The position numbers were made by a program, and so were the translations under genes. The notes beneath the pieces are model-generated. The model was not told where the DNA came from. It saw nothing but the letters and a program-made list of their open reading frames with translations, and made no database searches. Below, piece by piece: positions 1 to 64,000 of a stretch of 64,000 nucleotides of DNA; positions within the stretch are counted from its first letter, which is position 1, and every line of letters begins with the position of its first letter. The stretch covers positions 13,533,427 to 13,597,426 of the forward strand of contig JASSKH010000010.1 of assembly GCA_031763025.1 (NCBI GenBank), read 5' to 3'. The DNA comes from Macrocystis pyrifera (taxonomy: Eukaryota > Sar > Phaeophyceae > Laminariales > Laminariaceae).

Positions 1-640
1 CGAGAGTTACTCTCGTTGATGGTGCCCGCTCCGGGTACCCTCGCCCGATAGGAAAAGAAAAAACCACTGGGTCACAAGGAGTTGTAGATAGCGCGGGGCC
101 CAAACACTAGCGTGTGCAACTCGGTCAACCGGCGCGACTACCGTCAATCAAACGCGAGGCGCCTGACGCTAGTTAGATGCCATCAACTATAAAAATATCC
201 TTCGGGATCTATAGCCGCATTTCGTTTGTTTCGAATAGCCGCATCTTCGACCACCTTTTTCCTGGCCGTTTGGGATGAACTTTGTCATCACCCTCCGACC
301 ATCTTGTGGTGTGCATATACGACTATTCAGGGTGGGCTAATGTGATATGAGTAGAGTATTCATGGACTATAGATATAGATAATACGTTGCAGTCTTCTAG
401 TCTCACGAATACGAGAATAATCCAAAGAATGGATTAACCCGGCGGATATTCCGTTAGTCGAGAGTAACGTTCTTTTAGGAATGTTCCCTAGGGCGGATAG
501 CCCGTTAGACGAGAGTAATGTTCCTTGACGCAGATAGGACTACGAAGTGAGAAGTTCTTATATTAGCAGAAGAACGATCGGTAGCCATAGGAAAGTTCTG
601 TAGGAGTACATCAGATAAGAGGAATTTAGGAGAGCTTGTG
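1..640. mobile_element. LTR-like remnant at window edge
   Basis: This non-coding stretch shares sequence with 35768-36440. The segment at about 228-350 (the 'gccgcatcttcga' block, then 'gactattcagggtgggcta') matches the start of the 129-bp repeat array there. That makes it another copy of the same long-terminal or leader-type repeat. It also holds short internal repeats at about 440-520 built on 'gcggata..ccgttag.cgagagtaa'. It looks old and rearranged, and it is cut by the window edge. The assignment to an LTR family rests only on its resemblance to the 34.4-37.3 kb block and is inference. Confidence 0.35.
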
Positions 641-1045
641 GCATGGGGTGGGACGAGTATATCTGGGCTTCGAGTCCCGCCCCCTACCTCTCACTTCTCT
701 ACCAGAGCACCTCCTCAGCTCTCGCCATCAATAAGAAGATCTAAATCAGAAGAAGCGAAGCACTGCTTTCCAGCTGCCAGAACAACCTGCGTCCCTTACC
801 ACTACCCTAGAGCGGTCTCCGCTGCGGAGACCGCTCTAGGGTAGTGGTAAGGGACGCAGGTTGTTCTGGCAGCTGGAAAGCAGTGCTTCGCTTCTTCTGA
901 TTTAGATCTTCTTATTGATGGCGAGAGCTGAGGAGGTGCTCTGGTAGAGAAGTGAGAGGTAGGGCTACCGGTCGTTCTTCTGCTAATATAAGAACTTCTC
1001 ACTTGGTAGTCCTATCTGCGTCAAGGAACATTACTCTCGTCTAAT
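505..1045. repeat. Long imperfect palindrome (foldback)
   Basis: The left arm at 505-582 is the reverse complement of about 965-1043. The left arm at 689-825 is the reverse complement of about 827-962, with its centre near 826 at a perfect 'cggagaccgctctagggtag' arm. About 105 bp of the left side (583-688) has no partner. A third, direct copy of the inner arm follows at 1048-1160. Open frames predicted across this block mirror each other on both strands, so they are products of the palindrome and not genes. Confidence 0.8.
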
Positions 1046-1047
1046 GC

Positions 1048-1160
1048 GGAGACCGCTCTAGGGTAGTGGTAAGGGACGCAGGTTGTTCTGGCAGCTGGAA
1101 AGCAGTGCTTCGCTTCTTCTGATTCAGATCTTCTTATTGATGGCGAGAGCTGAGGAGGTG
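1048..1160 (+). repeat. Third copy of palindrome arm
   Basis: This segment repeats 830-945 almost base for base ('gggacgcaggttgttctggc' onward). It lies downstream of the foldback, which suggests stepwise duplication. Confidence 0.75.
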
Positions 1161-1261
1161 CACATTGCGTTACTACTGCTTTAGAGGATGCATCAGTCGA
1201 ATTGAGCCTAATTCTTGCGCGAGAGATGGTCAGTGTCTCTTGCGATATCTTCTGTCTGAGC

Positions 1262-2480
1262 TCAAGTCAAATTCAGATCTTTTGGGAGGTCAGATTGTTT
1301 CGCGACAAAGTGCACTGGGTTTCTCGTGGATACAGCAGTAGAAATTGCGGCAGTTGACGGTGCATCAGTAGTTTCAGCAGTCACAGAGGATGTCTGAATT
1401 TGAGATACGCTCGTCGTGTTGTTCGGAATACTATTACGGGGGACCATAGTAAATAGGACCTACGGTACACACAAAAAACATATATTTCCCTATTTTTACT
1501 ATCAATATTTGGTCCTATTTACTATTACGGGGGGGCTATAGTAAATAGGACCAAATAGTGTTCGCAAAAATATATAAATATATAGTTTATGTATACCATA
1601 TGTCCGATTAACTATGGACCCCCGTAATAGAGGTTAGTTACACTAGTACCGGTGGTTTGTTCACGTGGAGTTGGAGTGGAGCTTTGGTTTCGTGAGACAG
1701 GGCTGCTTTCAGTTTCTGACATGCGAAAGTCATCAGCCAGATTGCGTGCATTCTCGTATCTAGCGTTGTGCTCGCTCGAAAATTGGGAACCGTTTTGACA
1801 CATTTTCAGCAATCTTACCAGTGGCATGAGCACTAGAGAGCGAGCGATCGCCAGAGGGCGGTTGACAAGCAGAGGACAGGTGATCGGCAGCAGAAGTGAC
1901 AAGAGACTGATCGAGCGGAAGTGTGAGCTGACTCGCGAGCTACGGTGTGGGTTGACACTGGTTGTTGCTCTACTGCTGAAATTTCAGCGTTGATTTCGGT
2001 ATTCCGGAAATCACTCACCCGCTCGAATTGTTCGGTGCTGTCATCATCCCTCGTGACAAGGCCAGGAAGCCAGGCGGGCGGTTCCTCCTTTCGGTTCAAG
2101 CATTTCTCCAATTGTGCGTAGGCCCAGCGAAGCTTTCCGTCGGGAAGGTAGTCTGAGTGTTGAGACGCCTGAGAGTCGTTATCTACATCGTTCGCAGACG
2201 TGACACCATTCGCCGCAGCAGCTGCGATGATGTCTTCTGCGATCGAAGAGCTCTCTTCTTCAGCTTCCACCGCAGAGTCGTGGCCGCTTTATTTTCCGTT
2301 CGGTTCGGTTACTACACCGTCAGGATTAGGCGTGAGGTGGGGTGTGACGCCTGTGGGTGTTCTGCCGGCTTACCGTTGGCCGCTTGCTTCTGCCGCTTCC
2401 TCTCTTCTTGAGGCTGCGCGTCTTAGAGGCAGTCAGGCTGACCTCGGTCGAGTCCATCACGTTGCTCTCTCATTCTCCCC
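1262..2480 (-). mobile_element. Old element ORF remnant (gag/ORF1-like, unclassified)
   Basis: The minus strand carries discontinuous protein-like sequence. An acidic, Ala/Ser/Asp-rich stretch lies at 1833-2270 and includes the segment LPDGKLRWAYAQLEKCLNRK. A Ser/Thr-rich tail lies at 1262-1447. The family is not recognised, and no reverse transcriptase, integrase or protease motif is visible. It sits beside LTR-like sequence and a foldback, so it is treated as a broken fossil. A pair of MITE-A copies (1432-1629) is inserted in it. The apparent N-terminal segment is duplicated head to head at 2561-2690. Confidence 0.3.
1432..1629. mobile_element. MITE-A, two fused copies
   Basis: Two copies of the 109-bp palindromic element lie head to tail. 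The first (from 1432) loses its right terminal repeat where the second begins at about 1523. The second ends in 'cccccgtaata' at 1629. This is consistent with insertion of one copy into the terminus of another. Confidence 0.8.
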
Positions 2481-2690
2481 CCCTCTCTTTCTCGCTCTTT
2501 CATCAAATAATGATAAAAAATTCGTGACATTTTTCTTTTTTTTTATTTGAGGAAAGTGAGGGAGAGAGAACGAGAGAGCAACGTGATGGACTCGACCGAG
2601 TTCAGCCGGACCGCCTCTCAAAAGCTCAGCCCGAAGAAAGATAGGAAGCGGAAGAAGCAAGCGGCCAAGGGTAAGCCGGCAGAATCTCAT
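2368..2690. repeat. Inverted repeat with AT-rich loop
   Basis: About 2368-2485 is the diverged reverse complement of about 2561-2685; both arms contain 'gtccatcacgttgctctct' or its complement. They are separated by a T/A-rich loop. Read outwards from the loop, both arms encode a similar start, MDSTE-V/F-S followed by a Lys/Arg-rich segment. The two halves are therefore head-to-head copies of one coding start. Confidence 0.7.
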
Positions 2691-3184
2691 CGAACTCACG
2701 CGGGCAAAGCCCAACGGCTTAGCAAACCGCTGCCTTACCCACTCGTCCACGTCGACGCCAATATGGACTCCCTACTTTCGTAGAGTTCCAAAGGTCCCCA
2801 GTGATGTGGTAGCTTTGACCTGCTAACGAAGGCTGCGCGTTTCTTTTGTTATATTTTTTGCAAGGAGAGAGCCCTCCACGTTGGGTTAGCGGCGTGGAGA
2901 AGAGAGAGATCGAGTGAGGTTCGGAAGGGCAGGCAAGGCCCGTCTCGACTTCAAGGAGGCTCGGGTTATTGAGCCAAGTTCTCCCGGTTCTCGGAAAGAT
3001 TCTCAGAGGTGATACGCACCACTCCTGATGTATCTTCCATGGGTACATGTGCGATGACCGTTCTACGAACCTTTCCCAAAACCTGTCCTCCACGGGTGTT
3101 TCGAAGGGAAAAAAACGCAATAGACCCTTGTGGTAAAAAAAGAGCTCTAATCACATACCTGAGTACATACAGCTGGTATTTACG

Positions 3185-3395
3185 TAGAGGCGTATCGCAG
3201 ATGGAAAACCAGGGGTTTTCCCAGCGCGGAACGAGCTCGGCTCTTAGTCTCCGTGTGCACGAAAGGAACAAAGCTGCTCTTCTTCTGTCTCTAAGCAAAC
3301 AACACACGTGAGTACCAACGAGTACCGACTTAATAGGCAAACCTGTCCAGGGATACAAAGTGTCTCGACCTTGGTCTTAACAACAAAAAGGCAGA
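3185..3395 (+). repeat. Dispersed repeat F, partial copy
   Basis: This matches 7850-8045 on the same strand and 37905-38125 in reverse. Shared blocks include 'ccaggggttttcccagcg' and 'cgaaaggaacaaagctgctc'. The family has no visible coding capacity or terminal repeats. Confidence 0.75.
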
Positions 3396-3589
3396 CAGCC
3401 CACAAACACAGGACGTCATGCAGCAGTGTAAACGGGGAAAAACAATGCGGTTCGGGTTGCGTCGAAGGAATGGGACGCACATAGGCAGGCGATGATGACA
3501 CAGCAGTACGACGGAAAGATCCGAGGCATCAGGTATCACGATACATACCAGGGTACGACACATACCGTATCACGCTGTCACACTGGGTG

Positions 3590-3795
3590 ATAAGGTAACA
3601 CACCCCCTGGGACGAATTTCAGACCCGCTTTCCTCCAAAAACTTGGGGGGCACGCACAACGAAAATGGTGGCTTTGGAAAGATTTCGCCGAGAAGGTTGC
3701 ATTGACGCATCGCTCGCCGTATTCGGTACGCCCTCCGCGTTGCCGAGAAACCCAGATTTGAGAACCGTCCCAAGGGGGTGGGTGTGTTATCTTGC
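3590..3795. repeat. Short foldback element
   Basis: Terminal segments of about 50-60 bp are inverted repeats: 'taacacaccccctgggac' at the left and its diverged complement at 3769-3795. They enclose a non-repetitive centre. It resembles a MITE, and only one copy was noticed. Confidence 0.5.
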
Positions 3796-4059
3796 GTGTT
3801 GCACGTTACCAGGTATACTGCTGTGCCTTACCTACCGTGGTGCAAAGCTGAGATCTCACAGCTGATTCACGACGGGGGTTTTCTCGCAACTGAACTTAAT
3901 CAAAGGGGTTTTGCCAAAATCAGGTACACACCTGTTCCATTTGAGCCAAGAACAGGTACGTACCGAAACCGAGTGAAAAACACACGCCACGAGCGGTGTT
4001 TCCTGGCCATGAGGAAAATCACAAGCAATTTGTTTGCGCCTGAACATTAGAGTGTGTGG

Positions 4060-5560
4060 CCTCCAAAATCTGAATTGTTTTTGTTTTATTTAGGGTATAG
4101 GTACCACGGGCCCCACTTAAGACCTGCAGGGTCACCAGCCTTCGTTGATTACTGTAGTTTCGCCACGGCGGGCGCGCCAAGAGTATCTGTTGTGGCGCCT
4201 CCCCCCCGTTGTCAGCTTTGAAGCCTCGAGACGATGCTCGCGGAACCGCCTGCTCGGTGCGAAGCTACTTACCATGCCAAACCTGAGGCCACTTCGGCGA
4301 GGGGTGAAGCAGACGGACGGCCGTCTGTGTCAACGATGCTGTGCAAGTGTCTTGCCAGATTCCCTGCGGGGGGGGGGGGGGGCACGACAGTTTTTTTTTT
4401 CTGTATTTTTCCTTTCCTATATCGATTTGTTTTTCTTTGCTTTCTTTTAGTTCTTTTGTTTTCTCCCTTTCAGAGAATGTGTATGTCGTGCCTGTCGTAT
4501 CCAGTGATCATGATGTTCTCGCATTAGCTCAATTCCCTAAAATCCTGCCTGCGGTCACAAAACAGGCTGTAAACAAAAATGCGTCTCGATGGGAGAAAAC
4601 GAACAAGTTCCAGGTACGAAATAGTGTGCGCGGCAGCAGTATCATACCAGTCCGCAAGGGAAACGATGCTAACGAGCCGTGGTCTACCATCCCGTATCAC
4701 TTGCAACCAAATAACACCAGGAAAATACCCATGGTATCAATATGTGCGCTCGAAAATGAAAAGGGAAAAGAAAAGCACCAAGAGAGAGAAAAGAAACAAG
4801 AAATGAAAAATGAAACGAAAAAATAAACGAAAGAGAAACGAAGCAAACATGCGCTCAGGGGCGCAGGCCGAGTCCCGAGGACAAGTGTTGCTGTTTGCCG
4901 GTGCGATCAGTCCTATGTATGTGATGTACCCAGTTGATGGACCAACACAAGGACGTCACAAAAAAGACCAGACGGAAGGCAAGAAGACAAGAAGAGGGTA
5001 GAGACAAAGAGCCGACAACACACAAAAAACGAGCAGTCCGGCGTTCAGTTGGTTGGGTCAAGGACGAAACAACCGACGTAAACAGGACAGAGACCACGGA
5101 AAAACGTCAACAAAATCGGAAGAAGAGGGAACATAGCTGAGGGTCTCGCAAAAACAACAATAAGGTGACGCAGCCGACGCAGAATGACGGGGTACCTACC
5201 ATTCATTGACTTGGCAAGGAAAGAGAGCATCACAACAACCGAAAACAAAACCAAAAACAAACAGGGATTGTAACAGAGCGTTGAGCAGTAGTCACTGGGC
5301 GTCTCCGCTATTAATAGAAAGACGGCCAGTGCCATGTTTCGGCGAGTGCCTTCACTTTTTTTTTTAACCTAGCTGCTGTTGCTACGCCTCCTTCCACGCT
5401 ACTCCTCTTCCTCCCCCCCCCCCCCCCCCCTTGACCTTGGGCCCAACGGCGTCTACATTAAGGTGCTACGCAATTTGTACCTCAAGCGCTCGTCGTTTTG
5501 ATACGTCCCCCTTCTCCTTAATGAACCAACGCTTGAATGTACTGCTCTGCCCCGTCCTCA
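4060..5560. other. No gene seen; low-complexity sequence
   Basis: I see no gene here. The stretch holds a G-run near 4370, an A/G-rich purine stretch at 4755-5140 and a C-run at 5407-5430. Open frames are short and follow the base composition. Confidence 0.6.
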
Positions 5561-5619
5561 ACACATCTGAACCACGTGCCTAAATTCTTCGCTGCCAGCG
5601 TCCACTGTCTCTCTCGTCG

Positions 5620-5851
5620 ATGGGCAAGTTAAACAAGGATAGGTCGCGTTCGAGACAACCCATCCAGTCCTGCTCTTGCCCTCCCAAGCAACCCTCTCCC
5701 CCCTCCCTCCAGTTCCCCAAACATCACTGGTTTGGATGGGCAAGTTAAACAACGTTAGGTCGCGTTTGAGACAACCCATCCAGTCCTGCTCTTGCCCTCC
5801 CAAGCAACCCTCTCCCCCCTCACTCCAGTTCCCCAAACATGACTGGTTTGG
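5620..5851 (+). repeat. Tandem duplication, 2 x ~116 bp
   Basis: Two adjacent copies begin 'gatgggcaagttaaacaa' and end near 'ccccaaacat.actggtttg'. They differ at only a few positions, so the duplication is recent. A 105-codon open frame on the minus strand is simply this repeat read twice. Confidence 0.85.
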
Positions 5852-5915
5852 GTAGTCTCTCGTTACCTCACCCACATACGAGCCACGAACCCCGCGAAAA
5901 GTTTGCCCTGCTTTC

Positions 5916-7215
5916 TCACCCGTCGTCTTGACATCTGCTTATGGTAGCATACGGTAGCCGTCGCGAGGTTTTCTCTTCCGTCCGATGTTCGTAGCGAAGG
6001 AGCAATTTTGGTTGTGAGGTATCCACAATATGGCGAGGTGGGTCACGGTGGGACTTCACGTGACACACCCGTATAGCATGGTCTTCATTACCTCGGCTTT
6101 TGAGGGTCCGCACTTTGAGCCGGAGCGGTGCGGTGGGCTGGTCCTACGGTGGGCAACGTAGGGTGGTCAGCAGCACCCGCCGGTTGATTTCCGCAGCAGT
6201 AAGGTCGACGTTCTCGCACACAGGTGCCCCAAGGCACACAAACTTGGTGCGTTGTTTTGTACACCCGGCCGGCTGCCTCAGTAACGAAAAGTGACCCTGT
6301 CCATACGCTTCGTCATCGGGCACATATGGTCTCCGTCTTGGCTTCCGAAACTGTCAATCCGAACGAACCACGCACTGCTGTAACGATATCTGCATTCATC
6401 TTCGCAAGGCTGTTCCTTGATCTGGAAACGATGCCCGCGTCGTCTGCGTACAGCATTCCCCAGATCGGTTGCGGCTCCGCCAGTCTCCTGGAGTTATCTC
6501 GCCCTTTCTCTGCCCCCCCCCCCCCCCGTTAGAAGAGATGAGGAAAATAGACGAATGTGACATGGAGGAGTTTGATACAATGAATAGCAGCGAGAAAACA
6601 ATCGCTATCCTAGGAGATAGATGGTGGCCACAGGAGGCCAAACAGGAAGGGGATAATATTAGCAAAAAGTTTCTATGTAATATATTGAAACAACGTAATG
6701 AGCGCCCAATGGTTGGAGGTATCTCTATTAGGAGTAGGAACGGTGCTCCGTCTCGAAAGGGATGCGTGGTCAATGGTCAAATGACTAAGGCAAGCAACAA
6801 ATGAGTACGCCCCCCCCCCCCCCCGTCCCCCCCTTCTCATCCTTCACCTTGGTGCACACCCTATCCTTCACCACATCTGCATTGACGCTAAACCGCTCCA
6901 CCGCCACACGCAGTACGGCAGTAAAGAACATGTTGAAGAACAACAATGCTGCGAGCATGCATCCTTGCCGTAGGCCCTGCCCCACGCCGAACCAGTCCGG
7001 TTGTTCACCTGCGTCCGTTCAGATGCGCGCACGCACTGCCATCATGGATGTGGCGAATATCCGCAGAATCTTTGGTAGTACGCCCAGGCGAGCGAGCGCG
7101 GCCCACAAGAGGGTCCGGCCGACTGAATCGTATGCCTTGGCGAGGTCGACGAAACACATGTGAAGAGGGGGTGATCTTCTTTCGTGCCCATTGGTGAAGT
7201 CGTCGAACCACGAAG
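5916..7215 (-). mobile_element. LINE (non-LTR) reverse transcriptase fragment
   Basis: The minus strand encodes consecutive reverse-transcriptase motifs of a non-LTR element. FVDLAKAYDSV lies near 7160-7130 and GLRQGCMLAALLF near 6985-6945. The catalytic YADD is at 6450-6439, followed by SFGLTVSEAKTETICAR. Near 6090-6030 is MLYGCVT, the usual C-terminal landmark of these proteins. Downstream KPRDGYRMLPYA matches the tail of the same families. The frame is interrupted by at least one stop (in the RARI-stop-TDAG segment) and by frameshifts. A C-tract-flanked repeat (6518-6826) is inserted between the RQGC and YADD motifs. No endonuclease domain is present, so this is a 5'-truncated, inactive copy. 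Confidence 0.85.
6518..6826 (-). mobile_element. Repeat C inside the LINE, C-tract at both ends
   Basis: This is the longest copy of repeat C. It is bounded by C-runs at about 6513-6528 and 6809-6824 and lies between two blocks of the LINE coding sequence. Relatives lie at 17790, 23262, 32650, 49488 and 49575. The conserved core reads 'gagacggagcaccgttcc' on the strand that starts with the G-tract. An 88-codon open frame crosses it, but its coding status is not supported by the other copies. Confidence 0.75.
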
Positions 7216-7440
7216 ATCATGTCAACCTTCCACAGCAGTCTGTGACCACGGAATCAATAGGTATCTCTCTAGGATAAGGAATCAGGACGGACACTGGGTG
7301 TACTGATGAAGCTGTGGGTAGAAAGGACGATTTCTATGGAGTAGTTTTGTGACCACACAACTTGTATCCCTGTAGGATTGAAGAATCGGCACGGACGCTG
7401 GTTGTGCTGGATGTGTGCGGGTAGAGAGAACGGTTTAATG
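7210..7440 (-). repeat. Dispersed repeat G, two tandem units
   Basis: Two similar units of about 100 bp, each with 'ggacgctgg.tgt.ctg' and ending in a 'gtagagagaacggttt'-type segment, lie in tandem. Their reverse complement occurs once at 61375-61480. Confidence 0.6.
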
Positions 7441-8050
7441 TGAAGAACACACACACATATGGCAAGGCTCCTGGCTTGTGATTTTTGCCAGGTACTTGAT
7501 TTTATCACTGGTTTTGGCACAAAAGTGACAAGGTATACCTGATTTTGGCAAAAAAGCTCGTTGACGGTTTATTCCTGTCCCTTCGGCTAGAAGTTCCTTT
7601 CTCACGTTTTTTTGGCGTACCTTGCCGGCTTCGTAACCTTGCCGTTGAGAGGTGTGGGGGTGGGTTTTGAGGAGCCGAATCTTGGACTCATTTTCTAGCT
7701 CGTGGAATCGAGCTTTCCATGAATTTCGCATAATTCTGTATATACGGCTCATCAGAGTGGCCTAGTGTTATGGTACTGCTTTAAATAAGGCCGAAAAGGC
7801 CAGAAATTACCTGGGTTCAGGTGTTGGGAATCGTTTTTGTAGTACTTGGGGGCGTATCTTAGATGTGGAAAGCCAGGGGTTTTCCCAGCGAGGCACGAGC
7901 CTTGCACTCACTCTCTCATCGTGCACGAAAGGAATAAAGCTGCTCTTCTACTATCTCTAAGCAAACGACACACGTGAGTCCCAACGAATACCTGCTGAAT
8001 AGGCAAACCTAACAAGGGATACAAAGTTTCCCGAGCTTGATGTTGAAAAT
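7435..8050 (+). repeat. Dispersed repeat F, long copy
   Basis: About 600 bp here matches the reverse complement of 37905-38440 through its length. Shared blocks include the 'tgccttgccggtcagaggtgt'-like segment, 'ttacctgggttcaggt' and 'gggttttcccagcg'. The right third also matches 3185-3395. It lies just upstream of gene 1. Confidence 0.75.
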
Positions 8051-8233
8051 TTTTTTTATCAGAAGTAAAATTATTTTATGTGCGGCCGGTCGGTGGGCTC
8101 ACCACGTCTTCACACATCTTCATCCGTTGAACGCAGCAGGGATCACTCCGTGCCTATCATACGCCACCAGTACAACAGCAGCGCAGAGCAGCATAGGAGG
8201 TCAAGCAAGCGTTGATTGCACGAGACGCGAGCG

Positions 8234-8305
8234 ATGCAGGATGCGACGCCGTTCAAGTTTATCCTCCTCACCGCGGTTGAAGCCAGGAACCTAAAAAACG
8301 TACAG
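8234..8305 (+). CDS. Gene 1 exon 1 (C2 start)
   Basis: This exon encodes MQDATPFKFILLTAVEARNL and then KNVQ, the first strand of a C2 domain. It ends CAG|gtatga in phase 0. The ATG follows an in-frame stop at 8213-8215, which supports it as the true start. Confidence 0.85.
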
Positions 8306-11300
8306 GTATGATACGAGTTGTCGGAATTTTGTTTTTCGTAGGAATTTGTCTTTTTTTTCCGACACCAACAAGGAAGAGTTGCGATGTACCCCGTCCACGT
8401 ATAAATAAGACTTGCAGCAGAGTAGGTTGTTGACTTTGCTTGCGCTTTCTATTAATACAGTCCGGCATGTTTGTACACCTACCGGTCTTAAGAGTGCACC
8501 GAAAATGAAAATAGCTCGATGTTTTTTTTTTCGTTTTTTGTTTTTGTTTTTGCTACTGTAGAAAAATTCAGCCGGTTTAGGTCTGTTGAAAAAAAAAAAA
8601 AAAAAACGAACCGGAGCCCAAACCGAAACCGAAACCGAACCTAAACGAACACTTCTCGGTCGATTTTACGACGAAACCAGCCGAACGAATGGTCATTTTA
8701 ATATTTCGAAGAGTTCGGTGTTGCATACATACTTGGTAGTAACAACACAGAGTGTCGTGAACCGAAAACAAAAAAAGGCTGGGTCGATTTTTGTTTTTTT
8801 TTGTCGATAGTATCTAATACATTGTTTTGTCGAAAGTATCTACGTATTACGGGGGAACATAGTACATAGGACCTACGTTGGACACAAAAACCTGTATCTT
8901 TACCTATTTTTACTAACAATATTTTGTCCTATTTACTATTGACCCCCGTAATAATATACCTGGTACCTGGTATTGGTTTTTCGGGCGTTTAAGGATAGGT
9001 CTGTGGGCTGTGGGCGAGGAATGTCCACATATGCAACGGGATTTCCATATATACACATATGTGGACGTAATCGGCGTAGGTGACACGTAACAAGAAAACT
9101 TGAAAAAAAAAACAATTGGCTTCCGGTTTCGGTCGATGTTAGGCAAACCGAAACACCGACCCAAAAAAGTCCGTTTGGGTCGGTAAATATCAACATTCTA
9201 TCGTAAGGGTGTTACCCTGGGCTGGGTGATTGATCGGTATTTTACCCCTTCGAACAGCTCAGTATGTATGACCGAACCTTACGGTACCGTTTGGAGGCTC
9301 TTTCATCTTCCTGATATTTATTTTGCTACCCAAGGTGCAAAGGCTGTGCAACAGCAGCAGTGCGTATGGTTCAAATGATTAATACCCGTACATGTTTCAA
9401 ATATTATAGCGTATAATTCTCGTATATAGCACCAGGGCGTGTATTATCGTACAGCAGGTTTGCGGAAACAAAAAAAACGCGGCAACAAGATCGTGGCGCA
9501 TTGTGCTCGCCACCATCTCAGGGGTGAGATATAGTGGCATGTATCTCAGGGGTGAGATAGTGGCAAGAGCCCCCTTTTCGTTGGATTGTCACCATCTTGG
9601 GAACTTAGTGGACTAACATTGGTGTCCGTACGAGGTGTGCACATCTATTTTTTGTACGAGGTGCACATCTAGTTTCTTATACGAGGTCCCCGGTGGCTTG
9701 GTAGGTGGTCCGCGCGCCTATCAAGATCAATTTCGTGGGTTCAAGTCTCACCGAGTGCACGCTCGTAGGGACTTTTTCTTGCATAAAAAGATGATCAGCG
9801 GAAAGCGCGAGAGCGTGAGTTAGCTACATTCGATGAAAATCGACGAGCAGTGGGAATGCTGAACCCTGTGCGCGGCAAAAAATAAAGGCACGTGCCGGGG
9901 GGGAGAAGGGACGGCACCTGTGACCACGGCTTGTCCAAGAAGATCGCTGAGGGTAAAATCTCCTACGAGTTAGGCTGGAAAGTAAAAAGTGATGATTAAA
10001 AAAAACAAACAAACAAAAAAAAAACACAAGGTGTACATCTATTTTCTTTAGCACCATGTTTCTGAGCTGAAGATGAAACAGCCACAAAGTGGTGTACCGT
10101 AACGCGCGGTCTCATGGGTAAAATCTCCTACGAGTTAGGCTGGAAAGTAAAAAGTGATGATTAAAAAAAAACAAACAAACAAACAAACAAAAAACACAAG
10201 GTATACATCTATTTTCTTTAGCACCATGTTTCTGAGCTGAAGATGAAACAGCCACAAAGTGGTGTACCGTAACGCGCGGTCTCAGTCAGACCTTCGCATT
10301 TGGCGTCATCGGCCGGACACGGGTTCGAATCGCATTTCGAACGATTTTTTTTTCAAAGAAACGCTTACTCGTGCGTCCCTAAAAACATACGTGTCTCAAT
10401 GGTTCCCCAGGTACCGAAACGAAGCGGGTAGGTCAACGTACGGCCGTAGACGGTACCGTTACGCGTCCCAAAGATCCCGCCGTTCAGAGGGGAGGGGGGT
10501 TTTGCAAGGAAATCTAAAAAAAAATGTTTTTCGGCTCTTTTCGGCTTTTGAAAAGACTACCATTGCTCGGAAAACCAAAAAAAAAAAACGGCGGACACCA
10601 AAAACACATTTTTTCGGCTTTTTCGGCTCGGCCTTTTCGGCTCGCATATTTAAAAAGTCGACTCGAAACATCGAGAATCGGCTGTATTACACGGAAATGG
10701 GCTTTTGTTGTGTTGGAAGCAGGCTCGATCGGCGTGCATTATCAGCAGGGCGCTGCCCACATCGGCCGGCAGGCGTCAGAAATCCGTAGTACTGCTCCCA
10801 TTTTTCAAAACAATTTTCGTTAGAAAGAACATTTTTTTGTCGTTTTGCGCACGGGACGAAAGAAAATTGGGGTTTTAGCAGAATTCGGCACCTGGGACTA
10901 AAAATCGGCCCTCTTGTTATAAGAAAAAATAAATCGATATTTCACCCCTTTAGCTCAGTAGGTAATACCTTCACGTTTGACTTAACGTCGAGGACTCGGG
11001 TTCGAATCTCACTTCGAGCGTTTCTTTTATAGAAACGCTTTGCGCGTGTGGTCCCTAAAGACGTATCTCCCTGGTTCCCCAGGTATTGAAACGAAGCGGG
11101 TAGGTCAGCGTACGGCAGTATGCGTCCGGATGGTCGGCCTTGAAGCCTATGCCCCAGACAGAGAAGGTCGTATGGGCTGGCCTCGACGATGTGCTTGTCG
11201 CCCGTTGCCGCTAGCTAGCCCTCGTCGTAGCCTCGGGTGTTGCGGGAACTTGGAGAAATTGATGTTGAGGACGATGTCGTAGCGGTGTCGTTCCCTAACC

Positions 11301-14300
11301 TGTTCCTCGGCCATCACTTCACAATACGGTACCGACGCCCCAAAGATCCCGCAGGTGAGGGCCGGGGAAAGTTTTTTCAGGAATTACCCTGGGCTGGGTA
11401 ATCGATCGATCTTTTACTCCTACTCGTATAGCTCAGTAGGTAACACCTTCACACCTCTCCCCCCCCAAAGTCGGCTCACGGAAAAATTAAAAAAAAAAAA
11501 AAAAAAAAACGCGTTTCTTTACCCCAAAATCGGCCTTCTCGACCTTTTTCGGTAATGCAATAGCCGGCCGAGGGTCAGCCCTAACTAAGTACGCAGCAGG
11601 ACCGATATACGAAATCGTGAGCCGAGATGGTCTGCTTGTTCTGGTTGGTTGGGTGAGGACGGAAACGACGATACAGCTCGTACCTGGTACGAGCAGCAAC
11701 TGCTGTACACAACAAAGGAGACAACACACTCGAGCGGACGATTTTGTGTCTTGAGTCTGAAGATTATCCTCTACTATTAATTATCAAGAGGCACCCATGG
11801 TACACACGTTGTTCGCAGGTACATAATTGATGCCAATATTGCTGATATATATATATAATGTATATATACGGATTGCGTATAAATTATCGGTACGCGCGAA
11901 CTAACGAAATTGCGAAACAAGTGCGTACAATTATTACCGCTGTAGATTATTGTGAAGGTGTTACCTACTGAGCTACAGGGGTAAAAGGACGATCGATTAC
12001 CCAGCCCAGGGTAATCCTTATAACACTCTTTCCTCCTCTGAACGGCGGGGTCTTTCGGGCGTCGGTACCGTATATGGCCGCACGCTGGCCTACCCGCTTC
12101 GTTTTGAATACCTAGGGAACCAGGGAGACATGCTAATTGGGACGCACGCGCAAGCGTTTCTGTGAAAGGAACGTTCGAAGTGAGATTCGAGCCCGTGTCC
12201 TGCCGACGACGCGAAATGTGAAGGCTTTACCTACTGAGCTTTTAAGGGGTAAAATACCGATGGATCACCCAGCCCAGGGTAAATCCTTAAAACACTGTGC
12301 AGCTGTATGCAGTGATATCAAAACATTTCATATGTAGGCCATAATGCTTCTTCCGTACAGCAGAATAACAGACCAAGCAAGCGCTTTTTCCCTGTCGGAT
12401 ATCATTTTTTTAATAGGTCCCTGCAAACGGACGATAATTAGATAAAACGGTAGTACCAGGCATGGAATACACACCGGAAAAATTGCCCACTTGTGACAAG
12501 CTACGTGCAACCTCGTTTTTTTCTGTCATTTCCCAAATATAGACACACCCACTCGTTGAATTCTGCTGCTTCAGATTTTGTCCTCCTCCTATATACGGAC
12601 TGCCTGTGTTTCCTTCACGAGACCACACAACACCCGCAGTACGCGCGATCGAAGTATCACACACAGCTTTTGCAAATAATATGAGTTACGACCAACTCCT
12701 CGATAGATGTCACAGCTGTTGATTTTAATTTTTCAGAGTATGGCACTCGTGTGATTAGCGCTCTCTCAGTACTCGCGTGGACTACCAGGTGCAAGGTTTT
12801 TGCGTCTATCATAACGACACCCTTTCGTTTGACCCCTTTAGTACCGCAGTCCCGATCTGGGGACAAACCAGTCTAATTTCAAGTGATTTGTCCCCAAAAC
12901 GGGACTGCGGTACTAACACGGTTAAGCGAGCCTAAGGCCTCGCTTGGTATTGGTTGGAAGGGTGTCCGTGCGAATGCAAAACGCCACCACGGGGCTTCCA
13001 TGTAGGCATGGTACGGGGGGAGCTTTGTGCTGGATGGGCGGGTAGACGCAGACGAAACGCGTCGTTTGTATTTTGGAGGAAAACACTGGAATTGCTATCA
13101 CGGGGGTCCATAGTTAATAGGACCTACGATATACATAAAAACCTATATATTTACGTATTTTTACTAACAAAATTTGGTCCCGTTAACTATGGACCCCCGT
13201 AATATGATACGTGCGTAATACTGACGTGTGCGCATCCTTATATGACGTGGATATTGGCTGTAACGGCGGTGAATTACCTCGGAGACAGCGGATAAATTGC
13301 AATTTTTTGAAAGCTAAGGCTGTTGCTGAAAAAAAATATTAATAGTTGGTAATTTTTGAACGGGGAAGGCCAAAGGGCGAGGCTGCTGCTACTGCCGCTG
13401 AGGCCATATTGAATATTCTGCATGATTGAATACAATCGAATTCTGCGCTGTCCTGCGCTGGGCGTGAAAATGGCTGTAGCAACGGTCCGAAGGGCTCTGA
13501 GGCTGCTAATGGTCATACGGTGACCGTAGTCCATATTGAGCTTACTAGGACTGCAGTCCCGTTTTGGGGACATTTGACTCTAATTCTAAGTAATTTGTGC
13601 CCAAAATGAGACTCAAGTACTAAAAGGGTCCAGTCTTATACTACGGTTGAGTGTGCGCGTGAGGTCCGTATCGACCATAAATCGGTGGAACGTGAAATTT
13701 TATGATTTTTTTCCCCAAACGTAACAACCAACAGACTGGACGATTGTCAGCAATTCCAAAATGTCATAGCGCTCCAAGATAACTTGAATATAGTATACCG
13801 AAAGCTCTGCATTGCGTCGCCTGTAACTCTTGATACGTCACGAATTGGCGGTCCATGGCTGTGCCCAGACGTATAAAAGCATGTCCTAACTTTTGGGAGC
13901 AACCGGAATGTTTTTCCGTTTGATGCTGATGTGAAAAACGGCGATAGGCAGGTGTGGTTTTAAGCGTATTTCGGTACAATCTACTCCGCTACTGACAGTT
14001 GTAAAGCGCATCCACTGTTATTAAGAATCGAGGCTAGAGAAAGCTAGTTCGCGATATGGCGCACACTGATGAACAAAAATCACTCCAATCGTACACTCAA
14101 GTGAAAGAGTACCATCCCGTCAAAAAAAAAATTGACTAATTTTTTTATATACATTATGCAATGGGAAAGACGACACGTGAAAAGAAAAAAGCCAAGAAGG
14201 AACTACAAGAGGCTTTGTGAAAAAAACAACGAAGAGTTCCTCGCTCGCACGGGGAAAACAGTAGGAGAAGCGGGGAGAGACAAGCGCGCCGAGAGCATAG

Positions 14301-17245
14301 CGGAGCGCCGGGACTATCTTGCGTTGGGGCGACGCCATGACGGTTCTGCCCGTGCACGCGACGAGGCTGTGACCAAATGTGCTGCTGAGACCGAAGCTCG
14401 CCAATCGGCCGAGAGTCTGACCGAGGAGCGAAAATTGTCACTGGAAATCGAGGAGCGGCGGCGACTTGACACGACAGCGAAACTTTCCGGGGAGCGTCAA
14501 CACCGACTGCACGCGGCTGGCAGAAACGCGCGCAGCACTCGTAGCGGCGCTGGCAGCCGAGGAGGGGCGGAGGTGGGCAGAGGTGGCGAGGGTGGCGAGG
14601 CTGTCGGAGATGGGTCGCCACCTTCCATCGCCTCCTCTAGCTGCTGCGCTGCATGTTGCTGCTGCTCATCCTACCTTGTTATATTCCTTGCGAAGGTTTT
14701 TCCCTATTTTCTAATTCTTGGTCTCCTGAAATGCTTGTGAGCTTTGTTGGTCTCCAATGAAAAAAATGATGACGGCTGCTGTCAATTTTCTTCGTTGTGG
14801 TTGGTCGAAAAAAACGAAATTCATCTCTGCGCACGACGGTCAACGGACACCGATATTGCCGGTACCGGTTATTATAAAAGGGACTTGACGCGCAGGGCTA
14901 ACGGTCGTAGGAACCTAGGCTTGTGGAAGGAACCGATTTTACTTTTTCTGGCGATTTTCGGTCAGGCGGCCCGGATTTCCTGCTTCATATTTCTACGTTC
15001 TGGTTGTATCCCTTGGGGTTTTCTATAGGTTTTCTGGCTTCACCCAGGTCTAAAGGGCAGTGTAAAATAGCAACGGCTTGGTGTTTTCTGTAGGTTTTCT
15101 GGCTTCATTCCAGCTCTAGAGGGCCGTGTAATTAGCAATTAGCAACTCGCTGCGCCGGCACTGCTGCTGTACAAGTATGTGCATTTATATCATACAGGTG
15201 TAGCCATGATGTACTGGAATCTTACGGTGAACCTTGTATCCACTACTCCTTCATACGCTGGCATCTCCTCGTGCGCGAGGTGTGATACGTGCAGATTTAT
15301 CTAAGCAGCGTTTTGATCGTTTCGCGATGATACCTTTGTTAGCGTTTTTGTTGATGCCTGGTTTATATATATACCACTCTGCCCGTCCGTGTAGATAGAT
15401 GTAAGCAACCGTCTGGAATTTTGACATGACTATCGAACGGAGCTTATGCTTCCGGTCAGAGGTAACCCTTTCCTTTTCGCGTTGTGTTTTGCATGCTAAG
15501 TCGCCGTCTGCGGCCGTGCCGGCCTCCGACGTGCGTACTACCAGTACTACGTACTTCTGCCAAGTTTCTTCGTGCACGACTTTTTTTTTTGCCGCTAAAG
15601 TCGGGCTCGTATTTCATGTGATATCAAATGTACCAACTACCGCGCACCCCGCTTGCCCCCGGCTCCGCGTTATGGCAGCACCCCTCATCCCTTGTTGCTC
15701 CCCGTCCCGCTTTTCTTCCTTCCGTTGGCGTTGACTTGTCGTGCTCTCGATGCCGCCCCGATCGTCACTCGTGTTGATGCACAGATGATCGGGAAGCAGG
15801 ACCCGTACTTGAAGCTCTGGGTTGGGCGGGCGGGCACGAAGGTGCAGACCAAAGTGCACGACGGTGGCGGAAGCAATGCCACGTGGGGGGAGTCTTTCAA
15901 GTTCTCTGTCGAGGCGAGTCGTCGCCCCCCGGGGTGCAGTTTTGCGTGCGATGTGCCCCGCTCTTGTAGGCTGTGTTGTTGCATGAATCGTCTCAGGACC
16001 TATCATAACTCTGCTACGGGGGGGGGGCATAGTAAATAGGACCAAATATTGTTTGGTAAAAATAGGGAAATGTGTAGGTTTTTGTGTGTATACCGTAGGT
16101 CCTATTTACTCATGGCCCCCTGTAGTAGATGTTACCTGGTATTTGTTTTGTTGCCGGTGCTACTCGTATGAGTTGTCGTTAGGATGTTACAGCAGTAGAG
16201 TCCCCCCGAGCTACTGAATGTACCTTGGTAAGATGTTGAGTGGTTACTACCTGGTAGTCAGTACCAGCCCGCGCTAAGCCGCCGTTGACGCCATTCTTTC
16301 GAGGATTTGTTCATATACTTTCAGTCCCCTGAACTACTTCTAGGTAGTAAGAGGCTACGAGTTAGTAGTGGTCTACCCACTGAAACTAAGCTAATCCTAT
16401 AAATATTGTCCATGTCGTGTTTTGCGTGTTTTTTGCGCCAGTAGCAGTAATCGAGACCGCGACATGACCTGCGTTGTTCGGGCTCTCGCGCGTCGATATT
16501 TTGACGCAAGTAGGTATGATTTCGCGTGGCGAAAAAAATGCTTTTACTGTCACGGGCCGGGATGTATACTCGTACATCTAGACACTTTGTTTGTAGACAT
16601 GACACGTATCGGGCTCTGCAACTCTCGTTCGTCTGCCATCACGGAAGAGGGAAGCGTAGGAGTCGTCCTGCTTGCTTTCGGTGTGTTGAAGCTCGTTTTT
16701 TTTTTTGTGTGTGTGTTTGCCGTTTCCTCCAAAAATGCTCTGCACAGCGGTTGCAGGCGGAAGAGTACCTCTACTTCAAAGTCAAGAACAAGAATATCAC
16801 GGACACCAAGACCATCGGCTCGGGCAAGGTGGCAATAGAGTGAGAACCAACGTCTCGTATTTTGTTGTGTGGAACCAATATGCTCGCGAAAGTACAAACA
16901 TCTTCATGCTGCTGCGCGCGTGTCGCTCATCTCCTCACGTTGCGCTTCGGATGCATCCTCTCCCCGCCTCCCCCCGGCAGCCCGGACTGCTCGGTATGGC
17001 CGAAAGCTGTACGTACTGCAGTCGTCAGTTTTGTTTTCGCCCATTTCTTCAACCAATCAGAACACCCCCCTTAGAAGAAAAAGGGACCAATCGGAAAACT
17101 GCGGGCAGGGAAGCAGCTTTTCTCGCGTCGTTCGACCTGTGCGTCGCGGTCGTGCAGAACGACGCGCTCAGGTGGCGGGCGCACACCCGCGACGAGTACT
17201 ACAGATTATTTTTAAGTCGTCCCGTCCGCATCGTGACAATGACTC

Positions 17246-17278
<33 letters not shown>

Positions 17279-20226
17279 GTTACAACATCGGTCACGCATC
17301 GCAGCCGTGTCATCGCATGATGGGATGAGGGGGTGCTCCCGAACTGCTGTGTGATAAGCTGTGCCACAGGCGCGCAGGCAGCACGGCTGTACAGCAGTGT
17401 GGTGGTCCCTCTATGGTGCTGGTTGAGTAGGGTCGGTTGCCCGCTATGGGACCTATGGAATCGCTTCGCGCACACGGGGATTTATGACCGGTGCGGCAGT
17501 GTGCGGAGCAGTGCCGATATTTTGTTGGCTGGCGCATGCCTGCGCTGTGGAGGGGCCGCTGCCGCCGTACTCGTACTGCTGCACGCTCTTCCTTGATTGA
17601 CGCTTCCTGATATCGCCACAAAATCGTCGTTTTCTTTGCCTCTACACTTATCATCGAATCAAAAGGGTTCGTAGGCTTCGTACCTGGTATTTAATATTTG
17701 TGAGACAAAACGTACCAGATGCGACTAAAAATAAAGTGCTGCTATATAGATCGAGCAACGTTTAACCCCCTCTCGCAACTGTTGGAGATGACTGGCAAAA
17801 GGTTTTGCACGCAATATATGAAAACAACTTAATGAGCGCCCAACTGTTGGAGGTGTCTCTGTTAAGAGTAGGGACGGTGCATCCGTCTCGAAAGGGATGC
17901 GTGATCAATGGCCAAGTGACCAAGGCAAGCAACAGATGAGTACGCCCCCCCCCCCCCCCCCGCCCTCCACGCCTCCCTAACCAATCTATCCGTCTGCGAC
18001 CATGATTCTTCATCTCAAGGACATTCGGACCCACCATGGAAAGAAAGTGGTACAGACTCTATGACCCCAACGGGAGGGATGCCGGAGAGATACTCTTGGA
18101 AGCGAGGTTGAGCCGGCGAGGGGACAGAACCGACGCCACGGGAGAGCATGGCGGGAACGTGCTCAAGTGAGATTGATGCGGTTGTGCGCTGCGCACGGAG
18201 GGAGAGAGAGAGGGGGGCGTTTCATAGTGTGACGGTTACAAAATCACGGGAAGGGGGCGGGGGTTGTACTCTGTTGTGAACTTGAGATGGCATGCTTTGG
18301 TGAGCTTAAGATTCATGTGTGGTGGCCTTGTTAAAGACTTTGAATTTCATGTCGGGTGAACCTAACATTTAGATTTTATGTGTGGTGACCTTAAAATTTA
18401 GTTTTCCTCATCCGCCAGAGGTTGAAAAAAAAAACACACACACACAAACACACACAATATCCATTTTCCGTGTTCGTTTCCATTTGCGGAGTTTTTTTTT
18501 TCAGCAATCACCCATCGGAGAAGAATCCTGACAGCAGTGGCATCGTCGACGGTCTGATTCGTCCGCATCCCGACCCCAGCACTGACATCCAAGCGGAAAT
18601 ACAAAAGTTTGTTTGTCCCATACTCGTAGTCGATGTCCCATGCGTTTTCACCGCGCTTTCCTGGCCTTGTCGGGGTGTGTGCTCACGAGCCCGGAACTTG
18701 CTTGTTTTCCCCCCTTCATACCTTCGACGACTATGACACAGCAAGCATGTACACTGTCAATAGAGCTTACGGCTTGACCGACTACGGTAGCTCGGCCAAG
18801 ATGGTTGACACTCCACGCCACCAACTATTGAATACATGTTGATTCCGATTCCGAGAACTCTCCCGAGAGGTCGGGGTTAGGGTTTAGGTTATGTAATTGT
18901 TGAAAAGCGAAGTGTGTATTAAAACCGTTTTGTCCAGAAGCTCGGCTGAGTCGTATCAACGGCGGCAGCAAGCAGCAGCAGCAAGAGCAGCGGCAGCGGC
19001 AGCAGCACTGTAACACTAGAGTGGGTCGGAGACTCTAATCAGCGAGTTCCGTTCAGATTTCATGACGGGGTCGTTGTTTTTTGTCGATCGTATGCCTGCG
19101 CAGGATTCTCTTAATTTTTTGCTTTAGTCTCCAGACCCTGCCAGAGCAGGGGTTTCCCATCCATTGCGCGGCGCGCGTTTAAAGTCCGCGAAAGCTATAT
19201 GATGCCAAGCAGCAGCAGAACTCGGTGGCGCTGTAGGCTACGCACACACCTTTTCTGTGCATATTTTGTTGGCGTGAGTGACGAATGTCTTTTTTCGCTC
19301 CTTCGCGATTTCCGCCCTTTCGAATCGGACGAACCTCCCCCTTGGCCCTTGACCACTGCAACCATTTTTTGGGGGGACATGCTAACTACTCGGAAGTAGT
19401 GTGGGACACTTTTTTTTGTCAGTGCGCAGTGTAAGTAAGGGTGTAATGAACGGACAGTGCGTGGGCAGCGCTCATGGACAGAAAAAGAAGGTGGAAATCA
19501 CGGAGGAGCAAAAAGACCCTTCGTCACACCCTCCTTTCTCATCGTGTGCGCGCGCGCGTTTGTGAGTGAACCAATGAAGGAAAAATGAGGTAAACAACAA
19601 CAAAAAAAAAGTTGGGCGGTTGCTGTTACTCGTTCTTGCTCGCATTGAATTAATTGGCTTGTTCTCGGAAAGGTGACGCACCGCCCCTTCACGTCCGTCG
19701 CATGCTCCTCCTTCCCTCGCCCTCTTCACGTTTTTTTGTTTGCACACCCGACACTCGTGTTCGGGCGCGCGGCAGTGCGTCGGCAGGTAGAGGAGCGCCT
19801 TCGGGGGGTCCGACGGCACCAATGGCGTGGAGGACCGCAGGGGCGCACTCCTCTACTCGGCAGCACTATTCCACGAATCCGGTGAGGAAGGTTCCTCCGT
19901 AGGGCAGCTATCGGATTATCTCTCCCGCTTTCTAACCTCTCTTTCCCCGATGTATAGGCTAGATTAGATGCCGTGCCAAACTATTGAATGGCGTCCATAC
20001 CGTGGGTGGCGGCATCATCCACGCTCGTGTTCAGGCCTTCGCTTCCGCTCTCTCCTCTGCTTCTCCACACGATCATCATCGCCGTCATCAACCGGTAGTG
20101 TTACTTTTGCGGCATCCTCCCCGCCCACAATCAGCTGAAAGTTGCTGGGCCCCGCGTACGCTAGGTCCTGAGGTTGACGCGCTGCATTACTGCGTCACTG
20201 TGGAGAATTACCTTCGGCACGGCTCA

Positions 20227-20268
<42 letters not shown>

Positions 20269-23200
20269 ACTCGATATCATGCATGGCAGTACCCTCCCAT
20301 CTCTACAATGCCGGGACGGAGCTCGTCGGGTTTTCACCGACCAGGCAGACTTTGCTTGCACCAAGCGCGAAGCGCCGTGAGGTGTTGGGCGAGTCGCATG
20401 AAGGGTGAGCTGCATCCTACCAAGAACCGCTTCAGAGGCGGGTTTTCTTGCGTATGGATGACAAGCGTCAATGAATTAATTTATTTTCTGGTGTGGCCAC
20501 TTCCAGAGACAGCAATGGGAGTACTATGTAACCTCCTCTTGGGTGCGTTACCCTAAACACTACGTGATACGATCATCCTCCTTGTACGGAGTTGAGGTTC
20601 TCCCCGCACCGAAATGATATGATTCCACCGCCAGCCATGGTGACCGCCAAAAAAAAAAAAAAAACGCACCCTGATTGTCCAGTTCACGCAGTGAGAGGCG
20701 TGTTTTACAGAGTCGTCGCCAACCGACGCCAGCCCAACCTTTATATCTCCGTTGGCTTGGTAGGTGGTCCGCGTGCCTAGATCAATTTCGTGGGTTCGAG
20801 TCTCACCGAGTGCATGATCGTAGGGACTTTTTCTTGCATAAAAAAATGATCAGCGGAAAGCGCGAGAGCGTGAGTTAGCTACATTCGATGAAAATCGACG
20901 AGCAGTGGGAATGCTGAACCCTGTGAGCGACAAAAAAATAAAGGCACGTACCGGGGGGGGGAGAAGGGACGACACCTGTGACCACAGCTTGTCCAGAAGA
21001 TGCTGAGGATAAAACCTCCTACGAGTTAGGCTGGAAAGTAAAAGTGATAATTAAAAAAAAATGAAAATGTATATATATACAAGGTTACCCTTCGGGATGT
21101 GGGTAACGTGAAATCCCGGGGGCGTCGCAAGTTGAAAAAGGAGTCACAGGTAACACCCGTGCCGCTGTTCTTGGCGGAAACGGGAGCCACGGGTTAGCGT
21201 GTTGCTCGAAGGAAAGAGTACTAATGATTAATAGTAGTCGGAAGGAACCGAGTACTACTCTTTTTTGTGGTGGACACTATACTACTACATGCACGCGGTA
21301 CCATCGGTTGACTACTACACCGTCACTATACACCACCACCACTACTACGCAGATGTTGTACGGGTAGAAGCAACATGCACTCTACAAAATACTACCTGGT
21401 ACACTACTGCGACTGCCAACTATACTGGTACAAAGTATTACTGCTGACCAAACCCTCATACAATCTACAGACAATCTCAAACAGAGAGGTCGTATAACCA
21501 CGCGGTACCATGGATAGGGGCATGACTGCTATAGTATACTGTTTCTACACACCACCAGTAATACGTAGATAGATGCAGTACAGGTAGAAGCAGCATGAGT
21601 AAATACTGCACTACAATACCTACTACTACAGAACTGTTTGTTCCTATGATAGTACTAAAGCTTCCATACAACGGCGACGCAGCATGCAAGCGGTACTATG
21701 AGTTGGGGGCATTTACTATATATACTGCTACTACTCTTCTCAATGTACACCAATACAACTACGCAGATGGATGTACTGCTGTACTGTAGTAAAAACGGTA
21801 GAAGCAGCAAGCACGCTACAAACTATACCTGGTACTATGATACTATCACGACTACTCTTAATAGTGATGATTTCGTAAATGTACAGGCTATACCTATTCT
21901 ATACGGCGATTGATGGCATCTACTGCTATTTGCCACAGCGGTACCATGAGTTGGGGGCATGCCTGTTGTTATTACTATACTGCTGTTACTCTTAATGTAA
22001 ACCACAACTACTACGCAGATAGATGTACTGCTGTAGTAAAGGCTGAAGCAGCATGCACGCTACAAACTACCTGGTAACAAAATACTACGACTACTCTGTA
22101 ATATACCTGGTATAATAGATGATTTTGTACGTGTACAGGCTATCTATACCTGTTCTATACGGTTGTGGGCATCTACAGTAGTAACTTGAGCACATATGGG
22201 CCAGGTATATACATAGCAGCAGCAAGCAGAGGTAGACGGGCCGAGGTAGCCAATTTTGTGTTCGCGTATATGTGCTCGATGTGAGGTGTGTGGTGTATAC
22301 GTCAAAGGGCTATAGGTGAAACATATACGACGCTCGACAGACGTGTATTGCTGCTGCTTGCTGTATCTGCTGCTGCTTGCTGCCGAGGTTGATAAAAAGC
22401 GGGCGGTTTCAAAATTATTGAGATTTTCAACGCAGAGAACATTATATAGGCAGAGAAAATTCTCGTGCTCGCGCGGGATTGATTACATTGTTGACTGCTG
22501 CGAGCTCGCGGGTAGGTTTCCAAGCCCATTGCACAGGGAAAAAAGAGCACGAGACCACGATCACTCGATTGCTCGACCTGGTGAACACTGCACACACCCT
22601 ATGCGAACACTGCTGTTGTACTGCTGCTGCTGTTGTAGTGCGCACCGTGGCTGCACGTTGCTTTTGAAATACGGAGGAGGTGTGAGTTCGTACGAATCGT
22701 CGTCCTGCCCCTGCGCAGCACACCTTTCTCGAGATTAAAATATTATGTACGTACGTGGATGTGTTCGTTCCTACTTCCTAGGTTGACAGGAATCACGGCC
22801 CACACACGCGCACGCACAAACAAATGCGCTATCCGTGGCCGTCACCAAAGGGAGAGCTTGATGAACGACCGTTGCTATGCCGTGGCTGCCTCTGTAGAGA
22901 GGTCGAGGGACGGTGTGTGATCAGACATGATATAGCAGCAGCCAGTTTTCAGAAAGAAATATTTGAAATTGTGGGGTTTCCAATGTCCTGCTTGGCTCTA
23001 ACATGTCGGAATCATTCCCCGTAGTTATTTGCCAGAATTCGCGACTTCAGAGGCCCAGAGCACGCGCCACGGACCTCGGCCGGGGCTCGCATTAGCGCCG
23101 TGGTGTACACGTGGGCTCCCTGTGTGCCACGCAGCCTAGTGTGCGAGAGGAGACCCGCGGTCGGACGAGAAAAGTAAAATATTCCGGAAAAAAAGTTGAT

Positions 23201-24296
23201 TTGGTACAATATAATATATATTATATGAGGTATATATACCAGGTATATAAAATACGGCGGGGGGGGGCGTACTCATTTGTTGCTTGCCTCAGTCGTTTGA
23301 CCATTGCCCACGCATCCCTTTTCAGACGGAGCACAGTTCCTGTTCCAAATGGTGACACCTTCAACCTTGGGGCACTCATTACGTTTTTTTTCGATTTGGT
23401 GCATTGAGAAAAAAAAATGCTTATCCGAGCGGAGGGGGTGGATTCCATGGTGGAGGCAGGCAGTACAGGATGACGAGCGAGGCACAGTAGTGGTAGGAGA
23501 GGGGCAGGATTTTTGGTCGTTTTTTTGGTTCTGCGGTGATGGAAATGTTGCAACCCGTTGTGCCCGGCATCCGCGTATGGCCTGTTGAACTGTCGACCCC
23601 GACACCGTCTGTGCGTTTTCCCCGCAGGCTGCCTCTTTAATGCCAAGTTCCTTTCTTGACACCGCTGGGAAAAAACGCATGGTACGAATTCGTACCTCGA
23701 AGTCCATCATCCCGTGCGTCGCTGCTTCTTTCTTCGAACTCCGAGGACGGCGCGTGTAGGCGCTCCTAGCGTGTCGAGCAGGCGTTTGTCCGCTGCGTGC
23801 TTCTCACCCCGAAAATGTGTGCCGTGGGCGCATACGATTTATATAGCATGCATCTCTGTCGTACCGCGTGTCGTACCGCGAGCATACGCTTCTGATGCGT
23901 CCCACATGTGCGATGTGTCCCTGCCCTCTTTCTGTGTGTGCATACGTACGGGCATTGTACGCCTGTGGATTAGTGCAAGGGCTGCAAGCGACAGGACCAC
24001 GATTCTCCATCGATGAAAAGCCAAGCTACTTTTTTGGTCGCATATGGGGGCTTTTTAACCCTTGTCTCCTGGATAGTTCTCGATTGTCTCGTGCTCTATT
24101 AGTATTGCGGAGGACCGTAGTAAGTAGGACCTACAGCAGCAGTACGCACAAAAACCTGTACATTCTCCTATTTTTGCTAATAACTTTTGGCCCTATTTAC
24201 TGTTGTCCTCCGTAATAGTATGGTAGAACAGCAGGACGCCTCTCAGTGACACTACTCCTGTCTGTCCGCGCAATTCGTATCGTTCTGACAAAACTT

Positions 24297-24328
<32 letters not shown>

Positions 24329-27300
24329 TCCCCCGCGCTCCCCCGCGTTTCCCATCTCTACGCGTTTTGCTTTGTTCTCTTGCTATGCGCCCACACCGGC
24401 AGTCATCTACCGCCTCCTTTTCTCCTCCCGCATCGTTCGCCGTCCACTACACCGGGTCTGACCGCCATCGCCCCGGCTTCTCAGCAGCGCCTACTCGGCC
24501 ATCCACCGCCTTCCCGGGCCACAGGCCGTCTTCGTCTATGCCTTCGGCGCCGCCTCAACCCCGCTATCTGGAGCAGCGACCGAGTCACCATGGCGAGCAT
24601 CCCAGACGTGAGTTTTTTTAGACGTCTCTTTTTGGTGTCCGGGGGCCCCAACACACCAGACACTCACGCACGGGCGGGCGAGCGGCATGTGCGTATGGTG
24701 CGATCGCTCTACTCAATGTTCTGTGGGGGGGGATTTTGTTTTTTTTTTTTCACTCTTTTTTTGGTGCTCCAAAAGTCGTGCCCCACAATAATTGTGCAAG
24801 TAGTTTTTCCCCAAAAGCGTGTGCCTTGTGAAGGAGTTTCTCAAGCTTTTTATTTATCGGTCAAACTGCGCTCCCGTCTTGGGGAGAAACCACTCCGATT
24901 TTAAGTAGTTTGTCCTGAAAAAACGGGACTGCTGTCCTGAAAGTCGTCCTTCCTTCAGAAACCCCTAAACAATGGCTGGCTTGGTAATTTTGGTGTTGTC
25001 AACCGTCTGCGAGCAGCGTCAGTGAGCGCCCAGTAGTATGCACGCGTGGGTAGGGAGGATCATGCTGCGCCCCGTGCCGCACGGCTCCTTGGTCTCAACC
25101 ATTGTAACTCGGGATACCAACCATTTTATCATCCCACAAGCACGGAGTGGCCGTCACTTTTTCTCTCTTTCTTGCGGGGTATTCTCATCTCTTGCGGGGT
25201 ATTCTCACTTTCTTGCGGGGTATTCTCACTTCTTTGCCCTGATTTTTCGTCCGCTTTTTTTTTTGTTGCCGTCGTATATACGTGAGAAGAAGCCGTCGTA
25301 GTATGATGAAACTGTCGTACTTGGCGAAAAAGCCGTCGTCGCATACCTGGTCTCGTTTTCGACTCCTTTTTATTTCCCGTGTAAAGACCAGCAAGTATGG
25401 ACAGGGGAGGGGTCAAGTTTTGGACCGTCCTCACACGCGCACTTGACTTGACGTGACTTGGTCTCCATCGGGACATTTCTAATTAGACGATTTTTTGTTT
25501 TCCTGCGTATCCTCGTCCCGCCTTATCACCGCTGTTTTCTAACCTCCGCACCGCTCCTCTTCCCTTCCCTTCCGCTGTCCGTCTATCTCTCCCCCCCCCC
25601 CTTTTCCGCTTCCTTCTCCTCCCTTGCCCGATTATCTTCCCCCTCCCTTGACTCCTCGAAGGGGCTTCTAATGCGGGGGCGACGGCGACGGCCAGCATTC
25701 CCCTAGCGTGGGCGAACAGACCGACGACGGCCAGCGCTGTCACGTCCTACTACCCGAGGCCCACGGCGCCTCCGTCTCTGCCCACGGCACCGGCGCAATC
25801 CGGTTTTTCGGGGCCACGATCGAGTCCTAATGGTGCCCCTCGCTCTTATGGCGGCCCTCACTCCCATGGCGACCCTCGCCGACGTGAGTCTTTTTGAAGC
25901 GCACAATAATCCTTTTTTTTTGCGGGGAGGGGTGTATGTATTGACACGAACAGCGCGGCATGCATGGTGCGAAGAACGCGATATGGCACGGGTACACTTG
26001 GTTTTTCAACGTTGTCAGCCCCCTAAATATTTGCATGGGCGTGCATATTGACAAGCACGCGTGCTGTGCGATCGGTAGCTATGAATATTGTGTAAGTATA
26101 CCGCACCTCACGGTATGTTGGTCTTTCGAAGACGGGAATTTCTATTTTCTTCTTTTTTCGTTTGGTCTCTGGCCTTTTTTTGGCCGTGTTTGGAGGAATC
26201 CGTCGTGTACCGTATCGATATGACGCCCTTTTTCGTGAAACTGGCTAGCGACAGAAGTACACAACGTTTGCCCCAGAGCTCATGATGACGCTGTTGTTGA
26301 CGTCCGTTTTGTTTGTTCGTCTGCTATTCCGCTCTCGTTGTCTGTCGCCTGCCGCTTTTTGCTTCGCGCCATGCTTATCTCCCCCGCATGCGTCTTTTGT
26401 TTCCTGCAGTGCCTTACGGATGGGAAGAGAAGGTTGCCAGCACGGGACGAACGTTCTACGTGGACCACACGTGAGTCAGCAACTGGCAAAAATCCCCGTC
26501 TAATGTGAATGATAAATGCCTCCATTGTACGTACCGTAAAAGAGGGTTGGGCTTGCACAGAGGTGCGCTGGTTTTCTCGACAGCGGCAAGAGTGTTAAAG
26601 TCGAACATTTGTATTTTCGGAAGACTCTCGGCCAGATCTTTCCGGAAACACTTTACGCCTTCAAGTTACGATTGCAGTCCTGTTTTGGGGACGTTTCACT
26701 CAAATTTTAGGTATTACAGGGGTCCGTAGTTAGTAGGACCTATGGTATACATAAAAACCTATATATTTACCTATTTTTACTGACAATATTTGGTCCTATT
26801 TACTGTGGACCTCCGTAATAAGTAAGTTTGTCCCCAAAACGGGACTGCAGTCCTAAAAGGGTTGGCGTTATTCGGTATCGGCAACATTTTCCGTTCTTGA
26901 AAAAATCGCGTGCTGAAAATGATCACACACCCGCGCGCGATTTTTTTACGCTCTTTACGGCGTTTCAGGCCAACCAAACAAAGTGACCTCTATACATACT
27001 TCGTCGTGTATAACCTACTGATGCTTTCGCTGCTACGAGCACGCGAAGAGGCTTTGGACTCTGGTTGTTCGCTCGTGGAGAATGAATGCTGTGCGCGATT
27101 TTTATCCGCAGCAAGCAGCAAGCAAGTATCCGACATACCCGCCGCATGATCATCCCTGCCCACACGGGAAACTCGGGGGTGTTATCTGGTACCCAGGATG
27201 CAACCTGACGGCCACAGACAGGACCGTTGAGAACGTTGTGTGTGTTTTTTTCCGTGGTCGTCGCGAGTTATCGCACACACGCCGCACATGTATACCCCCG

Positions 27301-28775
27301 CCATGGATGGTGACATTTCGTTGGTGCGCCCTTCGCCGAGTCCAGTTTTCGAGCGTTCCTACGAGTCGGGGTCAGGCTTTTTAAGACGGTACTTCGGTCG
27401 ACCACCCCATTGACGCGATGAGATAGGGATGGTGCCTTGTTGACTCGCTTGCCCAATAATGAGCGCCACTTTTCTTGGTTTACCTTTGTAAGATTTACAG
27501 CAGTACAGTACACGACGTGTTGAACTATTTAGGAAATCCACAATTTCAGGCTTTGGAGTTTGTTTTTTTTTTAATTTAATTTTTATTTTTTACAGTTGTT
27601 TCATACAATTGTGCTCAGGGAGGAAAGCTGCTCTAAATCCTGTCACTGTGTCCCTATATATAAGGTACGTTCGAATTAAATAATAATATGCAATGCTCTT
27701 TATAATTTGAGACAGAGTGGTACGGCTCATCAGGGTAGGATAGGTATCAGGATAATGCCTTGGTCGCCTTTTAGCCCGTTTAGGGAAAACTGTGTGCTGC
27801 TTATGCACAGTCCCGTTCTGGGGGACCAACCACTCTAATTCTAAGTAGTTATGCCTTTAAACGGGACTGCAGTCGTAAACGGGTTGAGAGCCTGTGCCCA
27901 ACATTGGCGTCAGAGGCGTTCTACGACAAGAGGTTCACCCTATAATTTTTTTCTGAGGCTCCTCACTTGACCTTAAGGAGCTCCATACCTCACCCGAAAA
28001 CCGACTTCAGCGAAAATCAAATTGCGTTCCAATGAATACTGCCCTGGACCAAGTATGCAAAAACGTCATTTTTCGAAACAAGATTTTGGCATTGCGACTA
28101 TTTTGGGTTTTTAAGGAGCCCCGGCATTCAGAAACCGTTTTGGCGGAAATGTGCTACCTGCATCGTAACGCGTCGTCAACGCAAGCCGCGAGCCTTAGCC
28201 TGACAGTGCAGGAAATTCTTAACTGCTGTCGCGTCTTGCGTACTATCTCGAGGCCTCGGCGGGTCCTCCGCGAGCCGGCCTCCACGCGTACTGCATCATT
28301 AGCGGTTACGATCCTCCTCACTCAACCGATTTAAAAAAGAGTGAGCCGGTGGCGTCATCCGTCGAGGCCAGGAGTGATCTTCTCGCATTGGCTCGCCGTG
28401 TTTACGCCGCGGTCACGATACATGTGGACCATCTGGCTCGCCGTTTGAGCCGTATATTTACCTGGGCTCTTCACGGGCCATGAGCCCAACCCGCGGATTG
28501 GGTCAGAAAGTTTTCGAAATTTCACGGGTCGGGTTGGGTTGGGTCGGATCCGGTTGGGCCTTGTCGGGTCAGATTATCGCGGATCGGGTCCGGTCACCGT
28601 TACCCGACCCGACCCTACGTGGCCCGCGAGGTTTGACCCGACGCGTGAACAGCCCTGGTGCTTAACGGTACATGGAGCGGAGCATCTCCATGGCCCCTTG
28701 ACTTTCTGTTTCGCCTCCCCATTTTTTTTTTTTTTTAAATGTTTTCGTGCGCGCAGGACGAAAACAACAAGCTGG
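8234..28775 (+). CDS. Gene 1: C2 domain / Pro-rich linker / WW domain protein
   Basis: Ten exons with matching phases give an open 382-residue N-terminal part. Residues 6-130 form a C2 domain, a lipid/Ca2+-binding fold. Landmarks are the ILLTAVEARNLKNVQ first strand, GKQDPYLKLWVG around the Asp of the first loop, ATWGESFKFSV and YRLYDPNGRDAGEILL. Residues 130-355 are a flexible linker rich in Pro, Ser, Gly and His. Residues 356-382 form a WW domain (LPYGWEEKV, then TFYVDH, then TTKTTSW) with tryptophans at 360 and 382; WW domains bind proline-rich peptides. The ATG has an in-frame TGA 21 bases upstream. C2 plus WW recalls Nedd4-type ligases, but no HECT domain is seen. Introns reach 7.5 kb and are filled with repeats. 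The 3' end is unresolved. Confidence 0.82.
8845..8953. mobile_element. MITE-A copy
   Basis: A palindromic element from 'tattacgggggaacatag' to 'gacccccgtaata'. TA at each end fits a TA target duplication. Confidence 0.85.
9215..9270 (+). mobile_element. SINE-2 fragment
   Basis: Holds the 'accctgggctgggtgat' head and a degraded A-box ('cagctcagtatgtatgacc'). Confidence 0.6.
9687..10030 (+). mobile_element. SINE-1 (tRNA-derived), full-length copy
   Basis: The head carries an RNA polymerase III A-box-like segment (TGGCTTGGTAGGTGG) and a B-box (GGGTTCAAGTCTCACC). The body 'gacgagcagtgggaatgctg' follows, and the tail is A-rich with CAAA repeats. Five further copies lie at 20750, 52224, 52884, 56183 and 57014. 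A tRNA-like head, conserved body and A-rich tail define a tRNA-derived SINE, which moves with LINE enzymes. Confidence 0.85.
9951..10284 (+). repeat. Tandem duplication of SINE-1 tail, 2 x ~167 bp
   Basis: Unit 1 (9951-10115) and unit 2 (10116-10284) both run from 'gggtaaaatctcctacgag' through the A-rich tail to 'gtaccgtaacgcgcggtctc'. They are nearly identical, so this is a recent duplication that includes flanking DNA. Confidence 0.85.
10288..10500 (+). mobile_element. SINE-2 copy lacking its head
   Basis: Begins at 'ttcgcatttggcgtcatcgg' and carries the B-box 'gggttcgaatcgca'. It then has the conserved 'ccccaggtaccgaaacgaag' and 'caaagatcccgccgttcag' blocks. Confidence 0.7.
10935..11180 (+). 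mobile_element. SINE-2 copy
   Basis: An A-box-like 'tagctcagtaggtaatacc' and a B-box 'cgggttcgaatctcac' are spaced as in a tRNA. The family body 'cgaagcgggtaggtcagcgt' follows. The acceptor-stem halves do not pair, so it is not a functional tRNA. Confidence 0.75.
11325..11465 (+). mobile_element. SINE-2 unit junction
   Basis: Holds the 3' block 'gacgccccaaagatcccgc' and then the next unit's head 'attaccctgggctgggtaat', with an A-box at about 11430. A C-run and a long A-run (from about 11490) follow. Confidence 0.65.
11940..12290 (-). mobile_element. SINE-2, one full unit plus start of the next
   Basis: On the minus strand the full unit runs from the 'accctgggctgggtgatcc' head through the A-box 'agctcagtaggtaaagcc' and B-box 'cgggctcgaatctcac'. 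It ends in the 'gccgttcagaggagg' block, then a second head and A-box follow directly. This shows the family exists as tandem units of about 300 bp. Confidence 0.75.
12832..12924. mobile_element. MITE-B copy
   Basis: A palindrome of about 92 bp. The arms contain 'gtaccgcagtcccg' with 'ggggacaaac' on the left, and their complement on the right, followed by 'acggtt'. Confidence 0.8.
13096..13204. mobile_element. MITE-A copy
   Basis: Runs from 'tatcacgggggtccatag' to 'ggacccccgtaata'. TA flanks both ends. Confidence 0.85.
13542..13629. mobile_element. MITE-B copy
   Basis: Left arm 'aggactgcagtcccgttttg'; right arm diverged ('gcccaaaatgagactcaag'). It ends near 'taaaagggtc'. Confidence 0.75.
14132..14740 (+). 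other. Coiled-coil-like open frame in intron 1
   Basis: A 202-codon open frame whose middle (about 14230-14510) is rich in Glu, Arg and Ala with heptad-like spacing, for example RQSAESLTEERKLSLEIEER. From about 14500 a neighbouring frame is more protein-like (ETRAALVAALAAEEGRRW). The change lies close to a run of four G, so the true frame may shift. No splice sites tie it to gene 1. It could be a retained host exon, a decayed gene or element coding sequence. No family is recognised. Confidence 0.3.
15022..15136 (+). repeat. Small tandem repeat, 2 x ~60 bp
   Basis: Two copies of 'ttttctataggttttctggc'-type sequence are each followed by a 'gggc.gtgtaa' block. Confidence 0.6.
15785..15913 (+). 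CDS. Gene 1 exon 2 (C2 core)
   Basis: Encodes MIGKQDPYLKLWVG, then a Lys/Thr/Val-rich strand, then ATWGESFKFSVE. These are the Asp-containing loop and central strands of a C2 domain. The acceptor is tgcacag|ATG in phase 0. The best donor is GAG|gcgagt, a GC-type donor; no GT donor keeps the frame nearby. Confidence 0.85.
16013..16126. mobile_element. MITE-A copy in gene 1 intron 2
   Basis: Runs from 'ctacgggggggggcatag' to 'catggccccctgtagtag'. The ends are more diverged than in other copies. Confidence 0.75.
16757..16839 (+). CDS. Gene 1 exon 3 (C2)
   Basis: Encodes AEEYLYFKVKNKN and then ITDTKTIGSGKVAI, the C2 strand usually seen as 'l.i.V.d.d...D..IG'. The acceptor is ttgcag|GCG and the donor GA|gtgaga in phase 2. 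An acceptor 9 bases upstream would add three residues in frame. Confidence 0.85.
17249..17278 (+). repeat. Poly(T) run of about 30
   Basis: A T homopolymer in gene 1 intron 3. It could be an old retroposon tail in reverse orientation; no body is recognised beside it. Confidence 0.6.
17790..17962 (-). mobile_element. Repeat C copy with C18 end
   Basis: Matches 6655-6826, including 'gagcgcccaactgttggagg' and 'gcatccgtctcgaaaggga'. It ends 'atgagtacg' plus about 18 C. It lies 58 bases before gene 1 exon 4. Confidence 0.8.
18020..18166 (+). CDS. Gene 1 exon 4 (C2 end, linker start)
   Basis: Encodes TFGPTMERKWYRLYDPNGRD and AGEILLEARL, the last strands of the C2 domain, then a charged linker. 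The acceptor is ctcaag|G in phase 2 and the donor CTCAA|gtgaga in phase 2. The direct join to exon 3 keeps the frame. Confidence 0.85.
18505..18606 (+). CDS. Gene 1 exon 5 (linker)
   Basis: A strong pyrimidine tract ends tttttcag|C and completes the phase-2 codon from exon 4 as Asn. Encodes NHPSEKNPDSSGIVDGLIRP and HPDPSTDIQAEIQ. The donor AAAA|gtttgt in phase 2 is chosen because it fits exon 6; a donor 4 bases later in phase 0 is an alternative. Confidence 0.6.
19776..19881 (+). CDS. Gene 1 exon 6 (linker)
   Basis: Encodes ASAGRGAPSGGPTAPMAW and then RTAGAHSSTRQHYSTNP. The acceptor is gcggcag|T, joining exon 5 in phase 2, and the donor is CCG|gtgagg in phase 0. A second AG 11 bases downstream (exon from 19787) would need a phase-1 partner. 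Confidence 0.6.
20228..20545 (+). mobile_element. Repeat D copy with G-tract of about 40
   Basis: The G homopolymer is followed by 'gtactcgatatcatgcatgg', then 'tgccgggacggagc', 'cttgcaccaagcgcgaagcg' and 'tggccacttccagagacag'. Other copies are at 29699, 32095, 32383 and 33308. Confidence 0.8.
20750..21062 (+). mobile_element. SINE-1 full-length copy
   Basis: Has the A-box segment, the B-box GGGTTCGAGTCTCACC, the body and an A-rich tail. It is near-identical to 9687-10000 except for small indels. Confidence 0.85.
21270..22180 (+). repeat. Diverged tandem repeats, TAC-rich, about 4 units
   Basis: Units of about 190-260 bp each start 'cggtac.atg.gttgggggcat' or a variant, near 21297, 21503, 21690 and 21941. 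They pass through 'actacgcagatagatgtact', 'gtagaagcagcatg' and a TACCTGGTA site. The last full units are most alike. No protein reading is conserved between units. Confidence 0.7.
23262..23402 (+). mobile_element. Repeat C copy, G-tract first
   Basis: Begins 'gggggggcgtactcatttg', then the 'ttgaccattgcccacgcatc' and 'gacggagcacagttcc' core, and ends near 'gcactcattacg'. Confidence 0.75.
24103..24217. mobile_element. MITE-A copy
   Basis: Runs from 'tattgcggaggaccgtag' to 'gtcctccgtaata'. It lies close upstream of gene 1 exon 7. Confidence 0.8.
24300..24327 (+). repeat. Poly(C) run of about 27
   Basis: A C homopolymer about 75 bases before exon 7; it could extend the pyrimidine tract of that acceptor. 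Confidence 0.7.
24403..24607 (+). CDS. Gene 1 exon 7 (Pro/Ser/His linker)
   Basis: Encodes a low-complexity stretch with SAAPTRPSTAFPGHRP and MPSAPPQPRYLEQRP, ending HHGEHPRR. The acceptor is ccggcag|TCA in phase 0 and the donor AGAC|gtgagt in phase 1. Its last residues resemble the end of exon 8. Confidence 0.7.
24862..24950. mobile_element. MITE-B copy
   Basis: Arms 'actgcgctcccgtcttgggg' and 'aaaaacgggactgctgtcct', with an interior 'aaaccactccga' and its complement. Confidence 0.65.
25163..25232 (+). repeat. Short tandem repeat, 3 x ~22 bp
   Basis: Three copies of 'cttgcggggtattctca'. Confidence 0.8.
25662..25883 (+). CDS. Gene 1 exon 8 (Pro/Ser/Gly linker)
   Basis: After a long pyrimidine tract (25555-25658) and ctcgaag|GG, the frame stays open for 73 codons. 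It includes SYYPRPTAPPSLPTAP and SYGGPHSHGDPRR. The donor is CGAC|gtgagt in phase 1, so the exon is symmetrical (1-1) and could be skipped without shifting the frame. The acceptor AAG is less usual than CAG. Confidence 0.65.
26410..26470 (+). CDS. Gene 1 exon 9 (WW domain, first part)
   Basis: Joined to exon 8 it reads L-PYGWEEKVASTG-RTFYVDH. This holds the first WW tryptophan and the central aromatic pair FY. The acceptor is tcctgcag|TG (phase 1) and the donor CACAC|gtgagt (phase 2). Confidence 0.9.
26668..26864. mobile_element. MITE-B split by MITE-A
   Basis: The left MITE-B arm (26668-26711, 'attgcagtcctgttttgggg') and the right arm (26821-26864, 'tgtccccaaaacgggactgc') are separated by one complete MITE-A. 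This is a direct record of a later insertion. Confidence 0.85.
26712..26820. mobile_element. MITE-A copy nested in MITE-B
   Basis: Runs from 'tattacaggggtccgtag' to 'ggacctccgtaata'. It interrupts MITE-B at a TA. Confidence 0.85.
27803..27886. mobile_element. MITE-B copy
   Basis: Left arm 'tgcacagtcccgttctgggg'; right arm 'aaacgggactgcagtcgtaa', then 'cgggttg'. Confidence 0.7.
28480..28660. repeat. GGGTCGGGT-rich palindromic repeat
   Basis: The left half is rich in 'gggtcgggttgggt' and the right half in 'acccgacccgaccc', so it can fold. A related copy is at 38935-39055. It lies about 95 bp before gene 1 exon 10. Confidence 0.65.
28757..28775 (+). CDS. Gene 1 exon 10 (WW end, 19-nt microexon)
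   Basis: The acceptor gcgcag|G completes the phase-2 codon as Thr, then ACG AAA ACA ACA AGC TGG encodes TKTTSW, the second WW tryptophan. Directly after TGG stands a strong donor, gtaaga, giving a 19-nt exon. If this donor is not used the frame continues VRPGEMSHRVTR and stops at 28815. That adds the Pro of the canonical W-x-x-P ending. Both readings are plausible. Confidence 0.75.
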
Positions 28776-29315
28776 GTAAGACCTGGCGAAATGTCACACC
28801 GCGTGACTCGCTGACGTTTGATCAGCGCGTGCGCGTATCTACCAAAGAAAGTGGGGTGTGCTATGTGCGTTCGCCTGCAACAGATGGCGGGGGCCCTTGC
28901 CGTGATAACCCTCACGCAACCCACGTGGTAGTGCCAGTCATAACTTTCGACTTGCAAAGTTGCCAAGAGGAGCCAGCGTTCGAGTGTCGTGATCCCGCAG
29001 TGACCATGGTTGGCAGTGACCATGGTTGGATATACCAGCCGCGTTCGCGAGCGGGGCGGCGGGGGGGGGAGGGGATCCCGCCGAAGATTTAGTTTTGTTT
29101 TTGGACATTTCCATGTTTTTAGGAATCGTTGCCTTGTCCATGAAGTAAAAGCGGCAGTCAGCACCAACACTGCGTCAGTCGCTTGTTGTGTCACATGACC
29201 GTGTGACATGGTGAAAAAAAAAGTGGCAGAGGTGGATCAAGCGGGGGGAGCGCGCTTGTATCCCTCCACCTGGGGGTGAATAAAATAGGTAAACACTGCT
29301 CTTGTGTGCGTGCAG

Positions 29316-29366
29316 TCCCGGGACGTTCGCTCTTGTCGTCGTTGGGCCTCTCTGGTCGATCGCGGA
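29316..29366 (+). CDS. Candidate gene 1 exon 11
   Basis: An open 17-codon segment lies between gcgtgcag|TCC and CGCGGA|gtaagta, in phase 0-0 and compatible with exon 10. It encodes SRDVRSCRRWASLVDRG. The splice signals are good but no domain is recognised, so the support is only positional. Confidence 0.3.
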
Positions 29367-29476
29367 GTAAGTAACCATGGCTTTTCGTTGCTGCGGGCGG
29401 ACTCCATAGTTTTTATCTGGTTCGCGTTCGGACCGCGCGTTTGCAACGATGTGTGTTCGACCGCATTGACCGTTGT

Positions 29477-29592
29477 CTGGACTGTAGTCCCGTTTTGGGG
29501 ACAAACGGCTTTTCATTTTGATTTTGGGGATCAATTACTTGGAAGGAATTTGATTGGTTTGTCCCCAAAACGGAACTTGCAACACTAAAATG
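29477..29592. mobile_element. MITE-B copy with enlarged centre
   Basis: Left arm 'ggactgtagtcccgttttgg'; right arm 'tttgtccccaaaacggaact'. The centre is about 30 bp longer than in other copies. Confidence 0.75.
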
Positions 29593-29698
29593 GCCCAAGG
29601 GGTAAATGTGTATGCCTGCCAAGATGAGTGTTGAGTGAGGGAGAAATTCGATCTCGCAGCTGAGGTGTTTTTTTTTGTCCCGTTTTGTTACAAAACAA

Positions 29699-29822
29699 AT
29701 GAAGCCCCCCCCCCCCCCCCCCCCCGACTTGTTTTGTAGGGATGCGAGAGTCTATGGTCATACGACTACGGCCATGCATGAGATCGAGTACATCTTTCCT
29801 AGCGAGTACACCCCCCCCCCCA
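29699..29822 (-). mobile_element. Repeat D fragment between C-tracts
   Basis: A C-run at about 29705-29725, then 'tagggatgcgagagtctatg', 'catacgactacggccatgca' and 'gagtacacccccccc'. This is the terminal part of repeat D. Confidence 0.65.
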
Positions 29823-30094
29823 CACACACTTGTTTTGTTGTTGATTGTATAAATAAGCCCCCCGGCAAAGTTGGTTTTGTCGTAGGAAGAAGGCAAAACA
29901 CCGCCCGTGATTTGCTCTCTAGTTGTTAGTAGTTACTACCTACGGTAGTGTTTACGACCCCCCGTAGGAGTGTGTAAGGATGCAGCCCCAGCGTCAACGT
30001 AAGTAGGATAACTCAAGCGTGGGCCTCGTCTTGAGCTACCTAAAACGCAGGCACAACATCATCATCGTACCCACCCCCCTCTGATGAGCGGTAG

Positions 30095-30183
30095 ATGCGT
30101 AACCTTCGATGTAATCGACCAGATTACACTGCTGTTCCGCGTGATGCTCGAGGATTGGGTCGATTCTGCGTCCCTGATGAACA
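30095..30183 (+). other. Possible exon, frame ambiguous
   Basis: From the acceptor-like gaccag at about 30122 to the donor AACAG|gtacgg (30183), two frames are open. One reads ITLLFRVMLEDWVDSASL, the other YTAVPRDARGLGRFCVPDEQ. Either could belong to gene 1; neither shows a recognised domain. Confidence 0.2.
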
Positions 30184-30639
30184 GGTACGGTTGAGAGCAA
30201 GAACCCACCCACGGCTGTGCGTGGGGGGGGAGTCGGGCCGTAACGTGTGTTTCGGGACCATAACCTTTGTGTGCATGCGCAGCATGTTGTGGTTTCTCCT
30301 GTACGAATCTAGAGGAGTCATCTTATTCAAGTATCAAATACCTGGTATTAAGTTTCTTTTTTTTTTTTCCGTACGTACGTGGGCGTTTTTGGTACGGTAA
30401 TTCTAGGATCTCTGATGTTTAGAGATAATCTCCCCCCCTTGACTTGCTCATTTTTCCCTTCGTGAATGCCAGGAGAAACGGGAAGGAAGAAATAGATGAA
30501 ACATAGTAAATTTTAAAATCCCAACCAGGTCTGCAAGCATAGGGGACGCAGGGCAGACAAACATCCTGTCGGTCCTCTTGATGGGTGGCATCGTCGTCTG
30601 GACGTTTCGGACCTCCGCCCGATTCCGGCCCATGGAGCC

Positions 30640-31560
30640 ATGTTGCCGAGCATATTAAGGACCTTTTCGAGGGTACTCGGCGGTGTTAACCTAGAAGAGC
30701 TCCCGCCCTCGTATGCGCTGACTGGAACGACTCACGGAGGGTCTCGTAGCCATACCATCTGCACTGACTGCGGTAGACACCTTGGATGCGGACAAAGTTG
30801 CTGTGCTCAGGCACGTGCATGCACACGTATGCCGATGCGTCGCGACATCAATCAACAATACCCACAGCTGGTGCCGTGCGCTTGAACGGTCTGCCCTGTC
30901 TACCGTATCGACGAAAAACGTTTGACTCTCGGGAACAGTGCGCTGTCTCTTGTCACTCCGCGCACAGTCCGTCGCCACGACACGTCTTTAGTCGACCGCT
31001 ACAACGAAACAAGTTGCCGTCCCATGGAACTCAGCACAATATACCACGGCTCGCAGCGTACAACTTAACCCTCCCCAACTTGTTGCTTGGTGTCCTCCCC
31101 AAATTCTGCTGTGTGGTAGTCTTGAAAGAATCCTCCCCGGTTTCACTACGTGCAGACCTCCTTGATCAAGCATGGTGCCAAATGATGATGGTCTCTCGAA
31201 ACCCCCGACGCCACTATGGCACAGTAGTGTCCCCTTCCACTGACTGCGATTTTTCTTTCATTTCATCGTCACGGGCCCTCGGGACCAACCACGAGGTTTT
31301 TCGTTTCCATCGACATGGGGCTTTGGAACGGGCTTAACGTGAGGATTGACGACCCGCCCCCCGCTGTCTTCAAATGCGGATCCCTGTTTATCTGCTTCAC
31401 GAGGTTCTCCTCCCGATTTTTCTGCGTATGAGTGCCATCGCTGCCATGCTGTCTTTGGCGACGACGCCACCCTTCAATTCGGACCGCGAACCTCCAACGA
31501 CGCTCCTACCCTCCGCATTTTTTTCTTATTTTTGCTGTCGAGAGCCCCGTTGTAGGGCTG
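30640..31560 (+). other. Decayed coding-like region, unclassified
   Basis: Several frames show short protein-like stretches, for example AIPSALTAVDTLDADKVAVL on the + strand near 30750-30800 and a Cys-x2-Cys segment (AYECHRCHAVFGDDATLQF) near 31425-31480. They do not form one gene. An old mobile element is the likeliest source, but no diagnostic domain is present. Confidence 0.25.
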
Positions 31561-32094
31561 CTGCCGCCGCGAGGAGCACTTCGCATGCTGCTGTCGATCG
31601 CGGCTTTGGCAACGAACTGTGGTGACGCCCCGAGGTGACACAACCCCCCCCTTTCCCCCCCCTCCCTGCTCGTGATGCTGCGGTTATCGATACTAGTCTA
31701 TGGAGATCTGGGGGTTTCCATTGTGTGACGAGGTACGAGGTATTTTCTCTCTGAGAGGCGCCAGGATGCTTCGTTCTCAGGGTGAGGCTTGCTCTACGGA
31801 GCAGTCGCTGATGATAATACGATACGACCAAGGCTTTAATAGAAAATATAATTATGCAAACACCCTCCCCCCTAGGTTGGGTTGGCGTCGGTTGGCAACG
31901 ACACTATAAAACATGCCGCTCGCTACGTGAGCTAGACAACCAGGGTACCGTTTTTTTTCTTGATCGGTCACAGCTGGCGATCGAGTTGAATATATTTGTG
32001 CGGGGTGGAGTACCTTCACTCCATACAAGGGGGACGATCGTGTCACGTACCAGGTAGTGTGTTTACGGTAAGGCTCCCGCGGAGCAATTGCGTA

Positions 32095-32372
32095 GTACCC
32101 TCATTGCTGTCTCTGGAAGTGGCCACACCGGAAAATAAATGTACTCATTGAAGTTGTCATCCATGTGCAAGTCCGCCTCAGAAACGGTTCTTAGTAGGAT
32201 GCGGGTCACCCTTCATGCGACTCGCCGAGCACTTCACGGCGCTTCGCGCTTGGTGCAAGCAATATCTGCCTGGTCGGCGAGCACCCAACGTGCTCCGTCC
32301 CGGCACTGTAGGGATGCGTGGGCCTATGGTCATACAACTACAGCTATGCAATATATCGAGTACACCCCACCC
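32095..32372 (-). mobile_element. Repeat D copy
   Basis: Reverse orientation: 'ggaagtggccacaccggaaa' at the left, then the 'acttcacggcgcttcgcgct' block, ending 'gagtacacccc'. It stands in tandem with the next copy. Confidence 0.8.
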
Positions 32373-32382
32373 ACCCCCTAGT

Positions 32383-32650
32383 AGTGGCCACACCGGAAAA
32401 CGATCAATCCATCCGACGCTATCACCTGTGTACAAGAAAATCCGCATCACAAGCGGTTTTTTGAGTAGGATGCAGCTCACCCTATACATGCGACTCGGCG
32501 AACACTTCACGGCGCTTCGCGCTTGGTGCAAGCAAAGTCTGCCTGTTCAGTGGAAGTCCGACGTGCTCCGTCCCAGCATTATAGGGATCTGAGGGCCTAT
32601 GGTTATACGACTACGGTCATACATGACTCTAGTACCCCCCCTCCCCCCCA
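32383..32650 (-). mobile_element. Repeat D copy, tandem with previous
   Basis: The same blocks in the same order as 32095-32372, with several dozen differences. It ends 'tctagtaccccccctcccccc', just before a repeat C fragment. Confidence 0.8.
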
Positions 32651-32728
32651 AGGAACGGTGCTCCGTCTCGAAGGGATGCGTGGTCAATGGTCAAATGATT
32701 CAGGCAAACAGTAAATGACTACGCCCCC
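32650..32728 (-). mobile_element. Repeat C fragment
   Basis: 'aaggaacggtgctccgtctc' to 'taaatgactacgcccccccc'. It follows repeat D directly. Confidence 0.7.
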
Positions 32729-32913
32729 CCCTCCAGTCAAACTCTTGCCTTCGGAGGCGTACCACGATAGGGCATGCCTTCTACCAGGCAGGCGGTACTT
32801 GTTCTTCGGCATGAAAATTTTCGAACCGACCGACTGGGTGCTCCTTAACCCCCATATCGTTGGAATACCGTGAGTGTTTTTACAAACGAAAACTTCGTGG
32901 CGTACCTATAACA

Positions 32914-33027
32914 AACCCTTTTAGGACCGCTGTTGTCCCGTTTTCGGGCACAAACCACTTTAAAAAAAAAGAAAAGTAGCTCGTCCCCCCCAAAAAAACG
33001 GGACTGCGGTTCTGATAAAAGAGTTGA
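32914..33027. mobile_element. MITE-B copy
   Basis: 'aacccttttaggaccgctgt' to 'ggactgcggttctgataaaa', with an A/C-rich centre. It ends about 65 bases before the exon at 33093. Confidence 0.75.
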
Positions 33028-33092
33028 GGCTTTTTTTAGACTGTTTCGTCCGGTTTGGCATTTTCTGCTATTTTTGCTGTTACTTTTCTCAG

Positions 33093-33143
33093 GATCGGCT
33101 CGTGGGTGACTTGCTGATAGAGCTGAGCTATAGAGCTCCACAA
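33093..33143 (+). CDS. Candidate exon: C2-type strand
   Basis: A long T-rich tract ends ttttctcag|GAT, and a strong donor CAA|gtgagg follows 51 bases later, in phase 0-0. The peptide DRLVGDLLIELSYRAPQ resembles the final strand of a C2 domain; compare AGEILLEARL in exon 4. It may belong to gene 1 as part of a second C2 domain whose other exons I did not find, or to a separate gene. Confidence 0.5.
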
Positions 33144-33230
33144 GTGAGGACCCTCGGACAATTTAGTTGCTCTGCTCCTATAAGGCAAGCACGAGTCTTT
33201 ATTTAATAATGGGCCGGGTTTTTTTTTTTT

Positions 33231-33312
33231 TCGCATTCCCGCTGTGGGGACAAACCATTTGGGAATTAGAGTGGAATTTAGGTTTCTGGACACTGCGCTA
33301 CTAGAAGGGTTA
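33231..33312. mobile_element. MITE-B, degraded copy
   Basis: 'attcccgctgtggggacaaa' at the left and 'gacactgcgctactagaagg' at the right. Confidence 0.45.
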
Positions 33313-33500
33313 AGGCGGGGGGGGATGTACTCGATAGAAGAGATGTACTCGATCTCATGCAAGGCCGTAGTCGTATGACCATAGACCCTCGCATCCCTAC
33401 AATGCCGGGACGGAGCATGTCGGGTTTTCACCGACCAGGCAGACATTGCTTGCACCAAGCGCGAAGCGCCGTGAGGTGTCCGGCGAGTCGCATAGGGTGG
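33308..33500 (+). mobile_element. Repeat D copy, G-tract first
   Basis: 'gcgggggggatgtactcgat' then 'tacaatgccgggacggagca' and 'caagcgcgaagcgccgtgag'. It lacks the distal third seen at 20228-20545. Confidence 0.8.
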
Positions 33501-34091
33501 GGAAATTGCAACGCGATGGATTATACCACGGCCCTGCATTGCCTGCTCTGCAGGTATGAAACGAGCAGTGCGGTAAAAGACTTCCTGGTAATATGGGTGT
33601 TTACGAAGAGTTTTGGTTGGGTTATAGGTACGTGGACAGATCTAGTCTGCCGACACCTCTGTGAGATGAATCAAAGGCGGACAGCCTCGAACACGAGCTT
33701 CCCTGATGGGCCGTTCTTGTAGTCTGTGTCCTGTACAATGGCAATCCCCATCTGACAAAACATCATTTGCTGTGCGGAAAAAGAGACAAAAACATGACGT
33801 TTTTAACTACAGCAAGTATGCGTATAGGTAAACTCCGTGGGTCGGTTAGCAAAACGGAGCAAAGTTATGATCCATCTGGTTTAACCAATCTTCTCATCCT
33901 CATGTTGTTGTCGGTGTCAACATGTTTTTCATAATCCCAACCAAATTGGATTGTCGCAAAAACCCTGAAGGTATTCCGGCGATTTCCGACGATTTTGGGT
34001 GCTTCCTCAATGGAAAAGCTCCGTCGGTCAGAAAATATTTTCGCCATAAAGTGCTACTTTGTACCTCTATTATTCCATCGGCCCAGCAGTC

Positions 34092-34200
34092 TATTCCGGG
34101 GGACCATAGTAAATAGGACAACATATTGTTGGTAAAAAAAGGGAAATATATAGGTTTTTGTGTGTACCATAGGTTCTATTTACTATGGTCCCCCGTAATA
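34092..34200. mobile_element. MITE-A copy
   Basis: 'tattccgggggaccatag' to 'ggtcccccgtaata'. A complete 109-bp palindrome. Confidence 0.85.
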
Positions 34201-35377
34201 GAAGACCGTGCAGTTATTTACTCGTCGGGCTCTACAAGGTAGCAAGTCTGGACGAGCCTGCTGTAGAACAACGCGTAGTTATTGACTCGCCGGGTTCTAG
34301 AAGGTAACGCACTTACCTCCCCCGTGCCGCATGTCTCTGTTTTGTCTGCTTCTTATTTATATATATTTTTTCTTCTCTCTTAGGTATATTTCCTGGATTA
34401 GCTTCTCGGTGATTTTAGTCTCTACCACAGCTTCGAAGCAATACCGCTCCAGCTGTGTTTCCTCGTCTTCTGCCTTGAGGTTTGGGCGTACTCCATCTTA
34501 CCCTTCTTTGCTCCAGTGCCAGCATTACCCCTCAACCCACTCTGACACCCAGCGAACACCATGAAAGCCCCCCAACAACTCTCGCGGCGAACAGTATGCT
34601 TCCCGTACGTCATGTGCACCTGAGGCGCGCGATAGGAAAACATCAGACATCGACGACACATTGCGCGATATAGCAAAGATGGATGTGACCAAAGAAGAAC
34701 CTCCGTCGACGGAGGAGATCTTGGATGGGGCCATTGCTATGCCCGAAGCAGAGGAACACACGACGGGTACCGACCTTGCAGCCGCGGTAGCCGAGCGTGA
34801 TGCTGCCCGTTACGCCGCGTCCGCCAAACGCGACGTTTTCCTCCGTCATCTCACGAAGCTAACGAGGAGTTAGCTTTCCTGTCCTCCTACCGGTCGACGA
34901 CCACCTCACCTCAACTTCCGCCTTGCCCCGCTGTGCTACCGACGACGCGCAAGGTCATAGCCGCCCCCACCCCTGCGACTACCGACCAGCTGCCACGGCA
35001 ACTCCCCTTGCAACCGAGAGTCTCTGCCTTTGAAGCCGCTGACCTGCGATTCCTCAGCGTCACGCTTGAGTGTATACAAAACACTCGCGGATCGTCTGTC
35101 CACGACGTTTCGTCGGCGGCACACCGCCTGCTGGGCTTCTTCTCACGAAACAAGGACTCAACGGTTGCTGATGCAGTGGCCCACGCTGCAACCGGACCGC
35201 TCCAGCGTTCACCGGGAATTACATGGTCAGCATGTCAACATGCCTGCCCGCGATGATCCCCCTTCGGACGCGGCGATTGTCGTCCCCGATGGGCACCCGA
35301 CCATACCGCCCTCCGGCTCCACCGAGCTTGAACCGGGGGACATCCTTGGGGCCTCCTCTTTAGTGTTCCAAGGACTA

Positions 35378-35455
35378 CCCTGGGCTGGGTAATCGATCGA
35401 TCTTTTACCCCTGTGGCTCAGCAGGTAGTACACTCACATTTGGCGTCGTCGGAAG
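35378..35455 (+). mobile_element. SINE-2 fragment
   Basis: 'actaccctgggctgggtaat', then 'ttttacccctgtggctcagc' (A-box) and 'acatttggcgtcgtcgg'. It is cut before the B-box. Confidence 0.75.
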
Positions 35456-35795
35456 GACTGGTCACGCAGATCTAGACGCACCTGCTTCTCGCAGCCTTCT
35501 CCCCTCCTCGACTCCTGTACCCCTATGAGCGTCATCATGAGAGGCTTTCTATTTTAGAGTTCCGAGTCATTTTTTGTACATGCTTTGCGCCGTACTTCCC
35601 GCTAACATATCGCCTTCGCCTTCGTTTTGCTTCGAGCCCTTGGGCCTTGTCTGGTTTCTTGCGTTTTGTTTTGTTTCCTTCCGGATAGTCGCTTATTTCT
35701 TGAGTGAGGCGTCGAAGCCTCTCTAAGAGGTGTGGGGTAGGTCTATCACCTCATTTCTGTGTTGAACAGCCGCATCTTCGATCTCTCTTTCCCGA

Positions 35796-36440
35796 TTTTG
35801 GGATGATATGGTCATCATCCTTTCAACGTCGTGTGATCTGCATCTACGACTATTCAGGGTGGGCTAATGTGATGGAGTAGTACGTCCAATGTATATGAAC
35901 GTATATACCGCATGCGAACCTTATTTTGGGATGATATGGTCATCATCCTTTCATCGTCGTGTGATCTGCATCTACGACTATTCAGGGTGGGCTAATGTGA
36001 TGGCGTAACACATCCATTATATATGAACGTATATACCCGTATGCGAACCTTAGTTTGGGATGATATGGTCATCATCCTTTCATCGTCGTGTGATCTGCAT
36101 CTACGACTATTCAGGGTGGGCTAATGAGATGGAGTAACACATCCATTGTATATGAACGTATATACCCGTATGCGAGCCTTATTTTGGGATGATACGGTCA
36201 TCATCCTTTCATTGTCGTGTGATCTGCATCTACGACCATTCAGGGTGAGCTAATATGATGGAGTAGTACATCCATAGTATAGGAACGTATATACCCGTAT
36301 GCGAACCTTATTTTGGGATGATATGGTCATCATCCCTTTATCATCGTGTGATCTGCATCTACGACCATTCAGGGTGGGCTAATGTGATGGAGTAGCACAT
36401 CTATCGTATAGAGACGTATATATCCGTATGCGAACCTTAT
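35796..36440 (+). repeat. Tandem array, 5 x ~129 bp
   Basis: The block 'ttttgggatgatatggtcat' recurs with its GGG at 35800, 35928, 36057, 36186 and 36315, a period of 128-129 bp. Units also share 'gactattcagggtgggctaa' and 'gaacgtatatacccgtatgc'. Units differ at only a few sites. A relative occurs at 228-350. Confidence 0.9.
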
Positions 36441-36615
36441 ACAGTTGCACGTAGCGCTTTGGAAATTTACATGTAGACGAGTATTATATGGTCGCACGAA
36501 GCGTTTTGGGCATATATCTATAGACAAATCGCACATGGTTACAGGTAGCGTTTTGGGAATATGCCCATATGCGAATGTTTTATGGTTATACGTAGCGCTC
36601 TGGGAATATTCAGGG
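36441..36615 (+). repeat. Short tandem array, about 4 x 50 bp
   Basis: Copies of 'atggttacaggtagcgtttt', 'gggaatat' and 'atatgcgaat' variants follow the 129-bp array directly. Confidence 0.65.
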
Positions 36616-37802
36616 GAGCGAGTCTAGAGACCCCCTTGTGAGCAGAACATTCTGTTACAATTTGGGAATACTCTTTATGACAACGTCCCGGTAGACTGTA
36701 CCTGCATACAGCTTAGTTTTGGTCAATGTCTGAGCTGAGTTGTGTTCCCACGAAGCCCACCTCGCTCACTCGAGCTCTCTCTCTCATCTCACTTGAGGAG
36801 CAATAACAAGGATGTCGCGATCCACAAGCAGCGTGCCCTACCCAGCATCGACATCCCTGTGTCTCTCACCAGCTTATATCTCTGCAGCTTCTTCACAAAT
36901 CTGACATGCAGCGCTTATTCCAGTAATATTATCCACATATGAAAGGGTAAAGCTGTAATCCAGTGACTTAAAACATGGAAGGTGCCATCGATCAGACCTG
37001 AATGCTTGACATAATTATACCAATAATGCAGTCCCTAACCGACGTTTCACAAATCGAATCTGAAAGGTGACATTTATTTTTGCCTCTCCAATCAAATCTC
37101 GTATCAAATCTCGTAGAACGCATCACTCCGCGATTCTGTTGAACGTTCCCTACGAAGTCTATAGTAGAACGCGTTACTCTGCGATTCTGTTGAACGTTAC
37201 CCGCACGCTGGCTTTATAAATAGACCTGAGAGCGGCGCGGGGGATCCTTGCAGCAACTTTGCGATTTCTTTATTTGCTTTCTCTGAATAACTTCTCCAAA
37301 TAGAAATGGATTTTGATGAGCGACAGTACGGTAGGGACACTACAAGGCCGTTTTCGAAAAAGTGTGTTATTTCTTGGTTGATATATACTGGTACCTGGCA
37401 GTTCTCGATTTCGTTTTACGTATTTGTCTTCTTGTTCTTGTCATACCGTGCCGCGCAGCTCGTACGTTACGCCTTTGTACTTCTCGAGCTATATCCGAAC
37501 GCAAGCGCACTATGACAGGAGTTGGCAACTACACTTCGGCTGCGTCGCCATCTCTGATCCTCTCGGGAACGTAACTAACGCTGGGTATCGTGCGGTCGCT
37601 TGCGATTATCAACAACGATGGAGGCTCGGCGGGGGAAACCAGCGCCTATGTATAAGAATCAGACACACGGCAAAACGAATGACCACTTAAAAGAAAATGG
37701 GCGGGGTTTGTCCAGAATTTCTGAAAATTCCTCAAAACAACGTAAATGTATTGAGCAAGTCACGTCGAAGGTTCCCCGAAGGAACCGAAAAATATTCGAC
37801 CA

Positions 37803-37887
37803 TTATAGGACCGCAGTCCTTGGGGACGAAGTACCTAGAATTTGAGTGGTTTGTACCCAAAACGGGACTGCAGTCCTGATTAGGTTG
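37803..37887. mobile_element. MITE-B copy
   Basis: 'taggaccgcagtccttgggg' to 'acgggactgcagtcctgatt', then 'aggttg'. Confidence 0.75.
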
Positions 37888-37904
37888 ATGCATATGTCAA
37901 TCTC

Positions 37905-38440
37905 CCGTTCGTCGTGATGTTGTTAAGATCAGAGGTCGGGACACTTTGCATCCCTGGACAGGTCTGCCTACTAAGCCGGTACTGGTTGGTACTCACGTGT
38001 GTTGTTTGGTTAGAGATAGAAGAAGAACAGCTTTTATTCCTTTCGTGCAAGCGGAGACTGGGAGCCAAATTCGTGCCTCGCCGGGAAAACCCCTGTTTTT
38101 TCATCTCAGGTACACCTCCCAAGTACTACAAATACGATCCCAGTGCCTGAACCCAGGTAATTATCGGGCTTTCAGCCTCATTCAAAGCAGTGCCATAACA
38201 CTAGCCCACTCTGATTAGCCGTATAGGCAGAAGTATGGGGAATTCGTGGAAACCCCGATTCCACAAGCTAAAACAAGAGTCGAAGATGCGGCTGCTCAAA
38301 ACCCACTCCCACACCTCTGACCGGCAAGGCAACGAAGTCGGCCAGGTACGTCAAAAAAAGAGAGAAAAAAAAGAAAGTCTAGCCTCAAGGGACAGGAGCA
38401 AATTGTCAACGAAAATCATCGCCATGCCACCCGCAACGTG
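37905..38440 (-). repeat. Dispersed repeat F, inverted copy
   Basis: The reverse complement matches 7435-8050. It contains 'gtcgggacactttgcatccc', 'aaaacccctgttttttcatc' and 'tgaacccaggtaattatcgg'. Confidence 0.75.
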
Positions 38441-38934
38441 GGTGGGGCGAGAAAGTGTCTACGGAAAAGCGAAATGTGAACACAAAAACGAGACGAAAAA
38501 TAACTCGGAATACGCCGAGAACCACCTAAACCCAGCCCACAACTCTGGAAACGTGTCCTTTGCCACAAATGAGTGGCCCGATTACCCAGCCCAGCCCCGG
38601 CACTGAGCGAGGGGGTGGGACAGAATACGCAGAAGCCCTCCCCAACCCAGCCCAAGAAAAACAAACCAGACTTGCACTACCATATCCATGTAGGGTGGTG
38701 TGTGTTTTTGATCGCGATACGTACAGCCGCCAGGGAAGCGGTCGATACAAGAGACCTATAAACTAAATGGCGATTACGCTTGGCCATGCCTGGTAGATGA
38801 CAAGGACACAGCAAAGGACCGGAGTGTCTGAACCAGTAAGGGTCGCGTGCGATGGAGCCGAGGTCAGGATCGAGAAAAGAAACGCCTTTCGGCCGTGGCA
38901 GTTTGGAGGGAGGGATATTCACGAGAAGGGAAAA

Positions 38935-39055
38935 AACTCGCGGGTCGGGTCGAGTCTGGTCACCTGACCCGACGCATATGATTTTGAAATACACCTCCTT
39001 ACCAGATCCGATCCGACCCGCGGGCCGGGTCATGACCCTCGATTAGCCCTGATAA
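38935..39055. repeat. GGGTCGGGT-rich palindromic repeat
   Basis: 'gggtcgggtcgagtctggtc' at the left and 'gacccgcgggccgggtcatg' at the right. It resembles 28480-28660, including the terminal 'agccctg'. Confidence 0.6.
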
Positions 39056-39298
39056 TTGGGATGTACGGCGCCGGTATATATGCAGTTATTTCGACGTGAA
39101 GGCCGGTTTAGAGGCAGTTCGTCTGGCGGTAATACCCTTCAGCTTGCTGGAAAAGCGTCGAAGATGGCGTTTAACTACACAGCGAAACCCACTAGTCTAC
39201 TGAGTGACGTGACTGAGTCGTTGTATAGTAGGTCAGTGGTTCATGCTATCTGCCGAAAACGAAGAATGTATACACTGTTTGTATATTCGGCTTCGTTT

Positions 39299-39775
39299 AA
39301 TCTCGCCGACTTTCGTAAACAGTGATCTCCGGGGCACTGCTCCCCTCGCCACTCGCCACGGAACTACTCTGCTGTATCTTGGGGCACACTATCGTAACCA
39401 TTAACAATGCCTCCATAGCGCACGCTTCGAAAAAGAACAAATATAAAATCGGCGAGGTTCGAACTCCCGAGCCAACCTTTCAGCAGGGTTTGCGTGGCCG
39501 CAAATCCCGCAGGAAGGTTGGGTCGGGAGTTCAAGTCTCGTCGATTTCATGTTTGTTCTTTTTCGAGCGTGCCCGCCGGAGACACTGGGAATGGTTTTGA
39601 TAGTGTGCCCCTGCGGTATATACTACCAATCTGTCCCTAAATATAGGAAACCTTTTGATTTAATATCAGTATACAAACAGTCATTCTATTTTGGTACAGA
39701 GTGGAAATATATAGTCCGTGTGGCGAGGGGAACGCCCCGGAGATCAACGGCTTTCTGCGAAGTCGGCGATATTCA
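39299..39775. mobile_element. Foldback element, ~470 bp, tRNA-like B-box in each arm
   Basis: The left arm (39299-39475) and right arm (39505-39775) are imperfect inverted repeats. 'gatctccggggcactgctcc' pairs with 'aacgccccggagatc', 'cttcgaaaaagaacaaatat' pairs with 'tgtttgttctttttcgagcg', and 'ggttcgaactcccgagccaa' pairs with 'ggttgggtcgggagttcaag'. The central loop is about 30 bp. The B-box-like GGTTCGAACTCC stands next to the loop in both arms, so an inverted pair of tRNA-derived units is possible. Confidence 0.75.
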
Positions 39776-40088
39776 ATGAATTCGAATATATACATATATA
39801 TATTTTTGGTTATGTAACATAACCCACTGGCCTCCTCAGCCATGTGACTCAGTAGGCCCGCGAGTAGTGCCATACTCCGATATTCTACAGGTTACGATAC
39901 CGAAAGAGTCTGACTTCCTGTCCCGAAGGGTGGCTGGAGACACCTCAATCTCGTGGACCATAGGATGAGTCGTGGACTGATTGACTCCAGGGGGGGAGGG
40001 GGGCATGCTTCACTGTCGAGGAAGACACCGCGGGGAGGAATATCTTGGTGACGAAAAAGAGAAAGCGAGCACAGTTGGCGAGGTATAG

Positions 40089-40197
40089 TATTACGGGGGG
40101 ACCATAGTAAATAGGACCTACGGTACACACAAAACCTATATATTTCCGTGTTTTTACTAACAATATTTGGTCCTATTAACTATGGTCCCCCGCAATA
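40089..40197. mobile_element. MITE-A copy
   Basis: 'tattacggggggaccatag' to 'ggtcccccgcaata'. Complete. Confidence 0.85.
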
Positions 40198-40637
40198 GTG
40201 GGTATTCGGGGGGCGCCGTTGGTCGGTACCAACGTACTTGTGGCCGCACGCCTACCGAACGGAAGAAACGCGCTGGTGAGGTTCACGCCGTGCGTCGTAC
40301 CCGGTATGTCGGAAAGAAAGCCCAACCAACCAAGTAGAGATCCTCGCCCTGTTTACCTGGTGGCCGTCGAAAGCGACAAACGCCATCGTTTAGTATAGGC
40401 CACTCGAGTTGAAGGACATAGTTCTCTTGAATACGGCTGAGTCCGTAAGTAAGCAGTACCGGCCCTCTACTAACAAACAAGAAACCGGGACTGCCCCAGG
40501 CTCGATTTATTATTTGAGAAACTTGGTGTTCCACACCGATTTTAGTATATCCGCCCCCCGAAAGTTCCTTGTAGAGCTCTTTCGTATACCGATTCGGGCA
40601 CTACAGCAGAAGGGGCGCGCTCACTGGTGTTTACCAC

Positions 40638-40850
40638 TTACTGTACAGTAGTAGGTGCAGGAAGCTTTTCGTCCACGCTGCGCTGAATATTACGCACAGC
40701 CGCGATAAACACCAAGAAAATAGCTGCATTGTATATCGCCACGGAAATTGTGTGCAGCGCTAAACGAAGATGTAGCTTGTTCGATTCAATGTCGTTGATG
40801 TTGTGCGCCGCACCAATGAAGTCTGGCAGACGAAGATCGGGTGGATACAT
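40638..40850 (-). other. Open frame with one predicted membrane segment
   Basis: A 70-codon minus-strand frame, MYPPDLRLPDFIGAAHNIND onward, with a hydrophobic segment near residues 38-52 (SVAIYNAAIFLVFIAAV) followed by a charged tail. No family is recognised. Its hydrophobic part aligns loosely with the frame at 45439-45690. It may be an exon of an undetected minus-strand gene or a chance frame. Confidence 0.2.
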
Positions 40851-41053
40851 TTCCTAGCCGCCGCAGAAAGATCTTGAGCCTTGTTGATACGATTTATTAT
40901 ATGGACGTCACGGCTGCGCCAATTCGGCAAAGAAAGGCAGACAGACTACAGTCACGAGAGCCGCGGTCGTTATCTGGCGGCAGATCAAACTCTCTTAAAG
41001 TATTGGCGACAGAACTAGCGCTGCTGTGCAGTGCCGACCAATGTCCATCCTAG

Positions 41054-41102
41054 AAGAGGGCGAGGACGACTCGGACAGTGCTGTGGCCCAAATAAAGGAA
41101 AG
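41054..41102 (+). CDS. Candidate exon, acidic
   Basis: Between catcctag|AA and GAAAG|gtgcgc the frame reads EGEDDSDSAVAQIKE. It would join the next candidate in phase 2, giving an acidic then basic (KKATKTS) segment. The splice signals are fair and no domain is recognised. Confidence 0.25.
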
Positions 41103-41378
41103 GTGCGCGCTTCATTCAGGAAAGGCTGAAAGCCCCCTCCCGCGTGCGTGTCCAACCAATACGGGTGCGCGAAAACAAAAAGGTCGCTTCGGTGTGGGTC
41201 TCGTTTGCACATAGTCGCGTTGACGTGGTTGACTCCTTGAGATGTGCACTCCGTTATTTTGGGGACATATTACTTGGAATTAGTGTGGGATAGGTTTTGC
41301 AGCAGCAGCAGCAGTAACAAGGGTTTTATAAAGCACAACCGCGCAACGATGTGGCTTTTTCGTTTTCGTTTCCGTCAG

Positions 41379-41520
41379 GTGGTCAAAGGGCACGAAAAAG
41401 GCAACCAAAACGTCGTCTTGCAAGACGTACATTAGTCATACACACAGGGCGGGAATTCTTCGTAGATGGACAGTTCTCCGCGGCAGTTGCGTTATAATAA
41501 CCAGTTTTGGCCACTCCAAC
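41379..41520 (+). CDS. Candidate exon, basic
   Basis: After a strong pyrimidine tract and tccgtcag|G, the phase-2 frame from 41102 reads WSKGTKKATKTSSCKTYISH and stays open past 41500. No donor was chosen. It is supported only by splice phase and codon content. Confidence 0.22.
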
Positions 41521-41537
41521 AATTGTTTATCTAACTC

Positions 41538-41632
41538 TCAACCCTTTCAGTGGTGCAGTCCCGTTTTGGGGACAAACCACTTAGATTTTTTGAGTGGTTT
41601 GTCCCTCAAGATGCGACTGCGGTCCTAACATT
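41538..41632. mobile_element. MITE-B copy
   Basis: 'caaccctttcagtggtgcag' to 'gcgactgcggtcctaaca'. The outer 'caaccctttcag' shows the full terminal sequence of the family. Confidence 0.8.
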
Positions 41633-41779
41633 TCAGGAAATGTTGTCTCCAAAAGGCGGGTGCGGGTCAAAAAAGGGGATTGAAACCGGTGGCAGTTTTT
41701 TTTTTTTCCCTGCGTGTCATCCCTGACATGCGGATAAGCACAGGCAGGGCTTGCGGCGGGCCAAGGATATATATATATA

Positions 41780-44600
41780 TATATGACAGTGGGCGTTCGT
41801 TCGCATCGGCGGACATGTTGGACGGGGTCTCCAACCGTAACGCAGCTTGGCGGCGAGTGAGCGAGCAGCCGGTCCGGACGAAGAGGGGCCGACCGCGAGT
41901 ACTTGGTAGGGTCTATACCTCCTGTATTTCACTAGAGGAAACGCTACCATATACCAGGTAGCTTGCTTCTATGTCCTGCGCATTCGCCTTTGTGTGAATC
42001 GCCTGCTACATCCCTACCGCCGTGGTCATCAGCAGCGACACACACATGCGGGCAGACGGACAGCGGCCTGCTATGCAAAGAGAAACCTGCGCGCTCACCG
42101 TTTTCGTCGGGGGCGAGGCAGCGGGGGGTCCTGAGAGTTTGTGTTCAAAGAGGAAGATATCGCCGTCAGCGGTGTTATCTAGCCCTTGTCGACAAGCTCT
42201 TGGACACAGCGGGAAAAGGTCACGCGCATTTGACCAGGCGCTATCTGCCAAGGTGGGGAAAACACTCCAAACAAATTGCCAGGGAAAGGCCGGTGAACGT
42301 TCATGTAATCCATGATTTTGGCTTGGCGACTTATAACTGAGTGGCGATGATCGCGTGCCCTATTTATGTGCTGGTCATGCGTGCCCGATCAGCGTCGAGT
42401 AACGCGCGGCGGAATAGCGGGTCGTGTTCTTTTTGCGGCGGTGACGCCAAGCAAGGCAAACTGCGCCAGGAAAAAAAAAAACCGAGACCAAAGTAAAGCG
42501 TAAATCGGGACCGGGTACGTATGCACACCAGAAATATAATAGCAGGCAGCTTCGTGTCGGCACGAGGATGGAACAGAGGTATTGCCGGAAAAGACGCAGA
42601 ATTCACGGGGGAGGGTCCGAATATTTTCTACTGGAGGCGGTCGCTGTCGAGAAAGTCGTGGTGCCGCGCTGCAGAGGATCATCGAACGAACCGAACCCGG
42701 AACCACGCGTAGGCCGAAAAAACCATGATTGGCGGCGGTTGGGGTGACGACTGCAGCGGCGGTCGCTCGGCGGCGGGTTCGAGCCGAAAGAAAGTTCGGA
42801 GAGAGGGACGACACCGGAGGCAACGGGGGGGGGGGGGGCAGCAACTCAGAGAGGGAAAATTCGCGAGCGCAAACCATCGGCGTCACACGAACCGCACACT
42901 CCATGGGGGGCGGAGGGAAAGGATGAGTTGGACTGAAACACAGCCGCCCGGGAAGCTGGGGCATCGGCGATGATAAAAGGGTATAGTACTGCTGTGGGCA
43001 CCGCGGACACCCATGATGTGGCGACGTATCGCCATCATGAGCAACAACATGACGAGACAGGAGAAGCGTTGGCAGGGGTGGGAGGCTAGGTAACGGGGCG
43101 GCGAATCTCGTTGAGGGGGCAGGAAGGTCGTCAATCTTCATTAATTTCGTGTGGGTATGTGCTGCAAATAAAACGCAAAAATCGGATGTAGCGAGCGGAA
43201 GCCCACCTCAAAACAGCACTGTCGGCAAGGAGGGAGCACCAGCAGCCTACCCAATCCATTGTCTGGCGTCGGCAAGGCGGGAGTGCGACGACTGCAAACA
43301 CGCGAAGAGGTATACAGGTGGCGGCATTGTCGGACGGGATTCAGTGGAGTGGTATATCGCTGGGATCGTGCCCGCTGTGGTCGTTTGCGGGAGACCCAGA
43401 GAAAACGAATCGGCGGTTCCCGTGGGCGCTGCCCTTGCGACGCTTGATGCGTCAGGCCGCATGCCGCGAGAAAACCTCAGTTATCGCTGGACGCGCGCAC
43501 GCAACCATGCTCACCAATCTTTCGCGAACTTTTCGAGCGCCTTGCGGTCTGGAAATACTCGGACATCTTTGTCCGATCGTTTTTTGCCTGGGAAGGTGCT
43601 TGACAGTCGAAATACCATTGTATGCTGCCAGGTTCCGAACCGTGAGTAGAGTCCGTTGCCGTTGTCCCGCTGAGTCAAGAATGGCGCAGGTGATGCAAAA
43701 CGATGAACCGAGCGGAGCCGTCGACTTGTTTTTGTCCCAAGGGGGGAGTTCGATGAAGAAACGGCGGTCCGAAGGGGGGGGGGATATAATTTGCCCCACC
43801 TCGCCGAGGAGCGGGCCCTCTTCCTGATGCCCGCAAAAGCTGGGTGTCACCGTGAACCACCGGCGCATCCGGCGAGTGTCCACCCCATGCCTGCCCTTCA
43901 GCCATCGCTGTGAGATCACTGTGAGCGGCCTCGTGCTGCTACAGTATTTCCGACACGGGCGTCGGGCATGCCTGTACCCCTACACTCGCTTCCTCCTTCT
44001 CGCCCTGGTCATTTGCCGGTGTATCGTCCCTCAGAACTCTAGACGGACAAACCTCGCTCTTGCGGACAATTGCCACGAAGTGCGTGACCAGGAAGCTGCA
44101 ACAAACCCGTATGCTGAACAATGCCGTGTGAGCATGCGGCTGATTCGTCGCGTAAGGACACTTACTTCCGGCTTGTTTACCACCGCAACTCGGTATATAT
44201 ATGCACCAGGTATACCACACGATCGGGGAAGCATGTAACTACAGCAGTGACAAAAAAAAACGCGGCAAAAAAAATGTTCTTCGCTTGGTGTGACGACGAC
44301 CGGGTTGACGCGGGGGAGACTGCCCACAGGTGGCGGCAATCAGAGAACGTGAGATGGGACTGCGTAGCGGGTCGACTATTCGCTGCGATGTAGACTTCGC
44401 TTCTCCCGTACCCCCTCCCCGCCGGGACAACACGACTTCCCCCCCTCAGTGGGTCCAGCTCGATCACGCAGGGGTCAATCTACGACAAGTCCCCGAGACC
44501 TGGCGGTCTACCAGACCGTTCGGATTTTCTAATCGGTGTTGCATGTACACGTTTACGGGGAAGCGAGACAGCGCCGCGCGTCGGGAAGTTACTCAGGTGA
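41780..44600. other. GC-rich segment with overlapping open frames
   Basis: No MITE, SINE or other repeat is noticed in about 2.8 kb. The longest frames are a 250-codon Pro/Ser-rich frame on the minus strand (42389-43141), and 166- and 169-codon + strand frames overlapping at 43149-43827. A 48-codon + strand frame from 43681 (MAQVMQNDEPSGAVDLFL, with MKKRR) follows a possible acceptor. The segment's high GC content makes long frames likely by chance, and none shows a known domain. I cannot name a gene here. Confidence 0.35.
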
Positions 44601-44649
44601 ACAAGCTCCGCCACAGCATCGGGTGTATATGTATATATACCGCCGAATA

Positions 44650-46600
44650 GCGTGTATCGGAAAAAAACGCCCAGAGGTACAGTAGTAGTAGTAGTAGTAG
44701 TAGTACAGCGTTTTGGTCGGTGCAAGAGCCGAGCAATCAGCAAGGACGGTGAACGGTCTACCAGCCAACAAAACGATCGGAAAGAGGCCCTAAACCACCC
44801 CCAACATTGCCACCCCCCCCCCCCCCCCCCCCTTCCATTGCTCCTCGGCGTGCATCCGTTCGAGACCGTCCATGCACGGCGGGCGGTGTATGAGCAGGCG
44901 ATGACTCTCTCCGTCCCCTCGTTTCCCTTCGCTAGCGTGGTGCCCTCCCTCCCTTGTGGCGCTGGAAAAGCACCAGGCGTATGCGTGCACATCAAATGTT
45001 TTCATCTCGTACAGAAATTTTTCCATCGGGGAAGGATATGTCATTATCATAAGGGTCAAGTATGGTCGTTTTTAATTAAAGACAAAAGAAAACCCGTCAC
45101 AACTCGTAAATCGGCGGGTATGTCAACGTTTTTTCCCAAACACGAAACCACGTTTGTTTGTTTTTGTCACGAATCATCGTTGACATATTTTTTTTTTCTT
45201 GTTTTTTTTTGTTCCCCCATTTTTTTCTCGATGTCGTATTTCGTTACAAAATGTCACGACTACTCACATTTAGGTGTCACAGTTCGTGACTTCAGTTTTG
45301 TTGAGGTGGGGTTGGGAAGCAGGGATGCGCGCTATAAAAACGATGATGCGGCGACCGAGTAATGACGGATCATCGAGAGCATCAAGAAGTGAAAATATAT
45401 ATATATTTTGGGATACGCAAGTATTGTAAAAAAAAAAATCAAGAACTGAGCAAGACACTGCTGAAGTAGCGATCGGCATCCTTGAGAAGTGCGCACCACC
45501 AGATCAATGCCACTACTGCGAGGTAGATAAATGCACCCAAATGCAGCAATGCAGGCCTTAATATGAAGAAAGATTCGGGAGGAGGCGTGCATTCCTCCAG
45601 AATTTTGCCATGTACGTACTTGATGGGCCGAACGCGTGTTGTCACACAATGCGCATGCTCGATGGGTCGAATGCACATGTGTCTCTTCAAGTGCCACTTC
45701 CACGCCCCATCTTTGTGGAGCGAACGATTCTAAGAACGCGCAAGAGAAAACGCTCACACACACACGTACGGAAATAAATGAACCGAGCGAGACGCGCCCC
45801 AAGTAAAATGTTGGAAAGTCTGATACACCAACCACCTGGTAACCTGGCATCAAAGCTACCGCCTCTGTGCCCGGCACTACTAGTGATGAAGAGAGGGCGA
45901 TGACGGAGGGAAACCACTGTTGACAATATTGTTGGTCCAAACATCAACAATCAACGCCAACACCTGAGGACCGACGCCCCAACGGGTAGGGTGGACCGTA
46001 GCTGGACCAAGTCCGGCGGCAAGGCCTCATAGCCTCGTTTTTTTTAGTGGGTGAGCTCGCGCAAGTCCCACACCACCCTGGGGAGATGACTCTCCCGGGT
46101 GGCTATCTCCACCACACTTGCTCCTCTCGGGGGTCGGGGTCGGGTCAACGTGCCCAAACGCCAGTGGTAACAGTAGCCTGTTCTGATGTTGCAACGGGAC
46201 CTATGGGCTCAATTGACACACGACACGAAATTGAAACGTGGAAGTGTGGTGAGCTTAAGCTTTACTTTTACCAACCCGCCGGGAGATGAAAAAAAACAAC
46301 AACAACAACATGCCTTTATCACACTGACTGCTTTTGCTGCCACCGACGACGTGCTGCTGTGTCACAAGCCGACCCGATAGGTTGGCTGGTAAGACGGGGT
46401 GCGAGCGTGCGTGGGGGGGGGGGAGGGGGTCTACAGCAACAAAAACAATTGAGGACGGACGACTGAAAACCCTCTAGTCGCTGTAAAATATTACCCCTCT
46501 CTCGTGTGCTTTCATGCCCATCTCTTTTTTCCGGTCTAGGCAAAGTATACTCGTATGTAGCGCATATTCCGGACATTAATACTGTTTTCAGGGGCACGCC
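44650..46600. other. No gene I can support; low-complexity sequence
   Basis: Contains a C-run (44814-44832), T-rich stretches and long but composition-driven frames on both strands (236 codons + and 202 codons -). A minus-strand frame at 45439-45690 has a hydrophobic segment (AFIYLAVVALIWWCALL) and no recognised family. Confidence 0.4.
44685..44706 (+). repeat. (GTA)n microsatellite
   Basis: About seven GTA units. Confidence 0.9.
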
Positions 46601-46721
46601 AAATAAATGGAAAACCGAGCCACAGACAACAGTCGCCACCATGTCGGCATTATTAACAGACTAGCGGGTTGGGATTTTTGTCAGAAATTAAATAAAAGAC
46701 CAGGTATGTTTTTTTCTTCAG

Positions 46722-46772
46722 TCTTGTTTTACTTGATTTTTGTATACCCCCCCCTGTCTGGGACTCGAAAAA
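46722..46772 (+). repeat. Duplicated fragment, pair of 57412
   Basis: 'tacttgatttttgtatacccc' with 'ctgtctgggactcg' recurs at 57412-57465 on the same strand. Confidence 0.65.
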
Positions 46773-47583
46773 AAAACTGGGGCGTCGTTTTTTTTTTTTC
46801 TTCTCGTACCTGATATATGCCCTTATTGATATTGATATTTCATTGGCCATCTGACATTTTTATTGTGATTTAGCATGAGCCTCAATGTTGACCACCCAAA
46901 AGCGCCGAAACAAGAAAGCTCAGTGGAAATCAAACCACAAAGGGGACCCACAAGTGCTGCTGCATGCACGAAGTACCTTAAAATATATAGTCTCCCTCGG
47001 ATGGACGTGGAAATACAAAACTGTCTTGGAATTCTGTTTTGTTGTTGCGTCTTGCGATTGCACGATAAGGTGCCGCGCATGCATGCCACATGTCAACAAC
47101 AAACGTTGAAGCTCATGTTACACATTGTCGGATGGCCAAGAAGAATATTTACAATAAATGAACCGAACGAGCCTTGCGTCGGAGTTACATGACTCGAAAA
47201 CCCTTGCGCATACAGCCAACTGCTCTCGGGGTCGTTGACGGTTGATGTTTTTGCGTCGTTTCCCCCCCAAAAAAAAAACAAACAGATCATTTGTTGTACG
47301 AGCGTACATATGTAATACCTGGTGGCATCGTATTTAGTAGTAGAAAAAACATATGCTCGCAGTGAGGGCCGTCATACAAGGTACTACAAGCGCCTATTTA
47401 GAGTGCGTGTGTTTGTAGTGTACAACTTCCTTCGCGAGGAAAAGTGATGGCTGGGATGATCATCCGTGCTACCGGATATAATCAGCATTCAAAAAGACGA
47501 CACGCCCCATCGCGGACGAATTTCCCGAGCAGGTTTTCTCGGCAAAACGGGGAGAGGGTGCGAACGCCGAGCGATGCGCCTAC

Positions 47584-47692
47584 TATTACGGGGGTCCATA
47601 GTTAATGGGACCAAATTTTGTTAGTAAAAATACGTAAATATGTAGGTTTTTATGTATACCATAGGTCCTATTAACTATAGACCCCCGGAATA
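47584..47692. mobile_element. MITE-A copy
   Basis: 'tattacgggggtccatag' to 'gacccccggaata'. Complete. Confidence 0.85.
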
Positions 47693-47804
47693 GGGAAAGG
47701 AGGGTTTGACGAGACGCTTCTTCCAACGCCAACACTCCTTTGTCGATGTCGGTGTGCCTGCCCCCCGGGTTTCGGACTAACTCAGCTCGAAAATTCGTTC
47801 AAAC

Positions 47805-47828
47805 GGGGGGGGGGGGGGGGGGGGGGGG
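47805..47828 (+). repeat. Poly(G) run of about 24
   Basis: A G homopolymer followed by 'ttctcgtgtg'. No repeat C or D body follows. Confidence 0.7.
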
Positions 47829-47873
47829 TTCTCGTGTGTTATACGGTAGGCGTCGCCAATTTTGTGCGACAGA

Positions 47874-47992
47874 TATTGCGGGGGATGACAATAATCAGGA
47901 CCCATCATATGCACAAATATATATACTGTATATATACTGAAGTATTTTTACACAGCATAGTTTGGTCTTGATAACTATGCTCCCCCGCAATA
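47874..47992. mobile_element. MITE-A-like, variant interior
   Basis: The ends 'tattgcgggggatgacaata' and 'tatgctcccccgcaata' match MITE-A, but the interior ('atcaggacccatcatatgca') differs. A half copy of this variant lies at 52836-52877. Confidence 0.7.
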
Positions 47993-48679
47993 GTAGACAG
48001 GTGAGGCTTTAGAGGACCATTTAAGATGCCAGGTAATAAATACAATAAATACAGCACAGGGCCGCCTGCACGATCTGAAAAATCGACGAGGACCACAAGG
48101 TATACAGAAAGACACAAGGTACACAGAAAGACGCTCACAGAGTACGTCTTCGAAATGACTGAGCTTTTTCGCGCGCGATTTCAAGAGGATACATGAACGG
48201 GACCGACGACGACCCCTCATCGACCTAGGCTGCGGGGGACGGTGTGGTCTGCCGTGCATACACCTGCTTCGCGGGCGACGCGTGTTTTTGCCCTGCAGGG
48301 GTATGGTGGGGGTTACACATAGAGCGGTCTGAGTGAGGCGGCATGTATATCCCGAAACAAGGCGGACAAAAACCGCTTGAAGCGACTGGAGAACTGCACT
48401 CACAACCCGGAACGAACAAGGCGGTCTCCCCCCAAAAGGCGGTGTTCGTTCTGACACACGACCGCGCCTTGCTGGGGGCGACACCCCCACTACTGCATGA
48501 AGCACGTATTTTCTCTCAGCTTCTCCCCACTTTCTAGAGAGCTCTATGGTATCAGTAAGTCACCCGAAATCAACTTCGAGATAGTTAGGTAGGCTCGACC
48601 CGATAAAACACTACCGGGGTTTTTCCCCATCCCTTTTATTTTTGCCTTCACCCTCATTTTTCTCTCTCCCTCCTGGTAC

Positions 48680-48789
48680 TGTTACGGGGGGGCATAGTAA
48701 ATAGGACCGAATATTGGTGGTAAAAATAGGGAAATGTATAGGTTTTTTGTGTGTGCCGTAGGTCCTATTTAATGTGGTCCCCCGCAATA
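48680..48789. mobile_element. MITE-A copy
   Basis: 'tgttacggggggggcatag' to 'ggtcccccgcaata'. Complete. Confidence 0.8.
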
Positions 48790-48791
48790 CA

Positions 48792-48960
48792 GTAGTCGAA
48801 ACTCAGACCCAGGGTCCCACAGCAGGCCCTCCTTCCCCCGTCCCCACAAGCTGCCGAGTCGTTTCTCAACATTTTTTTTCACCGCGAGAATGTGCTTCAG
48901 CTCTTTCGTCCCTCGTCGACTCGCGTTGACTTGCCTCTAGGTGTAAACGACTACATAGCA
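48792..48960 (+). repeat. Duplicated fragment, pair of 58062
   Basis: 'cgaaactcagacccagggtc' to 'gtccctcgtcgactcgcgtt' recurs, diverged, at 58062-58205. Confidence 0.65.
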
Positions 48961-49246
48961 ATTGCGCAAATTTAACGGGGGCAATTGTCTTCGGCAAAAA
49001 AAGTGCTAGCACGCGTAGGATGCTGATGCCAAAGAGGCGAGGAGGAGCTCAGGGGTGACTTGACGCCCAGAATCTCCAGCAGACGAGGAGCACCCCGGGC
49101 AGTGGGGACGATGGGAGAGATAACCAGAGGGTCCTGTCAGTAGCGGGAAAAGCTCGCCGGTCAGACCAAGAAATAGTTGTTTTTTTCTCGTGCTCGACGA
49201 AGACGATGATGACCTGAAAGATGAGACGAAGAGTCGTGACGTCAAC

Positions 49247-49265
49247 CCCCCCCCCCCCCCCCCCC
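49247..49265 (+). repeat. Poly(C) run
   Basis: About 19 C. No repeat body is recognised beside it. Confidence 0.7.
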
Positions 49266-49487
49266 GCGCCCCCGAATGCCCACCAGCTCCCACAGCCCTT
49301 GTGATGCACCATCAACGCGAACCGGCACAATCTTCTCATGCTTGGATGGCCAGTAAACGGCAATTTCACCGCGCGACGGGGTATGCAAGCGCCCTATCTG
49401 GACAGTGCGCGCCAAGACTCTACGAGCACAGAGAGCTATCATCCAGCGTGAAGACCCATTACCATAGTCCCTCGGTGGGAGAGTGGG

Positions 49488-49560
49488 GTACACTTATTTT
49501 GTTGCTTGTCATAGTCATTTGACCACATTGACCACGCATCCCTTTCAAGACGGAGCACGG
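49488..49560 (+). mobile_element. Repeat C fragment
   Basis: 'ttgttgcttgtcatagtcat' to 'tttcaagacggagcacgg', ending at a G-tract (about 49568-49579) that begins the next copy. Confidence 0.7.
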
Positions 49561-49564
49561 GCGG

Positions 49565-49805
49565 CCGGGGGGGGGGGGAGGGAGGGCGTATACATTTGTT
49601 GCTTGTTTTAGCCATTTGACCATTGGCCACGCATCTCTTTCGAGACGGAGCACCGTTCCTACTCCTAATAGAGACACCTCCAATAGTTGGGGCGCTCATT
49701 ACGTTGTTTCCATAAAATATTACCAGGTATTACATATATTATTATTTTTAATCGTATCCCCTTCCTGTCTGGCCGCCTGCGGCCGACATCTATCGGGCGG
49801 CGGAG
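49565..49805 (+). mobile_element. Repeat C, long copy
   Basis: G-tract, 'gcgtatacatttgttgcttg', core, 'cattacgttgtttccataaa', then the distal part 'cgtatccccttcctgtctgg', which otherwise occurs only at 6518-6660. Confidence 0.8.
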
Positions 49806-50080
49806 GCGGCGGCGGGGGGGGCGTAGAAGCCGCGTGGACGGACAATCTACAACAATAAACCGCTAGACACTGGTCGTTGCGACGGGAAAAACAAGTTGAG
49901 GAGGGAGGAGAAGACGACTGGGGGAGCGGGGGGGCGGGGTAGCGATAGCGATTGATATGGTGGTGCCGAGGTGGAGAAGGTATATCACCACATGGCATTC
50001 AGCCAGTGCTATCGCAAGTGGCGACAGTGTAACGATCGTGAGGACCAACACGGAGGTAGACGACGTTGGAGGAGGTGTCC

Positions 50081-50130
50081 ATGGCAACGAAGTCGGGCAA
50101 CGGGTTCTACACAGATCTCGAACATGGAAG
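50081..50130 (+). CDS. Candidate first exon
   Basis: An ATG in the context gtgtccATGG opens MATKSGNGFYTDLEHG and ends GGAAG|gtgagg in phase 2. The start context and donor are good, but no phase-matched partner exon gives an open frame into gene 2. It may start a separate transcript. Confidence 0.3.
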
Positions 50131-50316
50131 GTGAGGAACATGCCTCCTCCGCTGTATACATACAGAGTATAGGCTTCCATCTCTGAGGCAGTACCAACAA
50201 CAACCACAGCACAGCGGTAAACGACGTGCCAGTACGTACTTTATAGCTACTAGTCGTACAGTACAGGTATAGGTATACAGCCGTAGTACTGTAGTAGCAG
50301 GTGTGTGTTTATAAGG

Positions 50317-50317
<1 letters not shown>

Positions 50318-50353
<36 letters not shown>
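50318..50353 (+). repeat. (TAC)n microsatellite
   Basis: About 12 TAC/CTA units, followed by a TACCTGGT motif. Confidence 0.9.
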
Positions 50354-50599
50354 GCTGTTGTATACCTGGTGGGCGGTATGCAGGATGTAAATGTTACCTG
50401 GTATGTGTAGGCGACAATAGCGGGGAGCTTTAGGGATCCTGATAATATATGCGCATGCAATGCATATCAATCTATTGCTTACGCATACAGACACACAAAG
50501 TACAACATGCACATATTGTATATCATGCCATTGATGTATGATATGATACGATTCGAATATATTACAGCAGCAGCAGTATGTATGCCTGTATGACCAGTG

Positions 50600-50629
50600 A
50601 TGACGAGCGTGACCCGTAATCCCTTCAAG
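50600..50629 (+). CDS. Candidate gene 2 first exon
   Basis: ATG opens MTSVTRNPFK and ends TTCAAG|gtaaga, a strong donor, in phase 0. The exon at 54065 accepts phase 0, so the join is possible across a 3.4-kb intron. The start context is weak. Confidence 0.3.
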
Positions 50630-50910
50630 GTAAGAATGCCGCCCACCACACTATTTATACACTATTTATACACAATTGTACACACCACACGATCGTCGAG
50701 TCGTCGACCCTTAAGGTTTGTTGCAATAATGCCAGAATACTTCGTATATAAACAACCGGAAATCGGCTCAACAGAAGAAAAGACGAAAAAACTCACCAAA
50801 AACTCGCCAACGAAAAAAGAAAGCAGCTCGTTTTCGTATATACTTCGAAGTTTAACTTGACTTATAATACACGGTATACAGCACTATTTCTATCATTATA
50901 GTATTATTCA

Positions 50911-51029
50911 TATTACGGGGGACGCACAATAAATATAGGACCTACGGTACACAAAAAACCTATCTATGCATTTCCCCATGTTCACCAACAATATTTGGTC
51001 CCATTTACTATGTATGGTCCCCCGTAATA
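50911..51029. mobile_element. MITE-A copy
   Basis: 'tattacgggggacgcacaat' to 'ggtcccccgtaata'. Slightly longer than the 109-bp norm because of small insertions. Confidence 0.8.
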
Positions 51030-51035
51030 TAATAG

Positions 51036-51115
51036 TACGCAGCTTGCAAAGATGGGTATCAACTATTTAATCAGTCGAACTCACAGCTGACGTATTTCAA
51101 AATTTATAAAATATA
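51036..51115 (+). repeat. Duplicated 75-bp fragment, pair of 56113
   Basis: 'tacgcagcttgcaaag' through 'ctgacgtatttcaaaattta' is almost identical at 56113-56190. Confidence 0.85.
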
Positions 51116-52180
51116 GTAGTAGTATGAGAAATCGAGGATGGATGTGTGCCGGCAAAATTTGTTACGCTCTTCACAGCGTTTTTGGGTATGTTTTTTTGTT
51201 CAGTTTTCGTCATTTGACTGTGAGATAAATGTATGTGTGCGGTTATGGGCTGTGTCTTTTATATTATTAATATTAATAGTATGTACCTCTCTCTCCTGTT
51301 TGAATTCGATTTCAAAACAATATATATATAGTAAATGGATATACCTCTCTTGTTTGAATTCGATTTCTAACAATCAATATAAAATACGTCCTACTCCATG
51401 TCCAGCATGCTGTGCTTTGCTCGGATATATGCGTTTGAAGGTATATTACATAATATTAATATATGCATGATGAACTCTGTCGAAAAGATTGAATGCTGCT
51501 CATTTTTATATATATACATACCTGGTAGATATATTGAAGTCTTATATATACTCGTGCACTCTGTGCGCTCTCACTTTGGACTCTCTTTCTTCTTGTCCGC
51601 GCGTCATGTGTCATGTTGCCATGCCATCTCCGCATACATACGTAGTATCTCCGCCAACAAAGACAATTATTATGTATATAGCAATAATAACAACAACAAA
51701 AACGCAACCATCTGCTCGTCTCGCTCCTTCCTCTCTCTTTCTTTTTCTTTGTTTCTGCCGCGTACGTCGTATGACACCAACTTTTTATATATGTATGTAT
51801 ATACCTGGTATATTATGATATTAATTATCATACGTCGTGGTGTGTTATAATGTGCGCCATCACGTCAGTCATCAACACCCTTCGATTTATGGTGCCGAGT
51901 TCCTCCTTCGTGCGTATGGTCGCGACGCTCTCTCCCGTCCACCCACACACGCACACACACGCGCTTTTTTCTCCTTTCTCCGTCCTTTTTCTATTAATAT
52001 TATTATTTTAAAATTAATACGTAATCACTATCGATAGTAAAATATAGTGGTATAGTACTGCTACTAACTGTGTCCTGACCTTCAACGGCGTGCACATACC
52101 AGGTAGTAGATGCATACCCGTCACGTACGTACGTGTGGTGTAGTTAATTATTAATATCATTAATTAATAGGAACGCATGA
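51116..52180. other. AT-rich stretch, no gene seen
   Basis: Contains three TACCTGGTA/TACCAGGTA sites and many TA and ATT runs. Open frames here are translations of AT-rich sequence. Confidence 0.5.
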
Positions 52181-52183
52181 TGA

Positions 52184-52217
<34 letters not shown>
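52180..52217. repeat. (TA)n microsatellite
   Basis: About 18 TA units directly before a 5'-truncated SINE-1. Confidence 0.9.
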
Positions 52218-52223
<6 letters not shown>

Positions 52224-52413
52224 GATGCAAATCGACGAGCAGTGGGAATGCTGAACCCTATGCGCGACAAAAAATAAAGGCAAGTACCGGGGGGGAGAAG
52301 GGACGACACCTGTGACCACGGCTTGTCCAGAAGATCGTCGAGGGTAAAACCTCCTATGAGTGGGCTGGAAAGTAAATAAAAGTGATGAAAAAAAAAAAAA
52401 AAAAAAAAAAAAA
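52224..52413 (+). mobile_element. SINE-1, 5'-truncated
   Basis: Starts at 'aaatcgacgagcagtgggaa' with no tRNA-like head and ends in about 27 A. Truncation at the 5' end is typical of incomplete reverse transcription. Confidence 0.85.
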
Positions 52414-52835
52414 ATGAGTATCGTGTGCGGGTGGGTATGTATATAAGATGGTATAAACACATTTTTCACTTTTTTTCACGTCGTCTGTCTGTGAGCAGGG
52501 TATATATACTATATAGTGTGAGTGACACACTTATTCTGAGGAAGTCCCGTTTGGTTGTGGAGTGAGTCGATATTATTATTGCTTTAATAATAATGTAATT
52601 AATTGTATACTGCTGCCGCTGTACTCTGACACACACCCTGTTCGTTGTTGTTTCGGTTCATATAACAGTAAGTATTTATTTGTGTGTTAAGACAACATAT
52701 AATTATTATTGTTATAATAATAACACACATACATATATATTTATCTGGTAAATAATACCAGGTACAACAATGTGAAATAATAATATTAAAATATTAAGAA
52801 TGTGACGTGAACTATATATAATACCAGGGGATCAC

Positions 52836-52877
52836 GGGGGACCATCGTCTAGATAATAGTAATCAGGACCCATCATC
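52836..52877. mobile_element. Half MITE-A variant, cut by SINE-1
   Basis: 'tcacgggggaccatcgtcta' and 'aatcaggacccatcat' match the left half of 47874-47992. SINE-1 follows within about 7 bases. Confidence 0.6.
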
Positions 52878-52883
52878 CGGCGT

Positions 52884-53210
52884 CCCCGGTGGCTTGGTAG
52901 GTGGTCCGCGTGCCTGGTCAAGATCAATTTCGTGGGTTCAAGTCTCACCGAGTGCATGCTCATACGTAGGGACATTTTCTTGCATAAAACATTGACGAGC
53001 GGAAAGCGCGAAAGCGTGAGTTGGCTACATTCTATGAAAATCGACGAGCAGCGGGAATGCTGAACCCTATGCGCGATAAAAACTAAAGGCACGTACCGGG
53101 GGGGGAGAAGGGACGACACCTGTGACCACGGCTTGTCCAGAAGAACGTCGAGGGTAAAATCTCCTTCGAGTGGGCTGGAAAGTAAAAGTGATGAAGAAAA
53201 AAAAAAAAAT
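52884..53210 (+). mobile_element. SINE-1 full-length copy
   Basis: Head with A-box and B-box, body and poly(A). It differs from 9687 at scattered sites. Confidence 0.85.
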
Positions 53211-54064
53211 GTACACCAAAGACTATTTCGTATACATTGCAGGTTTTTCTTCGGCGGCTGATGATGTTGGAGAAAAAAAACAATGCCACACACGGCCAAA
53301 GTGCCTACTGCTGTCTCCATAATATCTGGTATAACATATCAAGAGGAGTTCAAAGCAGGGCGGGGAGAACCAGGGGCCTGGCGTCCACACTCCATACAGC
53401 ACGGAGGGGGTCTGTCATTGAATATAGCGTGGCAGGTGGAGAATAGTTGTGTTCACTACGAACGACTCGTACGTACCGGTTAGACCGATACTTTTCGGAC
53501 TGCGCGACTGTGCACACCTGATGACTGCACTGATACAGATATTTTTCGCCTCTGGCCTCCGCTGTCACAGACGTATAAACAAATTGCGCTGTTCGAAAAT
53601 ACGAAAATACGAAAATTCAAAAAATGGAAGAAACCCAAAATTACCGAAAAAAAAAAGGCCGAGAAATTTACCGCGCCATTCTAGGAATGACGGGGGGGGG
53701 GCAGAAGCCGTATGTACCCCGATTGTATAGGGCCTCATTATTCTCGTACATGTTGCCACATCGACACGACGATATCATAAATAGCAGGAGAGTGAGAGGG
53801 AGCAAGGAGCAGAGAGCCACAGCAGATGGACGGGTGAGTGTACGCACGGTTGGAATGGAGGGTACCCGCCGTCCTATTGGTAGGACAATAACTAGTGGGC
53901 CGGACGAGCGCAATGCTATCCTATCTTTGTCGGGATTATTTTTGATGCGTGTGCGTATGAGATTTTTTTAATGAAACCTTGGTCTGTTGTCTCGTGGGGT
54001 TGCATCCTCTTTTTTCCTCCAACTAAGACAACCAATAAGGGGTTGCCTCTTGAACCGTGCCTAG

Positions 54065-54146
54065 CAGCAGCAAGTTCGCCAGATTGCACAAGAAGAGCCA
54101 CACTCCGTTACTGTGCATGCCCAGCGTGACCCAGATGGCATCACGA
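54065..54146 (+). CDS. Gene 2 exon
   Basis: The acceptor cgtgcctag|CAG and donor ACGA|gtgagc enclose 27 codons, QQQVRQIAQEEPHSVTVHAQ and RDPDGIT, in phase 0 to 1. The next exon accepts phase 1 and stays open into the polyglutamine region, which favours this frame over the also open SSSKFARLHKKS frame. Confidence 0.5.
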
Positions 54147-54281
54147 GTGAGCTGCTTCCTTTTTCTCCGATGCTCGAAAAGAAATGTGAAAACATATGAT
54201 TTTCCAATACATTTTTTTTTTTTATTTGGAGCCCCCCCCGCCCCTTTGGGATGCTACTTGGACTCCCTCCTTGCCACCAAG

Positions 54282-54602
54282 TAACTCTTCCTCACCACGA
54301 CCTCGATTGCACGCTCGTCCCGTCGTTCCGAATCAACCTTCCGCGCGGGGGGGGGGAAATAAGCAGACCCTCTGGACACCTCCCTCGAGAAGTTAATTTC
54401 GCGCGCCATGAACGCAGGGCGCTGTCTTCCCCGGAGCGCTGGTCGCCAAATTCAGAAACGCGATACACGAACGGTTTCCCCTCCTCTTCTTACGAAGACC
54501 AACACCAACACTACCACCAACAGCAGCAGCAGCATCAGCCTCTGATGCAGGGGGGAGGGCAGCAGCACCGCCGCCGCCGCCGCCCGCACCATGCAGCTTC
54601 GT

Positions 54603-54647
<45 letters not shown>

Positions 54648-55297
54648 AACCCTCACCACCTCCACCTACAGCAGCAGCACTCCTCTTCTTCGGCGCTCTC
54701 AGAACGTGGGGGGCACGAGCTCCCGATGCTACCGCGTGATCCTAGAGACATCCACGCCTCGTCCGATTCAAACAGCGGCGGCCCTTCCAGACTGGGGATG
54801 ACAGTGCAAGACCTCAAGAACATGACGGCGATGAGAATGGCACACCAGGGAGGAGGCGGGGGGGGGGAGGAGGAGGAGGAGGTGGCGGGGGCGGGGGCGG
54901 GGGCGGGGGCGGGGGCGGGGGAGGGCATCAGTCGGGAGGGTCATCATCATCCTCCCTGAAATCTCCGCCGGGTGGTTCCGACCAATTGCCCAGCAGTTCT
55001 CGGCACCGATCGGGGCTGGTCCACCGCCGCAGCAGCAGTCCAGAAATGGTTGGGGGAGGAGGGGTTGTGCGACCGGCATCAGCTCCCCAGCACGCGCTTC
55101 GCCAACATCAGCAGCAGCAACAGCAGCAGCAGCAACAGCAGCAGCACGATATGCCGCCGCAGCAGGTTGCGCTTTCCCGACACTCCTCTGCGTCTGCCTC
55201 TGTGTCTGCCTCGTCTTACTCTCGTCAGCAGCAGCAGCAGCAGCAGCAGCAGCTGCAACAGTCTGGCGGCGGAGGCGGGCGGGCGCAACAACTTGGG
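54282..55297 (+). CDS. Gene 2: polyglutamine/polyglycine protein, frame shifts at G-runs
   Basis: From ccaag|TA the first frame reads REVNFARHERRALSSPERW and then YEDQHQHYHQQQQQHQPLMQ. Near a G6 run (54550) coding quality moves to a second frame: 14 glutamines, then GMTVQDLKNMTAMRMAHQ. At a G10 run (about 54860) it moves back to the first frame, with SGGSSSSSLKSPPGG and two more Gln runs, ending CTTGGG|gtgaga in phase 0. The protein is mostly low complexity; the TVQDLK..T..RMA segment is the only conserved-looking motif. Shifts only at G-runs suggest miscounted homopolymers rather than decay; a 52-nt intron (54881-54932) could also explain the second. Function unknown; such proteins are often RNA-binding or transcriptional regulators. 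Confidence 0.6.
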
Positions 55298-56180
55298 GTG
55301 AGAGCGCCCTTCGCTTCTTGTGAACGACTACGTACAACAGAGTAGGAATGCACCCTACTCACTACGTACGAGCTGCTACCGACCCATCCGCATTAGGTGG
55401 TATCTGGTGTCTCCTGGGTATAAATAAGATGATGACCATATGGCTTATTCTATGGCTATATTCTACCAGGTGTTTAGTTTTTCGGTGCAGGTTGAGTTTT
55501 TGGCGGGAGTGTATGTACTCCGTTCGGGCTATATTTTACCTGCTATACGTGTTTGGTTACGTGTATAGGGGGGAGGGAGGGGGCGGTTGTCGAGACGATG
55601 GTGCTGCTGCTGATGCTGATGCTGCTGCTGCTGATGCTGCTATTGGGTCCGTCCAAACCAAAGGGCTTTCCTCTTCATACATTTTCTCTTCATCCCATTA
55701 TATTTCGGTATCACACGAATACGTACGTATGTACGTACCAGGTATCAATTTTTTCTTTTTTCTCGTTGTATTTTTTTTCGTCTCCTTCCCTGGTATACGT
55801 ACAGCCTCTCTGTCGTGCGACTCGTCCAAGTGTAAAAATCCTACCACCGGGGTATGCGCTTTGCCAGTACGTACGTATACATTTACCTGCTGGTACGTAC
55901 CAGGTCAGAGACCTGGAATGATATTGGTGTGTTCACGTGCACGTATTTTTCGTTTTGGCAGCATCCAGATGTTGCGCGTGTATAGCTACACAGCGGTATA
56001 TCGTATACGTGCTGCTGTATTCGGAGGTAGTTTTGTTTATTCGGTACGAATTCGGTACGAATGCCGTAGGTAACCTACACCAGATATGCCAGAGTGTTTA
56101 TTAGACGAGGCGTATTACGCAGCTTGCAAAGTTGAGTATCAACTATTTAATCAGTCGAACTCACAGCTGACGTATTTCAA
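55298..56180. other. Gene 2 downstream intron or flank
   Basis: Begins with the donor gtgaga. It contains a (GCT)n stretch at 55600-55640, three TACCAGGT sites and repeated 'acgtacgta'. No following exon could be identified. Confidence 0.4.
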
Positions 56181-56190
56181 AATTTATTAA
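56113..56190 (+). repeat. Duplicated 75-bp fragment, pair of 51036
   Basis: Nearly identical to 51036-51115. Here it abuts the A-run end of an inverted SINE-1. Confidence 0.85.
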
Positions 56191-56515
56191 AAAAAAAAAT
56201 TACTCATCACTTTTACTTTCCAGCTTAACTCGTGTTGAAAAAATTGGAGGTTTTACCTTCGACGATTCTGGACAAGCCATAGTCACAGGTGTCGTCGCTT
56301 CCCCCCCCCCCCCCCCGGTACGTTCGTTCATTTTTATCGCGCAAGGAGCTCAGCATTCCCACTACTCGTCGATTTTCATCGAACGTTGCCATTATGTTAT
56401 AACTCGCGCTCTCGCCCTTTTCGCTACGTTCCAAAAAAAAAGTTTCCAAAAAAAAAGTCCTTACGAGTATGCTCTCGGTGAAACTCGAACCTATGTTCGT
56501 GTCAGCCACTCAATC
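56183..56515 (-). mobile_element. SINE-1, reverse orientation, diverged
   Basis: Poly(T) side at 56190, complement of the body 'cccactactcgtcgattttc', B-box complement 'gtgaaactcgaacc' and degraded A-box. The most diverged copy in the window. Confidence 0.8.
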
Positions 56516-57013
56516 AAATGTGCACATATAATGGAATAGCAGGTCTACTATTAATACGAATACTCCATACCTTCCAGTTTTTGATTTGACTCTCGTATTT
56601 TTTCTCTTGAAAAGGTATTTTCCGCTCCAGCTTTTTGGAGCCTGTCTTATCCTGTGACCACGGACTCCATATTTTGCACTTGAGTTGATGTAGGAAGAAC
56701 CAACAACTGGTTGTCATACTCGTACAAAAACAAAAACGGCGAGAGAAGTCAGTCAGACGGCATTTTTTTCGTCGTCGACGACGCACGAGGTACTGCTGTA
56801 TCCCAGAACTTATGCCAACACGTCGCATATTTCGGTATTTTCGTATGTCATCTGCGTCAACATTATCATCCATTTATAAAAAAGTATATATACAGAGCTG
56901 TATATTGTATTGCGTTCAAATTGACGCAGGTACACAAAACACAAAACAAGGTATCCAGGGGTACTCGACAAAAAGAGAAAACAACCACAGGTATTAATTC
57001 GAGTAGCATTCCG

Positions 57014-57335
57014 CGTCCCGGTGGCTTGGTAGGTGGTCCGCGTGCCTATCAAGATCAATTTCGTGGGTTCAAGTCTCACCGAGTGCATGCTCGTAGGGGC
57101 TTTTACTTGCATAAAATGGATTGATTAGCGGAAAGCGTGAGAGCGTGAGTTAGCTACATTCGATGAAAATCGACGAGCAGTGGGAATGCTGAACCCTATG
57201 CGCGATAAAAAATAAAGGCACGTACCGGGGGGGAGAAGGGAAGACACCTGTGACCACGGCTTGTCCAGAAGGTCGTCGAGAGTAAAAACCTCTTTACGAA
57301 TTAGGCTGGAAAGTGAAAGTGATGAGTAAAAAAAA
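57014..57335 (+). mobile_element. SINE-1 full-length copy
   Basis: Intact A-box and B-box, body, and an A tail of about 17. Confidence 0.85.
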
Positions 57336-57411
57336 AAAAAAAAAGGATAAAAAATGAAAGAAAAAATGAGTGTGGTGGGATTCCTCGACGAAATACTACT
57401 ATCGAGTTTTG

Positions 57412-57465
57412 TTCAGATTTGTATTGTACTTGATTGTAGTATACCCCCCTGTCTGGGTCTCGCAA
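57412..57465 (+). repeat. Duplicated fragment, pair of 46722
   Basis: 'tacttgattgtagtataccc' with 'cctgtctgggtctcg' matches 46722-46772. Confidence 0.65.
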
Positions 57466-58061
57466 ATAGGTACCAGGTATTAAGTAGTCGAGTGTACAGC
57501 AGTATTTTTTTTTCTTGTGCTCCCTTATCGGGGTTATGCTTTTCTACTTTTTGTGATAAGAATAATCATACCTGGTACATACAAACATATCAGGTATTTC
57601 AATGCCAAGTCTATGCTCATGTTTGTTCTCGAGGCGAAGTTGCAGGTGAAGTATGTAAGTGACGGAATTGTAGGGTTTCAACCCACTGCCTGTCCGATCT
57701 CTTTTGTCTGTCGTCCCCCTCTCCTTTTTTTGTCTTTTTTTTCCATGTCGTATATATTTTGTCTCGGAATTTTTTTGCTCTCCTTCCTGTTAGGGCTCAT
57801 TCTTATCGGATAGCTTTTTTTCCAGAATTTCCAAAGTTTGAAAATAATTGGAGATATGTATCAAGTTACGGAGGCGTTCTGTCAATATTCGTGAAATTCG
57901 CCAGAAGCAATAAAATCATGTCTGTTGAATTTTACATCTTTTGAGAAAAAAATCAGAAAAATCTGGCAGATAAAAAAAATGCGCGGAAAAAAAAAAAAAA
58001 AAAAAAAACGGAAATTGGGGAAAAAAGCTCTCCGTTAAGAATGACCCTAATATTAATAGTC

Positions 58062-58205
58062 GTAACTCAGACCCGGGATCACACAGCAGACCCCTCCCTC
58101 TCCTAACTACGGTTCGTTTCTCGCTTTTTTCTCATGAGAGGTCTATTGTAAAACCTTTTTGTCCCTCCTCGACTCGCTTCGGATTGCGCCTGTCACCGAC
58201 GCTGA
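58062..58205 (+). repeat. Duplicated fragment, pair of 48792
   Basis: 'cgtaactcagacccgggatc' to 'cctcctcgactcgcttcgga' parallels 48792-48960, in the same order after the 57412 fragment as 48792 is after 46722. Confidence 0.65.
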
Positions 58206-59300
58206 TGTATTGCGCTCTCACAGCAGAGCAGTTGATTGTTTTATTTTTGCGAACAAGCTCAAAATCTCAACACGTTGGGATTTGCACTCCCATCAACATT
58301 TAGTTCGAGGGTACTGAACGCTGTCATTAATAATACGAATATTTACAGAGCATCGGGGCGATGTGTCCGTGCAATTGTTCTTTTCGGAAATCACACCAAC
58401 AAGAACTACTGCTTTCGTACCTTCGAGTACGTACCCAACCAAGGGTCTACCTGGTATACCGCCGTATGATATTGTGTCAAGTCGTACTATTAATATTCAG
58501 TATCAATACTGCTGTACTGAGACTGCTGTAGTCATACCGCTATATTTTTCGGTACGTCCACGTGAAGGTACAGGGAAAGGGATGCAATTGTTGGTGCCAC
58601 CGGTGTCGCTGCCACCGGTGTCGCGCTGTTGTCGTCTTTCGTGTTGCTCGTCGTCGTCGGGACATGGTTAGTCTACTCCTACAGAATACTCGTTTGTAGT
58701 CTGATTCTTTGCGATTAAATTTCCATGCACATTATTATAGGCATATATACCTGCATGGTGGGTCAATTGAAACGAAATTCAAAATTGAGAGGTTGTAAAA
58801 TCTAAAAAAAATATCACGTTCAACATCCTCAAGGTTCACTTTCTTGGGTCTCTCACTCAGATGAGTGAATGGTTTCGTCGACTCTCCCGCTCATTGTTTT
58901 CCACTATTTTGATATTTTTCCTTTCAGTCGACTGATTCACTGCTGCTCCGGTTTGAACACGTACGTAGACTGCTGGAAAGTATACCTACCGTACGTACGA
59001 TACATGCGCCGTATGTCGACAGCAACAGCAGTACGACGAGTAGTACATGACGATTACAATCAGTACATCAGCGGTATCGGGCACACGAAGCAGCCTGGGC
59101 TGGTATCAATCTACCAGCTGCACTACCCAGCAGTGTGACTCGAAATATAATTCGGATTTTAAAGCAGTCTATAATGAAGTGAAATGGGCGAATCACGAGG
59201 TGGAAAACATTGAGGAGGCGTTTTTACTAAGGGGGGGTTCCATCCCTGGATTCGTGACATTTTAATATTTTTTGCGATCAGGCGTTTTCTTTAATAGTAT
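58206..59300. other. No gene I can support
   Basis: A direct 18-bp repeat ('tgccaccggtgtcgc') occurs twice at about 58596-58630. A TACCTGGTA site is at 58447. Open frames are short and without known domains. Confidence 0.45.
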
Positions 59301-59329
59301 TAACTTGGCGTTGTTGCCCTCACGCGCGC

Positions 59330-60420
59330 GGCACCGCCGCGCCCACCAAAGTCATTGCAGACATACCGTTACCAGTATCGGTACAGCAGCATCAACACCA
59401 TATACAGCAGCAACGCAAAAATAGCAGTGTAAAAAACACGTCCCCACCAGTACGAGCAATCGCGCAACCCCCCCCCCCCCTCCCCCCCTCTCCAACAAGC
59501 TCCCCCACGTCACGCGTGAGCCGCAAGCCATGCCTCTTCACTGGCTGGCATGGACACAGGGACGGCCACACCACGATGCTCGGCAGTCTGCTTGTGCAGA
59601 TGAGGGAGCTTGAACGTGCTGTCGCCCTTAGCCAGCATGTTCTCCTGAAGAAACGGCTTGGTAGATCTCGTCCAGATCCTTGCTAGAGTACCTGAATACT
59701 GTATGGCGAATACCCTCCCAATCTCGGCGATGAGCTCGTCCTTGGGTCCTGAAGGGACTGGATGGAGTTAAAATGTACAGGTCGAGGATGTTGCTGTCAG
59801 GGCTGTTGAATGGGTGGTTGATGAGTCAGGTATTCCAGCCGTCAGCGGTACCCGCCGCCACACTGTGGGGTCGTCGTTGATCCTGCGGGGGGCGGCGCGT
59901 TGTCCTGTTGCACCTTGACCTCTGATTGGCCACCCGGTCACGTGCGCTTTTGATGGCGAGCAACTCCTCGTCTGGCGTCTTCTGCTTGTAAACGGCCTCT
60001 GTCGCCTCGACCATCTTTGTCTCCATCATGCCGGCAGCCGTGTTCGTGCTGTTTCTTTTGGCAGGCACCAGCCTCGTCAACGGGAAGATGCCGATGCTCC
60101 CGTCAAATTCTCGGGTTTGCAGCCGTGTCCCTATGCGACCCGCTCGACGGCTACCGGAAACACGACCCTCTCGATGTGTATTTTTTGTTGGACCTCGTGA
60201 ACGGGTGGTTCTTCGTCCGCTCCCAGGTAGTAATTCTGGCCCTGCTTTGAACGTGTAAAACCACTTCTCGTCGACCATGACGGCGTCGTGTATTTTGGTT
60301 GTTTGCCGGCGTCAGTGGAGTACGGCTTGAGGAATCGAGACGCCGCGCGCAAGCCAAGGTTGGAGAGATTGCGGTCCGGCGTGGTTCTATCAGCTAACTC
60401 CCAGCTGCGAGGCAAGGGCT
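59330..60420 (-). pseudogene. Tc1/mariner-like DDE transposase, decayed
   Basis: Minus-strand segments match mariner-superfamily transposases in order. First is a helical N-terminal part (GLRAASRFLKPYSTDAGKQPK). Then comes VDEKWFY (first catalytic Asp, about 60276-60256) and, in a neighbouring frame, GQNYYLGADEEPPVHEVQ. FDGSIGIFP and PAKRNS follow. QQDNAP (second Asp, about 59914-59898) and NSPDSNILDLY (third Asp, about 59805-59776) complete the triad, then a C-terminal helical part with ELIAEIGRVFAIQYS. Frames change at least three times and stops occur, so it is inactive. Terminal inverted repeats were not found. Its TA-target chemistry could be the kind that moved MITE-A, but no sequence link is visible. 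Confidence 0.75.
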
Positions 60421-60850
60421 GTTATTGTCGTTCGATTCCCCTTTCACTTTGTCCAAGTCAGTATCTCCTCTGCCGAAGGGTCCGAAGCGTCCGTTGCGCG
60501 AGTTGACATCCACGCCGTCTGCTGTCTGCTGCTCGTACATATCGCCTTCACACCCCGCGAGACTTGCTCGTACGAGCACGAGTGGTCTGCGGTAGCTTTC
60601 TTCAGGTCGCCCTGAGCGAGGTTGCCGTTGGTACTGCCTTCCAGCATGCTCGACCAGTTGGTCCCAGTTGTTTTTTGATGAAGTTGTTTCGAGTTGCCTT
60701 CGGGAGAACACTTCTAGGGCCAGACATCTCAAAAGCAAAAGCACAAGATGGTATGTCGTCAACCGGCGATTCTCGCGAGAGAGGTCTGCTGTCTGGCTGG
60801 GTCTTGCGGTGGCGCTGAGGAAGGGGTGCCTCCGATTTTCTGGAAACAAG
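60421..60850 (-). pseudogene. Probable N-terminal part of the transposase
   Basis: A 151-codon minus-strand frame (NNWDQLVEHAGRQYQRQPRS, then RNGRFGPFGRGDTDLDKVKG) lies directly upstream in transposase orientation. The Arg/Gly-rich linker before a Lys/Asp-rich stretch fits the DNA-binding half of such transposases, but the helix-turn-helix is not clear. Confidence 0.4.
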
Positions 60851-60949
60851 CGGATTCGGGAGTTACAGTGAGATAGATTCTCGCGAATCCGGTGCAGAAA
60901 GCGGGGTTGCAGTAAAACGTAAAACAGCGGACGTTATGCCGCAAAAACC

Positions 60950-62700
60950 TAGATCAGGCTTACATTTTGAGCCAGACTCCCCGACACGGAGGTACTACAG
61001 GTACTTCGGTATGCAGTAAACAGAGTGGACAATGCACAACGCAAGGCCATGTCATCGTACTGGATACGACGTACGCAGTATAGCATGCGTTGGAACATGA
61101 AAAAAAACGGAACGAAGAGAAACAAAGTGAATCGGAAAAAAAAGCTTGTACTTTTAGTACCCCTCGAAAGGAGATGTGGCAGCACCATACAAAAAAAAAC
61201 AAACAATAGAAACAAAACCGCAGGAAAACACACTGAAGAAACAATACTACAACATGGACATTACGAAAGAACGAAAGAAAAGGACCGGCAAACTGACTCA
61301 CGACGAAAGCACACGTTCCAGTTAGCCGCAGCAGTTTGTTGTTGTTGTTGTTGTTATTGTTTGTTTTCTTGACATTAAACCGTTCTTTCTACCCGTCGAC
61401 ATCCAGCACAACCAGTGTCCGTGCCGATTCTTCAATCCTAGAGAGACTGGAGATACAAGTTCTGTGGTCACAAAGCTACGCCACAGAGATTCTACGTTGC
61501 CACGTATGCAATGCAATGCCAAGTCATCGTACTGCCTGCGCACGACAGGCACGACATACACACTCCATGACCTAGAGAAACGAAACGAAACAAAGAGAAA
61601 AAAAAACAAAACAAAGAAGACAACTCGAAAGAGAAAGGGCTATACATTGATACCTACTATAATAGTCGGCCTACCTTGCTACGTATATCCTGCCTGCCGT
61701 CTTCTTACTGCTTTCATCAACAGCGGTTTCCCTGCGACGGTTTCCCTCTCCCTCCCTCCCACTCCCCTTTGAACGCCTCCCGTACAGCGGATGTGTACGC
61801 AGCGCTTCCTACTCCATGTCGCCTGATCTGTTTCGAACACGAACGACACAGAACGAAGAAATAACCAACGCCTAAAAAAAAAATACTCGCGCATCTAAAA
61901 CAATGAAATAACTTGATGAAGCTGGAAGACGAAAGACAAGACATAACAAAAATTCATGGAAATATGAATACGTACATACCTGGTACGTACGTACGTAACT
62001 AAAACAATGAAAGAAGCTTGTACGAACGACTTATTGGTTTTCAATAGGCAGAAATCGAAGCCAGAAAGCGACCACCACGACACAACATGTCAATACGAGG
62101 GGTTGTATTGTTGTATCGCTGTCGTGCGCGGTCCTGGGGGGAGCTGCGACAATTAAACGACAACAAACGGAACTACGAACACCAGTGAAGTGAAGCGGAA
62201 AGAGGACACCAAGGAAAACACCGAGCAAACAGGCTCGCCACCCATCCAAGCAAAAGCCAGGCAGGACTTATTTCATATCACAACACAGAAAAGGGAAGGA
62301 CAAACTATAAACACGATTAGCGTCACATCGAAGCAGCCGCAGAGGTTTGCGGTACGAGTTGCCCCAGACAGATTCTACCGATGATTAAATAGCCGGCTTG
62401 GTGCATACCTTGCTACCCTGTCGGCTGCCTCCTTCCTGCTTTCGTCAATCTGTTGCAGCACCCCCCCCCTCGCGTATTTTTGCGGCCCCACCAGAACGGA
62501 TGCGTGGCGTTGTCTACTCATATCCGCCCCATCCTTGTGCCACCTGAGCATGAACCGTTCGGCTGCTTCGAGGCCGCTCCGTTACCACTTGTACCCGTAT
62601 TCTTTGGTGCAACGGTCCACACGTCGGTCTTAACTCCAAACTTGAACGGAGATTTTTTTCGTGGACCCCCCGATGACACATAACACCCTGAGGGCTTCAA
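60950..62700. repeat. Diverged repeat block, two or three related units
   Basis: 'catgtcatcgtactg' near 61049 and 'caagtcatcgtactg' near 61523 head related segments with A-rich 'gaaacgaaac' tails. 'taccttgctac' with 'gcctgccgtcttcttactgc' near 61672 recurs diverged near 62407. A unit at 61375-61480 is the reverse complement of 7210-7440. No gene is seen. Confidence 0.5.
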
Positions 62701-63430
62701 CTAGGCATATATGCAAAGTCTATGACTGTCCGCCCCGTTTCCGACCCCCTCCCCACGGGTCGTCGTCGCGAACATGACCCAACTGGGTGAAATCCCTCGT
62801 TGTTTTGTCGCCCCACGGGCCCCCCGCAAAAGAAAAGCTGTTCAAAACTCTTACGTCGTTGTGGAGTGTTCTGTCCTCACAATGGGCGTGCTGTCCTATT
62901 GAAAAGAGTTGTAACTTGTGTATTATCCCTTCATGGAAGGAGAGAAAGTGAAAAAATGCCCGAAAAATGGAAGAAAATGCCTACTATTTCATAACACCGC
63001 TTGTTGGGATTTGAGAAGGAACGGATGAAAAATTGCCCTAAAAAATAAAAACAAAAATGCGATTTCAGCGTGGGTCACACGAAGCAGCCGGGGCTGCCGG
63101 GGTAGGGTGTGTGTTCCCGCATGAAAAACTGGAGTATCACGAGCTGTAAAACACGCGCACACGAAGATGATGATACTTGTAATGCCTCATGCTCCTCTTT
63201 AGACGGTTGATACGTCCGCACTTGTTTTTTTTATGTGACGTAAGACCGGAGCTCCTAAACGGTTGATGGGGTGATAGGCCATGCGTTCGAAATGCAACTC
63301 AAGGAGTTGCTGTGTGTACAAAGCGCGCGCGCTAGTCGCATTCGTTCTGCCGCACGCCCCTCTTCTTGAATACCCGCTTGATATTTTCGGCTTTTAATAT
63401 CAGGTATTGTGTTGAAATTGTCAATGAACA
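62700..63430. other. No gene seen
   Basis: Unremarkable sequence except 'cacgaagcagccggggctg' at 63077, which echoes 'cacgaagcagcctgggctg' at 59083. Confidence 0.5.
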
Positions 63431-63431
63431 G

Positions 63432-63613
63432 TATCACGGAGGACCATAGTAAATAGGACCTACGGTATACACAAAAACCTATAAATTTACCTATTTCTAC
63501 TATCAATCACGAAGGACCATAGTACATAGGACCTACGATCCACACCAAAACCTATATATTTTCCTATTTTTACTATCAATAGTTGGTCCTATTTACTATG
63601 GTCCCTCGTAATA
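63432..63613. mobile_element. MITE-A, two fused copies
   Basis: A left part (63432-63505) is interrupted by a complete second copy (about 63505-63613). It shows the same arrangement as 1432-1629. Confidence 0.8.
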
Positions 63614-64000
63614 GCAGTGTTGGATACATCATCGTATCGATCTCGATCCTCTGGCATTCCCGCATTTTTTCATGTCGACATCGAAGGAAAAGCTTGGATG
63701 TATCTAATGTCGAAATCGTGCATACTGATGCTGTACGTGGTTTTTTCTTGTTTATTCTCGGTCAAATATTGAAATCGTATCGAATACGTGCCACCACTCT
63801 GGTCGAAGCTATAAGGATACTTTTATTCATACACATGAAGACGAACAGGTCCTTGTATTTCCGACCATCGTGGTGAACTTTTTTTCGTTTCACGGTCGCT
63901 ATATACTGCTGTGTTGTACGATTATCATTCACTCTGTGTGTGCGTGTGTGCCGTATTTCTTGACTGCCCACGCCCCTGCTATTGCGTTGTTGCGTTTGGA
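63614..64000. other. No gene seen at right edge
   Basis: A 97-codon + strand frame begins inside MITE-A and has no recognised domain. Confidence 0.5.

What the first reader, a model, noticed from the sequence alone, without database searches (positions are those of the whole stretch)
3800..62000. TACCTGGTA / TACCAGGTA motif heavily over-represented
By eye at least 25 exact copies occur, for example at 3807, 8957 (two overlapping), 11676, 16130, 16249, 17680, 21403, 21826, 22066, 22103, 23236, 30339, 32046, 41949, 49720, 50393, 51527, 51798, 52096, 52755, 55736, 57470, 57562, 58447 and 61977. A random 9-mer on both strands is expected about 0.5 times in 64 kb. The sites are not inside the MITE or SINE bodies. 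Several extend to ATACCTGGTAT, and at 11671 the motif sits in a longer palindrome (gctcgtacCTGgtacgagc). It could be a protein-binding or chromatin site, an origin-like element, or the scar or target of a small mobile element. I know of no described element with this signature.
Basis: partly seen in the sequence, partly recalled or inferred. Interest (0 to 1): 0.8.

Follow-up and report, generated by a model that had tools for sequence, protein, structure and literature searches.

The report
Jumping-gene scars across giant kelp DNA
A nine-letter DNA word that recurs throughout this kelp genome looks like the scar left each time a mobile element landed at a TA and left again, and the element itself was not found.

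Summary
TACC(A/T)GGTA occurs 26 times in the window (0.65 expected) and 121,279 times in the window's 537 Mb genome, against 2,421 for the reversed word. The word is a late insertion: repeat copies often differ by CC(A/T)GGTA beside a TA (pairs empty 18, filled 2, unclear 79; control words 47, 406, 855). One-step variants show excess transitions (62 against 16 expected), as decaying neutral DNA would. 5,620 places carry two copies sharing a TA; 2,018 of these mix A and T, so they record separate events. The TA has a two-sided target preference. Best reading: excision footprint of a TA-targeting, Tc1/mariner-like cut-and-paste element, built like the Sleeping Beauty footprint TAC(A/T)GTA but with five bases between the TAs, where passages read give 2-4. 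No source element was found: no CCWGG-ended family in a limited search of 264 kb, and relatives of the window's mariner remnant seem to have other left ends. New variant of a known kind.

The parts
3807..3815 (-). scar TACCAGGTA
8957..8972 (+). double scar TACCTGGTACCTGGTA (two copies sharing one TA), next to the end of a MITE copy
11681..11689 (+). scar TACCTGGTA inside a longer palindrome not seen at the other sites
16133..16141 (+). scar
16248..16256 (+). scar
17681..17689 (+). scar
21393..21401 (+). scar; a 72% identical paralogue in L024 lacks the 7 bp
21826..21834 (+). scar in a diverged local repeat array
22068..22076 (+). scar; a 68% identical paralogue in L024 fits the version without the 7 bp better (weak case)
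22104..22112 (+). scar absent from the neighbouring repeat unit near 21870 (a 13 bp difference, so not a clean 7 bp)
23237..23245 (-). scar
30339..30347 (+). scar
32048..32056 (-). scar CACG-TACCAGGTA-GTGT in a repeat copy; three paralogues shown read CACG-TA-GTGT, one (L025) carries the word at the same TA
20561..20562 (-). empty TA, paralogue of the scar at 32048
41952..41960 (-). scar
49721..49729 (-). scar inside a repeat copy; paralogues lack a 13 bp stretch that includes it
50395..50403 (+). scar
51519..51527 (+). scar
51802..51810 (+). scar
52097..52105 (-). scar
52756..52764 (-). scar
55736..55744 (-). scar
57471..57479 (-). scar
57569..57577 (+). scar
58448..58456 (+). scar
61977..61985 (+). 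scar

Best explanation
Nearly every TACC(A/T)GGTA here is the excision scar of a cut-and-paste DNA transposon that inserts at TA and duplicates it. Inferred cycle: an element with ends reading 5'-CC(A/T)GG inward inserts at a TA, giving TA-CCWGG...CCWGG-TA. Its transposase later cuts one strand at the TA and the other five bases inside each end, leaving CCWGG as 3' overhangs on the broken chromosome. The two overhangs pair (four G-C pairs around one central A/T position, with a mismatch if both ends are identical), are ligated, and leave TA-CC(A/T)GG-TA. Shown here: the gain of the word at a TA, the repetition of such events at one TA, the target preference and the decay of old scars. Inferred: the element, the cut five bases in, and the repair step.
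For: (1) Repeat copies without the word carry a bare TA at the same place. Of 71 sites testable in 264 kb, 16 have a spanning paralogue, 7 of these at least one empty copy and 2 at least one filled copy (both of the 2 also have empty ones); pairs were 18 empty, 2 filled, 79 unclear, against 47, 406 and 855 for 500 of 892 control TAnnnnnTA sites. Best case: L017:3700, whose 95.5% identical copy in L019 differs from the empty version by one base within 20 bases on each side. (2) 5,620 places genome-wide read TACCWGGTACCWGGTA, 0 for the reversed control. 1,409 are A..T and 609 T..A; these 2,018 mixed pairs are not plain copies of one 7-mer. (3) Scars sit at TAs with a symmetric preference: R at -1, W at -3, A at -6 (0.50 against 0.25), T or A at -7; with doubles left out, TA at -7/-6 in 35 of 132 half sites against 0.071 of background; TANNNNN before the word occurs 32,697 and 29,687 times, doubles included (reversed controls 213, 229). 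(4) One-step variants: transitions 62 against 16.4 expected, transversions 57 against 32.3. (5) The form TA-CC(A/T)GG-TA copies the Sleeping Beauty and Frog Prince footprint, listed as C(A/T)GTA (PMC3878927, passages; TACAGTA or TACTGTA in PMC3432063, passages).
Against: No source element was found: 264 kb holds no TA-flanked inverted-repeat family with CCWGG ends, within the limits of that search (14-base ends with at least 12 matching, 40-1,500 bases apart); PF13358 has no match in the genome and PF01359 none (where the control genomes did not ring either, so that answer says little). Relatives of the window's mariner-like remnant have G-rich left ends, TA-GGG in two of them, not CCWGG; their right ends were not determined, and a block reading GCCTGGATACC or close to it lies some 30 bases inside the left ends, so a link is unlikely but not excluded. 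Passages give 2-3 nt overhangs or 2-4 bp footprints for Tc1/mariner; here it is 5. Laboratory footprints vary, while this one is very uniform. At 49721 and 22104 the difference is 13 bp, not 7. In one search, 79 of 99 pairs were unclear. Doubles number 5,620 against 575-2,033 expected from independent insertion with the measured preference, A..T exceeds T..A 2.3 to 1, and same-base pairs are 3,602, more than half; these are not fully explained.
Confidence: 0.75

Rival explanations
1. A binding site (transcription factor, insulator, origin protein) kept by selection at about one per 4.4 kb.
For: Sharp palindrome; weak symmetric preferences beyond it.
Against: It is gained as an insertion duplicating a TA, stacks in mixed pairs, and its one-step variants show the transition bias of unselected DNA. 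No binding or chromatin data were available.
Confidence: 0.06
2. A 7 bp insertion made without any transposon departing, for example templated repair of TA breaks or an aborted transposition that only left its ends.
For: No source element was found; the word is very uniform.
Against: A repair process would need a fixed CCWGG template at a very large number of sites. The TA duplication and two-sided target preference are what a transposase does (inference).
Confidence: 0.12
3. Programmed germline excision of TA-bounded sequences, as for ciliate internal eliminated sequences, leaving a fixed scar.
For: The published assembly comes from one female gametophyte culture (PMC10498591, passages), so elements present only in another life stage would be unseen; that ciliate IES are TA-bounded is recalled.
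Against: The excess of one-step variants suggests that old scars are inherited as plain DNA; no developmental data were available.
Confidence: 0.04
4. Fragments of one dispersed repeat family (MITE or SINE) that happens to contain the word.
For: Some sites lie in repeats.
Against: The 72 flanks in 264 kb share no sequence beyond 9 bp except short preferences, and where a copy of the same repeat could be judged it lacked the word in 18 of 20 pairs (79 more unclear).
Confidence: 0.01

Closest known systems
Excision footprint of Sleeping Beauty and Frog Prince (Tc1/mariner superfamily)
   Same: TA at both sides, a self-complementary core with one central A/T position, one TA gained; footprint given as C(A/T)GTA (PMC3878927, PMC3432063; passages).
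   Different: Five core bases (CCWGG) instead of three (CWG); 121,279 natural copies; no element found.
Stowaway / Osmar5 footprints in grasses and in yeast
   Same: TA-bounded scars carrying terminal bases of a mariner-type element (PMC1925063, passages).
   Different: Those vary (1-4 bp fragments beside the TAs) and five putative forms were described at one locus; here one form dominates genome-wide.
Footprints of ZB (Tc1/mariner) and Passer (pogo)
   Same: Cut-and-paste elements with small scars (PMC7913693, PMC9976928; passages).
   Different: Reported as 0-3 bp and 0-4 bp; here five.
HIP1, the highly iterated palindrome of cyanobacteria (recalled, from no call)
   Same: A short palindrome hugely over-represented across a genome.
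   Different: This word is gained by insertion at TA.

Membership tests
Tc1/mariner-type excision footprint | TA target that is duplicated | tested here: met
   Empty paralogues carry a bare TA; pairs 18 empty, 2 filled, 79 unclear, control 47, 406, 855
Tc1/mariner-type excision footprint | Few terminal bases left between two TAs, complementary with a central A/T position | tested here: met
   TA-CC(A/T)GG-TA; TACCSGGTA only 2 in 264 kb against 72. That the bases are an element's ends is inferred
Tc1/mariner-type excision footprint | Overhang or footprint of 2-4 bases, as in the passages read | tested here: not met
   Five bases here; 2 or 3, 2-4. A usual value, not a definition of the superfamily
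Tc1/mariner-type excision footprint | A resident element whose ends match the scar | tested here: inconclusive
   None in 264 kb within the limits of the search; the whole genome could not be searched for unknown ends
Tc1/mariner-type excision footprint | DDE transposase of that superfamily in the genome | tested here: inconclusive
   A mariner-like family with 12 matches at about 10 places, the window's included, exists, but its left ends are G-rich; PF13358 none; PF01359 none and control silent; PF03184 not answered
Tc1/mariner-type excision footprint | Symmetric, AT-rich target preference around TA | tested here: met
   72 sites against 11,630 background TAs, those next to CC or GG left out; genome counts
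Binding site under selection | Conserved against decay and not gained by insertion | tested here: not met

The most novel reading that the evidence does not exclude
A TA-targeting transposase lineage that cuts five bases inside its ends, or a host process domesticated from one, has excised elements on the order of 100,000 times in the kelp germline with almost uniform repair, so that scars greatly outnumber the elements. In the boldest form excision is a regular step of the kelp life cycle, comparable to ciliate IES removal, and the elements are missing because the sequenced stage has lost them.
Probability: 0.12. Interest if true: 0.9.

Novelty: new variant of a known kind. Interest (0 to 1): 0.62.

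Why it matters
If right, some 120,000 identical orphan scars record the activity of a transposon that repeat annotation, which needs longer sequence, would miss (inference). They would let one count past jumps, date them from scar decay, and read a transposase's target preference without having the transposase. They would also be an overlooked source of 7 bp frame-shifting insertions in kelp. The five-base core would extend the range of Tc1/mariner-like cutting.

Tried and rejected
Rfam and tRNA scans of the window: nothing. Pfam scans of 20 of the 106 stop-to-stop ORFs of 110 aa or more listed: no match over a curated cut-off. Paired TIR search for TACCWGG...CCWGGTA in the window: matches look like chance among scar ends, best 14 of 16 at 50395/52105. 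Second enriched palindrome TACCCGGGTA: a simple 8 bp satellite in L018, L019, L024 and L025, not a scar. TAGGWCCTA: part of the MITE body. The window's mariner-like remnant as the source: not supported by its relatives' left ends, right ends undetermined. A scar in one such copy (L033:945) is absent from the other copies it aligns with, but the stretch is low-complexity and the alignment poor, so I do not lean on it. A fixed orientation of the central base toward the neighbouring TA: suggested by the first 50 listed doubles (22 A..T, 1 T..A, 27 same), but the full counts are 1,409, 609 and, by subtraction, 3,602, and after removing doubles single scars are 26,277 against 24,867 (my arithmetic and the doubles, triples ignored), so there is almost no bias; the first listing came from small contigs that look partly duplicated. 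The mixed doubles stand; 'same' doubles may include plain 7 bp tandem duplication. Paralogue test on one-step variants (60 transition and 57 transversion sites): transitions 2 empty, 0 filled, 14 unclear pairs; transversions 10 empty, 12 filled, 15 unclear: right direction, too few to lean on. Dropped rows: loci L002-L009 were in the first paralogue run (86 sites, 33 with a spanning match) but left out because several overlap each other on one contig, so that a site meets itself; L009 is a near-identical copy of L004/L005 and keeps the word. Literature searches on the letters and on kelp or genome-wide footprints: listings only, nothing relevant among the rows shown (40 of 217; 15 of 41; 12 of 340; 8 of 9).

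Full report
Observation. A third-order Markov model expects 0.65; every single-base variant occurs 0-4 times and TACCGGTA not at all. The window lies in a 537,376,219-base genome of 223 contigs. The paper on the giant kelp genome gives 537 Mb and 223 contigs (PMC10498591, passages read), so the organism is very probably Macrocystis pyrifera. Genome-wide the word occurs 121,279 times, against 2,421 for the same pattern read backwards: one per 4.4 kb, a 50-fold excess. This counts copies, not events: scars multiplied inside larger repeats are not subtracted.

It is an insertion. In the first paralogue comparison the copy at 32048 reads CACG-TACCAGGTA-GTGT, and its relative near 20561 reads CACG-TA-GTGT. 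I then fetched 200 kb around the window and tested the 71 of 72 scars with enough flank: 16 have a paralogue spanning the site, 7 of these have at least one paralogue that matches the version without CCWGGTA clearly better, and 2 have one that matches the filled version; by pairs 18 empty, 2 filled, 79 unclear. For 500 of 892 control sites of the form TAnnnnnTA the pairs are 47 empty, 406 filled, 855 unclear. The cleanest case is L017:3700: its 95.5% identical relative in L019 differs from the empty version by one base within 20 bases on each side. Two sites do not fit exactly: 49721 and 22104 differ from their relatives by 13 bp including the word. Sites 32048 and L025:5578 share one TA in one repeat family, so they may be one event; the seven sites are then six events.

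It happens repeatedly at one place. TACCWGGTACCWGGTA occurs at 5,620 places, control 0. Of these 1,409 are A then T, 609 are T then A, and by subtraction 3,602 have the same base twice. A 7 bp slippage copy would keep the base, so the 2,018 mixed places point to two events (unless the central base changed later). A model with the measured target preference expects about 1,280 doubles (575-2,033) from intact scars alone. The surplus may come from scars since decayed, from slippage, from duplication of larger repeats, or from something not understood, and the A..T excess over T..A is not explained.

It decays like unselected DNA. In 264 kb there are 72 intact copies (2.3 expected). One-step variants are 62 transitions against 16.4 expected and 57 transversions against 32.3; the central base was left out of this count.

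The target. With the word removed, the remaining TA shows a two-sided preference in 72 sites against 11,630 background TAs (those next to CC or GG left out): purine at -1, A/T at -3, A at -6 (0.50 against 0.25) and T or A at -7. A TA at -7/-6 is seen in 42 of 144 half sites, or 35 of 132 with doubles left out, against 0.071 of background. Genome-wide, 32,697 and 29,687 copies have TA five bases before the word in the two readings, doubles included, against 213 and 229 for the reversed patterns. This is the kind of pattern a dimeric transposase makes on its target (inference).

Mechanism. Sleeping Beauty and its kin insert at TA, duplicate it, and on leaving cut one strand three bases inside the element, so the donor keeps 3-base overhangs that form the footprint (PMC7827188, passages; PMC3878927, passages). 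A table in PMC3878927 lists the Sleeping Beauty and Frog Prince footprint as C(A/T)GTA, and PMC3432063 used TACAGTA or TACTGTA as primer ends for it (passages). TACC(A/T)GGTA is the same design with two more bases: overhangs CCWGG pair with each other except at the central base, which ends as A or T. The longer, G-C-rich pairing could explain why the scars are so uniform (inference). The five-base value lies outside the 2-3 nt overhangs and 2-4 bp footprints in the passages read.

The missing element. A TA-flanked inverted-repeat search in 264 kb (14-base ends, at least 12 matching, 40-1,500 bases apart, simple sequence dropped) gave MITE, satellite and other families but none with CCWGG ends; longer elements or shorter repeats would escape it. 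Of 249 TACCWGG in 264 kb, 144 are followed by TA; of the other 105, 41 are followed by TG or CA, as decayed scars would be. The window's broken mariner-like transposase (about 59.6-60.8 kb, minus strand) has 12 matches at about 10 places, itself included. The left ends of its relatives, judged by eye, are G-rich, with TA-GGG in L031 and L033; right ends were not determined. A conserved block some 30 bases inside the left ends reads GCCTGGATACC or close to it in the six copies printed; it contains CCTGG but is not TA-bounded, and I cannot say whether it matters. PF13358 has no match and PF01359 none with a silent control. For this reason I say that the word works like, and probably is, an excision footprint, but I do not assign it to a named transposon family.

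Print. Searches for the letters (40 of 217 papers listed, none opened) and for footprints in kelp or genome-wide (listings only) showed no paper describing this; only open-licence PubMed Central papers were searched.

On re-reading the calls I weakened the statements on the mariner relatives, on the extension count and on the literature search, and added the dropped loci.

Noticed in passing
window about 59600-60800, minus strand: Broken plant-type mariner-like transposase (reads VMVDEKWFYTF and SPDSNILDL); 12 matches at about 10 places in the genome, some as near-identical inverted pairs (L032/L034, L035/L036).
   Followed up: partly
L031-L034, L036, L037, some 30 bases inside the left end of the mariner-like copies: Conserved block GCCTGGATACCATCC or close to it, in the six copies printed; it contains CCTGG but is not TA-bounded.
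   Followed up: no
window 1431-1630, 8845-8954, 13096-13204, 34091-34201, 40089-40199, 47583-47693, 48678-48790 and others: Dispersed MITE with ends TA-TTACGGGGG(A/T)CCATAG and a nested TA-flanked inner inverted repeat GTAAATAGGACC about 74 bp apart.
   Followed up: partly
L001:7687-7797: A copy of that MITE sits at the end of a contig filed under a Phycisphaera MAG (JALZVY010000272.1): possibly an algal sequence joined to a bacterial contig.
   Followed up: no
window 682-964: Perfect inverted repeat with 141 bp arms and a 1 bp spacer, within a larger cluster of inverted repeats 486-1161.
   Followed up: no
window 35651-36552: Tandem array of a 129 bp unit with a related stretch at 284-346.
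   Followed up: no
L018:6462-8854: Clustered 8 bp repeat TACCCGGG giving a false second palindrome TACCCGGGTA.
   Followed up: yes
G000, whole genome: A..T doubles outnumber T..A doubles 1,409 to 609, which random resolution of the central base does not predict.
   Followed up: partly
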